Below the pieces are notes generated by a model that did not search any database, was not told the DNA's origin, and saw only the letters and a program-made list of their open reading frames with translations. A program made the position numbers and the translations under genes. A DNA stretch of 64,000 nucleotides from positions 62,001 through 126,000 of the forward strand of contig MARA01000049.1 of the NCBI GenBank assembly GCA_001792895.1, in the 5' to 3' direction. Every line of letters begins with the position of its first letter. The stretch's first letter is position 1. Shown here one piece after another: positions 1 to 64,000 of this stretch. The DNA comes from Lentinus brumalis. Taxonomy: Eukaryota; Basidiomycota; Agaricomycetes; Polyporales; Polyporaceae.

Positions 1-212
1 ACTCGCTCCTTCCTAATTTGACCAGTCCTTTGAGCAGCCATAGTAGGCCGCAGGTTGTCTGTGCAACGCAGTATAAGACTCGGCGCAAAGATGTGGCTGA
101 AGGCCAGCGCGCCTTCACTGGATGTCCTGACCTCCTGCGCTCCTCTACCTTCACCAACTCCTCTCCTCCTTTTCGTTCTCTCCTCGAATACTCGCTTTGC
201 TTCTGAGTCACC

Positions 213-888
213 ATGGTCCCTACTTTCATTCTCACCCGCACCTTCGCCATCTCTGCGCTCTTCGTCGGTGGTACGTGCGCATCATTCCTGCTGCGTTGAC
301 GCATGCCTGACCGTCTTGTGCAGCCTTTCCCGTATCCTATGCTGCGCCTATTCCCAATGCAGCATCTCCTTCTCTGGTACGTCGCCGCCTTCCTGACTCT
401 GCGATCTCTGTTTGCTGATCTTTTGCGCCAGCATCTCGCGGCTCGGGGTTGTCGTCAGATGGGATGCTTGTACGCCCTGCCTACTGGAAGTTCTGACACG
501 GTGTGTTGCTTTGATGTTATCGCTCAGATGTCGCCACTCACATTACGATATGCAGTCCGACGACGCCAGCATCACTCCAACGCTGCAAATCCCACCCGGC
601 GGCTTCTCACAAGAGTCAATGCAAGTCATAGACTTCCTCATTTCCGCCCTCACATCCGCACGCTCTGCTACGACCGACGCAAGTACTACGACGGTCGACG
701 CTGTCGAACCCACCGACGATGCAGTGAAAGTAGACGGCTTCGCGACTGCGGCAATAGCGGCAGAGCTGGAGGAATCGGCTTCATCCGCAGCGTCGTCGCC
801 CGAGAGACGATCGGAACTGCCCTGGGTACCCGAAGACAGTACTGCGGAACTCGCGAACCAGCTCAAGGCGCCGAAGACGATCCCTTGA
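213..888 (+). CDS. Small secreted protein, spliced, unknown function
   Basis: Proposed model has four exons: 213-270, 324-376, 432-469 and 528-888, giving about 169 residues. The introns are 53, 55 and 58 bp and begin gtacgt or gtacgc and end cag. The first 19 residues form a hydrophobic signal peptide (start MVPTFILTRT). The last exon encodes an acidic Ser/Thr/Ala-rich tail with no recognised domain and few cysteines. A TATA-like gtataag lies at 71-77. I chose the frame ending at 888 because its composition is protein-like. The other frame is also open to about 959 but is Arg-rich and looks like a shadow. The signal-peptide exon resembles that of the gene at 10795. Splice sites are inferred from consensus, and no homologue is recognised. 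Confidence 0.5.
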
Positions 889-1783
889 GCGCTGGGAGCG
901 GTTGCGAGGGAAGCGGTGCGTACTCTTGTTTACTTTGTAAGGCGAGACGGGAAGGCTGACGAATAACAATGCAGGCCAATGTGGACGTGCTCGTATGAGC
1001 GGCCTCCCGTCTCTATCCACTGTGCTCCGGTAAAAGACGTCTCCCAGTCTCGTCGGTTGGAGCCTCTCCCCACTCCCACACGGACTCCCATTCCTTTCCC
1101 CCCTCCTGCGTTACCCATCTCCGTCGCTGTGCGCGTGCTCCCCCACTCAGTTCGCTATCCGCTACTCCCTCGCGTCGCGCTGGTGCGCGAAACGATACGA
1201 GGCATGAAGCGAACGCGTACATCCTTCACTCATTCATTCACGGGCACGCCTGCGGTCGTCCTGCTCAATCTTCCACTTCCTCTCACCCCTGGCCCACGTT
1301 TTACTCAGTTCTGGTGCGAGCTCAGTCCTGAACTCTGAAGCTCTGTTGTAACCTACTGGCGGCGAACCATCACCGCATAAAGTTATTCATCACATATCAC
1401 AGTACATCTTTGTACCTCGTCTGCGCATCGTCCTCTGTCTCGCTTGCTGTCGCCCTCGTTGTCGCCCGTCTTCTTGTGTTTTGTGTATCAGTAGTACGTT
1501 ACTCTCTTCTCTCCGTCTTAGACACTTCCCTGCCGTCGTCCTCCCTTCGATCGTGTATTACTTACCAGCCCGTGTACTTACATAGGTCTTCATTAATTCA
1601 GCCGTGCTCATCCCGGCTCCATCTATGATCTCAGAGGACGAACGAGCAGGAGCTTCAGCCAACTTGGGGATTTTCGACTTTGAATGTTGATGTACTGCGG
1701 TGGATGTTGCCTTTGCGATTGGACGGGTTCAACCACACAAATATGCGGTTGAGCAAGTAATAACACCGAACCTTCGCAGGTAT
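889..1783. other. Intergenic, no gene seen
   Basis: About 0.9 kb between the secreted-protein gene and the tRNA. It contains only short ORFs and pyrimidine-rich stretches. A possible 59 bp intron (916-974, gtgcgt to gcag) might extend the upstream transcript, but the chosen frame has already stopped. Nothing else is recognised. Confidence 0.5.
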
Positions 1784-1882
1784 GGGCATGTGGTGTAGTT
1801 GGTTATCACGCTCGCTTAGCATGTTTAGCATTGCGGTGCATTTGCTTGCGAGAGGGGTCCGGTTCAATCCCGGACATGTCCA
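1784..1882 (+). tRNA. tRNA-Ala(AGC) with a 25-nt intron
   Basis: The cloverleaf folds by eye. The acceptor stem GGGCATG pairs with CATGTCC and has A as discriminator base. The D-arm matches the usual GTGTAGTTGGTTATCAC form. The anticodon stem CTCGC/GCGAG frames anticodon AGC at 1818-1820, and the T-arm is TCCGG-TTCAATC-CCGGA. An intron of about 25 nt (1822-1846) sits one base 3' of the anticodon, the normal eukaryotic position. The third acceptor pair is G3-U70, the main alanine identity element, which supports the anticodon call. The B-box is the internal GGTTCAATCC. Confidence 0.95.
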
Positions 1883-1900
1883 TAATAGCAGGACAAATAG

Positions 1901-1905
1901 TTTTT
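1901..1905 (+). terminator. Pol III T-run terminator of the tRNA
   Basis: Five Ts begin 19 bp after the tRNA end, as expected for RNA polymerase III termination. Confidence 0.7.
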
Positions 1906-2162
1906 AGTTTGTTTGGTATCGATCCCCGTTCCGCAGTCGGTCTGTCGTGTCGGAAGTGTTCAATTTGCATGAAGAGCCAATTTACTTGCAACGGATTGCA
2001 TTCCTTGATTCCCCTTAAGGAAGCGCTCTATAGGACACGAGTATCTCTGTTTCGATACGTTGTGACCAGGTGATATGATCATATGTAGTCGACGAGCATT
2101 CAGTACTAGTGGTATTCTTCGACCATGAGTAGCAGATGGTACATGAGCAGCTACGGCATAGC

Positions 2163-4989
2163 CTAGTTCCAATACTTCTCAGCATAGATGCCGAGGACCG
2201 CACTGGCGAGAACGGAGGTGTACGACTGGACGTCCGCAGACGAGTATTTCTTGTCGCTCTGGAGCCCGTTGAGGATCTCGAGCAGCTGCGACTCGATAAA
2301 GTCGACGAAGACGAGGTCGACGGGCGCGTCGGCAGGGAGATCGCTGGGCGCATCCGTGCCGATGAAGTCGGGGAACGAGAAGAAAGGCTGCAACATGATG
2401 ATGCAGTGGTGAGCGGGACGGATCGCATGCGAGCACGAGGGGAGACGGGACGTACCAGCGGCGAGTGGATAACATCGTCACCTACGCCGGGGCACGACTG
2501 TCCAACACACGAAGATGATCAGTCCCAAAGCACGATGACGCAAGGAGAGACGGGACGACGTACGTCAGAGGTCACATACCCAAGTGTCGCGTTGTTCGCC
2601 GCGCGACGCTCAGCACCATGGTTCCGGCGGTCCATCTCCTCGAGCCACGCCAAATAGCGCATGTCGACGTCGCCGCGCGCATAGCGCTCGCGCTCGTGCT
2701 CCTCGATGAGGGCGCGGCGCTCGTTCGCACCAGCGTGGTTCAGCGCGGGGAGGACTTGGCTTGCGATCGAGACCGGGACGTCGGGAATATAGAGGAACGA
2801 GTCCGCGAAGGGCGACGACGTGAGCTGGTCGTTCTTTGTGAAGGGGCCGGAGTAGACATCGAAGCGCTGCGAGCCCGAGTTCGTGATCATGATGTTCTGG
2901 TAGCTCGCGCGCGAGTTGTTGACGGTGAGCGAGTACTTCATGGCCTCAGCGTAGAGCGAGAGGAGCGAGCCGTTCGACGGGAAGGGCACCCTGAATCGAT
3001 GGTCAGGATGGTCAGGCCTCAGGAACAACGGAACGTCTGGGTGCACGAAAGACATACTGGCTGATCGTGTAGTCTTCGGGGGCGGTGCCGAAGAGCTGGT
3101 TGAGATCGAACTCTTCCGCGAGGTTGTTGAGGCCCTTGGTGATGGACCTGCCTGTCTGCGTGTCAAAGGTAAAGTTGCCTCGGCCAGTGTGGTACTGCCG
3201 TGCCAAGTGAGACGGTGTCTTGGCCATGATAAGGTGCAAAGTATACCTCGTAAGTCACACGGTTGGGGTCGAGATACCGACGGGAGAAGGTGATGTTTTT
3301 CGTGGACCCCTTGTGGTCAAGTTTCGCGCCTAATCAATCACGTCAGGGAGGTCCGATCCAGCTTCCTTCACCGCACTCACTCATCCAACCTGAAAGGAAA
3401 CGTCAACACCCAGTCGCGCGTGTGCAATGAAATGACCGTACCGACTGTCTCCATGTAGCGACCACTTTCCAAAGCCATGGAGCGGCCATCAAATTGGACT
3501 AATAACAATCGTTAACATGCAGCAGATGATCAGAAACTGCACCCGGCCTTACTGCAATCACGGATGTGAGTGTGGCCTGCGTAACGATCAGCAAGTGGAT
3601 AGAATAGAAAGTAATGAGTACTCCTACCTCCGAGAATGAGGATTGGTGTGGTCGGGTGGACGGCACGAACGGCATTGAACACCGTCGGCCAGTTGTCCTT
3701 CGTGACAGGCATGTGTCTGATACACTTCATCAGCATTGAAGGCCATGGACGAGTGAGCCGAGATGGGCGTACCCGGCGAGTAGGAAGAAGTCGGGCTCCT
3801 CCTTGATCGCCTCGGCAAACTGGGAGCAGATGTGCGTTCAGGGATGACCGACAGCACAGTACTGATACACGTACCCAGTGCTCCTTCACCATGTCCTCGA
3901 CCTTTTGCACGGTGGTGTTCACGTCGTTGCCCGTGAAGTCGAATAGGACTCCGAGCGAAGTGACCTTACGTCCCCTGTGCCAGGATAGTCAACGCAGAGA
4001 ACAAGATCAGAGGGAGGGAGGGACGCACTTGCGAGTCTTAAACTTCACGTAGCGCTCTGCCGAGGACTGTCAGCAATTGCGCGGTGTGGCGGGGGTGTAC
4101 ATACCACCGACAGGCACGCTGACGCTCTTCCCGAACTTGTCAAGGACAGTAATGTTGACATTCGAAGACAGGTAGCGGCCGTTCAGCTTCGGGGCAAAGG
4201 TCTTGTACATATCGTACGTGTTGTTGTAGATGTACAATTCATGGCTGGACTCTCGTTATATCTGCGCTCACAGAAAGAACAGAGGCGCACTCACTTGCCG
4301 ATAGCCATCACATCATAGGGCAGCTCGAACAGGAATTTGTTCGACTGCGAAACCGTTTAGGATACTCTTCCATTGAGGTACCCACCGACTCGACTCGACT
4401 CACCTCGTGACCGTCGACTCCGCCAGGAGGGAAACCGTCCGACAAGCCCGTGCCTGACGTTCGAGCTCATGTCAGTGCCCGCTCTGAGGACGCATAAGGG
4501 AGCCACGCGCACCGTCGTGCAAGTCACCGGAGTCGACCAAGAGAAGATCGACATCCTTTTCCTACACCAGAGGTCAGTCCGCAGCCACGTCCCACTGTAA
4601 CGCCTAAGGACTCACCAGCGCGAGCTGCTTCATGTGCGTCACGAAAGACGCGAAGTCGCCCAGGTCGCCACTGTGCGTTCCATCCCGCGTCACCACCCCG
4701 CTCTCCGCCTCCGAGGAACCGACCTGAGACGCGTCGCGACTCACCTGTAGTTTGGCTCAGGAAACGAGGTCTTCTGGTGTCCGAGAAGCCAACCATGGCT
4801 GTCGGTGGTGTGGATGATGTTCACGTCGCCCCAGACGAGCGGCCTGGTGGGCGGGGCGAGATGCGTCTGGGGATAGGCGCGCCGTGCGTGTTCGTGCGCG
4901 TGCGCGTGCGCATGGTCGTGTTCTTCGCCGGGACACGCGCGGACCGCGAGCGCCGCAAGGGAGAACGCGAGTAACGACGTGAGCTGCAT
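2163..4989 (-). CDS. Secreted 5'-nucleotidase-type metallophosphatase (YHR202W-like), many exons
   Basis: Calcineurin-like phosphoesterase of the 5'-nucleotidase superfamily, predicted to hydrolyse phosphoesters outside the cell or in the secretory/vacuolar lumen. The start at 4989 gives a signal peptide ([10 protein letters not shown]...) followed by an unusual His-rich stretch. Family metal-binding motifs appear in order across short exons: IIHTTDSHG near 4790-4830, [11 protein letters not shown] near 4460-4550, GNHEL rebuilt across an intron near 4240-4300, LLAGHMP near 3710-3790, and GGHTHIRD near 3550-3640. A long C-terminal part follows, with open exons at about 2600-3000 and 2163-2396 ending in ...GIYAEKYWN. 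At least nine short introns are visible, and the full splice chain was not resolved base by base. The nearest family known to me is the fungal YHR202W group; substrate is unknown. Confidence 0.85.
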
Positions 4990-6180
4990 CGCGCGGGCGA
5001 GCTTTGAGTCAGGCTGGCGGGGCGACTGGAGACGCGTCGGGATGTCGCTGAGGGTACTTATACCTGCGCTGCGTCAGGGGCGATACATTACGTGCCGTTC
5101 GGATACTTGGTTGGCAGGATTCTATACTGGTCTCGGATTGATGTCAGAGCGGCGGACTGATGGGCAGAAGCGGATCAGCTGTTGCATAGCAAAATCAGTT
5201 GGAGCTCCACATGGATTCTCGTACTTATCAGTCGTAAGTAACGCCGACCGAGTGCCCACGTTCCGATTAGCTGCTTCAGCGCAACGGATGCAAAGCTGCA
5301 CCGCTGGACATATGTTGCAGCAAAATCTTCGCCGATCTAATGCTTCCTGCCGCGATAGGTGAGAGAAGGACTCGAGAGAAGTCGCAGATTGAACGTGGAC
5401 GTGCACGAGGCTGGTCAGGCAGCACTGAGGTGTTCTGGGATCGACAGGCGCGTTCCTACTCATGCGAGTGAGCTAAACATGCTCGCACGTTCGTTCAGGG
5501 TATCCATACCGAGACTTGATGTAGCAGTCAATGTGCAGTGACAAACTTACCGTCGACGTCGGACCCGCGGAATCAACCTCAGCCTAAGTTGCCATCGGCC
5601 AAAGACGCGAACGACGCCCGAGGCGGCAAGCCACTGATGGGTCGGGGGCGACGGATTGGGATAATTTCGCTCGCGGTCATGCACGCTAGGTCCAGTTGTA
5701 TGGAAGAATTGCCATGGCCAGCTGGAACGCACGCATTGCAGCGCGCCGCGGTAAGGGGATATTTGGTGACTACTTTGGCGACCTGGCCCGGGGAACATCG
5801 GTCGCTGGCTCGCAGCTGGATATGCAGATGCGTCTTGTGGCGACGACGTCTCTGGGAGCGACCTGGAAAGCAAGGACAGGCACACACCTTGGCAGCCCCA
5901 GACATCGGCTTCACGTCATGTCTGGCTCCCTTCAAATAAGTAACACCTTGCGTTCTGAGCGACGGTGCCCGCACCCACGAGCATCACGGGGAGGTAGTAA
6001 TCTTCAGGTCGCACATACACGAGCCAGAGCCTGTCAAGTGGGGTGGCTTGATTGCCAGCGCAGCTCAGCGCTCAGAAGTCTCATCCGAAGTAAATAGGCG
6101 GGAATACTAACTGGCCAGGCAGTGAGCGTGCAACACCAGCAGAACAGAGAAGGAAGACGCACATATACAACGCAACTGCC
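4990..6180. other. Intergenic, upstream of the metallophosphatase; no gene seen
   Basis: About 1.2 kb. ORFs of up to 133 codons occur on both strands (for example 5538-5939 plus and 5579-5974 minus), but they overlap each other, lack recognisable motifs and have no matching splice structure. It probably holds the promoter of the minus-strand metallophosphatase and the 3' region of coatomer zeta. Confidence 0.5.
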
Positions 6181-6904
6181 CTAAAGCTGCCCTATCCTCT
6201 GCTGCATCTTCTCCTTCACCGTCTGGTATGCGCTCAGGATCGTCTGCTCGTTGATCACAATCTCCGTAGTGTCTGCCCTTGGCCGGCTGACCCGGGAGGC
6301 GATCGTCGTCGAGTCGGTTTCTACGATGATACTAGTTCATATATGCGTCAGTATGTTATGTACGAGCCGGGTCTGCCGCGTACGAGCTGACGGTCACTCA
6401 CCCGTCGTCGATCGTTTCGTCTAAACAGAGGAGAACGAGGTCCAGGTTCTCAAGCACCCCGCGCTTCTCTACTTGGTTGCGCAAAAGCAGCATCACCGCG
6501 TCGGAGAAAGCGACCAGTGCAGCGTTCAGCATGAGTTCGTTCTCCGTCGGGTCGCCGACGATGTAGAAGATGAGGTCCAGCGAGTGCTTGTAGACTGCGA
6601 GATGCGAGTCGTACAGGATGATGTCGCCTGGATAATGCGCATATACGGAGCGAGACGTCACGCAAACGCGTCAGGACAGCGATGAGCGGTGGAGGTCACG
6701 ATACACACCAGTCGAGGACGTACCTCCCGCCTTCTTCGTCTTTTGAAACAGCCCTTTCTCAAACGCCCTCTGCTCCTTCAGGGTCGTGAGCTTCTTCGAC
6801 TCGCCATTCGGGTGTCCCTTGGGGTGGTAGTATTTCGCGAGAACGCGATGGCCGTCGGTGTCGATGATGAGGAACGCGGTGACCGTGTAGAGCGACAAGT
6901 TCAT
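6181..6904 (-). CDS. RET3: Coatomer subunit zeta (COPI coat)
   Basis: Three exons, 6904-6724, 6627-6402 and 6331-6181, join in frame to 185 residues, the usual length of zeta-COP (about 180-190). The protein starts MNLSLYTVTAFLIIDTDG, the beta-strand opening of the adaptin small-chain/longin fold, and continues with GDIILYDSHLAVYKHS and LNAALVAFSDAVMLLLRNQ, then LVLLCLDETIDDG. The C-terminus ends ...KEKMQQRIGQL. Introns of 96 and 70 bp have gtacgt and gtgagt donors. Zeta-COP is part of the heptameric COPI coat for Golgi-to-ER retrograde transport. The gene is single-copy here and divergently arranged with the methyltransferase gene at 7173. Confidence 0.93.
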
Positions 6905-7172
6905 GGTAATGAGCGTAGTCAAGCGTAGACTACAAGTGCGGCGGCGAGCAGGACGTCCCAGGAGCGACAAGGAAGGGAGACGGCGGGCGTAGTGGAAGTC
7001 GTGGTCGTGGGCGGGTGAAGGTCGGCGTGTCAGCGCTCTTGACCGCCCACCGCCATCGTCACGGTGTCGCGCACAACTCCCTCGCTCTACGCTGTTCACA
7101 TCGCTCAGCTCGCTACTTGCGCAATTGCGGGGCGCGTCGGCATCGTCGTCTCCGTGTCCCGAACGCCATGTC
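6905..7172. promoter_or_regulatory. Divergent promoter region, coatomer zeta / methyltransferase
   Basis: Only 268 bp separate the start codons of two divergent genes, so both promoters must overlap or abut here. No clear TATA box is visible, which fits housekeeping genes. Confidence 0.6.
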
Positions 7173-8456
7173 ATGTCCTCCTTCCACGTCCTCCTCACCT
7201 CGGACTACGTGCTAGCATCGCTCATCCCCCTGATTCTCTTGATACTCAGCCTCTTGATACTGGGGAACCCTAGAGATGTGCTCGATGTCATCTTCGGCAG
7301 TGCCAGGACGCGCACGACCGTACCAGGCCACTTCTCCGTGCAGCGCGCTGCCGCTTCCTACGCGCAATACACGCAGCTCGCCCACGACGAGCTCTCGGCC
7401 ATGCGCAAGTCGTACGGACGCATGAGCTGGGCCCATAGACGCATTGGGTATGATTTAGGATACACGAAGAAGCTCGCTCGGCTTGAGCAGTCTATCGAGA
7501 CGAACGCAATCGTCGCGAATGCCATCGCGCAACTTGCGAAGTCCGAGTTTCCGGAGGAGGTGGACGACGCACAATCTAGTCTACTTCGTCCACCAATCGC
7601 GGGTGACCTTAGCAGGGTGCGAGAGTCGTTGAAGCACTTTGTCCGCGACTGGAGCAGCGAGGGCCGCGGGGAGCGCGACAAGATCTTTGGACCTATTCTT
7701 GCTGTTCTGAAGGAGATACCATCAGAGAAGCGGCCTTCTATGCGAGTTCTTGTACCCGGAGCCGGTCTTGGTCGCCTGGCTTGGGAGATATCTGAGCTTG
7801 GTGAGTATCGTCCAGCTTGCCATGGCCGGCGACAGACGCATACAGCCACCGCAATCCGCTGACTTTGGTTCACAGGATTCCATACTACTGCGAACGAACT
7901 CTCGTACTTCATGAATCTCGCTTTCCGATTCCTCCTCTCTGAGACGACTACCCAGCGCGCAGACCAGCATGTCCTCCAGCCCTACTCAAGCTGGTTCTCC
8001 CATCAACGCATGACAGACACGCTCTTCCGCTCAGTGTCCTTCCCAGACATGGTCCCGCGGCTAAGCGAACACTTCGTCCTTGCAGAGCAGGATTTTATGT
8101 CTATCACCCGCCCCGAGGGGAGCGACGGCTTCGACTTCATCGTGACCCTGTTCTTCATCGATACGTCGCTCAACGCGATCGAGACCCTCCAGCATATGCA
8201 CGCGATCCTGCGGCCAGGCGGAACGTGGATCAACCTGGGGCCGCTCCTCTGGACGGGCGGTGGACAAGCTGCAGTCGAGCTGAGTCTGGAGGAAGTCGTC
8301 AGGCTCGCACAGATGATTGGGTTCGACGTCGCCGACGACCGTGCCCCGCAACATATGCGTCACCGCACTGTCGAGTGCGAGTACACGGCGGACAAGGCGG
8401 CCATGATGAAGTGGTTGTACCAGGCGGAGTTCTGGGTAGCGACCAAGAGACCGTGA
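7173..8456 (+). CDS. Carnosine N-methyltransferase-like protein (N2227 family)
   Basis: Two exons, 7173-7800 and 7876-8456, around a 75 bp intron join to 402 residues. An N-terminal hydrophobic segment (about residues 13-33, ...LIPLILLILSLLIL) suggests a membrane anchor. The middle carries the SAM-binding motif VLVPGAGLGRLAWEI, then ANELSYFMN and the C-terminal LRPGGTWINLGPLLW block typical of the N2227/CARNMT1 family, which methylates carnosine or related histidine-containing substrates in known members. The start at 7173 is preferred over the in-frame 7125 because the extra residues look like 5' UTR. The fungal substrate is not known. Confidence 0.9.
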
Positions 8457-8720
8457 GTTCTGTTTGGGATCTTGTATCGAGGGATCGAGCAACCAACTCA
8501 CTTGCTGCATCTCAACTTACCGAACTCCTCACAGAACACGGTGAGCTGGCACGGTGCAAAGAAGATGTCTTAGGCGCCTTCACGACCTGCAGCGCTCACG
8601 TGTACGCAACCATTGCTCACCACTCGTCCCTTTCAACGCGCTCTCAAACCACCACTTGTCTCGCCCACTCTACCAGCTCTCCTTCTTTCTTGCCCAATTA
8701 GCAAGTCAAGGTTCTGAGCC

Positions 8721-9509
8721 ATGGGTGAATTCGTGACAGACCTTGACGACTCCTACACCACCGAGGATTACATGGATGTCACCCTCCCTCCGCCCAGGAG
8801 ACTGCCTACTTTACCTTCACGCCGTCCGACAGTGTCTTTGCCGCTGCGTGCTCACGCCAGCTCCTCCGCGGATCAGCCGACAGAGGGCAACACGCAACCC
8901 ACCCCTTCCTTCGGATTCCCCGTTTCTGCCCGTTGTGCTAACACCCCTCCTATTCCATCATCGGAGCAACGTCGAGTGCGGGGTTATTCAATGCGCAAAG
9001 GCTCTGAGAAGCTCAAATCACTCCCAGACCGCCCCAAACGCCGCCCGCGCCCTGTAACCACCACCCCGTCCCAGGAGGTCTTCCACAGCATCACCGCTAC
9101 GCCCGGCCTGGACGATCGCTCCTTCGAGGTACGTCTCTCTCTGTTTTGCTGCTCGCTATCACGCTCACCAGCTATTCACAGGAGCTTCGCGTTGAGTGCT
9201 ACGCCATGTCGATTGCCATCACTGGCGCTGTCCCTCAGCCAGTTCCGCCCCCCTGCACGGAGAATGCGCAAGGCGGACATCCCGGGGAAGAGGTCAAAGT
9301 GTTCCATCCTATGTTCGCTCCTTTTGTGTGCGTCAGCGAACCGTACGAGCCGAACGACGAGGAGGGGAATGGCGCATGCTGCGACTACACGATGTCAAGC
9401 GAGGTGAGTGTATACTCCGTGGTTCCGAATATCTGCTGACAGGTCGTGCTTGTAGGACTCAAGCTCGGCTTTCACATTCACTGCCGCACGACCCGCTTTC
9501 TTCTCTTGA
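8721..9509 (+). CDS. Hypothetical protein, three exons
   Basis: Exons 8721-9128, 9182-9403 and 9456-9509 splice in phase 0 at both junctions to 227 residues. Introns are 53 and 52 bp, with gtacgt and gtgagt donors and cag/tag acceptors. The N-terminal half (MGEFVTDLDDSYTTEDYMD...) is acidic at first, then rich in Pro, Arg and Ser and probably disordered. The second exon is more ordered, with ELRVECYAMSIAITGAVPQ and several cysteines (CTEN, FVCVSEP, GACCDY). No signal peptide, membrane segment or known domain is seen. The clean phase-0 splicing supports a real gene; the function is not recognised. Confidence 0.55.
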
Positions 9510-10794
9510 GCCCGAGAGTACGTCCCGGTATGTGACAGGCCGCTTGTTTCCGAACTGTTCTGACATACTTACGTGCTAACAGGTGAGGCTCTGTGGAGGG
9601 ACAGTGGAGCTTGTGTTATACCGTTCGGTCAATGCGCAATCATTTCAATTAGCAAGCGGTATCATTCTCCTCAACATCTGGTGTTTGGGAAGTGTCCAGT
9701 GCGGGCGTTCTCGCACCAGGGTTTGCTTGGTTGCTACATAGCGATAACTGGCATATGCTACTGAATACATACCTCGCTCAGCGTCGATACCCGTGATCGA
9801 GTTCACACCGCGCTCGTGAGTAGATGGAAAAATCGCTCGTCCCCGAGGATCTACTTACATAGCCGCTGGTAAGTGAGCTCAAGCGGAGCTGCCAATGAAG
9901 CACCCTCGTATGTCTCAGGTCCTTCGTTGGTACCGACCCCAGCCCCCTGTTATCAACTTGGGCTCAGCCTAATTTGACCATTCCAGCACATGCAGCGCAC
10001 AGGGAAGACTTCACGACAGCTATCGCCATTCAAGTGGTTCGCATCTAGAAAGCTCTGCATCCGAAGGACTGCTGTCGAGATCATCACCACCTCGTGGCCA
10101 GCCCTTCATCGGCGCGTCGCACCGCATACTTCTCAGAGGCGGTTGCACCATGTCTCGTACGCCCACGCATGACGCGGGCCTCTCTGCGACGGCGAACCAC
10201 ACTCGCGAACCTCGGATACGTCGAGAACAAACTACAAGGCCTGCCAATTCAAGACTAGTGTGTGCTCAATCGATGCTGTAATGGCGTTCCAAGCGCTGAC
10301 GTGAGTAGATTTGACTACTCCAGCACACGACTTCTCGCCACAAGCTCCTCGCCCAAAGTAGACACGGAGCCATCCAGCACTCTCCACCTCATGACTTCTG
10401 TTGCACCAGCCCGAGTGTTCTTCTTCGCATTACCACCACCGCGATGGTTCTCTCGCAATCGGTCGCGTCAGGTTGAGCAGAGCCGCAATCATCCATTCAA
10501 TAGTGCCTTCGTGAGTTCGCCACCTCCAGTTCCCATGCTAATGTGTACGGGTTGCCATCAGGAAGTGGGTTACGAGCATCCAGCTCTCGTCTGTGGCCTC
10601 CTAGCCGTTTCGGTCCTCAAGCTTGAGCACATATTGGGTGCAAAGCTCTGAGGGTGATTGGTGCGTATATGAAGGCAAGATGTGGCTCCCCACCTCACGA
10701 GAAAGCATCATCTTATCGTCTCTACCGTCACCAACGTGGCCTGCGCATCCACTGTTCGTTTCCCCTTTCAACACACTCGTTCCCCAATTTCGCC
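9510..10794. other. Intergenic, no gene seen
   Basis: About 1.3 kb with short ORFs only. A 13-mer cctaatttgacca near 9968 also occurs at the left edge of the window (12-24), upstream of the related secreted-protein gene at 213. This hints that upstream sequence was duplicated along with the signal-peptide exon. Confidence 0.4.
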
Positions 10795-11362
10795 ATGGTC
10801 GCCATGATCCTGACTCGGGCTTTCTTCATATCAGCGATGTTCGTGGGAGGTACGTAGCTGTACTGAGTCGTCCACTCGACGCTCACTCGACCCTTTGGCA
10901 ACTTGATGTCTCAAGTGGCATACACGGCACCTGTGGTTTCGACTCGAGGCATGGTGCGTGGGGACTCAGCGGCGGACATGGTCTGGAAGATAACCGCGAA
11001 ATAGGTCCGGGACGAGGCAGGTTGCCGACAAGCTGGATGCTTGCGTGCGGTACCCGCCACCGCCTCCCAGTCTGAGGATGTCCAGGTGAGCCATGCCGAA
11101 GCCCGGACGTCTCACATAGTCGATCCAATATCCACTCGAACTCCAGCCAGCCATGATGCCAACCCAAGATACCGGAAGGGCGCTGCTCATGTCCACGGCG
11201 GACAGTGAAGCTAACATAGTCAAAGTCACCGACACAGACGACGGTCACAGCGGTATCTCTGCCTTTGCGAATGCTTTCGATCTCGGTCCCGCACCGTTGG
11301 ATCCCGGCACTGCTGCGTTACAGGTAGATACCATCCCTATCACTCCGTCGTACTTGTGCTGA
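10795..11362 (+). CDS. Second small secreted-type gene, signal-peptide exon related to the gene at 213; model incomplete
   Basis: The first exon (10795-10849) encodes MVAMILTRAFFISAMFVGG, matching the signal-peptide exon of the gene at 213 in most positions and with the same phase-1 donor gtacgt at the same place. A plausible second exon is 10916-10953, followed by a gtgcgt donor. A later open block (11153-11362) encodes an acidic segment with VKVTDTDDGHSGIS and ends at 11362. The middle exons (about 11021-11083) cannot be joined to this block in frame with consensus sites, so the gene may be mis-modelled or decayed. No domain is recognised. Confidence 0.3.
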
Positions 11363-11512
11363 TGTTCCCATAGCCCTTACGTGCGGCACTTCGATGATGG
11401 ACGTGTCACGTTGACCTAGTTGCCCATTCTCAGGGCCATGCGCAATGGCTTCTCGCGTAATCTAGCTCGTTCAGTATCCTGTTACAGCGATAAATACGAT
11501 CCACTTACATGG

Positions 11513-13422
11513 TCACGTCTCCGTTGTTTCTCCGCCTCGTGGGGGTCGTCGCCAGAAGAGCCTGATGACAAAGGTGTCCTCGGGCTTGACAGCGTAGGGG
11601 GACACCGTCAGGGTGATACCGTCCACCGCTGTCCTTGCACGCCTGTATATGAGGACGTCGGCCTGGTCGGGAACGTGGATTGTGGTGGTCATATTAGGCC
11701 ATGTATGGACATGGTCGGCGGCGCAATTGTGCATGCCGATATCGGTCGGTGCTTCGGCTCCGGGAAGGTCAAGCTTCGCCCAATGTCGTCCAGTCGTCCG
11801 GAAGTCGTCCAGATGATTCGGACACAGACCGAGACGCAACCTGAAAGCGGGTCGCGGTCTCCCACCACCCCTGATGGTGAATGGGATCTCCATGGGTTTC
11901 TCGCCAGTCCATCCAACGGGATTAGTTGTGCAGACAGCTCTGAGACTGCCGTGCTGCGTGATGAACTCGGCCAAGTTCGATTGGGAGAAGCGGAAAGGCG
12001 AGTACATGCTGAAGCTCATGAGGATACGTGCAGATCGCGTGACGACCTCAGGTTCCATCCCTGGCTGAGCACGATGAGCGAGGTAGATCTCCTTCCACTG
12101 CGCTGTGGCGGCCTTGCCGAATAGCTCGAAAGCGTCGTTCTTCTCCCCTAGGGAGATGAGACGGTGGTGTCCCTCGGTGTTCATGACGCCGATGTTGTAG
12201 CGGGGGACTCGAGGATCAAACGAATCTGGAGATGGTACGAGCAACAACCCGAATTGTGTCTTGCCCATGAACCACGAGAAGACACCGACGGTGTATCCGA
12301 GCCGCTCTACGACAGGTAGCCGTGCTCGTATACCGTGGGGAGTAATGGAGAAAGTGGGAATGCCAACGTGGACCCTACTGGGTGATCTCGATAGGCTCAC
12401 TAGGGACTGAGAGACACAGAGTTAGATGCTAATACTGATCAGTAAGGGAGTCAGGGATGACTGACCAGGCTGGAGGACGAACGAGATTTCTGTTTCTCCC
12501 CGTCTACGGTAGGCATCCAATGAACAAGGTCACCGGAACTGCCAAAGGCTGAAGGAGCGGGGGCAAGGAGGTAGGAATGGTCGGTAAGGAGATGACTGCT
12601 CGCCAGATGGCCGGCGATCCACGCAGCTTCGGTCGAGTATTCCCAGGGAGTGCCCCATGCGAAGAGTGTCGTATCTGGGTAGTTCTTCATGATCTCCTCC
12701 TGCAGTCGCTGGAAGGCGCGCCTGCCTTCACCGTATAGAGTCGGCATATTGATGGAGAATATGCCGAGAAGGCAATACGCTTCATCCTCCGGTCGCGTAG
12801 TCTTCCGCTTCGCCGCCCAAGACATGCGTGCCGCAACGCTGACATCCTCCAGTCCGTATTCGTGCCGCAGCACTGCCGCTGGGATCTTTGTGATCTCCTC
12901 CAGCATGTTTGCGTGGTCAGTTTTAGAGGCTATGATGTCCCAGTCCCGATTCAGGAAGAGCACGTAAGGTGGCGCGATGAGCTCTTGAAGCGTCCAACCA
13001 CGCTCGTGCCATACGCTGTAGCCGAAGCTCCTCTCGACGTCGTCTTCATCCACGAGGGGGCCCTTGGACGGGACGTCTCTCAGGAACGCGTAGCACACGT
13101 CCGCGAGGGAGTAGTAACGGAACATCGAGTTGATGGCCTCTGACAGCTCGGCGCTGCTCGTCTTGTCGATGCAACATGTGTCGTTCCATATCCAGTGGTA
13201 GCCGTGCTCTTGGGCGAGGATGCAAGACTGCTTGACCTTCTCTGTGGAGATATCGCGCGGATTCTCGCCGCTCAACTGGCACCGAGTCTTGTAAGCCTGA
13301 GTCTGCTGGAAGGACTGCTCCTCCGTGTCCCAAACATGCGAGAGGATCGCATACCCGCCAGGGACGCTTTCTGGCGAGTTGAAGTACTGAAGTTCGGCGC
13401 GATCAGTGCTCAGTAACCACAT
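11513..13422 (-). CDS. HET-domain protein HET1 (heterokaryon-incompatibility family)
   Basis: Two exons, 13422-12466 and 12406-11513, join in phase 0 to 616 residues. Residues 1 to about 230 form a HET domain: MWLLSTDRAELQYF, YAILSHVW, TCCIDKTSSAELSEAINS, RGWTLQELIAP and EDEAYCLLGIFSINMPTLYGEG. The second exon encodes about 297 residues shared with HET2-A, HET3 and HET4: FSITPHGIRARLPVV, PFRFS, then C..DHVHTWP.. near the end. The intron donor is gtcagt, weaker than in its relatives. The usual WIDTCC is WNDTCC here. HET domains of ascomycetes trigger cell death during non-self recognition; the role here is inferred. The ORF is uninterrupted, so it may be functional. Confidence 0.88.
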
Positions 13423-13738
13423 TCTGCAAGAGAGTCAGCACCGTGCGTTACGCAAGGGCTAAAGCACTTGCCTGTAGTCCACTCAGTGCAGCCGGAGTGG
13501 GGTGCAGTCTCAGGGCAAACGGAAGTGCAGATAGCCGCCAGACAACAATAGGCGTGATCAAAGGACAAATCACATACGCAGCTTGTGGACATGCGACGTT
13601 GCTGTGATACTTCCCCACACTAAGCCTCTTCGGACTTGGTTGGCACTCTGTTGGACGCAGCGAAAGTTCATTAAGTGACAGCAGTACGACCCATACTGAG
13701 AACGCATAGAACTACCCTCCTAACGATCGAATACCCGT

Positions 13739-14673
13739 CTAGAGGACCAGGGAAGCAAGCACCACGAAAACAAGCGACGTAGTGCCGCATATGACACTGG
13801 CCGCACGATCCGGCGCGCCGTTAGAGCTGCTGACTGTTGCGGTCTCCGTCGAACTGCTTGTGGACGTGCGGCTCGAAGTCGGCGCTTTGGAAGAGGCAGT
13901 CCCGTTCAAGCGCATCGCATTACGCTGTCGAGCAGAACTGGTGTCAGCTATGCGAGTACCACGAGTACGCAAAACGGGAGAGAGCGCATGATATCAGGAA
14001 AGTGGGATTCTGCGCTCACGAGGGGAGGAAGCCGTATACGGACGAAGGCGCATCCCCAGGCATGGAAGATGAGTAATACCGCGACCGGGGCTCCATGTGC
14101 CATCAGAAATAGAAGCGACACTCGCCTTGAAGCCGTCCAACGTCTGCCAGCTACTATCGTTGACGTTGACCCCGCCAACCCCGCCCTGAGCACACGTCGC
14201 AGCGTCGAAGTACCAGAGGGTGGAGTTGTCCAGGACCTCGAACTGGTAGCTCGTGATTGCTGTACCGTTCGCGGTGTCGTGGGCACCCGAGTTGAACCCG
14301 ACGTACGAAGAGTTGATGTCTTGTATGGGTACGCACGGGCTGGCGAAGGTCGACTGGATAGCGCTATGTTTGCCCTGGGTGACTGGCGACGCGTACGTGG
14401 CGTGGTCAGCTTGTCAGCCCCGGGGGCTCATTGCGAGGACGGTGCGTACAGTTGAACAGTACTGTGTCGTGGATGTTCGCGAAGGCCTCGGGAGGATCGA
14501 ACAGAGAGGCTGCCTGGTTCGTTCCGTTGCCACCGACAGTGATGACAACCAGTTTGGCGAGGGCGATGGACAGGAGCAGCCCGAACTACGTGCAAGAGCG
14601 ACTCATCAGTTTCAATCGTCCTTGAGTGAGTGAGCCCACATACAGTGAGAGCGGCCGTCAGGAGCCTGGTCAT
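13739..14673 (-). CDS. GPI-anchored cupredoxin-domain extracellular protein
   Basis: Four exons, 14673-14644, 14585-14450, 14382-14126 and 13924-13739, join in frame to 202 residues. A signal peptide (MTRLLTAALT + FGLLLSIALA) is split by the first intron. The cupredoxin fold follows: KLVVITVGGNG, DTVLFNFTQGKHSAIQSTFASPC, then YQFEVLDNSTLWYFDAATCAQGG. The last exon is Ser/Thr-rich and ends with a hydrophobic GPI-addition tail (...TTSLVFVVLASLVL). The third intron is 201 bp and begins gcgagt, a GC-AG intron. Such serine-rich plastocyanin-like cell-surface proteins are abundant in basidiomycetes; the candidate copper ligands are the His in GKHS and the two late Cys. Function is unproven. Confidence 0.8.
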
Positions 14674-15006
14674 CTTGACGGACTGTTGTGAATGAGTGAA
14701 AAGGAGAGGACTGGATGGGTATACTGGTGCACAGGGTAAGGAGCCGCCTTGAAGATGTTCAGCTTGCGGTGATGTTCCATTCCTCTCGCCGGCCTTCCAA
14801 TCTGGAAGGCCGCTTGATGGATATAGCGCGACTGTTTGAGTACGAGAACGTGAAAACGCAGTAAGAGAAGCCTAAACCGAGACCTCTGCGTGCCTCTCGC
14901 ACTCCCCGTCCGCACAAAGGCCGAGAACGAATGAGAAGCTGCGTAGAGTTGAGATAGAAGAGGGAAGTAGGAGGATGAATGGATGAGCGCGTGGCAGGGA
15001 GCGTTG
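14674..15006. other. Intergenic between the cupredoxin gene and HET2-A
   Basis: A 333 bp region that is the promoter of the minus-strand cupredoxin gene and 3' flank of HET2-A. No gene is seen. Confidence 0.5.
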
Positions 15007-17085
15007 TCACGGTGCGCCTGGACCAGATGGGACGGCTTCCATGTCGGTGAAGCCATCGGGGGCTTCGAAGTCAATTGCGCGATGCCATGCATTTAATATC
15101 AGCGTTCCTTTCGGGTTCATTGGGCATGGGGTGAATGCAAGCGTGAAAGCCTCCCACCACCCTGGCTCGTTCGGCTCTTCACACACAAACGTCTTCCTCG
15201 AATCCGGCCAAGTGGAGACATGATCGCCAGGACACTGATGTCCGTCGTGGGGCGCTTCATCCTCCGGAAGGTATTGAGCGTTCGCCCACAATGCAGGGCA
15301 AGCGACCTTGGAGGTGTCGAGAGCATGTAGGGAAGTAGATTTGGCTGACGGGAGAGAACACAGCCCGACTTGGATGGTCGTGATGGTGCGATAGAACGTG
15401 AGAAAGTGATCCAGAAGTCCCGACGAAGGCCAGATGGTGAAGGTGGCAGGAGGCTCGCCCGTCCACGGGAGCTGCACCTTGTCGACGAACACCTTGCACG
15501 GTTGAGATGAACTGGCCAATGTCTGGATGTTATGCTCCGGGAACCGAAAAGGCGGACGAAGAGCGTGGTTGAGGGGAATGGGTGGAATGCGCAGGACGGG
15601 GCTCTGCTCCAGTGGCGCGGACTGGATTATGTAGATGTCCGTCCACACCCTCGTAGTGCATGCGTCCTTCATGGAGTCACGTAGTCCTAGGAATACGAGA
15701 CGAGCAGCAGGATTCGGATAAACACCAACGGCATACGTCGGTCCCCACTGATCGGCATCCGCAGGTACTGGGCTGAGCACGAGGAGGATCGGGAATCCCT
15801 CCTGGTCTCGCCAACACAGATCTGCTAATGTATAGGAGCCGAACTCGACGACAGGGAGATGAGCCATGACACCGTGCGGGGTGATCGATAGGGTCACAAC
15901 ACGACCACCGCACAATGACGATGTTAGCGTGGCCTAGAAGAACACGGTGAGCATGTGCCTGAAGCGAACATCACTAGCGTACCTGGGCATCCGACTGGTC
16001 CAGCAATCCGTGCGGACTGTAGCGGACAACCCTGTCGTCGCGGGTTTTGTACATCCTTGGAGATGTGGCAAAAAGACCGAAGTTGGCGAGTGAGTAAGAG
16101 TCGGCGTCGCGTGGTCTGCCCGGATCGCCCGCAAGGCTGCCCATACACTCCGATCCCCAGGCGAAGAGAGTCGTGTCCGCGCTCTTCTTCATGATCTCCT
16201 CCTGGAGCCGCTGGAACGCCTTGCTGCCCTCGCCGTACAGCGTCGGCATGTTGATGTCGAAGATACCGAGCAGGCAGTACGCTTCGTCTTCCAAACGGGT
16301 CGTCCTCCTCTCGACAGCCCAAGACATCCGTTCTCCGATGCTGAAGTCGTCCAACGACCGCTGCAGCGTCAAGAGGCTCACGGGAATATGCGCGGCCTTC
16401 TCGATCTCCGGCGCGAGGTCGACCTTTGTACCCATGGTCTCCCATTCCTTGGATAGAAAGAGGACGAGGCGGGGAGCGACGAGCTCCTGCAGCGTCCAGC
16501 CACGGCGATGCCACCGGCTCGCATGGAACTGCCCCCAGCCAGGCTGATGCCCGAGACTCGGATGAAACGCCTTGTCGGCATCAACGTCGTTCAGAAAGGC
16601 GTAGCAGACGCGAGAGAGGGCGTAATAGCGGAACATGGAGTTGATGGCCTCCGAGAGCTCCGCGCTGCTTGTCTTGTCGATGCAGCAAGTGTCGATCCAC
16701 ACCCATCTGTGGCCATGTCGCTCCGCGAGCTCGCAGGATCGTTTGATCTTCTCGCATGCAAGATCGCGCGGGTTCTGGCCTTTCTGGGCGCACTTCGCGC
16801 GGAGGTGCTGGAGGTCTTGAAATGTCTGCTCTTCCAGGCCCCAGACGTGAGAGAGAATCGCGTAGCCTCCCTCGACAGCGTCCGGGGAGACGAAGTACTG
16901 CAGCTCTGCGCGACTGCATCAGTGGGACCGCAAAACGCTTGTTGGTCTTGTTGGGGCCAATAAGAGCCATCAAGATGAACAAGCCGCAAGAGCACAGCAC
17001 TTGTCGGTCTTGTTGGCCCGAACAAGCGCCAACAAGATCAACAAGTGTTTTACGGTTCCACTGATGTGGAGCTGAGCAGCCACAT
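15007..17085 (-). pseudogene. HET2-A: full-length HET gene disrupted by a 150 bp inverted-repeat element
   Basis: The ancestral gene had exon 1 (start 17085, end 15983), a 49 bp intron (15982-15934, donor gtacgc) and exon 2 (15933-15007, 308 residues). This gives about 625 residues, close to HET1. The HET motifs are intact: WIDTCCIDKTSSAEL, RGWTLQELVAP and EDEAYCLLGIFDINMPTLYGEG. Exon 2 has LSITPHGVMAHLPVVEF, PPFRFPEHN and C.GDHVSTWPDSRKTF. The element at 16917-17066 splits codon 7 and brings an in-frame stop after 11 codons. Translation could restart only at an internal ATG (16702), inside the HET domain. This is the only HET2 copy with the complete C-terminal exon, and it is the left edge of the tandem array. 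Confidence 0.88.
16917..17066. mobile_element. MITE-like element with about 38 bp terminal inverted repeats
   Basis: Copies B to E show the empty site, gcgactggagctgag. In copy A, 150 bp starting catcagtggga and ending tccactgatg lie between duplicated TG dinucleotides. The two ends are inverted repeats of about 38 bp differing at four positions, all transitions. A 17-mer of the form cttgtYggtcttgttgg occurs at 16938-16954 and 17000-17016, with a near-copy inverted at 17029-17045. There is no coding capacity, so it needs a transposase in trans. The superfamily is unassigned. Confidence 0.75.
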
Positions 17086-17136
17086 GCTTGTAGTCGCAGT
17101 GAATGCGATGCAAGGTGAGAGCGCATCTCACTCTTT

Positions 17137-17199
17137 CTTATAACCAGAACTCACAACACGAGTGTATTTAAGGTAATCACTGCCGTATGTCAATTACGG
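17137..17199 (-). promoter_or_regulatory. HET2-A promoter elements: TATA-like box and inverted repeat
   Basis: On the minus strand, TTATAAG (17137-17143) lies about 55 bp upstream of the ATG. The inverted repeat ccgta-tgtcaat-tacgg lies at 17183-17199. Both are kept in all five copies. Confidence 0.5.
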
Positions 17200-17399
17200 T
17201 GCGAGTCTTCGAGGGTATCAGCCCGACAGCTGGTACCCAAATCGACTTGTTACTTATCAATCAGCAGTAATCGGCAGTAAGCAAGATACTCGTACTTCGT
17301 CAATACGTTAGAGCCAAGTTGCGGTAGTCTCGCAGATGATGCATGGAGAGGAGGAGGAGGAGTAGACCGTGTCTTATCCGAGTACTCGTTGAGGCTTTG

Positions 17400-19240
17400 A
17401 GTATCAACACGGTCCGTACGTGCGCGCTCGACGCCACCCGATCGATGACGACATGCGGCGCACAGTGCACTCGCTCTCTCGACTCCTCCGCCTGCCCGCA
17501 TCTCAGACAAAGACCAGTCCGCGTCCGTGCCACGTCGCTCGCCCTCGGCCACGCTCGCACCTGCAGCCGCCCTCCTCTGTGCTCTCCCACCTTTGCGTCC
17601 CTCAGTCCGTCGCTCATGCTACGCCAGACTGCCTCTTCGCGCGTCCCTCTCGCCTGCCGCCCGTTCTCGCTTGGCTCGACCGCATACAGTCATGCAAGAC
17701 GCAAGCTCCTCACCCCGGACGTGGGCACGCGTGGTATGCCGCATCTCTCCTCCCTGCCTCCTTGCTTCTTGCGCCGCCGTGTCGCTGTATCTCTCCCCTC
17801 GGTCGTACATCCTCCCTTGCATCCTCCCCATGAACGCTACCCTCTGGGAACCACACGCAAGCACACCGCTGTTCAACGTTCGCGGCTCCGCGAGGCATTC
17901 CGCCGTTCATCGCCCTGCTACGCCTCGCGCCCCAATTCTTGTGCGTCTACGCGCCTATGTAGAGTCAGACACTGCAAGCATGGTACGTCGCATTGCTCTC
18001 GTTACATGTTCTGTACTAATCTTGTGTAATCTACCATGCTTCCCGAGCAGCTAAACTACCGTGAGTGCCCACCAAGTCACCGCACCTCGCACCTCGTACC
18101 CGCCCTTCGTCCTCCTCGGCTCACTGTCCCCTGCACCGATCTCACGGCGAGGCTAACTTCAGTCCGCTCCCCCTGCACATGCAGACCGAGGGCTTTCGCA
18201 AACGCGGCGCCGTACCAGAGCTTCTTCAACGTCTTTCCGAGCGTCGCCCTCTCGCCTCAGCCGCGGACATCCCGTTGGCATACACCGGTCGACGGACGGT
18301 ATCTCACCGCCGCTCACTGAAGCTGGCGATGTCGACGCGCCCTTGCGCTCACACGAACAGCCCTCGCAGCACCCGCTCAACGACATACAGAAGCTCACTA
18401 CGGAATCCCGGGCGCGTGGTCTCGCCGTCGTAGCGCGTCGCGGCCGCCGCATCACTGCCGGTGTTCGTGCTGGTAAGTACTGTACACGCCGGTCAGTGAG
18501 ATGCGTCACATTCAGCTGATCAACTTACCCGGTCCGCGCGCAGCGACAACAGGGACGCGCCGGCGTTGCCGCTATGCTACGTACGAGGTCCACACTGACT
18601 TGTCTATTTACCTCCCTCACTCACGAGCATCCCCCGGCCGCACGCCCATCTCGCTCGCGCGATCCCACCCCTGCTGAGAAGAGTACACGCCCGACGCCGC
18701 CGCGCTGGCATCTGTAGTCACGGTGAGTCCAGGGCATGCACACATGGCGTACGCGCGCTCACCGACTCCGGGGTCAGACACTGGCAGCTGGTGCTCACGG
18801 CGCGTCGGTCAGTGCTCCCGTGTGCAGGTACGTGATGCGGATTCCGGAACTCACCTGCGGACTCGTACTGTGCTTCAATCATGGCCGGCTGGCCGTGCGG
18901 CGCGAGCGGCGAGGAGCGAGAGCAGCTGTGGACGAGGTGAGTGGGCACGCAGCACGCTGCAGGAGGTCGAGGAAGGTACGTACCGGGCGGTGTCAAGAAC
19001 GCTGGGAGAGCGCAGCGCGGACGGCTGTCAACGTGGGTGAGCAGGACGGGGGCAAGGTACGTGTGTGCGCCGTGTGTCGAGCCGCTCACCTCGTTTGTTA
19101 TAGCATGGACGCGTGCGTGTTCGGTTCGGAGCCATCCGCGGTGCGTCCCAGCACCGTCGATGCGCGCAGGCGACGGCGCGGACCGAACGTCACTCCGCAT
19201 CTGCGCTCGGGCGAGCGATCGAGCGGTACGTGTACTTAAG
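17400..19240 (+). other. U1 spacer, first block: possible decayed spliced gene, unrecognised
   Basis: Several donor/acceptor pairs are visible on the plus strand, for example gtacgt near 17983 to gagcag at 18050, with a ctaat branch-like site, and gtaagt near 18474. Open segments between them change frame near 18300, so no continuous reading frame could be built. It may be a relic or an RNA gene. No product is recognised. Confidence 0.25.
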
Positions 19241-20032
19241 TACTTGAGAGGGCGGTGTCATGATGTCGAGGCAGCGTTCAAGCTGCACGAAATGTCGATG
19301 TCCCTTCGTCCTGCATGTTCGCGGCCGAGCTCAGGCTGAGAGTGAATAGATCTGGTTCCTCCTCCCCCGTGTCATTCGTCCAGTCTGTTGCGTGCCGACC
19401 TCGTCGGCGGCCTTGTGTGCTTCAACAATGCGTGTTCTCGCCGCTCGTCTTCTAGTAAGTAATAGCTGAGGAGGACGACCACTTGACTCGAATGCACAGG
19501 GCTTGCGGCTGTGATGTGTGGATGGATGCACTGTGTGCCTGGCTTGAGTTCTGTTTGTCGTTTGATCCTTGCGTGCCGTGTTGAGTCCCGAACGGTTGCC
19601 TTCTGGGAAGCGAGTCCCTCTTCTGCTGACCTGTGTCATGGATGGGCTGCTCGGCCGAGAAGTGCCAGTGCGAATATTCGGTAGTACTAGGCATGATGGT
19701 CGTCATCAGGATTGGACAGCTGGACGCTTCGCTCCTGTAGTCCAGGACGGCCACATTGATGAGCTCCCGGTTTCTCATCTGTGTGATGTTGTCTACATTG
19801 AGCTTCCAGCCTCAGGCCGCCGTAATGGTCACTGCGCTATCGTGTGTTTGAGCTTTTCATGGATGAGAAGGCAGGACTGGGAGGATGCGAGTTGCAGACA
19901 GCGAGCATGACTGGGAAGCCGGAGACATCTCGCTACCTGTATCCTGAGGTCCGCGAGGTCCGTGTGCTGCGATGCCCAGCAGCTACGTATTGATGACCAG
20001 GGTCCAGGCGGTTACTCGAGTTACGAGCCCGC
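19241..20032. other. U1 spacer, no convincing gene
   Basis: Overlapping ORFs occur on both strands (for example 19452-19778 minus and 19569-19910 plus), recurring in all units because of DNA identity. Neither has a recognised motif. Confidence 0.4.
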
Positions 20033-20276
20033 CGGCATCGTCGCGAGCGAGCAGTCGGAATATTCGGATGCGCGAAAGTGATTGTCATTGTAATTTGTGA
20101 GAATACAGATACCGACATACAACAGGGATCGTGGGGGATAGTCTAGTCACTCTATGAGCTTCTGGACAGTGAGGACAGATATATGTAGCACTGCCAAACT
20201 GTGCAGCATTGGATGTACTAAAGAACTTGAACGGTCAAGAGCCCTTGCACGTCTGACACGGGAGGACAGGACACAT
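20033..20276 (-). pseudogene. Zinc-ribbon-like ORF, U1 copy with an in-frame stop
   Basis: The counterpart of the 79-residue ORF at 28147-27908. The pattern PCQTCKGS...YICPHC is kept, but the codon after the GS pair is TGA (20237-20235), where the other copies have CGA (Arg). Confidence 0.45.
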
Positions 20277-22868
20277 GCCATGAATGGCGGCGAGGCGAGG
20301 AACGTTGAACTGAGCGCGATGTGAACGCGCAGGACACGCGGCGAGAGGATTCAGGGAAGGACATGTAGGTTGCCGGGAGACGGCCTCATTGTAAGCGAGG
20401 CGTCGAGGAATCGATGCCGTGGTGGAGGATCAACTTGAAGGTCGCTTGAATTTATTGTAGGACACATACTTAGTCGAGGCGTCGAGGAATCGATGCCGTG
20501 TGCGAGGATCAAGGTCGCTTGAATATCCGATTGCCTTCAAACACCTGAGAACGTGCGTTCCCTGCCGTACAAGTCGGTACGGCGCACGCCTGTATCCGAG
20601 TTTAGACGTCAGTGCGACATCATGACAGAAGGTTAGTTTCTCGCCGTGTACGAGACTGTCCTGGTCAGATATCAAACGTACCTCGCAGTCCAGTCCTGCC
20701 GAGTGTCAATAGGAAACGTTCATCGTCCGGGTTCTGGCTGTATGTCAGATGTCTCCCACGTGAATCTATTACCAGCACGGAGCGAGCACTGTCACCAGGC
20801 CGTGCCGCAGATACTAAGTACATGGTATATGCGGTCTTGGGTCACAGTGACCGTACAGCATGATTCTTTCGGGCAATCAACTGCTAGCAGAAGCAGAAAG
20901 GAGATATCTTGTCAGTGCTGCGATATTTCTGCGGTATCCCGAGAGCTGCGCAACAATGATTGAAAGCGTACCTAGTAACGCCGCCAGAAACGTAAGGTCC
21001 CGAAGACAGTCGAGCCATCGTGCTTGCGTGCGGGATTGGTGCATGGTCGCCGGTGCGTGCTGCACAACTGTGTCCAATTTCCGGCACACTCGAGCATCGA
21101 GGCAGAGGAACCGCCGCGATGGCCGGCCCGTTCCGAGTTTACGTTGGACCTCCGCCGAGCACGTTCGCGGCCGCGGCTTCTGGAGACAATGTCAGCGGGG
21201 TGCAGGCTGCATCGAGCGAACCTGTCCTCCGACTTGCGTACTACTTCATGCAGCTGAGGCTCTACAATGTCTCGCTGCTTGTCCGCGCTTCACGCTCGAG
21301 ATCGCTCTCCCGGCAGTCGACTGCTAGTAAAGCCTGAGAAGATGCGGTCAGTTACCTCATGTTTCCCGGGCGCGGAGGGAGACAGTTCGAGGAAGGGAAG
21401 CGTACCGGATGTGGAGGGTTACTCGGAGTATCTCGGAGTCGTGCTTGCCTCCCGAATCCGGATGATTGTTGCACAATATTATTGCGAAGAGCCCGTTCGA
21501 TGCGACAGCGTCATGGGTGTAAATTGCGGCGTTGTCCGGCCGCGGCTGTCGATATTCATGCAAAAGATTAGCGAGGTCAGACTAAATGGCGAACACCGAC
21601 TAAACGGCGAACGCACACTGCAGTAGTGACAGAATAACCATATCTTGAGGTCCTGATGAGATGACTTGCCTAAGGGGTCGTATCCAGTAAGTACTCTTGC
21701 CTGCCAGTGTGCGTCTGGTGTATCCGAATTTCCGGGACCTGCGTCCTGTTCGATATCATGCTGGAACAAGTGACGGCGGTTGGCGTACCTCGACAGAATA
21801 AAGTACCACGCACAGTCTTTTGATCCTGCCGAAGGCATCATGATGCTGCCCCGCGAGCCTCCGGGTTCTGGTCTCCTCGTCCTAGAATTGCTCACTTCAA
21901 GTGGCTATTGCGCACCGGAATACAGATGTTCTTGAAGCCATGCCTACTCGAGAGCCGCCCTGAATGGTGGCAGTCAGCCGACAAAAGTACAGGAGGAGTT
22001 CATTTCTGCTGCAGAAGGTGAGTCTAAAAGCAGCAGGCGACGCCGTGCGTGCATACCTGAGGAATGCGTCAGACGACGCTTCGTCCCGAGGGTGAGGCGT
22101 GTTCGCTCCACCGTAGCGGTGCCCAAAGCGGTTGCCCCTGGCCGTGTTTCGCAGGTCTTCCTACAGTTCCTGGTCCTGTCGGTATATGGCATGTTAGTAG
22201 TCGAGCGCAGGCCGCGAGGATGTGAATGATTACCTGCATTTGAGCCTGTGACTGCACGAGGCTGATCCGAAGCTCGATGGAGTTCCACCTGCGAGACGAG
22301 ATCCGACGCATCGATAGTGGTATTTGCAGAGATGAAGCGAGAAGCAAAGGACGCTGGCATGTTCCGGGATGTTGCGGCCGCCGCTCCGAGTCTCTTGTAC
22401 ACACGGCGGGGTTGCTCTCACCCGGCGGTGTCGTCTAGACCGTTCCTCGTGCGTTGCCATCCCGTCACCACCCTCGACGCGTCTTCCTTCCTCCCCTCTC
22501 GCGCAGCAAGCCCTCTGCTGTCGTCTCGCTTTGCTAAGGCCTCGCCATCCGAGACGTAGAACATATCAGTGCCGCTGGAGAAGCTGGGAGGCTTGGACTC
22601 AAGGCGGGAGGAGACGAGGAGACGACGCCAGATGTGGTAGCTAACGTCCGGGATGAGTTTGTGTACATGGCAGACAATCTGCGGTTTACTTACTAAGTTC
22701 TTCCCGCATCACGCCCACGGCCCGTGCTGTACACGAGAGCATGGTAGGACGGACGGCGGCCAGCCGATTCCGAGGTAAGTAGATTCGAGAGAGCACCAGC
22801 CTCGGCTGCCAGTGCTTCCCGGAGGGCCGTCTCCTTGTCTGCTCGCTGGCGAACTCGCAACATCCCTG
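20277..22868. other. U1 spacer, middle part: degenerate, no gene assigned
   Basis: Includes the single U1 copy of the block that is duplicated in U2 (about 20940-21490) and minus-strand coding-like fragments near 22250-22560 that look like exons of a helical or coiled-coil protein, with splice-like junctions but no continuous frame. No family is recognised. Confidence 0.35.
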
Positions 22869-23192
22869 CTACTGGCTAGCCAAGACAAACGGTGAGCTGT
22901 CCACGACGCCTGTCGAGAAGCCACTCACGTACAGTCTATGCATCCGAGAGAGGACAGCGATGGCCCGCCGGGAGAGCTCGGGTACCTCGGGAGTTGTCAG
23001 GCGCACAGTGCACTGTCGAGGCACAGTGGCCCGTTCGAGTAGACGTTCGTAGTGTACTCGTCTTTCACGCGCGTTGTCCGCGGTCGTGGTCGTCGTGGTC
23101 GAGACGAGAGCGCGTACGAGGCTGTGCAGGCCCGAAATCCGAAGTTGGCAATCAATTGCCTCTTCCTGTGTTATGCTGGAGGAGAGGACCAT
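22869..23192 (-). other. Conserved coding-like block (helical), U1 copy
   Basis: A 107-codon minus-strand ORF, recurring in U2-U4 with substitutions but no frame disruption. It contains LHSLVRALV, a Thr run, NARERRVHY and LSRRAIAVLSRMHRLY. The composition suggests a helical protein. It is probably one exon of a larger, partly decayed gene. Confidence 0.3.
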
Positions 23193-23675
23193 ATGAGCGT
23201 ATTCTTCGAGTGTACTCTGCGCGTCGGAGGAGTAGGGAAAGCCAAAAAAATATATTTGTTTCTACGCTACCACATGCTCGGAAATCCCGTGTTCGAGACA
23301 GCGCTACTTGTGGCTAACATCGTGAGAAGCACGCGGTATCCGAAGAGCGAGAATGCGCCGCGCTGGGGTTCCTCGCTCTACGACACGCAGAACCGGCACA
23401 GCTCGTGTGCCCCGAGGTCCTCCCCGCTCCTGCACCCCGCAATCCCCTCATCCTCTCCCTGTGTCCCGCTCGTATTGCAGTGTGCTCGCCGTAATGCCAC
23501 CCTGGACGCAGGCTAAGTACAGAGACACGCTCAGCGCGGCTCGACGCACCTCGGAGTGCAGCGCAAGTCTCCACAGACATAGCGCACCGCGTGCAGACGG
23601 ACCTGTGCAGCACGAAGTGTTATATCAACAAAACATCATCCACCACAGAACATCCACCCACAGAACACCGTAAGG

Positions 23676-24987
23676 TCAGGAATCCTGCCGTGGAGGGAAG
23701 TATTCGCCTGCCCAGAACGGCCGCCTGCGTGCTGCGAGCAGTCCCGGGTCCCGGCAGCCGCACGCGACGGCGCGGATCCAGATCGACGCCCCGAGCACCG
23801 CATACGTCGGCCCCGCAGGTACCGGGCTGAGCACGAGGAGGATCGGGAATCCCTCCTGGTCTCGCCAACACAGATCTGCCAATGTATAGGAGCCGAACTC
23901 GACGACAGGGAGATGAGCCATGACACCGTGCGGGGTGATCGATAGGGTCACAACACGACCACCGCACAATGACGATGTTAGCGTGGCCTAGAAGAACACG
24001 GTGAGCATGTGCCTGAAGCGAACATCACTAGCGTACCTGGGCATCCGACTGGTCCAGCAATCCGTGCGGACTGTAGCGGACAACCTTGTCGTCGCGGGTT
24101 TTGTACATCCTTGGAGATGTGGCAAAAAGACCGAAGTTGGCGAGTGAGTAAGAGTCGGCGTCGCGTGGTCTGCCCGGATCGCCCGCAAGGCTGCCCATAC
24201 ACTCCGATCCCCAGGCGAAGAGAGTCGTGTCCGCGCTCTTCTTCATGATCTCCTCCTGGAGCCGCTGGAACGCCTTGCTGCCCTCGCCGTACAGCGTCGG
24301 CATGTTGATGTCGAAGATACCGAGCAGGCAGTACGCTTCGTCTTCCAAACGGGTCGTCCTCCTCTCGACAGCCCAAGACATCCGTTCTCCGATGCTGAAG
24401 TCGTCCAACGACCGCTGCAGCGTCAAGAGGCTCACGGGAATATGCGCGGCCTTCTCGATCTCCGGCGCGAGGTCGACCTTTGTACCCATGGTCTCCCATT
24501 CCTTGGATAGAAAGAGGACGAGGCGGGGAGCGACGAGCTCCTGCAGCGTCCAGCCACGGCGATGCCACCGGCTCGTATGGAACTGCCCCCAGCCAGGCTG
24601 ATGCCCGAGACTCGGATGAAACGCCTTGTCGGCATCAACGTCGTTCAGAAAGGCGTAGCAGACGCGAGAGAGGGCGTAATAGCGGAACATGGAGTTGATG
24701 GCCTCCGAGAGCTCCGCGCTGCTTGTCTTGTCGATGCAGCAAGTGTCGATCCACACCCATCTGTGGCCATGTCGCTCCGCGAGCTCGCAGGATCGTTTGA
24801 TCTTCTCGCATGCAAGATCGCGCGGGTTCTGGCCTTTCTGGGCGCACTTCGCGCGGAGGTGCTGGAGGTCTTGAAATGTCTGCTCTTCCTGGCCCCAGAC
24901 GTGAGAGAGAATTGCGTAGCCTCCCTCGACAGCGTCCGGGGAGACGAAGTACTGCAGCTCTGCGCGACTGGAGCTGAGCAGCCACAT
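23676..24987 (-). CDS. HET2-B: HET-domain protein with truncated, novel C-terminus (420 aa)
   Basis: Exon 1 is 24987-24037 (317 codons) and carries the complete HET domain with the same motifs as HET2-A. A 49 bp intron with a gtacgc donor precedes exon 2, 23987-23676. Exon 2 begins like HET2-A (ATLTSSLCGGRVVTLSITPHG) but leaves the family sequence soon after PTYAV and reads into spacer DNA, giving an unrelated basic tail that ends ...FPPRQDS. It lacks the codons for D-A-D-Q-W just before the junction. The promoter keeps the TATA-like box. There is no frameshift, so a HET-only protein could be made. Confidence 0.8.
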
Positions 24988-25038
24988 GCTTGTAGTCGCA
25001 GTGAATGCGATGCAAGGTGAGAGCGCATCTCACTCTTG

Positions 25039-25101
25039 CTTATAACCAGAACTCACAACACGAGTGTATTTAAGGTAATCACTGCCGTATGTCAATTACG
25101 G
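25039..25101 (-). promoter_or_regulatory. HET2-B promoter elements
   Basis: Minus-strand TTATAAG at 25039-25045, about 52 bp upstream of the ATG, and the inverted repeat ccgta-tgtcaat-tacgg at 25085-25101. Confidence 0.5.
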
Positions 25102-25419
25102 TGCGAGTCTTCGAGGGTATCAGCCCGACAGCTGGTACCCAAATCGACTTGTTACTTATCAATCAGCAGTAATCGGCAGTAAGCAAGATACTCGTACTTC
25201 GTCAATACGTTAGAGCCAAGTTGCGGTAGTCTCGCAGATGATGCATGGAGAGGAGGAGGAGGAGTAGACCGTGTCTTATCCGAGTACTCGTTGAGGCTTT
25301 GAGTATCAACACGGTCCGTACGTGCGCGCTCGACGCCACCCGATCGATGACGACATGCGGCGCACAGTGCGCTCGCTCTCTCGACTCCTCGCATCTCAGA
25401 CAACAACCAGTCCGCGTCC

Positions 25420-27108
25420 GTGCCACGTCGCTCGCCCTCGGCCACGCTCGCACCTGCAGCTGCCCTCCTCTGTGCTCTCCCACCTTGGCCTCCCTCAGTC
25501 CGTCGCTCATGCTACGCCAGCCTCTCTCTTCGCGCGTCCCTCTCGCCTGCCGCCCGTTCTCGCTTGGCTCGACCGCATACAGTCATGCAAGGCGCAAGCT
25601 CCTCACCCCGGACGTGGGCACGCGTGGTATGCCGCTTCTCTCCTCCCTGCCTCCTTGCTCCTTGCGCCGTCGTGTCGCTGTATCTCTCTGCTCAGTCGTA
25701 CATCCTCCCCATGATCGCTACTCTCTGGGAACCCCACGCAAGCACACCGCTGTACGCATCCCCAAGTGGTGTTGTTCCCGCCGTTTATCGCCTTGCGCCC
25801 CACTCTCGTGCGTCTACGCGCCGACCGTCGCTGCTAGGGTCAGACACCGCAAGCATGGTGCGTCGTATTGCTCCCGTTACATGTTCTGTACTAACCTTGC
25901 ATGATTCACCATGCTACCCCTCCATGTCCTACAGCTAGGCCACCACGAGTGCTTACAAGTCACCGCACCTCGCGCCCGCACCTCGTCCTCCTCGGCTCAA
26001 CGTCCCCTGCACGAATCTCACGGCACCTTCAGTCCCCTCGCCCCGCACGTGCAGACAGACGTCCTTCACAAACACGGCGCCGTACCAGAGCCTCTTCAAC
26101 GTCTTTCCGAGCGTCGCCCTCTCGCCTCAGCCGCGGACATCCCGTTGGCATACACCGGTCGACGGACGGTATCTCACCGCCGCTCACTGAAGCTGGCGAT
26201 GTCGACGCGCCCTTGCGCTCACACGAACAGCCCTCGCAGCACCCGCTCAACGACATACAGAAGCTCACTACGGAATCCCGGGCGCGTGGTCTCGCCGTCG
26301 TAGCGCGTCGCGGCCGCCGCATCACTGCCGGTGTTCGTGCTGGTAAGTACTGTACACGCCGGTCAGTGAGATGCGTCACATTCAGCTGATCAACTTACCC
26401 GGTCCGCGCGCAGCGACAACAGGGACGCGCCGGCGTTGCCGCTATGCTACGTACGAGGTCCACACTGACTTGTCTATTTACCTCCCTCACTCACGAGCAT
26501 CCCCGGCCGCACGCCCATCTCGCTCGCGCGATCCCACCCCTGCTGAGAAGAGTACACGCCCGACGCCGCCGCGCTGGCATCTGTAGTCACGGTGAGTCCA
26601 GGGCATGCACACATGGCGTACGCGCGCTCACCGACTCCGGGGTCAGACACTGGCAGCTGGTGCTCACGGCGCGTCGGTCAGTGCTCCCGTGTGCAGGTAC
26701 GTGATGCGGATTCCGGAACTCACCTGCGGACTCGTACTGTGCTTCAATCATGGCCGGCTGGCCGTGCGGCGCGAGCGGCGAGGAGCGAGAGCAGCTGTGG
26801 ACGAGGTGAGTGGGCACGCAGCACGCTGCAGGAGGTCGAGGAAGGTACGTACCGGGCGGTGTCAAGAACGCTGGGAGAGCGCAGCGCGGACGGCTGTCAA
26901 CGTGGGTGAGCAGGACGGGGGCAAGGTACGTGTGTGCGCCGTGTGTCGAGCCGCTCACCTCGTTTGTTATAGCATGGACGCGTGCGTGTTCGGTTCGGAG
27001 CCATCCGCGGTGCGTCCCAGCACCGTCGATGCGCGCAGGCGACGGCGCGGACCGAACGTCACTCCGCATCTGCGCTCGGGCGAGCGATCGAGCGGTACGT
27101 GTACTTAA
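25420..27108 (+). other. U2 spacer, first block: candidate spliced plus-strand gene, unrecognised
   Basis: Possible intron gtgcgt (about 25858) to ctacag (25935) with a ctaac branch-like site, and gtaagt (about 26343) to gcgcag (26412). Open reading between them includes HGAVPEPLQRLSERRPLAS in one frame and LTEAGDVDAPLRSHEQPSQ in another, suggesting an indel near 26165. A series of very short exon-like pieces follows to about 27100. No domain is recognised, and it is identical in U3. Confidence 0.25.
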
Positions 27109-27907
27109 GTACTTGAGAGGGCGGTGTCATGATGTCGAGGCAGCGTTCAAGCTGCACGAAATGTCGATGTCCCTTCGTCCTGCATGTTCGCGGCCGAGCT
27201 CAGGCTGAGAGTGAATAGATCTGGTTCCTCCTCCCCCGTGTCATTCGTCCAGTCTGTTGCGTGCCGACCTCGTCGGCGGCCTTGTGTGCTTCAACAATGC
27301 GTGTTCTCGCCGCTCGTCTTCTAGTAAGTAATAGCTGAGGAGGACGACCACTTGACTCGAATGCACAGGGCTTGCGGCTGTGATGTGTGGATGGATGCAC
27401 TGTGTGCCTGGCTTGAGTTCTGTTTGTCGTTTGATCCTTGCGTGCCGTGTTGAGTCCCGAACGGTTGCCTTCTGGGAAGCGAGTCCCTCTTCTGCTGACC
27501 TGTGTCATGGATGGGCTGCTCGGCCGAGAAGTGCCAGTGCGAATATTCGGTAGTACTAGGCATGATGGTCGTCATCAGGATTGGACAGCTGGACGCTTCG
27601 CTCCTGTAGTCCAGGACGGCCACATTGATGAGCTCCCGGTTTCTCATCTGTGTGATGTTGTCTATAGTGAGCTTCCAGCCTCAGGAATACGCGGTGGTCA
27701 CTGCGCTACCGTGTGCTTGAGCTTTTCCATGGATGAGAAGGCAGGACTGGGAGGATCCGAGTTGTAGACAGCGTGCATGACTGGGAAGCCGGGAGACATC
27801 TCGCTACCTGCATTCTGAGGTCCGCGAGGCCCGCATGCTGCAATGACCAGGCTACGTATTGATGACCAGGGTCCAGGTGGTACACTCGGGTTACGAGCCC
27901 GCCGGCA
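27109..27907. other. U2 spacer, no convincing gene
   Basis: Overlapping ORFs on both strands without motifs. It contains the diagnostic indel near 27663-27690 at which U2 agrees with U4 but not U3. Confidence 0.4.
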
Positions 27908-28147
27908 TCATCGCGAGCGAGCAGTCGGAATATTCAGATGCGCAAAGTGGCTGTCATTGTGAGAATACATTGGATACCGACGTACAACAGCCTGAGGGAT
28001 CGCGGGGGATAGTCTAGTCACTCTACGGGCTTCTGGACAGTGAGGACAGATATATGTAGCACTGCCAAACTGTGCAGCATTGGATGTACTGAAGAACTTG
28101 AACGGTCGAGAGCCCTTGCACGTCCGACACGGGAGGACAGGACGCAT
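27908..28147 (-). CDS. Zinc-ribbon-like small protein (79 aa), U2 copy
   Basis: Starts MRPVLPCRTCKGSRPFKFF and continues to YICPHC, giving CxxC, about 23 residues, then CxxC, a pattern that could bind zinc. The first 40 residues look ordered and the rest is basic and of low complexity. The frame is open in U2, U3 and U4 and broken by a stop in U1. No upstream exon or signal was found. It resembles the many small GRF/zinc-ribbon-like ORFs of mushroom genomes, but the family is not certain. Confidence 0.35.
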   Translation of the reverse strand: MRPVLPCRTCKGSRPFKFFSTSNAAQFGSATYICPHCPEARRVTRLSPAIPQAVVRRYPMYSHNDSHFAHLNIPTARSR

Positions 28148-28714
28148 GCCATGAATGGAGGCGAGGCGAGGAACGTTGAACTGAGCGCGATGCGAACGCG
28201 CAGGACACGCGAGAGGATTCAGGGAAGGTCATGTACGTCGCCGGGAGACGGCCTCATTGTAAGCGAGGCGTCGAGGAATTGACACCGTGGTGGAGGATCT
28301 TGGCAAGGTCGCTTGGATATCCTATTGCATTGCACCTGGGAATGCGCGTTCCCTGCCGTACAAGTCGGTACGACGCACGCCTGTATCCGAGGTTAGACGT
28401 CAGTGTGACATCATGTCAGAAGGTTAGTTTGCTGCCGTGTACGAGACCGTCCCGGACAGAGATCGGACGTACCTCCTGCCGAGTGTCGATAGGAAATGTC
28501 ACAGTCTGTCGTCCGGTTTCGGGCTATACGTCTCCCATGTCAATCTAGTACCAGCGCGGAGCGAGCACTGTCACCAGGCCGTGCCGCAAGTGGGCTTGGG
28601 TCACAGTGACCGTGCAGCTTGACCGCCGGTGACCGGGCAATCGACTGCTAGCACCTAGTAGCACAAGCAGGGAGGAGGTATCGTTCATCGGTGCAATATT
28701 TCTGCGGAATCCTG

Positions 28715-29850
28715 AGAGCTGCGCAACGATGATTGAAAGCGTACCGAGGGACACCTTGACGGCCAGAAACGTAAGGTGCGGAAGAGACAGTGTCTCGAGG
28801 GCAGTCGAGCCATCGTGCTCGCGTGCGAGATTGGTGCATGGTCGCCGGTGATTGCTGCATGATTGTGTCTGATTCCCGGCACGCTCGAGCATCGAGGCAG
28901 AGGAACCGATGGCCGGCCTCGTTCCAGGTTTACGTTGGACCTCCGCCGAGCACGTTCGCGGCCGCGGCATCTGGAGACAATGTCAGCGGGGTGCAAGCTG
29001 CATCAAGCGAACCTGCCTTCCGACTTGCGTACTACTTCTTGAAGCTGAGGGACAATGTCTCGCTGCTTGTCTGCGCTACATGCTCGAGGTCGCTCTCCCG
29101 GCAGTCGACTGCTAGTAAAGCCTGAGAGGATGCGGTCAGTTACCTCATGTTTCCGGGGTGCGGAGGGAGACAGTTCGAGGAAGGGAAGCGTACCGGATGT
29201 GGAGGGTTACTCGGAGTATCTCGGAGTCGTGCTTGCCTTCGAATCCGGATGAATGTTGCATGATATTATTGTGAAGAGCCCGTTCGAGCTGCGCAACGAT
29301 GATTGAAAGTGTACCGAGGGACAGCGTGACAGCCAGAAACGTAAGGTGCGGCAGAGACAGCGTCGAGTCGAGGACAGTCGAGCCATCGTGCTCGCGTGCG
29401 GGATTGGTGCATGGTCGTCGGTGGGTGCTGCATGATTGTGTCCGATTTCCGGCACGCTCGAGCATCGAGGCAGAGGAACCAATGGCCGGCCTCGTTCCAG
29501 GTTTACGTTGGACCTCTGCAGAGCATGCTCGCGGCCGCGGCTTCTGGAGAAATGTCAGTCGGCTGGATCAAGCGAACCTGTCTTCCGACTTGCGTACTAC
29601 TTCATGAAGCTGAGGGACAATGTCTCGCTGCTTGTCTGCGCTCCATGCTCGAGGTCGCTCTCCCGGCAGTCGACTGCTGGTAACTTCTGAGAGGATGCGG
29701 TCAGTTACCTCATGTTTCCGGGGTGCGGAGGGAGACAGTTCGAGGTAGGGAAGCCTACCGAATAAGCAGGGTTACTCGGAGTATCTCGGAGTCGTGCTTG
29801 CCTCCCGAATCCGGATGATTGTTGCACAATATTATTGCGAAGAGCCCGTT
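28715..29850. repeat. Internal tandem duplication of about 570 bp, present twice only in U2
   Basis: First copy 28715-29285, second 29286 to about 29850. Both start gagctgcgcaacgatgattg and include gcatcgaggcagaggaacc and the cggcagtcgactgct segment. They differ by substitutions and short indels, so this duplication is older than the most recent array copies. U1, U3 and U4 have one copy each. Confidence 0.75.
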
Positions 29851-31094
29851 TGATGCGACCGCGTCATGGGTGTGATCTGCGGCGTTGTCCAGCCGCGGCT
29901 GTCGATATTCATGCAAACGGTTAGCGAGGTCAGAGTAAACGGCGAAGGCACAGTGACAGAATAACCATACCTTGCGGTCCTGATGATGAATTGCCTAAGG
30001 GGTCGTATTCAGCACTCTTGCCTGTGCGTCTGGTGTATCCGAATCTCCGGGACGTGAGAATTGCTTGACGTGCCTGCATCCTGTTCGATATCACGCTGGA
30101 ACAAGCGACGGCGGTTGGCGTACCTCGACGGAATTACCACGCACAGTCTTTTGGCCCTGCCGAACGCATCATGATGCTGCCCCGCGAGCCTCCGCCATAG
30201 CACTTCTAGTGGACGTTCTGCACGGGAATAAAATGTTCTTGAGGCCGTATCTTCACCAGACGCCGTGCGTGCGTACCTGAGGAATGCTTCAGACGACCGT
30301 ACTTCGTCTTCCCGAGGGTGGGGCGTGTTTGCTCCGAGGAGTCCACCGTAGCAGTGCCCGAAGCGGTTGCGCTTGGCCGTGTTTTACAGGTCTTCCTACA
30401 GTTCCTGGTCCTGTCGGCATATGGCATGTTAGTCGAGCGCAGGCTGCGAGGATGTGAATGTTTACCTGCATTAGAGCCTGTGACTGCACGAGGCTGATCC
30501 GAAACTCGGTGGTTTTCCACCTGCGAGACGAGATCCGACGCATTGATAGTGGTATTTGCAGAGATGAAGCGAGAAGCAAAGGACGCTGGCATGTTCCGTA
30601 ATGTTGCGGCCGCCGCTCTGAGTGTCTTGTACACACGGCGGGGTTGCTCTCACCCGGCGGTGTCGTCTAGACCGTTCTTCGTGCGTTGTCATCCCGTCGC
30701 TACCCTCGACACGTCTTCCTTCCTCCCCTCTCGCCCAGCAAGCCCGCTGCTGACGTCTCGCTTTGTCAAGGCCCCACCCTCTGAGAAGTACAACAATCCA
30801 GTGCCGCTGGAGAAGCCGAGAGGCTTGGACTCAAGGCGGGAGGAGACGAGGAGACGCTAGGTGTGGTAGCTAACGTCCGGGGTGAGTTTGCGTACATGGC
30901 AGACAATCTGCGGTTTGCTTACCTCCTGCGTTGCGCCCACGGCGCGTGCTGTACACGAGAGCAAGGAAGGGCGGACGGCGGACAGTCATTTCCGAGGTAA
31001 GTAGATTCGATGCTACCGGCATCCGTCGCAGCCTCCGCCGCTTCCCGGAGGACCGTCTCCTTGTCTGCTCAATGGCGGACTCGCAACATCCCTG
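29851..31094. other. U2 spacer, degenerate coding-like minus-strand block
   Basis: Minus-strand fragments equivalent to those near 22000-22600 in U1 recur here (for example 30206-30634), with splice-like junctions but no full frame. No product is recognised. Confidence 0.3.
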
Positions 31095-31412
31095 CTACTC
31101 GCTAGCCAAGACAAACGGTGAGCTGTCCATGACGCCTGTCGAGAAGCCACTCACATACAGTCTATGCATCCGAGAGAGGACGGCGATGGCCCGCCGGGAG
31201 AGCTCGGGTACCTCGGGAGTTATCAGGCGCACAGTGCACTGTCGAGGCACATTGCCCCGGTCGAGTAGACGTCCGTAGTGTACTCGTCTTTCACGCGCGT
31301 TGTCCGCGGTTGTGGTTGTCGTGGTCGGAACGAGAGCGCGTACAAGGCTGTGCAGGCGCGAAATCCGGCCATCGATTGCCTCTTGCTGTGTTGTCCTGGT
31401 GTCAAGGACCAT
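31095..31412 (-). other. Conserved coding-like block (helical), U2 copy
   Basis: A 105-codon ORF, starting MVLDTRTTQQEAIDGRISR. The same sequence recurs in U3 and U4 and a diverged one in U1. Probably an exon of an unrecognised gene. Confidence 0.3.
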
Positions 31413-32025
31413 ATGAGCGTGTTCTTCGAGTGTACTGTGCGCGTCGGAGGAGTAGGGAAAGGCAGAAAATATATTTGTTTCTACGCTACCACATGCCCGG
31501 AAATCCCGCGTTCGAGACAGCGCTACGTGTGGCTAACGTCGTGAGAAGCACGCGGTATCCGAAGAGCAAGAACGCGCCGCGCTGGGGTTCCTCGCTCCAC
31601 GACACGCACAGCTCGTGTCCTGAAGACACCGGTGTCCTCCCCCACTCTGCACCCCACAATCCACTCATCCTCCCTGTCTCCCGCTCGTATGGCAGTGTGC
31701 TCGCCGTAATGCCATCCTGGACGCAGGCTGAGCATAGAGACACGCTCAACGCGGATCGACGCACCTCGGAGTGCGGCGCAAGTCCCCACAGACATAGCGC
31801 ACCGCGTGCAGACGACCTGTACAGCACGAAGTGTTATATCAACAAAACATCATCCACCACAAAGCACCACCCACAGAACACCGTAAGGTCAGGAATCCTG
31901 CCGTGGAGGGAAGTATTCGCCTGCCCAGAACGGCCGCCTGCGTGCTGCGAGCAGTCCCGGGTCCGGCAGCCGCACGCGACGGCGCGGATCCAGATCGACG
32001 CCCCGAGCACCGCATACGTCGGTCC

Positions 32026-33220
32026 CTACTCAGGCTGGTCCGCGTCCGCAGGTATCGGGCTGAGCACGAGGAGGATCGGGAATCCCTCCTGGTCTCGCCA
32101 ACACAGATCTGCCAATGTATAGGAGCCGAACTCGACGACAGGGAGATGAGCCATGACACCGTGCGGGGTGATCGATAGGGTCACAACACGACCACCGCAC
32201 AATGACGATGTTAGCGTGGCCTAGAAGAACACGGTGAGCATGTGCCTGAAGCGAACATCACTAGCGTACCTGGGCATCCGACTGGTCCAGCAATCCGTGC
32301 GGACTGTAGCGGACAACCCTGTCGTCGCGGGTTTTGTACATCCTTGGAGATGTGGCAAAAAGACCGAAGTTGGCGAGTGAGTAAGAGTCGGCGTCGCGTG
32401 GTCTGCCCGGATCGCCCGCAAGGCTGCCCATACACTCCGATCCCCAGGCGAAGAGAGTCGTGTCCGCGCTCTTCTTCATGATCTCCTCCTGGAGCCGCTG
32501 GAACGCCTTGCTGCCCTCGCCGTACAGCGTCGGCATGTTGATGTCGAAGATACCGAGCAGGCAGTACGCTTCGTCTTCCAAACGGGTCGTCCTCCTCTCG
32601 ACAGCCCAAGACATCCGTTCTCCGATGCTGAAGTCGTCCAACGACCGCTGCAGCGTCAAGAGGCTCACGGGAATATGCGCGGCCTTCTCGATCTCCGGCG
32701 CGAGGTCGACCTTTGTACCCATGGTCTCCCATTCCTTGGATAGAAAGAGGACGAGGCGGGGAGCGACGAGCTCCTGCAGCGTCCAGCCACGGCGATGCCA
32801 CCGGCTCGCATGGAACTGCCCCCAGCCAGGCTGATGCCCGAGACTCGGATGAAACGCCTTGTCGGCATCAACGTCGTTCAGAAAGGCGTAGCAGACGCGA
32901 GAGAGGGCGTAATAGCGGAACATGGAGTTGATGGCCTCCGAGAGCTCCGCGCTGCTTGTCTTGTCGATGCAGCAAGTGTCGATCCACACCCATCTGTGGC
33001 CATGTCGCTCCGCGAGCTCGCAGGATCGTTTGATCTTCTCGCATGCAAGATCGCGCGGGTTCTGGCCTTTCTGGGCGCACTTCGCGCGGAGGTGCTGGAG
33101 GTCTTGAAATGTCTGCTCTTCCTGGCCCCAGACGTGAGAGAGAATTGCGTAGCCTCCCTCGACAGCGTCCGGGGAGACGAAGTACTGCAGCTCTGCGCGA
33201 CTGGAGCTGAGCAGCCACAT
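32026..33220 (-). CDS. HET2-C: HET-domain protein with very short C-terminus (381 aa)
   Basis: Exon 1, 33220-32270 (317 codons), differs from HET2-B by about two residues (FHASRW for FHTSRW; DDRVVR for DDKVVR). After the conserved 49 bp intron, exon 2 (32220-32026) encodes only 64 residues and stops at a TAG just after ...SPIPADADQPE, where HET2-A continues with QWGPTYAV. Local sequence changes next to the array junction created the stop. The HET domain itself is whole and the promoter is conserved. Confidence 0.8.
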
Positions 33221-33271
33221 GCTTGTAGTCGCAGTGAATGCGATGCAAGGTGAGAGCGCATCTCACTCTTG

Positions 33272-33334
33272 CTTATAACCAGAACTCACAACACGAGTGT
33301 ATTTAAGGTAATCACTGCCGTATGTCAATTACGG
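33272..33334 (-). promoter_or_regulatory. HET2-C promoter elements
   Basis: Same TATA-like box (33272-33278) and inverted repeat (33318-33334) as the other copies. Confidence 0.5.
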
Positions 33335-36134
33335 TGCGAGTCTTCGAGGGTATCAGCCCGACAGCTGGTACCCAAATCGACTTGTTACTTATCAATCAGC
33401 AGTAATCGGCAGTAAGCAAGATACTCGTACTTCGTCAATACGTTAGAGCCAAGTTGCGGTAGTCTCGCAGATGATGCATGGAGAGGAGGAGGAGGAGTAG
33501 ACCGTGTCTTATCCGAGTACTCGTTGAGGCTTTGAGTATCAACACGGTCCGTACGTGCGCGCTCGACGCCACCCGATCGATGACGACATGCGGCGCACAG
33601 TGCGCTCGCTCTCTCGACTCCTCGCATCTCAGACAACAACCAGTCCGCGTCCGTGCCACGTCGCTCGCCCTCGGCCACGCTCGCACCTGCAGCTGCCCTC
33701 CTCTGTGCTCTCCCACCTTGGCCTCCCTCAGTCCGTCGCTCATGCTACGCCAGCCTCTCTCTTCGCGCGTCCCTCTCGCCTGCCGCCCGTTCTCGCTTGG
33801 CTCGACCGCATACAGTCATGCAAGGCGCAAGCTCCTCACCCCGGACGTGGGCACGCGTGGTATGCCGCTTCTCTCCTCCCTGCCTCCTTGCTCCTTGCGC
33901 CGTCGTGTCGCTGTATCTCTCTGCTCAGTCGTACATCCTCCCCATGATCGCTACTCTCTGGGAACCCCACGCAAGCACACCGCTGTACGCATCCCCAAGT
34001 GGTGTTGTTCCCGCCGTTTATCGCCTTGCGCCCCACTCTCGTGCGTCTACGCGCCGACCGTCGCTGCTAGGGTCAGACACCGCAAGCATGGTGCGTCGTA
34101 TTGCTCCCGTTACATGTTCTGTACTAACCTTGCATGATTCACCATGCTACCCCTCCATGTCCTACAGCTAGGCCACCACGAGTGCTTACAAGTCACCGCA
34201 CCTCGCGCCCGCACCTCGTCCTCCTCGGCTCAACGTCCCCTGCACGAATCTCACGGCACCTTCAGTCCCCTCGCCCCGCACGTGCAGACAGACGTCCTTC
34301 ACAAACACGGCGCCGTACCAGAGCCTCTTCAACGTCTTTCCGAGCGTCGCCCTCTCGCCTCAGCCGCGGACATCCCGTTGGCATACACCGGTCGACGGAC
34401 GGTATCTCACCGCCGCTCACTGAAGCTGGCGATGTCGACGCGCCCTTGCGCTCACACGAACAGCCCTCGCAGCACCCGCTCAACGACATACAGAAGCTCA
34501 CTACGGAATCCCGGGCGCGTGGTCTCGCCGTCGTAGCGCGTCGCGGCCGCCGCATCACTGCCGGTGTTCGTGCTGGTAAGTACTGTACACGCCGGTCAGT
34601 GAGATGCGTCACATTCAGCTGATCAACTTACCCGGTCCGCGCGCAGCGACAACAGGGACGCGCCGGCGTTGCCGCTATGCTACGTACGAGGTCCACACTG
34701 ACTTGTCTATTTACCTCCCTCACTCACGAGCATCCCCGGCCGCACGCCCATCTCGCTCGCGCGATCCCACCCCTGCTGAGAAGAGTACACGCCCGACGCC
34801 GCCGCGCTGGCATCTGTAGTCACGGTGAGTCCAGGGCATGCACACATGGCGTACGCGCGCTCACCGACTCCGGGGTCAGACACTGGCAGCTGGTGCTCAC
34901 GGCGCGTCGGTCAGTGCTCCCGTGTGCAGGTACGTGATGCGGATTCCGGAACTCACCTGCGGACTCGTACTGTGCTTCAATCATGGCCGGCTGGCCGTGC
35001 GGCGCGAGCGGCGAGGAGCGAGAGCAGCTGTGGACGAGGTGAGTGGGCACGCAGCACGCTGCAGGAGGTCGAGGAAGGTACGTACCGGGCGGTGTCAAGA
35101 ACGCTGGGAGAGCGCAGCGCGGACGGCTGTCAACGTGGGTGAGCAGGACGGGGGCAAGGTACGTGTGTGCGCCGTGTGTCGAGCCGCTCACCTCGTTTGT
35201 TATAGCATGGACGCGTGCGTGTTCGGTTCGGAGCCATCCGCGGTGCGTCCCAGCACCGTCGATGCGCGCAGGCGACGGCGCGGACCGAACGTCACTCCGC
35301 ATCTGCGCTCGGGCGAGCGATCGAGCGGTACGTGTACTTAAGTACTTGAGAGGGCGGTGTCATGATGTCGAGGCAGCGTTCAAGCTGCACGAAATGTCGA
35401 TGTCCCTTCGTCCTGCATGTTCGCGGCCGAGCTCAGGCTGAGAGTGAATAGATCTGGTTCCTCCTCCCCCGTGTCATTCGTCCAGTCTGTTGCGTGCCGA
35501 CCTCGTCGGCGGCCTTGTGTGCTTCAACAATGCGTGTTCTCGCCGCTCGTCTTCTAGTAAGTAATAGCTGAGGAGGACGACCACTTGACTCGAATGCACA
35601 GGGCTTGCGGCTGTGATGTGTGGATGGATGCACTGTGTGCCTGGCTTGAGTTCTGTTTGTCGTTTGATCCTTGCGTGCCGTGTTGAGTCCCGAACGGTTG
35701 CCTTCTGGGAAGCGAGTCCCTCTTCTGCTGACCTGTGTCATGGATGGGCTGCTCGGCCGAGAAGTGCCAGTGCGAATATTCGGTAGTACTAGGCATGATG
35801 GTCGTCATCAGGATTGGACAGCTGGACGCTTCGCTCCTGTAGTCCAGGACGGCCACATTGATGAGCTCCCGGTTTCTCATCTGTGTGATGTTGTCTATAT
35901 GAGCTTCCAGCCTCAGGCGCGTGGTCACTGCGCTACCGTGTGCTTGAGCTTTTCCATGGATGAGAAGGCAGGACTGGGAGGATCCGAGTTGTAGACAGCG
36001 TGCATGACTGGGAAGCCGGGAGACATCTCGCTACCTGCATTCTGAGGTCCGCGAGGCCCGCATGCTGCAATGACCAGGCTACGTATTGATGACCAGGGTC
36101 CAGGTGGTACACTCGGGTTACGAGCCCGCCGGCA
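33335..36134. other. U3 spacer, first block; same content as U2
   Basis: Candidate plus-strand spliced region (33653-35341) and overlapping ORFs, matching U2 base for base over most of its length as far as I compared. No product is recognised. Confidence 0.35.
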
Positions 36135-36374
36135 TCATCGCGAGCGAGCAGTCGGAATATTCAGATGCGCAAAGTGGCTGTCATTGTGAGAATACATTGG
36201 ATACCGACGTACAACAGCCTGAGGGATCGCGGGGGATAGTCTAGTCACTCTACGGGCTTCTGGACAGTGAGGACAGATATATGTAGCACTGCCAAACTGT
36301 GCAGCATTGGATGTACTGAAGAACTTGAACGGTCGAGAGCCCTTGCACGTCCGACACGGGAGGACAGGACGCAT
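36135..36374 (-). CDS. Zinc-ribbon-like small protein (79 aa), U3 copy
   Basis: Protein identical to the U2 copy; same CxxC...CPHC pattern. Confidence 0.35.
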   Translation of the reverse strand: MRPVLPCRTCKGSRPFKFFSTSNAAQFGSATYICPHCPEARRVTRLSPAIPQAVVRRYPMYSHNDSHFAHLNIPTARSR

Positions 36375-36673
36375 GCCATGAATGGAGGCGAGGCGAGGAA
36401 CGTTGAACTGAGCGCGATGCGAACGCGCAGGACACGCGAGAGGATTCAGGGAAGGTCATGTACGTCGCCGGGAGACGGCCTCATTGTAAGCGAGGCGTCG
36501 AGGAATTGACACCGTGGTGGAGGATCTTGGCAAGGTCGCTTGGATATCCTATTGCATTGCACCTGGGGATGCGCGTTCCCTGCGGCCGTAACAGAAGGTT
36601 AGTTTGCTGCCGTGTACGCGACCGTCCCGGTCAGAGATCGGAGGTACCTCCTGCCGAGTGTCGATAGGAAATG

Positions 36674-37429
36674 TCACAGTCTGTCGTCCGGTTTCGAGCT
36701 ATACATCTCCCACGCCAATCTAGTCGGAGCGAGCACTGTCACCAGGCCGTGCCGCAAGTACATGGTGCATGTGGGCTGAGGGTACAGTGGGCTCGCAGCT
36801 TGGCCAGTGACCGCGCAGTGTGGTTCTCTCGGAGTCCCAGGCAATCGACTGCTAGCAGAAGCAGAGAGGAGGTATCTTGTCAGTGGTACGATGTTTCTGC
36901 GGAATCCTGAGAGCTGCGCAACGATCACTGAAAGCGTACCGAGGGACACCATGACAGCCAGAAACGTAAGGTGCGGCAGAGACAGTGTCTCGAGGACAGT
37001 CGAGCCATCGTGCTCGCGTGCGGCATTGGTCCATGTTTGCCGGCCTCGAATAAGCCTGCCAAGTATGGTGTTAAGTATCCCGGTCCGATAGGTCGGGTTC
37101 TGCATGGTTGTGTACGATCCGGCACGCTCGAGCATCGAGGCAGAGGAACCGATGGCCGGCCTCCTTCCAGGTTTACGTTGGACCTCCGCCGAGCACGCTC
37201 GCGGCCGCGGCTTCTGGAGACGGTGACATTCGGCTGCAGGCTGCATCGAGCGAACCTGTCCTCCGACTTGCGTACTTACTACTACTTCATCAAGCTGAGG
37301 CTCGACAATGTCTCGCCGCTTGTCTGCGCTCCATGCTCGAGATCGCTCTCCCGGCAGTCGACTGCTAGTAAAGCCTGAGAGCATGCGGTCAGTTACCTCA
37401 TGTTCCCGGGAGGCAGAGGGAGACGGCAC
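36674..37429 (-). other. Longest spacer ORF of U3 (251 codons), unrecognised
   Basis: An uninterrupted minus-strand ORF identical to 45215-44460 in U4. It includes the counterpart of the U2 duplicated block. Composition is Ser/Arg-rich with a hydrophobic stretch (LPHLTFLAVMVSLGTLSVIVA). U1 and U2 counterparts are shorter and interrupted, so the open frame may be accidental. Confidence 0.2.
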
Positions 37430-38901
37430 GGGAAGGGAAGCGTACCGGATGTGAGGCTGTGGACGCCACCCGGCAGGGCGACTCGGAGTAACTCCGAGTC
37501 GTGCTTGCCTCCCGATCCCGGATGAATGTTGCAGAATATTATTGCAAGGAGCCCATTCGCGTCATGGACTTGAATGGACGCGAATTGCTGCGTCGTCCGA
37601 CCGAGGCTGCCTATTTGAGTGTAAGAGATTATTGAGATCGGACTAAACGGAGAGTGAACAGTAGGGACGGAATAATCCTGATACCTCAAAGTACCTTGAG
37701 GTCCTTATGAGTTGACTTGCCTATGTGGTCGTACCCAGTACTCTTGCCTGTGCGTCGCGCTATATCCGAATTTCTGGGACCTGAGAATTGCTTCAAGCTT
37801 GACGTGCCTGCGTCTGTTCGATATCGCGTATTTCCACGCGCAGTCTTCTGGTCCGGCAGAGATGATGCTGCCCTCGAGCCGCCTGCGTCCTGTCTCCTCG
37901 TCCTGTGGTGGTTGTTTCGCACGGGGATCCATGGTTCTTGGAGCCGTGCCTACTCGAGAGCCTCTCGGAATGGCGGGGCTCACCCAAAATAAGTACGGGC
38001 AAGAGTTCCTTTCTGTTGCATAAGGTAAGTCCGAAAGCAGCAAGCGACGTCGTGCATGCATACCTGAGGAATGCTTCAGACCACACTTCTTTCCTCAGGG
38101 CGTATTCGCTCCACCGTAGCGGTGCCCTGTCCGTCACTCTCTCGGAGCGGTTGTGCCTGGCCGCCGTGTCTTGCAGGTCTTCCTACAGCTCCTGGTCCTG
38201 TCGGCATATGGTATGTTAGCTGAGCGCAAGCTGCAGCCTGTGAGGATGACCTGCATTCGATCCGGTGACTGCATGAGGCCCACGATGTTACCCGTGGTAC
38301 GCGAGATGATAGATCTGAAACGTTGTCAGTGGTTTTCGCAGGAGTCGAAGCGAGGGATGTTATGCGCACAGGAACGCTGAAATGTTCCGGGATATTGCGG
38401 CCGGCTCGTTGACTCGTTGAGTGCCTCACAAACACGCTTCTCTCCCACCGATGGATTCGTTCTGACCGTCACGGTTGTTCTGGCTATCCCATCTTCTCGC
38501 CACGCAGCCATGGCGTCTTCCTTCCTCCCATCTCGCCCTGCTTGAAGCCCACTGCTGACGTCTCGCTTTGCCAAGGCCCCGCCATCCGAGATGTACTCTA
38601 CAACATCCCAGTGCCGCTGGAGAAGCTGGGAGGCTTGGACTCCAGACGAGGAGACGCACGCTAGGTGTGGTAGTAGCTAACGTCCGGGGTGAGTTTGTGT
38701 GCATGTCAGACAATCTGCGGTCCACTCACTTCCCGCATCGCGCCCACGGCCCGTGCTGTAGACGAGAGCACAGAAGGACGGACGGCGGACCGTCAATTCC
38801 GAGGTAAGTAGATTCCATGCTACTGGGATTTGTCGCAGCCTCCGCCGCTTCCTGGAGGGCCGTCTCCTTGTCTGCTCAATGGCGGACTCGCAACATCCCT
38901 G

Positions 38902-39219
38902 CTACTCGCTAGCCAAGACAAACGGTGAGCTGTCCATGACGCCTGTCGAGAAGCCACTCACATACAGTCTATGCATCCGAGAGAGGACGGCGATGGCCCG
39001 CCGGGAGAGCTCGGGTACCTCGGGAGTTATCAGGCGCACAGTGCACTGTCGAGGCACATTGCCCCGGTCGAGTAGACGTCCGTAGTGTACTCGTCTTTCA
39101 CGCGCGTTGTCCGCGGTTGTGGTTGTCGTGGTCGGAACGAGAGCGCGTACAAGGCTGTGCAGGCGCGAAATCCGGCCATCGATTGCCTCTTGCTGTGTTG
39201 TCCTGGTGTCAAGGACCAT
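38902..39219 (-). other. Conserved coding-like block (helical), U3 copy
   Basis: Identical in protein to the U2 copy at 31412-31095. Confidence 0.3.
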
Positions 39220-39554
39220 ATGAGCGTGTTCTTCGAGTGTACTGTGCGCGTCGGAGGAGTAGGGAAAGGCAGAAAATATATTTGTTTCTACGCTACCACA
39301 TGCCCGGAAATCCCGCGTTCGAGACAGCGCTACGTGTGGCTAACGTCGTGAGAAGCACGCGGTATCCGAAGAGCAAGAACGCGCCGCGCTGGGGTTCCTC
39401 GCTCCACGACACGCACAGCTCGTGTCCTGAAGACACCGGTGTCCTCCCCCACTCTGCACCCCACAATCCACTCATCCTCTCCCTGTGTCCCGCTCGTATT
39501 GCAGTGTGCTCGCCGTAATGCCATCCTGGACGCAGGCTGAGTACAGAGACGCGT

Positions 39555-41009
39555 TCAGCACGGATCGACGCACCTCGGAGTGTGGCTCGAGTCCCCACAG
39601 ACATAGCGCACCGCGTGCAGACGGACCTGTACAGCACGAAGTGTTATATCGACAAAACATCCTCCACGCACACCACCCACAGAACACCGTAAGGTCAGAA
39701 ATCCTGCCGTGGAGGGAAGTATTCGCCTGCCCAGAGTGGCCGCCTGCGTGCCGCGAGCAGTCCCGGGTCCCGGCAGCCGCACGCGACGGATCGACGCCCC
39801 GAGCACCGCATACGTCGGTCCCCACTGATCGGCGTCCGCAGGTACCGGGCTGAGCACGAGGAGGATCGGGAATCCCTCCTGGTCTCGCCAACACAGATCT
39901 GCCAATGTATAGGAGCCGAACTCGACGACAGGGAGATGAGCCATGACACCGTGCGGGGTGATAGATAGGGTCACAACACGGCCACCGCACAGTGACGATG
40001 TTAGCGTGGCCTAGAAGAACACGGTAAGCATGTGCCTGAAGCGAACATCACTAGCGTACCTGGGCATCCGACTGGTCCAGCAATCCGTGCGGACTGTAGC
40101 GGACAACCCTGTCGTCGCGGGTTTTGTACATCCTTGGAGATGTGGCAAAAAGACCGAAGTTGGCGAGTGAGTAAGAGTCGGCGTCGCGTGGTCTGCCCGG
40201 ATCGCCCGCAAGGCTGCCCATACACTCCGATCCCCAGGCGAAGAGAGTCGTGTCCGCGCTCTTCTTCATGATCTCCTCCTGGAGCCGCTGGAACGCCTTG
40301 CTGCCCTCGCCGTACAGCGTCGGCATGTTGATGTCGAAGATACCGAGCAGGCAGTACGCTTCGTCTTCCAAACGGGTCGTCCTCCTCTCGACAGCCCAAG
40401 ACATCCGTTCTCCGATGCTGAAGTCGTCCAACGACCGCTGCAGCGTCAAGAGGCTCACGGGAATATGCGCGGCCTTCTCGATCTCCGGCGCGAGGTCGAC
40501 CTTTGTACCCATGGTCTCCCATTCCTTGGATAGAAAGAGGACGAGGCGGGGAGCGACGAGCTCCTGCAGCGTCCAGCCACGGCGATGCCACCGGCTCGCA
40601 TGGAACTGCCCCCAGCCAGGCTGATGCCCGAGACTCGGATGAAACGCCTTGTCGGCATCAACGTCGTTCAGAAAGGCGTAGCAGACGCGAGAGAGGGCGT
40701 AATAGCGGAACATGGAGTTGATGGCCTCCGAGAGCTCCGCGCTGCTTGTCTTGTCGATGCAGCAAGTGTCGATCCACACCCATCTGTGGCCATGTCGCTC
40801 CGCGAGCTCGCAGGATCGTTTGATCTTCTCGCATGCAAGATCGCGCGGGTTCTGGCCTTTCTGGGCGCACTTCGCGCGGAGGTGCTGGAGGTCTTGAAAT
40901 GTCTGCTCTTCCTGGCCCCAGACGTGAGAGAGAATTGCGTAGCCTCCCTCGACAGCGTCCGGGGAGACAAGTACTGCAGCTCTGCGCGACTGGAGCTGAG
41001 CAGCCACAT
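39555..41009 (-). pseudogene. HET2-D: HET gene with a 1-base deletion near codon 11-14
   Basis: The ATG at 41009 is kept, but exon 1 (41009-40060) is 950 nt instead of 951. The missing base is in the short run at about 40977-40980 (agacaagt, against agacgaagt in C and agacaaagt in E). The frame from the normal start is lost before the HET domain; a frame reaching it has only a GTG at its start. Exon 2 (40010-39555) is as in HET2-E. It is either a true recent inactivation or a single-base sequence error, because the rest is identical to E. Confidence 0.75.
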
Positions 41010-41062
41010 GCTAGTGTAGTCACAGTGAATGCGATGCAAGGTGAGAGCGCATCTCACTCTTG

Positions 41063-41123
41063 CTTATAACCAGAACTCACAAACGGTGTATTTAAGGTAA
41101 TCACTGCCGTATGTCAATTACGG
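41063..41123 (-). promoter_or_regulatory. HET2-D promoter elements
   Basis: TATA-like box at 41063-41069 and inverted repeat at 41107-41123, slightly closer together than in A to C because of small deletions. Confidence 0.45.
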
Positions 41124-43920
41124 TGCGAGTCTTCGAGGGTTCAGCCCGACGGTACCCAAATCGACTTGTTACTTATCAATCAGCAGTAATCGGCGGTAAG
41201 CAAGATACTCGTACTTCGTCAATACGTTAGAGCCAAGTTGCGGTAGTCTCGCAGATGATGCATGGAGAGGAGGAGGAGGAGTAGACCGTGTCTTATCCGA
41301 GTACTCGTTGAGGCTTTGAGTATCAACACGGTCCGTACGTGCGCGCTCGACGCCACCCGATCGATGACGACATGCGGCGCACAGTGCGCTCGCTCTCTCG
41401 ACTCCTCGCATCTCAGACAACAACCAGTCCGCGTCCGTGCCACGTCGCTCGCCCTCGGCCACGCTCGCACCTGCAGCTGCCCTCCTCTGTGCTCTCCCAC
41501 CTTGGCCTCCCTCAGTCCGTCGCTCATGCTACGCCAGCTCCTCTTCGCGCGTCCCTCTCGCCTGCCGCCCGTTCTCGCTTGGCTCGACCGCATACAGTCA
41601 TGCAAGGCGCAAGCTCCTCACCCCGGACGTGGGCACGCGTGGTATGCCGCTTCTCTCCTCCCTGCCTCCTTGCTCCTTGCGCCGTCGTGTCGCTGTATCT
41701 CTCTGCTCAGTCGTACATCCTCCCCATGATCGCTACTCTCTGGGAACCCCACGCAAGCACACCGCTGTACGCATCCCCAAGTGGTGTTGTTCCCGCCGTT
41801 TATCGCCTTGCGCCCCACTCTCGTGCGTCTACGCGCCGACCGTCGCTGCTAGGGTCAGACACCGCAAGCATGGTGCGTCGTATTGCTCCCGTTACATGTT
41901 CTGTACTAACCTTGCATGATTCACCATGCTACCCCTCCATGTCCTACAGCTAGGCCACCACGAGTGCTTACAAGTCACCGCACCTCGCGCCCGCACCTCG
42001 TCCTCCTCGGCTCAACGTCCCCTGCACGAATCTCACGGCACCTTCAGTCCCCTCGCCCCGCACGTGCAGACAGACGTCCTTCACAAACACGGCGCCGTAC
42101 CAGAGCCTCTTCAACGTCTTTCCGAGCGTCGCCCTCTCGCCTCAGCCGCGGACATCCCGTTGGCATACACCGGTCGACGGACGGTATCTCACCGCCGCTC
42201 ACTGAAGCTGGCGATGTCGACGCGCCCTTGCGCTCACACGAACAGCCCTCGCAGCACCCGCTCAACGACATACAGAAGCTCACTACGGAATCCCGGGCGC
42301 GTGGTCTCGCCGTCGTAGCGCGTCGCGGCCGCCGCATCACTGCCGGTGTTCGTGCTGGTAAGTACTGTACACGCCGGTCAGTGAGATGCGTCACATTCAG
42401 CTGATCAACTTACCCGGTCCGCGCGCAGCGACAACAGGGACGCGCCGGCGTTGCCGCTATGCTACGTACGAGGTCCACACTGACTTGTCTATTTACCTCC
42501 CTCACTCACGAGCATCCCCGGCCGCACGCCCATCTCGCTCGCGCGATCCCCCCCTGCTGAGAAGAGTACACGCCCGACGCCGCCGCGCTGGCATCTGTAG
42601 TCACGGTGAGTCCAGGGCATGCACACATGGCGTGCGCGCGCTCACCGACTCCGGGGTCAGACACTGGCAGCTGGTGCTCACGGCGCGTCGGTCAGTGCTC
42701 CCGTGTGCAGGTACGTGATGCGGATTCCGGAACTCACCTGCGGACTCGTACTGTGCTTCAATCATGGCGGCTGGCCGTGCGGCGCGAGCGGCGAGGAGCG
42801 AGAGCAGCTGTGGACGAGGTGAGTGGGCACGCAGCACGCTGCAGGAGGTCGAGGAAGGTACGTACCGGCGGTGTCAAGAACGCTGGGAGAGCGCAGCGTG
42901 GACGGCTGTCGACCGCTGAAGGTGGGTGAGCAGCAGACAGGACGGGGCAAGGTACGTGTGTGCGCCATGTGTCGAGCCGCTCACCTCGTTTGTTATAGCA
43001 TGGACGCGTGCGTGCGCGTTCGGTTCGGAGCCATCCGCGGCGCGTCCCAGCACCGTCGATGCGCGCAGGCGACGGCGCGGACCGAACGTCACTCCGCATC
43101 TGCGCTCGGGCGAGCGATCGAGCGGTATGTGTACTTGAGGGCGGTGTCATGATGTCGAGGCAGCGTTCAAGCTGCACGAAATGTCGATGTCTTCGTCCTG
43201 CATGTCGCGGCCGAGCTCAGGCTGAGAGTGAATAGATGTCTTCCTCCCCCGTGTCATTCGTCCAGTCTGTTGCGTGCCGACCTCGTCGGCGGCCTTGTGT
43301 GCTTCAACAATGCGTGTTCTCGCCGCTCGTCTTCTAGTAAGTAATAGCTGAGGAGGACGACCACTTGACTCGAATGCACAGGGCTTGCGGCTGTGATGTG
43401 TGGATGGATGCACTGTGTGCCTGGCTTGAGTTCTGTTTGTCGTTTGATCCTTGCGTGCCGTGTTGAGTCCCGAACGGTTGCCTTCTGGGAAGCGAGTCCC
43501 TCTTCTGCTGACCTGTGTCATGGATGGGCTGCTCGGCCGAGAAGTGCCAGTGCGAATATTCGGTAGTACTAGGCATGATGGTCGTCATCAGGATTGGACA
43601 GCTGGACGCTTCGCTCCTGTAGTCCAGGACGGCCACATTGATGAGCTCCCGGTTTCTCATCTGTGTGATGTTGTCTATAGTGAGCTTCCAGCCTCAGGAA
43701 TACGCGGTGGTCACTGCGCTACCGTGTGCTTGAGCTTTTCCATGGATGAGAAGGCAGGACTGGGAGGATCCGAGTTGTAGACAGCGTGCATGACTGGGAA
43801 GCCGGGAGACATCTCGCTACCTGCATTCTGAGGTCCGCGAGGCCCGCATGCTGCAATGACCAGGCTACGTATTGATGACCAGGGTCCAGGTGGTACACTC
43901 GGGTTACGAGCCCGCCGGCA
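41124..43920. other. U4 spacer, first block; no gene assigned
   Basis: Counterpart of the U2/U3 block, with private indels at about 41140-41150, 42549, 42866 and 42910-42950. The indels are not multiples of three in the exon-like pieces, which argues against selection on a protein there. Confidence 0.35.
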
Positions 43921-44160
43921 TCATCGCGAGCGAGCAGTCGGAATATTCAGATGCGCAAAGTGGCTGTCATTGTGAGAATACATTGGATACCGACGTACAA
44001 CAGCCTGAGGGATCGCGGGGGATAGTCTAGTCACTCTACGGGCTTCTGGACAGTGAGGACAGATATATGTAGCACTGCCAAACTGTGCAGCATTGGATGT
44101 ACTGAAGAACTTGAACGGTCGAGAGCCCTTGCACGTCCGACACGGGAGGACAGGACGCAT
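43921..44160 (-). CDS. Zinc-ribbon-like small protein (79 aa), U4 copy
   Basis: Protein identical to the U2 and U3 copies. Confidence 0.35.
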   Translation of the reverse strand: MRPVLPCRTCKGSRPFKFFSTSNAAQFGSATYICPHCPEARRVTRLSPAIPQAVVRRYPMYSHNDSHFAHLNIPTARSR

Positions 44161-44459
44161 GCCATGAATGGAGGCGAGGCGAGGAACGTTGAACTGAGCG
44201 CGATGCGAACGCGCAGGACACGCGAGAGGATTCAGGGAAGGTCATGTACGTCGCCGGGAGACGGCCTCATTGTAAGCGAGGCGTCGAGGAATTGACACCG
44301 TGGTGGAGGATCTTGGCAAGGTCGCTTGGATATCCTATTGCATTGCACCTGGGGATGCGCGTTCCCTGCGGCCGTAACAGAAGGTTAGTTTGCTGCCGTG
44401 TACGCGACCGTCCCGGTCAGAGATCGGAGGTACCTCCTGCCGAGTGTCGATAGGAAATG

Positions 44460-45215
44460 TCACAGTCTGTCGTCCGGTTTCGAGCTATACATCTCCCACG
44501 CCAATCTAGTCGGAGCGAGCACTGTCACCAGGCCGTGCCGCAAGTACATGGTGCATGTGGGCTGAGGGTACAGTGGGCTCGCAGCTTGGCCAGTGACCGC
44601 GCAGTGTGGTTCTCTCGGAGTCCCAGGCAATCGACTGCTAGCAGAAGCAGAGAGGAGGTATCTTGTCAGTGGTACGATGTTTCTGCGGAATCCTGAGAGC
44701 TGCGCAACGATCACTGAAAGCGTACCGAGGGACACCATGACAGCCAGAAACGTAAGGTGCGGCAGAGACAGTGTCTCGAGGACAGTCGAGCCATCGTGCT
44801 CGCGTGCGGCATTGGTCCATGTTTGCCGGCCTCGAATAAGCCTGCCAAGTATGGTGTTAAGTATCCCGGTCCGATAGGTCGGGTTCTGCATGGTTGTGTA
44901 CGATCCGGCACGCTCGAGCATCGAGGCAGAGGAACCGATGGCCGGCCTCCTTCCAGGTTTACGTTGGACCTCCGCCGAGCACGCTCGCGGCCGCGGCTTC
45001 TGGAGACGGTGACATTCGGCTGCAGGCTGCATCGAGCGAACCTGTCCTCCGACTTGCGTACTTACTACTACTTCATCAAGCTGAGGCTCGACAATGTCTC
45101 GCCGCTTGTCTGCGCTCCATGCTCGAGATCGCTCTCCCGGCAGTCGACTGCTAGTAAAGCCTGAGAGCATGCGGTCAGTTACCTCATGTTCCCGGGAGGC
45201 AGAGGGAGACGGCAC
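44460..45215 (-). other. Longest spacer ORF of U4 (251 codons), unrecognised
   Basis: Identical to the U3 ORF at 37429-36674. No domain is recognised. Confidence 0.2.
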
Positions 45216-46687
45216 GGGAAGGGAAGCGTACCGGATGTGAGGCTGTGGACGCCACCCGGCAGGGCGACTCGGAGTAACTCCGAGTCGTGCTTGCCTCCCG
45301 ATCCCGGATGAATGTTGCAGAATATTATTGCAAGGAGCCCATTCGCGTCATGGACTTGAATGGACGCGAATTGCTGCGTCGTCCGACCGAGGCTGCCTAT
45401 TTGAGTGTAAGAGATTATTGAGATCGGACTAAACGGAGAGTGAACAGTAGGGACGGAATAATCCTGATACCTCAAAGTACCTTGAGGTCCTTATGAGTTG
45501 ACTTGCCTATGTGGTCGTACCCAGTACTCTTGCCTGTGCGTCGCGCTATATCCGAATTTCTGGGACCTGAGAATTGCTTCAAGCTTGACGTGCCTGCGTC
45601 TGTTCGATATCGCGTATTTCCACGCGCAGTCTTCTGGTCCGGCAGAGATGATGCTGCCCTCGAGCCGCCTGCGTCCTGTCTCCTCGTCCTGTGGTGGTTG
45701 TTTCGCACGGGGATCCATGGTTCTTGGAGCCGTGCCTACTCGAGAGCCTCTCGGAATGGCGGGGCTCACCCAAAATAAGTACGGGCAAGAGTTCCTTTCT
45801 GTTGCATAAGGTAAGTCCGAAAGCAGCAAGCGACGTCGTGCATGCATACCTGAGGAATGCTTCAGACCACACTTCTTTCCTCAGGGCGTATTCGCTCCAC
45901 CGTAGCGGTGCCCTGTCCGTCACTCTCTCGGAGCGGTTGTGCCTGGCCGCCGTGTCTTGCAGGTCTTCCTACAGCTCCTGGTCCTGTCGGCATATGGTAT
46001 GTTAGCTGAGCGCAAGCTGCAGCCTGTGAGGATGACCTGCATTCGATCCGGTGACTGCATGAGGCCCACGATGTTACCCGTGGTACGCGAGATGATAGAT
46101 CTGAAACGTTGTCAGTGGTTTTCGCAGGAGTCGAAGCGAGGGATGTTATGCGCACAGGAACGCTGAAATGTTCCGGGATATTGCGGCCGGCTCGTTGACT
46201 CGTTGAGTGCCTCACAAACACGCTTCTCTCCCACCGATGGATTCGTTCTGACCGTCACGGTTGTTCTGGCTATCCCATCTTCTCGCCACGCAGCCATGGC
46301 GTCTTCCTTCCTCCCATCTCGCCCTGCTTGAAGCCCACTGCTGACGTCTCGCTTTGCCAAGGCCCCGCCATCCGAGATGTACTCTACAACATCCCAGTGC
46401 CGCTGGAGAAGCTGGGAGGCTTGGACTCCAGACGAGGAGACGCACGCTAGGTGTGGTAGTAGCTAACGTCCGGGGTGAGTTTGTGTGCATGTCAGACAAT
46501 CTGCGGTCCACTCACTTCCCGCATCGCGCCCACGGCCCGTGCTGTAGACGAGAGCACAGAAGGACGGACGGCGGACCGTCAATTCCGAGGTAAGTAGATT
46601 CCATGCTACTGGGATTTGTCGCAGCCTCCGCCGCTTCCTGGAGGGCCGTCTCCTTGTCTGCTCAATGGCGGACTCGCAACATCCCTG

Positions 46688-47005
46688 CTACTCGCTAGCC
46701 AAGACAAACGGTGAGCTGTCCATGACGCCTGTCGAGAAGCCACTCACATACAGTCTATGCATCCGAGAGAGGACGGCGATGGCCCGCCGGGAGAGCTCGG
46801 GTACCTCGGGAGTTATCAGGCGCACAGTGCACTGTCGAGGCACATTGCCCCGGTCGAGTAGACGTCCGTAGTGTACTCGTCTTTCACGCGCGTTGTCCGC
46901 GGTTGTGGTTGTCGTGGTCGGAACGAGAGCGCGTACAAGGCTGTGCAGGCGCGAAATCCGGCCATCGATTGCCTCTTGCTGTGTTGTCCTGGTGTCAAGG
47001 ACCAT
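46688..47005 (-). other. Conserved coding-like block (helical), U4 copy
   Basis: Identical in protein to the U2 and U3 copies. Confidence 0.3.
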
Positions 47006-47340
47006 ATGAGCGTGTTCTTCGAGTGTACTGTGCGCGTCGGAGGAGTAGGGAAAGGCAGAAAATATATTTGTTTCTACGCTACCACATGCCCGGAAATCCC
47101 GCGTTCGAGACAGCGCTACGTGTGGCTAACGTCGTGAGAAGCACGCGGTATCCGAAGAGCAAGAACGCGCCGCGCTGGGGTTCCTCGCTCCACGACACGC
47201 ACAGCTCGTGTCCTGAAGACACCGGTGTCCTCCCCCACTCTGCACCCCACAATCCACTCATCCTCTCCCTGTGTCCCGCTCGTATTGCAGTGTGCTCGCC
47301 GTAATGCCATCCTGGACGCAGGCTGAGTACAGAGACGCGT

Positions 47341-48796
47341 TCAGCACGGATCGACGCACCTCGGAGTGTGGCTCGAGTCCCCACAGACATAGCGCACCGC
47401 GTGCAGACGGACCTGTACAGCACGAAGTGTTATATCGACAAAACATCCTCCACGCACACCACCCACAGAACACCGTAAGGTCAGAAATCCTGCCGTGGAG
47501 GGAAGTATTCGCCTGCCCAGAGTGGCCGCCTGCGTGCCGCGAGCAGTCCCGGGTCCCGGCAGCCGCACGCGACGGATCGACGCCCCGAGCACCGCATACG
47601 TCGGTCCCCACTGATCGGCGTCCGCAGGTACCGGGCTGAGCACGAGGAGGATCGGGAATCCCTCCTGGTCTCGCCAACACAGATCTGCCAATGTATAGGA
47701 GCCGAACTCGACGACAGGGAGATGAGCCATGACACCGTGCGGGGTGATAGATAGGGTCACAACACGGCCACCGCACAGTGACGATGTTAGCGTGGCCTAG
47801 AAGAACACGGTAAGCATGTGCCTGAAGCGAACATCACTAGCGTACCTGGGCATCCGACTGGTCCAGCAATCCGTGCGGACTGTAGCGGACAACCCTGTCG
47901 TCGCGGGTTTTGTACATCCTTGGAGATGTGGCAAAAAGACCGAAGTTGGCGAGTGAGTAAGAGTCGGCGTCGCGTGGTCTGCCCGGATCGCCCGCAAGGC
48001 TGCCCATACACTCCGATCCCCAGGCGAAGAGAGTCGTGTCCGCGCTCTTCTTCATGATCTCCTCCTGGAGCCGCTGGAACGCCTTGCTGCCCTCGCCGTA
48101 CAGCGTCGGCATGTTGATGTCGAAGATACCGAGCAGGCAGTACGCTTCGTCTTCCAAACGGGTCGTCCTCCTCTCGACAGCCCAAGACATCCGTTCTCCG
48201 ATGCTGAAGTCGTCCAACGACCGCTGCAGCGTCAAGAGGCTCACGGGAATATGCGCGGCCTTCTCGATCTCCGGCGCGAGGTCGACCTTTGTACCCATGG
48301 TCTCCCATTCCTTGGATAGAAAGAGGACGAGGCGGGGAGCGACGAGCTCCTGCAGCGTCCAGCCACGGCGATGCCACCGGCTCGCATGGAACTGCCCCCA
48401 GCCAGGCTGATGCCCGAGACTCGGATGAAACGCCTTGTCGGCATCAACGTCGTTCAGAAAGGCGTAGCAGACGCGAGAGAGGGCGTAATAGCGGAACATG
48501 GAGTTGATGGCCTCCGAGAGCTCCGCGCTGCTTGTCTTGTCGATGCAGCAAGTGTCGATCCACACCCATCTGTGGCCATGTCGCTCCGCGAGCTCGCAGG
48601 ATCGTTTGATCTTCTCGCATGCAAGATCGCGCGGGTTCTGGCCTTTCTGGGCGCACTTCGCGCGGAGGTGCTGGAGGTCTTGAAATGTCTGCTCTTCCTG
48701 GCCCCAGACGTGAGAGAGAATTGCGTAGCCTCCCTCGACAGCGTCCGGGGAGACAAAGTACTGCAGCTCTGCGCGACTGGAGCTGAGCAGCCACAT
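47341..48796 (-). CDS. HET2-E: HET-domain protein with novel C-terminal tail (468 aa)
   Basis: Exon 1, 48796-47846 (317 codons), is intact and carries the whole HET domain. Exon 2, 47796-47341, encodes 151 residues. It follows HET2-A through LSPVPADADQWGPTYAV, crosses the array junction at 47594 and reads into spacer sequence, giving a Cys/Arg-rich tail ending ...SHTPRCVDPC. Tail length differs from B and C. It is the rightmost copy, with the conserved promoter, and is the best candidate for an active truncated HET2. Confidence 0.8.
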
Positions 48797-49123
48797 GCTA
48801 GTAAGTAGTCACAGTGAGTGCGAATGCAAGCTCAGAGCGCATCTCGCTCTTTCTTATAACCAGAACTCACAAAACTGGTGTATTCCAGGTAACCACTGCC
48901 GTATGTCAATTACGGTGCGAGTCTTCGAGGGTTTCAGCCCGACGGTACCCACTGAATCGACTTGTTACTTCTTAATCAGCAGCAATCGGCGGTAAGCAAG
49001 ATACTCGTACTTCGTCAATACGTTAGAGCCAAGTTGCGGTAGACTCGCAGATGATGCATGGAGAGGAGGAGGAGGAGTAGACCGTGTCTTATCCGAGTAC
49101 TCGTTGAGGCTTTGAGTATCAAC
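47594..49123. repeat. Array unit U5, partial (holds HET2-E)
   Basis: Only the HET gene and about 330 bp of its upstream region are present. The spacer is missing and unique sequence begins at 49124. This is the right edge of the array. Confidence 0.85.
48853..48915 (-). promoter_or_regulatory. HET2-E promoter elements
   Basis: TATA-like box at 48853-48859 and inverted repeat at 48899-48915. This is the last conserved piece before the array ends at 49123. Confidence 0.45.
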
Positions 49124-49196
49124 TGTTACGTAAGTAGGCGTTTAGCGCAGACCGCGCTACATAACTTGAACTTGAACTTTTACCGGCACGAGTTAT

Positions 49197-49223
49197 AGTG
49201 GTATAGGCCTTAGGTATACCACT
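49197..49223. repeat. Perfect hairpin, 9-bp arms
   Basis: agtggtata, nine bases, then tataccact. It lies about 75 bp outside the right end of the array. Confidence 0.6.
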
Positions 49224-49551
49224 GAAAGTTTATGAGGTGAGTGTCTCAGACTGTACTCATTATGAAGCACGACCTCATTGACTCCGCTTCGCATCGGTCT
49301 CGACAGTGCTCTTCTGATGCCACCGCACAGCCTCCACCCCACCACGCTGCCATCCTATCTGCGATCTACCACAGCATCGACGCTGTGCTCGCGAGGACAT
49401 AAGTCCGGCGATGCTATTTAGCACATAGTCCTCCGATTTGCCTGATAACGACGGTGTCTTCTTCTCAATCGCCGACCCACCATCATAACTATCTGTGAGC
49501 AAATCTGGGTCGTCCATGCATTTCGCGTCTTCGAAGCGAACTGACTTTAGG

Positions 49552-49564
49552 TATACATAAAATA
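49552..49564 (+). promoter_or_regulatory. TATA-like box of HET3
   Basis: tatacataaaata lies about 40-50 bp upstream of the HET3 start codon. Confidence 0.4.
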
Positions 49565-49601
49565 ACTTGATAGCGCTGTTGCTTGAGCACTTATTGTCCA
49601 C

Positions 49602-51520
49602 ATGTGGCTGCTGAGCACCGACCGGGCAGAACTGCACTTCTTCCCGTCGCCACAGGATGTTGAAGGCGGCTACGCGATCCTCTCGCACGTCTGGGACAAG
49701 AACGAGCAGACCTACCAAGACCTCAAAGCGCTACAGCGGCGATGCGCTCGGGCGGGGAAGACCCCTCGCGAACTGGCCTGCAAGAAGCTCAGGCGATCCT
49801 GCGAGATAGCAGAGCGACATGGGTACCAGTGGGTATGGATCGACACCTGCTGCATCGACAAGACGAGCAGTGCGGAGCTCTCTGAGGCCATCAACTCCAT
49901 GTTTCGTTATTACTCCCTTGCCGGAGTATGCTATGCCTACTTGAAGGATGTCCCGACCCTCTACGCGTTCAGGTCACGCATGGATCAACCATCGCCGTTC
50001 GAATCGAGCATCTGGCATACACGCGGCTGGACGTTACAGGAGCTCATAGCTCCTCGCTTCGTCGTCTTTCTCTCCATGACTTGGGAACCACTAGGATCTA
50101 AGTCAGACCTAGCAGACAACGTTGACAAAGCCACCGGTATTCCGGCAAGTCTACTACGACTGGAGCGATCGCTGACCGACTACAGCATCGCTCAGCGCAT
50201 GTCATGGGCAGCGGACCGACAGACGACGCGGTTGGAGGACGAGGCGTACTCCCTGCTAGGCATCTTCGATCTCCATATACCGACTCTATACGGCGAGGGT
50301 AGGAACGCATTCCAGCGGTTGCAGGAGGAGATACTTAGGCGGAACCAGGATACCACGCTGTTTGCATGGGGCGAGTTCTGGGAAATGGAAGACCTTCCCG
50401 ACCATCGCTCAGACCCGGATACGCGTTCCCGCCTTTTTGCCTCTTCGCTGACCGACTTCCGTGCATGCAGGACCCTCACTTACAGGTCTCGAGAGGTGAC
50501 GACCAACCGCCGCTTTTTGCCGATCTTAGTGAGTCTTCACGCTACACATCTGTCCCCGTTGCTTACGATTCCACAGCGCAGGAGCGTCTCAATGGGGAAA
50601 GCGAAGGGCGCCATGACCTTCACTTTGACTCCCCACGGCGTGCTCGCACACATCCCGGTAGTCACTTTTCGGGGGCGCGTGTACGCGGACCTCTCATGGT
50701 CCACGGCGGAGGTTGCCTACGGGCACACCTCGCGATGGAGGTGGGAAGGCGTCGCCCGCATCCTGCTGATTCTACGGCCATACTCGCACAACCCCGATCG
50801 TTCGCGCCCCTCCTACACCGTCGGATATCTGTACTTCGGGAACAAGCACCGACGCCTCGTCGCACCGCCCGACGACGTCTTCCGAAAACGAGGAACAACT
50901 CAGTGGAAAGACGTCTACCTCATTCACGATGTGCCAGAGTCCACCGTCGATCGACCCGATCCTCTCATCGACATCCCCTTCAACCATAACCTCACCGCGC
51001 CCTTCCGCTTCCCCCGGAGAACGTCTGGACCTTTGTCAACAGCTTGGGTCAGCTTCCTGTATCGCATCCTACTGTCGAGATCTCTGCTCGCAACGCGGCA
51101 ATGCCATGGGCCGGGCCGGCCATCTTCACGTTCTCGCGCCCAAAGAGCTTGCACTACCCGCCCATCGCCCTCGAGGTCGGCTGGTGCTCGTGTGGTCACA
51201 GCTTGTGGGCAATGGCCTACTCGCTATATCCAGCAGAAACGCTCATGACTGCCGCTCCTCGTGAGCATTCATGTCCAGCGGACCACCTTGCCGAATGGTC
51301 TGACCTCAAAAAGACCTTCGAGGTGTTCCGAAAGGAGCTTTGGCTGGGCATGCTATCAGCGTACCGCACCATCGTCGTTGTTATCACCTTGTCCTTCACA
51401 CCTTGCCGGCTCAACCCGCAAAGTCTTGTTCTTCATGCTTCTGCGGAAACAATTCAACTCCTGCCGCAGAGAACTACGAAGGGCCCGCCGCCTCCGAAGG
51501 AGGTTTATCGTTCTCTGTGA
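49602..51520 (+). CDS. HET3: full-length HET-domain protein with one apparent frameshift
   Basis: Exon 1 (49602-50528, 309 codons) carries the full HET domain: MWLLSTDRAELHFF, YAILSHVW, WIDTCCIDKTSSAELSEAI, RGWTLQELIAP, EDEAYSLLGIFDLHIPTLYGEG. A 48 bp intron (50529-50576, gtgagt to cacag) in phase 0 sits at the family position. Exon 2 starts with TLTPHGVLAHIPVV and FNHNLTAPFRF. At the C run 51011-51015 the family frame jumps: one C fewer than needed. Past it the other frame reads ENVWTFVNSLGQLP, then C.ADHLAEWSDLKKTF, and stops at 51520. With the shift ignored the length is about 623, as in HET1. It is either an inactivating deletion or a homopolymer error. An optional last intron at 51518 onward is possible. 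Confidence 0.82.
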
Positions 51521-51705
51521 GTCTGCCTGCTTGGAACGCATGGTCCGGAGGTGTTTGCTAAACTGATACACAGACAACGATCTGTGTCGACCTCCTCACC
51601 ACAAAGCATTTCTTACGTCCGCCGGCCATTACGCATGCCTCTCGATCATTCGCATTTCGAGTGAAGAGGAAGGCATAACAGCGAGGACAACCTCGAGCGC
51701 CATTG

Positions 51706-52038
51706 ATGGCCAGCATGCAAGACGCCACTCGCTCGCTCGCCTGCCAGCCTATCCCCGGCGCAACACTACCTTCGCAGGCTGTGGATATCGAGGCTCGAGT
51801 CACAACACTCAGCTTCGACACTATCCTTAACTCCCCTTATCGAATTCGAATTCCTGTCTGCATGCCTAACTTCTCTTCACTATCAAGTCCCCGTCTGAGT
51901 CCAGGACCAGGCGAAGTCATCCAGGTCCACGTCCTCCATTTTTCCGAGTCCCCGCAACCGTTAGCAGCGGAGTTCCGCTTCGGCCTGTGCTCGCCTGCTA
52001 CATGGCCTGTCTCTGCCCCATCGTTCTACGATCCCTGA
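51706..52038 (+). CDS. Possible small hypothetical protein (110 aa)
   Basis: An ORF from ATG 51706 downstream of HET3, with VIQVHVLHFSESPQPLAAEF near the end. The composition is protein-like, but there are no motifs and no clear relation to the HET C-terminal region. It may be a relic of a neighbouring gene. Confidence 0.25.
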   Translation: MASMQDATRSLACQPIPGATLPSQAVDIEARVTTLSFDTILNSPYRIRIPVCMPNFSSLSSPRLSPGPGEVIQVHVLHFSESPQPLAAEFRFGLCSPATWPVSAPSFYDP

Positions 52039-52190
52039 AGCTACTTCCTATGCGCTAAATCTATTCGAGCGTTTCCAGAGAAGAGTTAAAACCTTAAAGT
52101 TTGAAATTTCGGTTCGTCTTGGCATCTTCTCTGCGATGGTTTTGGTTGGTGTTCCGACTAGGGGATGCTATGCTGACGATGGTGCTGTAG

Positions 52191-52460
52191 ATGTCATATC
52201 CCTCTAACTTCTTCGGGAGTCCGGAGACAAGTCTCCAAACCGTCGATTCGGACGTCCGAGCCAGTACCGGCCTTGGTACGTTTGCTTCTCCTTCGTTCCT
52301 ATCTCCTGACGCTGAGTTCAGTAGACACTTGGTGTGGCCGACACGCAGATCTCTGCTGTATGACGCATGTGCGGGTACCTTTGTCCCCATTTACTATTAC
52401 GCTCAAGGTCACCCATACGTAACGGTACATAATTGGTTTCATTTATTACCACGCAAGTGA
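52191..52460 (+). CDS. Possible small hypothetical protein (89 aa)
   Basis: An ORF starting MSYPSNFFGSPE, preceded by a gctgtag acceptor-like site, so it may be a terminal exon. No domain is recognised and nothing confirms expression. Confidence 0.2.
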   Translation: MSYPSNFFGSPETSLQTVDSDVRASTGLGTFASPSFLSPDAEFSRHLVWPTRRSLLYDACAGTFVPIYYYAQGHPYVTVHNWFHLLPRK

Positions 52461-53109
52461 CCACCATGCGTTCGAATGTCAAAAGAGTGCCCGCATCCTA
52501 CCTGTCTTCGTCCATTTTCTCCGTCGAGTCGACAAGCATGTTTTGCATGAAACGGGAGGAAGATGAACATTGAGTTCAGGGTCAGAACGCGCGGCGCAGT
52601 CAACTCAAAATGTACTTATAAGACTCAGTGTCACCGTTGTCAGAGTGACCACACCGCCGCATCCTGGTGAGAGGACGGCAGATGCGCGAGGCGTCGAGTC
52701 ATAGATGTATCAGTCCGTTTGGAAAGTGTATTTTGATACGATTCTGCATCTGCGTTGAAACGAAGTTCTCCAGAGATCTCAATTGTAGGTGTGTCCGCGG
52801 GCGTCTGAGTTGCCTTGTCAGGATTAACCACGTGGCAGCCTCGGCCGTAGCCGCAGCGTAAAGTGCTAGCGGAAGCTTCACCTTCTCTCAGGCCATGATC
52901 AAGCGACGGTATCTCTCGTTCAAGCCTCTGTCCCGGCCAGCTCACCCTCCTCTGGTTCTACGGCGCGCCCGAAGTCCGTCTTCCGGGACACCTGCACTCA
53001 AACGTCTCCCCCGACATGAGTCAGCTTGGACTGCTTTTGACCTCTTGCTGGGAAATTTACAGAGGCTCCCCAAAGCCAATACCATTGTGTTGCTTTGAGA
53101 TTTTGCAGG
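52461..53109. other. Left flank of the retrotransposon
   Basis: About 650 bp. The minus strand has open segments (52640-52945) and splice-like sites that might be downstream exons of the gene whose first exon is at 59700-59558. No product is recognised. Confidence 0.3.
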
Positions 53110-53666
53110 TGATGAAGTCTGAACCTGTGAAGGCTATGTCGCAACGACTAGCAGACGAGTGGACAACAAGTCCTCAGTCAGTTAGAGCAAAAGACTGATA
53201 GCATAGACACAAGTACCTAGCAGACGAGTGGACAACAAGCTACGAAGTACTTGTAAGTATAGAGCATAGAGCGCATAGGTAATCGAGTACTTACTCCTCA
53301 GTCAGTTAGAGCAAAAGACTGAGGAGACGAAGCCCAAATGTCCCTCCTTATATACTGTGCAGGAGTAGCATGAGTAAGCAACAGAAAGGAGAGAATGTGA
53401 CGAGTCTGAGTCAGAGCGAGTAGAGATGACTCAGACAACGACAAATTGGAATGGTCACAAGGCAGTCCAGAGATATCTAGAAGAGTCCGGAGCGTTGTAG
53501 AACGCACTGGAATGTACTGGACAAAAGAGAAGCCAGGTAACCACATGGTTTCGTAGTGTATGCCTAAAAAGGAAAAGAAGAAGCATAGCCTTAGATCTAT
53601 CGTAAGAGGCTGTGCCCATAGCGCCTAATGCGCGACTAATGTCCATAGTACATAGTAAGTTCAACA
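53110..53666 (-). repeat. 3' LTR of the copia element
   Basis: Ends TG...CA in both directions. Contains a minus-strand TATATAAGG promoter-like box (near 53345-53355) and two pairs of internal direct repeats (tcagttagagcaaaagactga and agcagacgagtggacaaca). Confidence 0.93.
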
Positions 53667-53676
53667 CTCCCCCTCG
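53667..53676 (-). other. Polypurine tract
   Basis: On the minus strand, cgagggggag directly precedes the 3' LTR (tgttgaac), the normal position for plus-strand DNA priming. Confidence 0.8.
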
Positions 53677-53677
53677 T

Positions 53678-55210
53678 TCAAGACGCGGAGGTGACAAGAC
53701 CCGTCTTCGAAACGAAGTACTCCAAGACGGAGAATGACGCATTCTTAGACAGACAGTCCGCCAAATTCTCCTTACTAGGGACCCAATAGATGTCCATGTT
53801 CGGAGAAGCCGCATATTCGTTGACGAAGTGGAAGTGAACTTCGACATGCTTGGTACGTCTGTCGACGGCTGGGTTCTCAGAGAGGAAGATCGCGCCATGA
53901 TTATCAATAAGCAAGGGCGTAGCCGCACTCATATCGTCCCCTAACTCATCTCCAAACGTCCTCAGCCACATCATCTGACGTGCAGCATCAGAAGCCGCCT
54001 TGTACTCAGCCTCAGTAGACGATAGGGAGATGGTCGTCTGTCGGCGAGATACCCAAGACACGGCTCCTCCTGCCATCAGGAAGATAAAGGCTGTTTGCGA
54101 GTGCCGATCGTCGCGATCCTCTGCCCAGTCTGAATCGGAATACGCGATCAGACCGGCATTAGATGCACCGTCGTATCGTAGGCGATAATGCGATGTACCT
54201 CGGAGATACCGTAAGACATAGAGAAGTCGGTTTAGGTGATCTTCCGAAGGGTTCGCAGTGTACTTGCCAAGACGGTTGATGGCAAACGCAAGATCTGGTC
54301 GCGTCCCAAGACAGGCGTAGAGAAGACTGCCCATCAAGCTCTGGAAACGCAGACGAAGTTTCGCCGGTGCTTCTGCCGTTGCAGCTTCAAGAACTGCTCC
54401 AGCAGGGAGAGGAGTACGCGCAGGCGTGCAGTTGGCCATCTGATAGTTCTCGAGAATGGCCTCGATGTACTCTTCCTGGTCGATGTCAAGTGTCCGTGAA
54501 AGACGATCTCGACGTACACGAAGACCAAGGAATCGTTCGATGGGACCCAAGTCCGTCATCTTATACTGCTTGCCCAACGCCTTCTTGACCTTGTCGATGT
54601 GCCCTCGACTGTCACCCATGAGAAGTAGGTCGTCGACATAGAGGACAACGATCGTAACACGGTCTGGGTCTGTATCCCCCCCTTGTCGGCGATATACGTA
54701 GACTCCGGCATCAGAGTATGTCCGTACAAATCCCTGTCCGATAAGCGAGTCGTGAATCTTCTTGTTCCACTGGCGAGAGGCTTGCTTAAGACCGTAGATG
54801 GCCTTCTTAAGCAGACAAACGTAGTCCTCCTTGCCTTTCACGACCCAGCCCTCGGGTTGTTCCATGTAGACCTCCTCGTCCAAGTCTCCATTGAGGAACG
54901 CAGTCTTAACGTCCATCGCGTCGATCTCCCAGTCCTCTAGGGCAGCATGCGCAAAGAGATACCGGATAGATTCAAACCGAGCGACAGGAGAGAAGGTTTC
55001 ATGGTAGTCCTTCCCATAGACCTGCGTAAAACCTCTCGCAACCAGACGCGCTTTGTAGCGACCGTCCGATTTGCGATCATAGACCCAGCGATTTGAGACA
55101 ACGGCTCGGTCCTTTGGACGAGGAACCAGAACCCAAGTCTTGTTCGCCATGAGAGACTCATACTCCGAGCGTTCAGCTTCGTGCCATAACTCTCGATCTG
55201 GTGAAGCCAT
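53678..55210 (-). CDS. copia reverse transcriptase / RNase H
   Basis: An open 510-codon frame, extending further 5' in frame to about 55330. It has WVLVPRPKDR, KARLVARGFTQ, the catalytic LYVDDLLLMG, IYGLKQASRQW and LMGSLLYA. The RNase H part has AYSDSDWAEDRDDRHSQ, LSSTEAEYKA, NHGAIFLSENP and RTKHVEVHFHFV. All copia RT landmarks are present. In an intact element it would be the end of a single polyprotein. Confidence 0.93.
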   Translation of the reverse strand: MASPDRELWHEAERSEYESLMANKTWVLVPRPKDRAVVSNRWVYDRKSDGRYKARLVARGFTQVYGKDYHETFSPVARFESIRYLFAHAALEDWEIDAMDVKTAFLNGDLDEEVYMEQPEGWVVKGKEDYVCLLKKAIYGLKQASRQWNKKIHDSLIGQGFVRTYSDAGVYVYRRQGGDTDPDRVTIVVLYVDDLLLMGDSRGHIDKVKKALGKQYKMTDLGPIERFLGLRVRRDRLSRTLDIDQEEYIEAILENYQMANCTPARTPLPAGAVLEAATAEAPAKLRLRFQSLMGSLLYACLGTRPDLAFAINRLGKYTANPSEDHLNRLLYVLRYLRGTSHYRLRYDGASNAGLIAYSDSDWAEDRDDRHSQTAFIFLMAGGAVSWVSRRQTTISLSSTEAEYKAASDAARQMMWLRTFGDELGDDMSAATPLLIDNHGAIFLSENPAVDRRTKHVEVHFHFVNEYAASPNMDIYWVPSKENLADCLSKNASFSVLEYFVSKTGLVTSAS

Positions 55211-55317
55211 GGCGTCCTTATGATGTTCAGGAATGCCAGACTTGTACCGCGAATAGAAGAGATGGGCTAGAATTGCTTCAGCTTCACGCTGATCACCGTC
55301 CTTATCCGTACGCGCAT

Positions 55318-57372
55318 CTACTCTAGAGGTTGTTCGTCACCGTAGACATTGTCCTTCTTGTACTTAGCAGGCGGATTACCCTTGTTCTCCCGTTGAGAGC
55401 GACGAGGAGGAACAGGATCACCACCCTCAGGAGGATGATGTTGTCGCTGATGACGAGGCGCGGCAGGAGGAGGACCTGGTGCAGGTGGTTGCTGTCCGAT
55501 CTGCTGAGGCTCGGGCGGCACATCAGCAGGTGGAGCAGGTGGAGGAGCAGGAGCAGGGTCTGGAGGTAGAGGAGCTGGAGGTTGAGGAGCGTCCGAATCA
55601 TCGTCGGGATGATCAGGAATTGGAAGTTCAGCATCACCATCATCTGGTGGCTGTAGATCAGGGAACGGACTGTCGTCGGGGGTAGCTCGACGAGTGCCGG
55701 TGTCCGCACGTGCAGGGAATACGGTCTCATCGAAGATCATCGCGAGATACTTCGACTTGACGGGTGGTCGGGTTCCATAGGCGATACCCCTTTGAACCCG
55801 GTCATAGCCCACAAACGTCCTCTCAACCGCCTTCTGGTCGAGCTTCCCTTGACGTTTGTCGCGCTGCACGTGTACGTAGGCTTTGCACCCAAACACCCTG
55901 AAGTAGGAAACATCCGGCTTCTTGCCGGTCCAGATGGTGATGGGGCACTCCCACTTGAGACGTTTCATCGGCTGACGGTTATAGACGTGAACGGCAGCAT
56001 CAAGAGCGAGCTTCCAGAACCCATGAGAAAGGCCAGCGAAGTGCAGCATGCACAACGCCTTCTCAGAGATCGTGCGAATGAAGCGTTCAGCTCGTCCGTT
56101 CTGCTGTGACGTTCCCGGCATCGTCTTGTCATGCTCAATCCCGTATTCACGTAGTAAGGCTTGGAATGAATTGGACATGTACTCCCCCCTCGATCGGATC
56201 GAACACACTTCAACTTGTGCTCCGTCTGTGTCTCAGCCCAAGACTTGAACTGTTTGAACGCCTCCTCCTGATCTGACTTACGCTTGAGAGCGTATACTAC
56301 AGCCAGTCCGGAGCAGTCGTCGACGAAAACACAGAAGTAGTTGTAACCACCGATCGACGTACCAAGAGGTCCCGCGACGTCCATATGAACGAGAGCGAGA
56401 ACGACTGTGGCACGTTTCTCAGAAGGAGGGAAGGGTCGACGAGTCATCTTCCCTTTCGCACATCCTTCGCAGGGTTTGTCGAGGGAGGACCAATGCCGTC
56501 CAAGCCAGTGGTCGCATCAGGAGTCGCTTGACAGCTTCCTTGCCTGGATGTCCCCACCGCTGATGAACTAGGTCATGTTTGAGTATGGAACGGGAGGCAT
56601 CAAGAACGCCGGTGTCCTTCTTCCCTTGAATGTAAAGCGGGAAGAGGTACAAGTTGAGTCCGGAGATGTAAGAACCTTGCAGAACTTTACGTCCACGGAT
56701 CTCAACCGTCGAGCCAGAAGAAACTCGGCCCTTAGGCCTCGAGTTGTATATGCTCATATGTCCATCACCTTGGTAAATGAACGAATCACTGCGCTCAATC
56801 ATCCCCGTAGAGAAGAGACGTTGATCTCCTGCTGCAGGAATGTAGCAGACGTTCTTGAGAGTGACTTTGACTCGCTCTCCATCCACTTCAGTGTAACCCA
56901 CAACAGTACCTTCCCCGTAGCATGCGATCTCGCCGGCTTGGCCTTCCTGAGCAGTTCTGAAGTACTTAGGTTGCTCGTATGCTTCATAGTCGGCAAAGTC
57001 AGACTTGTTTCCGGTTACGTGCGATGAAGCACCGGAGTCCATGAGCCAGATCGTCTGAACGCGTCCCTCAGCAGCGTCAGCTGCGTTGTAGAAAGAAACA
57101 GAGAGCTCGTTCGCGATGTTCGCTACAGGTACAAGAGAGGAGATAGTATGCGCATGATTATGTCCGTTCGATGTCCCAGTTCCTTTACCAGCCTCGTTAC
57201 CACCCTTGCCAGAGCCAGAGTCCTTGCCCTTCTTCTTGTACCGCGGACTCTTCTCCGGGTACTTCTTATAAGTTAGAAGAGTCATGGTTATCCTTGCCGC
57301 AGTGGGTGCAAGGAGTGCGAGGTCTCTGCTTCGGCTTCGAGATCTTGTTCGCCTGGCCAAGCGATGTACCAC
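55318..57372 (-). pseudogene. copia protease-integrase region, frameshifted
   Basis: Frame 1 (57372-56419) has the aspartic protease WLMDSGASSHVTG and the pre-integrase start HQRWGHPGKEAV. The zinc motif CEGCAKGKMTRRP is in another frame after a shift near 56511-56515. The catalytic core has VHMDVAGPLG and CVFVDDCSGL; after a shift in a C run (56184-56189) it continues with GTSQQNGRAERFIRT. A proline-rich linker follows, then another shift (55318-55330) leads to RT. The three acidic catalytic residues are present, but in different frames. Confidence 0.85.
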
Positions 57373-58475
57373 GCAAGGAGTCCTCGAGCTTGAGCTTCGG
57401 CTTGACCAGCTCGAGCGTGAGGTCTGCCTCCTTGGTAGTGTGAAGGATGGTAGAGATCGCAGGCCGGTACGAGTCAGGCATCTTCGAGAAGAGCCAGAAG
57501 ACCTTGATGTGGTTGGCGAGGGTGTTTGCGCTGTTTGCCGTCATCTCATCAATGAGCCCAATGAAGGTCTGCACCTGGTCGACGATCGACTTGGTCTCGT
57601 CGAATCGAGGATAGTTAATGAGATGTTCGAACCGGGAGAAGGAGTACCCGTCCGACTTCTCATAGGTGGCCTTCAGGGCTCCCAGATCTCCTTAGAGGTT
57701 GACTTCCCTTCGAAACACTTGGACACCTCAGCACTAGTCTTGTACATGAGGATACCTTGTGCCCGATTGTCCGTCTTCGTCCAAGCTGCAACTGCCTCAG
57801 CATTGCTGCCATCGGCTGCTGGAGTAGGACGCTTTTCACCACCGCTGACAATACCCCAGGCGTCGATCATCATCAGATAACCCTTCATCTGACGAGCCCA
57901 CTCTTGTAGCCTTCCTGACCCCGGAGCTGGGGCAGGTTCTTCTCGAGACCGCCTTCCGACATTGCGAAAAGATATGCAAAGTCAGTAGGCTCAGGTTGGT
58001 TGTCGAGGAGAGGTGGAAGCGGTTGAAGTGGCGGTACGACTGGAGGTGCAACTGGAGGTGGAAGTGGTTGTGGTGCGACGGGAGGTGAAGGAAGTGGAGT
58101 AGGAGGAAGCGGTGTGTCTAGAGCTTCCTGAGGAGGTAGTAGAGGAGACGGCGGAACAAGTAGAGACTGAGCAGGAGGGAGAAGTGGTGATGGAGGCTGA
58201 TCGTCTTCTTCAGATGACTCGTCCTCTTCAGACGAATCGTCCGACTCGGACGAATGAACTGAGGGAGCAGGAGGAAGACCTTCGATTGGATCTGTGAAGC
58301 CGTCTTCCGGTTCGCAGTTATCTGGTCGGGCAACCTCGTTAAACTTGTTAGGACAAGGTTGTTGATCACAATCGTAGTAGCAATGATCTTCTTCCCACCA
58401 ATAGACGTCTGTGTGGTCTGTAAGGTCGTACTGATGAAAGAGATGACTACAGTCGAATGCCCCTTCAGAAGCCAC
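57266..58475 (-). pseudogene. copia gag region, frameshifted
   Basis: The start at 58475 (MASEGAFDCSHLFHQ) leads an acidic then very proline-rich N-terminal extension. The UBN2-type gag core (MKGYLMMIDAWG, LINYPRFDETKS, IGLIDEMTANSANTLANHIK) needs frame changes near 57905 and near 57676-57682. The zinc knuckle starts CTHCGKDNHDSSN, but its last Cys is lost at a further shift near 57270. Confidence 0.8.
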
Positions 58476-58970
58476 ACTGTCAATGCGAAAGGTTCAGAGA
58501 AGCGCGATGATTTGAGCCACGTGCGATGGCAACGGTAGATATGAACACCTGTTGAGGTGAACCTCAAACACCAGCAAGTCGGGTATGCCGATGCCAAGGG
58601 TAGAAGTTGCCAACTGTGCCCAGAAAAGACTAGTACGTATCGTATAAAAAGTGGTATCGTAAGGAGGGTCCAGACGGTTGTCCTCCGGTCCTAAGGTGCT
58701 AACCACCCCGGATACAACAGCTGGCGGATGCAAGTGCACGGCCCGGCTGAGGGATGCCTGAAGAATCCTGTACGCCTCGAGAGCGCCAAAGGATTTACAC
58801 GAGTAGTACGACTAGCTATAAAGCACTCAGGGCTGCGTCACGAGCGCAGAAATGTCCCCCTGGTAGCAGTGTCGGCGGGCACAGTCAAGAGATAGGGAGT
58901 TAATGGAGGAATGCACGGGCAGGAGTCGTCGAAGGAATGGTGCGCGCAGAGTGACGACTAGCAACGGTCA

Positions 58971-58989
58971 GAGCGCAGGGCTCATAACC
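58971..58989 (-). other. Primer-binding site matching the anticodon arm of initiator tRNA-Met
   Basis: Immediately next to the 5' LTR, the plus strand reads gagcgcagggctcataacc, which is the anticodon-arm sequence of fungal initiator tRNA-Met (CAT anticodon). This is the half-tRNA priming known for many copia elements. Confidence 0.75.
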
Positions 58990-59546
58990 TGATGAAGTCT
59001 GAACCTGTGAAGGCTATGTCGCAACGACTAGCAGACGAGTGGACAACAAGTCCTCAGTCAGTTAGAGCAAAAGACTGATAGCATAGACACAAGTACCTAG
59101 CAGACGAGTGGACAACAAGCTACGAAGTACTTGTAAGTATAGAGCATAGAGCGCATAGGTAATCGAGTACTTACTCCTCAGTCAGTTAGAGCAAAAGACT
59201 GAGGAGACGAAGCCCAAATGTCCCTCCTTATATACTGTGCAGGAGTAGCATGAGTAAGCAACAGAAAGGAGAGAATGTGACGAGTCTGAGTCAGAGCGAG
59301 TAGAGATGACTCAGACAACGACAAATTGGAATGGTCACAAGGCAGTCCAGAGATATCTAGAAGAGTCCGGAGCGTTGTAGAACGCACTGGAATGTACTGG
59401 ACAAAAGAGAAGCCAGGTAACCACATGGTTTCGTAGTGTATGCCTAAAAAGGAAAAGAAGAAGCATAGCCTTAGATCTATCGTAAGAGGCTGTGCCCATA
59501 GCGCCTAATGCGCGACTAATGTCCATAGTACATAGTAAGTTCAACA
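58990..59546 (-). repeat. 5' LTR of the copia element
   Basis: 557 bp, same sequence as the left LTR at a constant offset of 5880 bp. It supplies the promoter of the element on the minus strand. Confidence 0.93.
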
Positions 59547-59557
59547 GCAGGGCTCAC

Positions 59558-59700
59558 CTCGTACTTCCGAACATCAGCTTGAACACGGCGGAGAATAAAA
59601 CCCAGGCACCATCTGTGCGATGATCGCCGCTGCTCATTGCATTCGCATTGGCTGCAGTCATGCGCAGTAGGTGCGAGTAGTACGCGGTCGCTTCGCTCAT
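59558..59700 (-). CDS. Candidate first exon of a host gene interrupted by the retrotransposon
   Basis: On the minus strand an ATG at 59700 opens MSEATAYYSHLLRMTAAN..., 47 codons and two bases, followed by a consensus donor gtgagc at 59557. The retrotransposon lies 6 bp into the presumed intron. Candidate acceptors lie beyond its left LTR, near 53045-53060 and 53000. If right, the host intron now contains the element in the same orientation. No family is recognised. Confidence 0.3.
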
Positions 59701-60659
59701 AGCACACTGCTCACCCGCCCGTCTCACCTGACCCGGCCTTCACCGGTTACAGATCACCTCCGCTCATCCACGTTTGAGATCGTGCCGTACAGCCATGAAT
59801 TTGGAAGGCGTTTATCTGTGTCATTGTCTCAGTTGCATGCTATGCTCGTGGATTCCGTCCTCTGAGGACGTCCGAGTCGGCGGTACGCCCAAGAACCTCA
59901 CCCATCCTCCGACCGCACTCCGGCTTCGCATCGCCTGACCTCAATCCACCCTCGTATACAATGCTGCCGAGTCCGGTTGAGGCTGTTCGAAGGTCAATTT
60001 GAATTGCGCGAGTGAGTGACATGGAAGCACGGCGCGACGCTGCCAGCGTCGTGAGTACTCGTAAGTACTCTCATGTTTGGTAATGGCACACAACTGACCT
60101 CTCCGGCTGAACAACGCAGCATTTTCATGATCATTTGCCAGCCGTTGATGATATGCAGGCGTTGAAAAATCAGATGCCATTGTGGCGCTACGTACAGGCT
60201 TTGGCGCAGAGGTAAGTATTGAGTATTTTATATTCGACTGTGGCCATCGTTCTGAAGATTGGCATCTATAGACGATACAGAACACTATGACATCCGATAT
60301 ATTGCGTGCTTTATTACCGCGCATCCGCTGCTCGGTGCAGCGCTCGAGACCAGTGGTTGAGTACATACCGTCCATCATTGGCGGAAGTATTCAAATGACC
60401 ATCTGTTCAACTGTTTAACAGGTCGACGCCGTATCAGGACTATTCCGCTGCGCCGGGCTTCTCGATGTTGGCAAAGATGTCCGCAATACAAGCGCACGAC
60501 GCTCATGCACTGAACGTTGTCCTGGAATGAATGCTTGCAACCGCCCTCTACGATTCAGCTGGTCTCCTGAGCGCGACCGCTATATTGTTGCCGACACATG
60601 TCTCCCATGGCGGTGAAAATGTGCTGTTTCATGAGCCAGCGGCGTTGGATGGGGAGAGG
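59701..60659. other. Intergenic, no gene seen
   Basis: About 1 kb with only short ORFs (longest 59941-60378 minus, no motif). Confidence 0.4.
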
Positions 60660-60665
60660 TATAAA
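60660..60665 (+). promoter_or_regulatory. TATA box
   Basis: tataaa lies about 104 bp upstream of the ATG at 60769. Confidence 0.55.
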
Positions 60666-60768
60666 GCCCATGATACAGAACGCGAGCTCTCCAGACCAAC
60701 GACTCAGGCAAAGAGTCTACAGGGCACTCGCACTCACGCATCCTACTTCACTCACCACCCATTCCACC

Positions 60769-61364
60769 ATGCTCCTCACATTCGTCACCTTCGCCGTCGC
60801 TCTCGTCAGCGCCGTGCAAGCGACCCCGGTCTCCGCTGATACCACCGTCACCTCCACCACCGTCGGAGTGAGCGCTGCCGCCGGGATCCCCATACTCTCC
60901 CTCGAGCTCGGCAGTGTCTCCGAGCACGGCAACGTCACCGTCGGCAAGGGCGGCATGCACCCCAGCTCCGCGGACGACATCTACCCCGCGTCCATGATGA
61001 TCTGCCTCGAGAGCGGCTGCCAGAGCTGCCAGGGCTTCGATCTCAGCAACGAGCAGCACCAGGCATGCCTCATCCCACAACTCAATTTCATGTCCGTCTG
61101 GATCAACCAGCCCAGCAACCAAGGCCTGCCCTTCGCCGTCTTCGCTGGGCCGGTCGGTTGTGCGCAATGGACCCAGGTCCCTTTGGTGAACACGTGCTAC
61201 AACGGCAACTTCATCGGGTGGGACTACGAGCTCACCCCGTGAGTCGGCAGATGTGGAACGTCGAGGTATGTCCAATTTTTGGGTTTTGGTTTGCTTGACA
61301 CCAGCTGATACTAACTCTCGTCTCTAGGTTGTACGATCGGAATGGAACAAGCCTTGCTGAGTAG
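60769..61364 (+). CDS. Small secreted cysteine-containing protein
   Basis: Signal peptide MLLTFVTFAVALVSAVQATP followed by a Thr/Ser-rich linker and a compact region with six cysteines (ICLESGCQSCQGF, HQACLIP, VGCAQW, NTCYNG). If read without splicing the ORF stops at 61242 (157 residues). A near-perfect intron (61239-61327, gtgagt donor, ctaac branch-like site, tctctag acceptor) removes that stop and gives 168 residues ending ...DRNGTSLAE. I favour the spliced form. The start at 60769 is preferred over the in-frame 60598 because the TATA box lies between them. No known family is recognised. It looks effector-like or cell-wall associated, by inference only. Confidence 0.7.
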
Positions 61365-62175
61365 GCGTTTCGTCCCCAAGAATATCAGAGTTTCGAACGG
61401 TTATGTTGCGCATAGAAATTGTCGGAGAAAACTCATATGCATACATGTACTGGCTCACTCGAGGCACACACGACCGTCTGCGACGAGCCTGTCGCCGACG
61501 GCCGTGCCTCCCAGGGAGATTGGAATATTTATCGGACCTTCATCGAGGACGTCCTACTATGGGATGCCTTAGAGGCAGCTGGTGTCACTTCGGTAGTGGG
61601 TACAGTCGTTGTCTCAGTCTCTTAGGATTGCGAGACCCATGAGAGTCTGAAGCAAGAACTTGAAGACAACACCGAGAGCGCCTCCGCGCTTGCTGTGATG
61701 TTGACTACAGCCACCGCCACATGAATCCTCGTGGCTGGCACCGTTCCGTGTCGTCGCTTGTAGTACCCCATCATGTCGGTAAGTTTTTAGAGACATCGAG
61801 CGACGGACTATTCACTTACACAGGATCAAGCATTCATCGCATACCTGAACTAATCATCCTCCTTTATGACTGAAGTACTGAACTCCGACCCATGGGTGGT
61901 CATCATCAGTGACGTTCTACCAAGGACTCAGGCCACCTCTTGCAATTTGAAACAAGACCGCTATTGAGCAGTAGCCCGGTTTTCACGACGGAATGACATG
62001 GCCGCCTTTGGTCAGTATGTAGCCTCCAGTCTGCCTGCCACTCGTCACGATGCATCATATCGACGCGGCTCTGTGCGAGCGGCTTCCCACGTGGTACCCT
62101 AGGACACGGCCAGTCAGGCTGTACAGACCGCACACATAGCGGCACCCTCCTTCCGCTCACCATCAAGTCGGATTC
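61365..62175. other. Intergenic, no gene assigned
   Basis: About 0.8 kb. A short ORF (61419-61625) with GDWNIYRTFIEDVLLWDALE looks protein-like but has no start context or partner exon. It may be a relic. Confidence 0.35.
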
Positions 62176-64000
62176 ATGTGGCTCCTCAGCACCTCCCGTG
62201 CTGAGCTCAAGTACTTCGTCTCGCCGGAGAGCGTCGGCGGCTACGCCATCCTCTCCCACGTCTGGAACGAGGCGGAGCAGTCGCACCAGGACATCCAGGC
62301 GCTACGCACACTCTGCGCACAGACAGGCCAGAATCCCGCGACCTCGCAAGCGACAAGATCAGACACTGCTGCGAGCTCGCGGAGAGGCATGGGTACCTCT
62401 GGGTCTGGATCGATACCTGCTGCATCGACAAGACGAGCAGCGCGGAGCTCTCCGAGGCCATCAACTCCATGTTCCGCTACTACGCCCTCGCCGACGTCTG
62501 CTACGCGTACCTCGAGGACGTCCCGAGCAGCGCATCGGTGCGTGGAGGCCTCCGGCTCCGGCCCTGTGCAGACCGCGACCCGTTCGTGCGCAGCCGCTGG
62601 CACTCGCGTGGGTGGACGCTGCAGGAGCTCCTCGCGCCGCGCCTGCTGCTGTTCGTGTCGCGCTCGTGGGACGTCCTAGGATCAAAATCAGATAAAGCAG
62701 ATGTCCTCGAGCGCAGGAGCGGCATCCCCGCGGCGGTGCTGCGGTTTGAGCAGCAGATCACAGACGTCAGCATCGCGCAGCGCATGGCGTGGGCCGCGGC
62801 AAGGAGGACGACGCGTGCGGAGGACGAGGCGTACTGTCTCATGGGCATCTTCGGGGTCAACATTCCCATTGTGTACGGCGAGGGCAGGGCAGCGTTCCAG
62901 AGGCTGCAGGAGGAGATCCTGAGGAGACACGCGGACACGACGCTGTTCGCGTGGGGGCGCTCTGTGGACCTGGTACAGTTGACTGAACGAGCTGGTGCCG
63001 CTGTTACAAGGCGGGCCCATGAGCATGTCGAGGGCTCGTCCTTGTTTGCAACGTCGCCCACTGCTTTCGCAGGCTCCCGCAACATTATCTACGCTCCTCT
63101 GGGGTGTCCGGCGGAAACGTCGGTGAGTTCGAGTTTGCACTCATCCTGAGGCAACGAGCTTGACGATGGTCCTCTCTCTAGTCAGGGGAAAGTATGGGCG
63201 GTGTCCCGACGTTCTCTGTTACACCCCATGGGGTGCAGGCTCGGATACGTGTCATAGAGTGCGATGGTGTCACCGTCGCGGACCTATCGTGGAGAGTCGC
63301 AGGCCGCTCCCGGTCACTGGCCCATGAGGACACGGTCCCTCTCAGTCTGGTTCTGACACCTTGTCCCCTTTCGGCTGATCTCGCCAGACCGCTGTACGAC
63401 GTCGGTGCCGGGTATGTGTCCGGGCCGTATGCCAGACTCGTTCGACTTCCACTGCCTGCCTGTGGGCAGCAAGGTAGCGTCCCGGGCGAGGGGCGTGAAG
63501 AGTCCGACAATGAGCCCGCGCACGGGACGTGGCGGGACGTCTATCTTGCCAACCGACCGACGTTGGGGCCTGGTGACGGAAGGTCGCCTGTGAATACCGA
63601 CTCGGAGCGCGTGGCTCTCCCGGTGGACAGCGGCTTCAACTCCCCTTTCCGGTTCCGCCAACTGCAGGGACGTGCACTAGATATCAGCCCCGAGAATGTC
63701 ATCCTATGCTCCGTGAGCGAGCTGCCGCGCCCGTGGACGGGGATCACACCGATGGTCCTCAGGTTTAGGGCAACGCAATGGCCGTACTACACCTTTGACG
63801 TCATCCTCGGGCGATGCACCGTGCCCAGTGCTCACTCTCCACCCCACGCTCCAGGAGAAGAAGAAGGAGACGGAGACGGCGGAGGGGAAACTGGTGGACT
63901 GGGATTCAAGTCGGCTTCGAGATTGGGTCCGCACTGGGCCACGGTGCGGTTCCTCCGTGGTCGCTACCCCTCGGATGGCCACTGGCCGGCGCTGACCAGT
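62176..64000 (+). CDS. HET4: HET-domain protein, one apparent frameshift, 3' end outside the window
   Basis: Exon 1 is 62176-63122. It begins MWLLSTSRAELKYFVSPESVGGYAILSHVW and then needs a frame change at the C run 62335-62337: one C fewer than needed to keep NPRDLASDKIR in frame. After it the HET domain continues: WIDTCCIDKTSSAELSEAI, RGWTLQELLAP, EDEAYCLMGIFGVNIPIVYGEG. A 59 bp phase-0 intron (63123-63181, gtgagt to ctctag) sits at the family position. Exon 2 has FSVTPHGVQARIRVIE, then FNSPFRFRQ, and is still open at 64000. Without the shift it would be a full-length family member. It is either decayed or carries a sequence error. Confidence 0.82.

Follow-up and report, generated by a model that had tools for sequence, protein, structure and literature searches.

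In the window, by which we mean the whole 64,000-nucleotide stretch of Lentinus brumalis DNA analyzed, a HET-domain gene is repeated in five tandem copies, and the array is probably the result of a truncating tandem duplication, parts of it having been homogenized by exchange between the copies as it aged. HET exon 1 recurs as direct copies (n = 5) at 15,759, 23,813, 32,046, 39,836, and 47,622, with lags of 8,054, 8,233, 7,790, and 7,786 bp. This regularity bears out the five-copy tandem array proposed in the first-pass annotation, whose periods (8069, 8212, 7796, and 7786 bp) hold within small differences that depend on the anchor. The array spans 15,007-49,123, with all five HET copies (A to E) on the minus strand, and comprises four full units and a further 1.5 kb or so, copy E being a partial unit that ends 327 bp upstream of its ATG. 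Of the bounds given earlier (15731-49123), the right one stands, and the left one has to be extended, as copy A reaches 15,007. The parts of the array are as follows.

15,007-17,085, minus strand: copy A, with ATG at 17,085, exon 1 to 15,983, a 49-nt intron, and exon 2 at 15,933-15,007 (308 aa)
15,728, no strand: junction within HET exon 2; to its left copy A is unmatched in B to E, which enter spacer at the same point
16,917-17,066, minus strand: palindromic, MITE-like insertion of ~150 bp with terminal inverted repeats, in exon 1 of copy A
23,679-24,987, minus strand: copy B, exon 1 open at 24,987-24,037 (317 codons), exon 2 truncated (open frame at 23,987-23,679) with an unrelated tail
32,029-33,220, minus strand: copy C, exon 1 open at 33,220-32,270, intron at 32,269-32,221, exon 2 closed by an in-frame TAG that follows 64 codons
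39,558-41,009, minus strand: copy D, with the HET domain shifted out of frame by a 1-nt deletion just after the ATG; exon 2 cut short, with an unrelated tail
47,344-48,796, minus strand: copy E, exon 1 open at 48,796-47,846, exon 2 truncated, its tail being that of D
49,123, no strand: right end of the array, where copy E breaks off near column 1,750 of the alignment of units

The HET-domain identity of the array genes, also claimed earlier, was confirmed by matches to PF06985: copy B reached an E value of 1.6e-14 (54.9 bits, against a cut-off of 22.5), and all five copies exceeded the cut-off in the genome scan. An open frame that starts with ATG and runs through the HET domain is present in copies B, C, and E and lost in D, and in copy A it is interrupted at codon 7 by the insertion. 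Sequences like this insertion occur at three other places in the genome (95 to 96% identity), that of copy A alone having perfect ends. No NACHT or WD40 domain, the mark of HET-NLR (hnwd-like) proteins, was found in the array-unit frames scanned; exon 2 of copy A gave no Pfam match, and ten further selected frames of the unit gave a single sub-threshold match, to another family. There was no Rfam match at the gathering threshold and no match up to E 1 in a PDB sequence search with the HET domain, whose structure model (mean pLDDT, 35.3) was too poor for judging a TIR-like fold.

Only copy A retains the full-length C-terminus. The intron boundaries used for this copy were read in copy C and transferred by alignment offset, and the splicing is predicted. 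In copies B to E the C-terminus is lost at one common junction, with about 240 residues missing, and the open exon 2 tails that remain differ (103, 64, 151, and 151 codons in B, C, D, and E). With copy A, full-length paralogs from contigs C97 and C74 align nearly to the end (for C97, to residue 671 of 675, E 1.8e-20), whereas their alignment to B to E is limited to the first part of exon 2. Likewise, a C-terminal profile built from five sequences, copy A among them, matched B to E only as far as position 49 to 60 and extended to position 270 in a paralog near 11.5 kb that was absent from the profile. A native but decayed C-terminus in copies B to E was thus sought both by paralog alignment and with the profile, and none was found.

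Within the 951 bp of exon 1, the five copies vary at 5 sites, the insertion in A being uncounted and one site falling on the 1-nt gap of D; the few-base differences described earlier for this exon in copies B to E are real. The likeness between units continues outside the exon in blocks, which, together with the spacer of unit A, are located as follows.

17,137-23,781, no strand: spacer of unit A, a patchwork of blocks that are either identical or diverged, and non-coding as far as tested
18,223-19,795, no strand: homogenized, apparently non-coding block; over 1,573 bp, A is set apart from B and C (26,093-27,664 and 34,326-35,897) by a single 1-nt gap
24,577-27,666, no strand: 3,090 bp of B that match C exactly, starting at 32,810 in the latter
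35,921-39,804, no strand: 3,884 bp of C that match D exactly, starting at 43,707 in the latter

The array spacers appear to be non-coding, judging from mismatches without codon phase and gap lengths that are not mainly multiples of three. Beside the 18,223-19,795 block, in part of which copy D departs from A, B, and C, the spacer differs between copies by up to 25%, and the identity of A to C falls to 75% in places. The 3,090-bp and 3,884-bp identities lie in different parts of the unit; B and C are near-identical in the right part only, whereas C and D are so over nearly all of it. An identical run of 1,164 bp is shared by A and B, two copies with 474 differences over 7,573 columns. Permutation under a null of evenly spread differences was applied to the six of the ten pairs that do not involve the partial copy E, and in every one the longest identical run was equalled by 0 of 2000 permutations. 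Furthermore, the grouping of the copies shifts along the unit. Copy A is the outlier against B, C, and D in 17,499-18,223, with 75 A singletons, and in 22,812-23,455, with 50; at 20,550-22,812 there are 227 sites that group AB against CD, beside 101 A and 77 B singletons; at 18,223-19,796, A, B, and C have no singletons at all. Identical blocks beside diverged ones, with copy groupings that change along the unit, are the pattern of concerted evolution. The spacer does not behave as a dispersed transposon: in a genome search that skips very common words, two 3.2-kb pieces of unit C matched contig C81 and, outside it, only a single 86-bp stretch at 76%.

With divergence of up to 25% among A, B, and C/D in other blocks, the data are better read as an older array that has been homogenized locally. 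We infer that a full-length HET gene, the ancestor of copy A, would have undergone tandem duplication with the breakpoint lying in exon 2; the extra copies would thereby have received the complete N-terminal HET exon, the promoter, and the spacer, with a C-terminus lacking about 240 residues. The array would then have aged, its spacers diverging by up to 25%, while non-allelic gene conversion, unequal crossing-over, or both overwrote parts of it, including a non-coding block and exon 1 together with the region upstream. The recent amplification proposed in the first-pass annotation is thereby upheld in part: recent duplication or exchange fits portions of B/C and C/D, with their 3,090 and 3,884 exact bases, and the divergence of A, B, and C/D elsewhere speaks against it for the array as a whole. 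A single recent tandem amplification by quick unequal crossing-over, with the spacer differences added later by fast mutation, would also account for those exact bases and for the near-identical exon 1 of all five copies, and the CpG context, the commonest single one in the left spacer of A/C (49 of 122 C/T and 39 of 121 G/A changes), suggests some mutation bias. However, such a burst predicts even divergence, whereas the copy grouping shifts along the unit and strong divergence of A, B, and C adjoins identical blocks; with many transversions as well (151, beside 243 transitions, in the same spacer), we hold this history to be distinctly unlikely. Transversions and mixed contexts likewise rule out RIP-like mutation as the whole cause of the spacer divergence.

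The exact identity of C and D over 3,884 bp is also what false tandem duplicates, generated in the assembly by haplotype mixing or a mis-join, would produce. Yet C and D, the pair most open to this suspicion, are separated by 49 events over 7,774 columns, although none falls in that block, and private lesions mark the units (the insertion in A, an in-frame deletion in B, the stop in C, the frameshift in D); additionally, several contigs, though not C81, start with telomeric repeats. An artifact is therefore very unlikely. A functional dosage array, in which selection would maintain B, C, and E as several copies of a HET-only cell-death effector, is consistent with the open HET exons of these copies and with sections of two reviews (PMC10197012, PMC12881547) in which the HET domain is given as sufficient for cell death. 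The HET-domain dN/dS was 0.14 to 0.28 in ten comparisons of paralogs with copy C, with dS near saturation and frames picked because they were open (c97_51 and c74_235 were dropped, their start or end not being recognized). Against selection for dosage stand the disruption of A and D, the unlike tails of B to E, and the early stop in C, and we regard it as unlikely. Because the broken A and D match the open copies, the sameness is best explained by exchange rather than by selection acting copy by copy; and as one homogenized block of the window is non-coding, the exchange is not specific to HET. Older duplication followed by such exchange would make this a birth-and-death cluster in which at most three HET-only frames (B, C, and E) are left.

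Three diverged HET paralogs flank the array in the window.

11,516-13,434, minus strand (that of the array): diverged paralog with HET and C-terminal parts
49,587-51,517, plus strand: diverged paralog adjoining copy E, with a 553-aa frame and the rest of the C-terminus in another frame
62,176-64,000, plus strand (opposite to the array): further diverged paralog that runs to the window end

The genome holds 108 HET matches, with 13 on C74 and 10 on C81, and two further, older HET arrays on C74 and C97. On C74, two HET genes 17.3 kb apart, one of them frame-shifted in exon 1, share about 2.35 kb of near-identity with exact runs of 892, 404, 377, 229, and 221 bp (permutation maximum, 168), a block that resembles the homogenized ones of the window and speaks for exchange; the left side of this block is not sharp, identity being 90 to 99% in the preceding 0.8 kb. 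A second C74 pair (251/268 kb) is 87 to 94% identical, a likeness no higher than in its surroundings. For C97, one pair was compared: identity is no more than 78 to 86% in exon 1 and is highest (91 to 92%) in the 3' half of the gene. The blurred left edge of the C74 block and these last two pairs count against the exchange reading. The C74 and C97 stretches have spacer sequence in common with each other; a spacer shared by them and the window was rejected, as similarity to the window at E 1e-4 is confined to HET exons.

That an array of this scale is special for a basidiomycete finds no support: the Ganoderma lucidum report, in its account of HET genes, gives 96 HET-domain genes, with more than ten on each of three scaffolds and suspected tandem duplications (PMC3342255). 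About a hundred HET genes in that wood-decay basidiomycete, more than ten of them on some scaffolds, compare with the 108 HET matches here, whereas the unit structure, spacers, truncation, and copy exchange are described here for the present array. In the het-d/het-e (NWD) family of Podospora anserina, concerted evolution homogenizes the WD-40 repeats of NACHT/WD40 genes, as described in part of PMC1805685. Homogenization by exchange, extending to pseudogene copies, is common to that family and our array, but here it is the HET exon that is homogenized. The array genes resemble non-NLR incompatibility proteins in having a HET domain without NLR parts, but four of the five copies lack most of the C-terminus, and the allorecognition role and the copy-number variation proposed in the first-pass annotation are putative.

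These results emphasize that near-identity of tandem immune-type genes is, by itself, a poor sign of recent amplification, because broken and open copies are alike block by block, and elsewhere in the same units the blocks are old. We consider it quite improbable, if conceivable, that the array is a self-homogenizing bank of HET-only effectors, in which exchange would keep the promoter and HET exon alike, four of the five copies have shed the C-terminal part, and a cell-death module would evolve in concert, its dose shifting between strains by unequal crossing-over. With private lesions set against block-wise identity, the array is convenient for measuring exchange between copies and for asking whether HET-only proteins are used; if expressed, the HET-only frames of B, C, and E could be cell-death modules without the C-terminal part of the family.

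The first-pass annotation had described five HET copies lying head to tail, and this arrangement was confirmed: the exon encoding HET, the fungal cell-death domain (PF06985), occurs in five direct copies (A to E) at lags of 8,054, 8,233, 7,790 and 7,786 bp, with the gene in minus-strand orientation. Running from a junction at 15,728 to 49,123, the array comprises four full units (gene copy plus spacer) and one partial unit, within positions 62,001-126,000 of the 280-kb contig C81 (assembly of 53.4 Mb in 136 contigs). The features considered alongside the array copies are as follows.

12.6 kb, same strand as the array: diverged HET paralog, ~66-72% nucleotide identity to the array copies
16917-17066, within copy A (HET exon 1): low-copy palindromic insertion, ~150 bp
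49.6 kb, opposite strand: diverged HET paralog, ~66-72% nucleotide identity to the array copies
62.2 kb, opposite strand: diverged HET paralog, ~66-72% nucleotide identity to the array copies

To the left of the cluster, open frames match the NAD nucleotidase C-terminal domain (PF21953; 2519-3316, minus strand) and carnosine N-methyltransferase (PF07942; 6993-7862, plus strand). A retroelement at 53110-59546, which we take to be Ty1/copia from its RVT_2 (53678-55336) and Pol_BBD (56419-57540) domains, is bounded by two 557-bp repeats of identical sequence, and it is therefore probably a recent insertion beside the cluster.

Identity between the copies, followed in 250-column steps, swings between 100% and ~75%. 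The longest identical runs reach 1,164 bp in A/B, 1,164 and 1,009 bp in A/C, 3,090 bp in B/C and 3,884 bp in C/D. For every one of the six pairs among copies A-D, the observed longest run was reached in 0 of 2000 permutations, under a null in which differences are spread at random. The groupings also change by block. Copy A is the outlier at 17,499-18,223 (75 A singletons) and at 22,812-23,455 (50 A singletons), while 20,550-22,812 holds 227 sites separating A and B from C and D, together with 101 A and 77 B singletons. At 18,223-19,796 there are no A, B or C singletons and 11 D singletons, and A differs from B and C by one 1-nt gap. The array had been read as a recent tandem amplification, which agrees with the long runs in B/C and C/D but, given the ~75% blocks and the shifting groupings, not with a single burst. 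Since even divergence would be expected from a single duplication burst, the mosaic is better explained by repeated exchange within an older array. A RIP-like process as the sole cause of the changes in the diverged A/C left spacer was ruled out, because 151 transversions stand beside 243 transitions and CpG, although the top single context, accounts for only 49/122 C/T and 39/121 G/A changes; there is some CpG bias.

Exon 1 had been noted to differ by a few bases among copies B to E; over all five copies there are 5 variable sites, one of them at the same place as a gap in D. This exon is open in B, C and E. In A it is broken at codon 7 by the palindromic insertion, which has inverted ends, and in D a 1-nt deletion after the ATG puts the HET domain out of frame. 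Because two disrupted copies share the exon 1 identity, this sameness is poorly explained by purifying selection acting on every copy. Ten paralog comparisons gave HET-domain dN/dS of 0.14-0.28 with dS near saturation (1.15-2.22), values from frames picked for being open and uninformative on individual array copies. The ~150-bp element also lies at three other genome sites (L028, L029 and L030) with 95-96% identity. Two of these, on contig C87 (L029, 129.3-130.9 kb; L030, 119.7-121.2 kb), share 1,501 identical bp ~9.7 kb apart, which would be a further very recent duplication or else a duplicate made in assembly. Introners have been reported in fungi (PMC4457414, PMC9860276), and these palindromic elements might act as introns.

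In copy C, exon 1 (317 codons, 33,220-32,270) is predicted to be spliced to exon 2 across a 49-nt GT...AG intron. The full C-terminus is found in copy A only, whose 308-codon exon 2 aligns to full-length paralogs of contigs C97 (to residue 671/675) and C74 (644/676). A C-terminal profile of five sequences, one of them copy A, whose own match is thus by construction, matches B-E no further than position 49-60; the 11.5-kb paralog, outside the profile set, matches to position 270. Because the match of B-E ends at 15,728, where A and the other copies diverge, and A's 3' region has no counterpart in B-E by blastn or tblastx, B-E are 3'-truncated, running into spacer. Their exon 2-side open frames span 103 (B), 64 (C), 151 (D) and 151 (E) codons. 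When ten frames selected from the unit were compared with Pfam, a single, sub-threshold match came up, and the window had no Rfam match at the gathering threshold. Spacer mismatches among A, B and C lack codon phase, and gaps are mostly not multiples of three. Two 3.2-kb pieces of unit C were confined to C81 in a genome search, except for one 86-bp match.

The genome holds at least 108 HET matches, counted exon by exon (10 on C81, 13 on C74 and 5 on C97), including two further, older tandem arrays on C74 (220-310 kb) and C97 (16-57 kb; L009-L024 for both). Spacings of 7.6-9.3 kb account for 6/9 on C74 (225-285 kb), and of 7.8-8.3 kb for 2/4 on C97; the spacers of these arrays are akin to each other and unrelated to those of the window. 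One C74 pair is near-identical over ~2.35 kb (longest exact run 892 versus a permutation maximum of 168), with flanks at 84-90% on the right and 90-99% for ~0.8 kb on the left, lower beyond. A second (251/268 kb) shows 87-94%, the same as its surroundings. On C97 a single pair was compared, with 78-86% identity in exon 1 and up to 91-92% in the gene's 3' half. Thus, local homogenisation spanning a HET gene is seen in the window and in one of the two C74 pairs compared, and is not seen in exon 1 of the C97 pair. A Plavaka transposase, of a type linked to mushroom-forming fungi, lies within the C97 array; it and the large number of HET matches fit a basidiomycete genome. Several contigs begin with telomeric TTAGGG repeats.

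Ganoderma lucidum is reported to carry 96 HET-domain genes, with more than 10 on each of three scaffolds and tandem duplication suspected (PMC3342255), and G. australe to be HET-domain rich (PMC8955403). In the Podospora NWD family, concerted evolution of WD-40 repeats reportedly extends to pseudogenes (PMC1805685). Among the matches listed, judged by titles and abstract openings, we found no description of tandem HET exons exchanging sequence in a basidiomycete. According to reviews, the HET domain alone is enough for cell death, and the majority of HET genes do not serve allorecognition (PMC10197012, PMC12881547). Judging from sequence, usable HET-only frames would number three at most, to which copy A would be added if splicing removes its insertion. 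Most likely, this is a HET cluster undergoing birth and death, where open as well as broken copies are homogenised by exchange.
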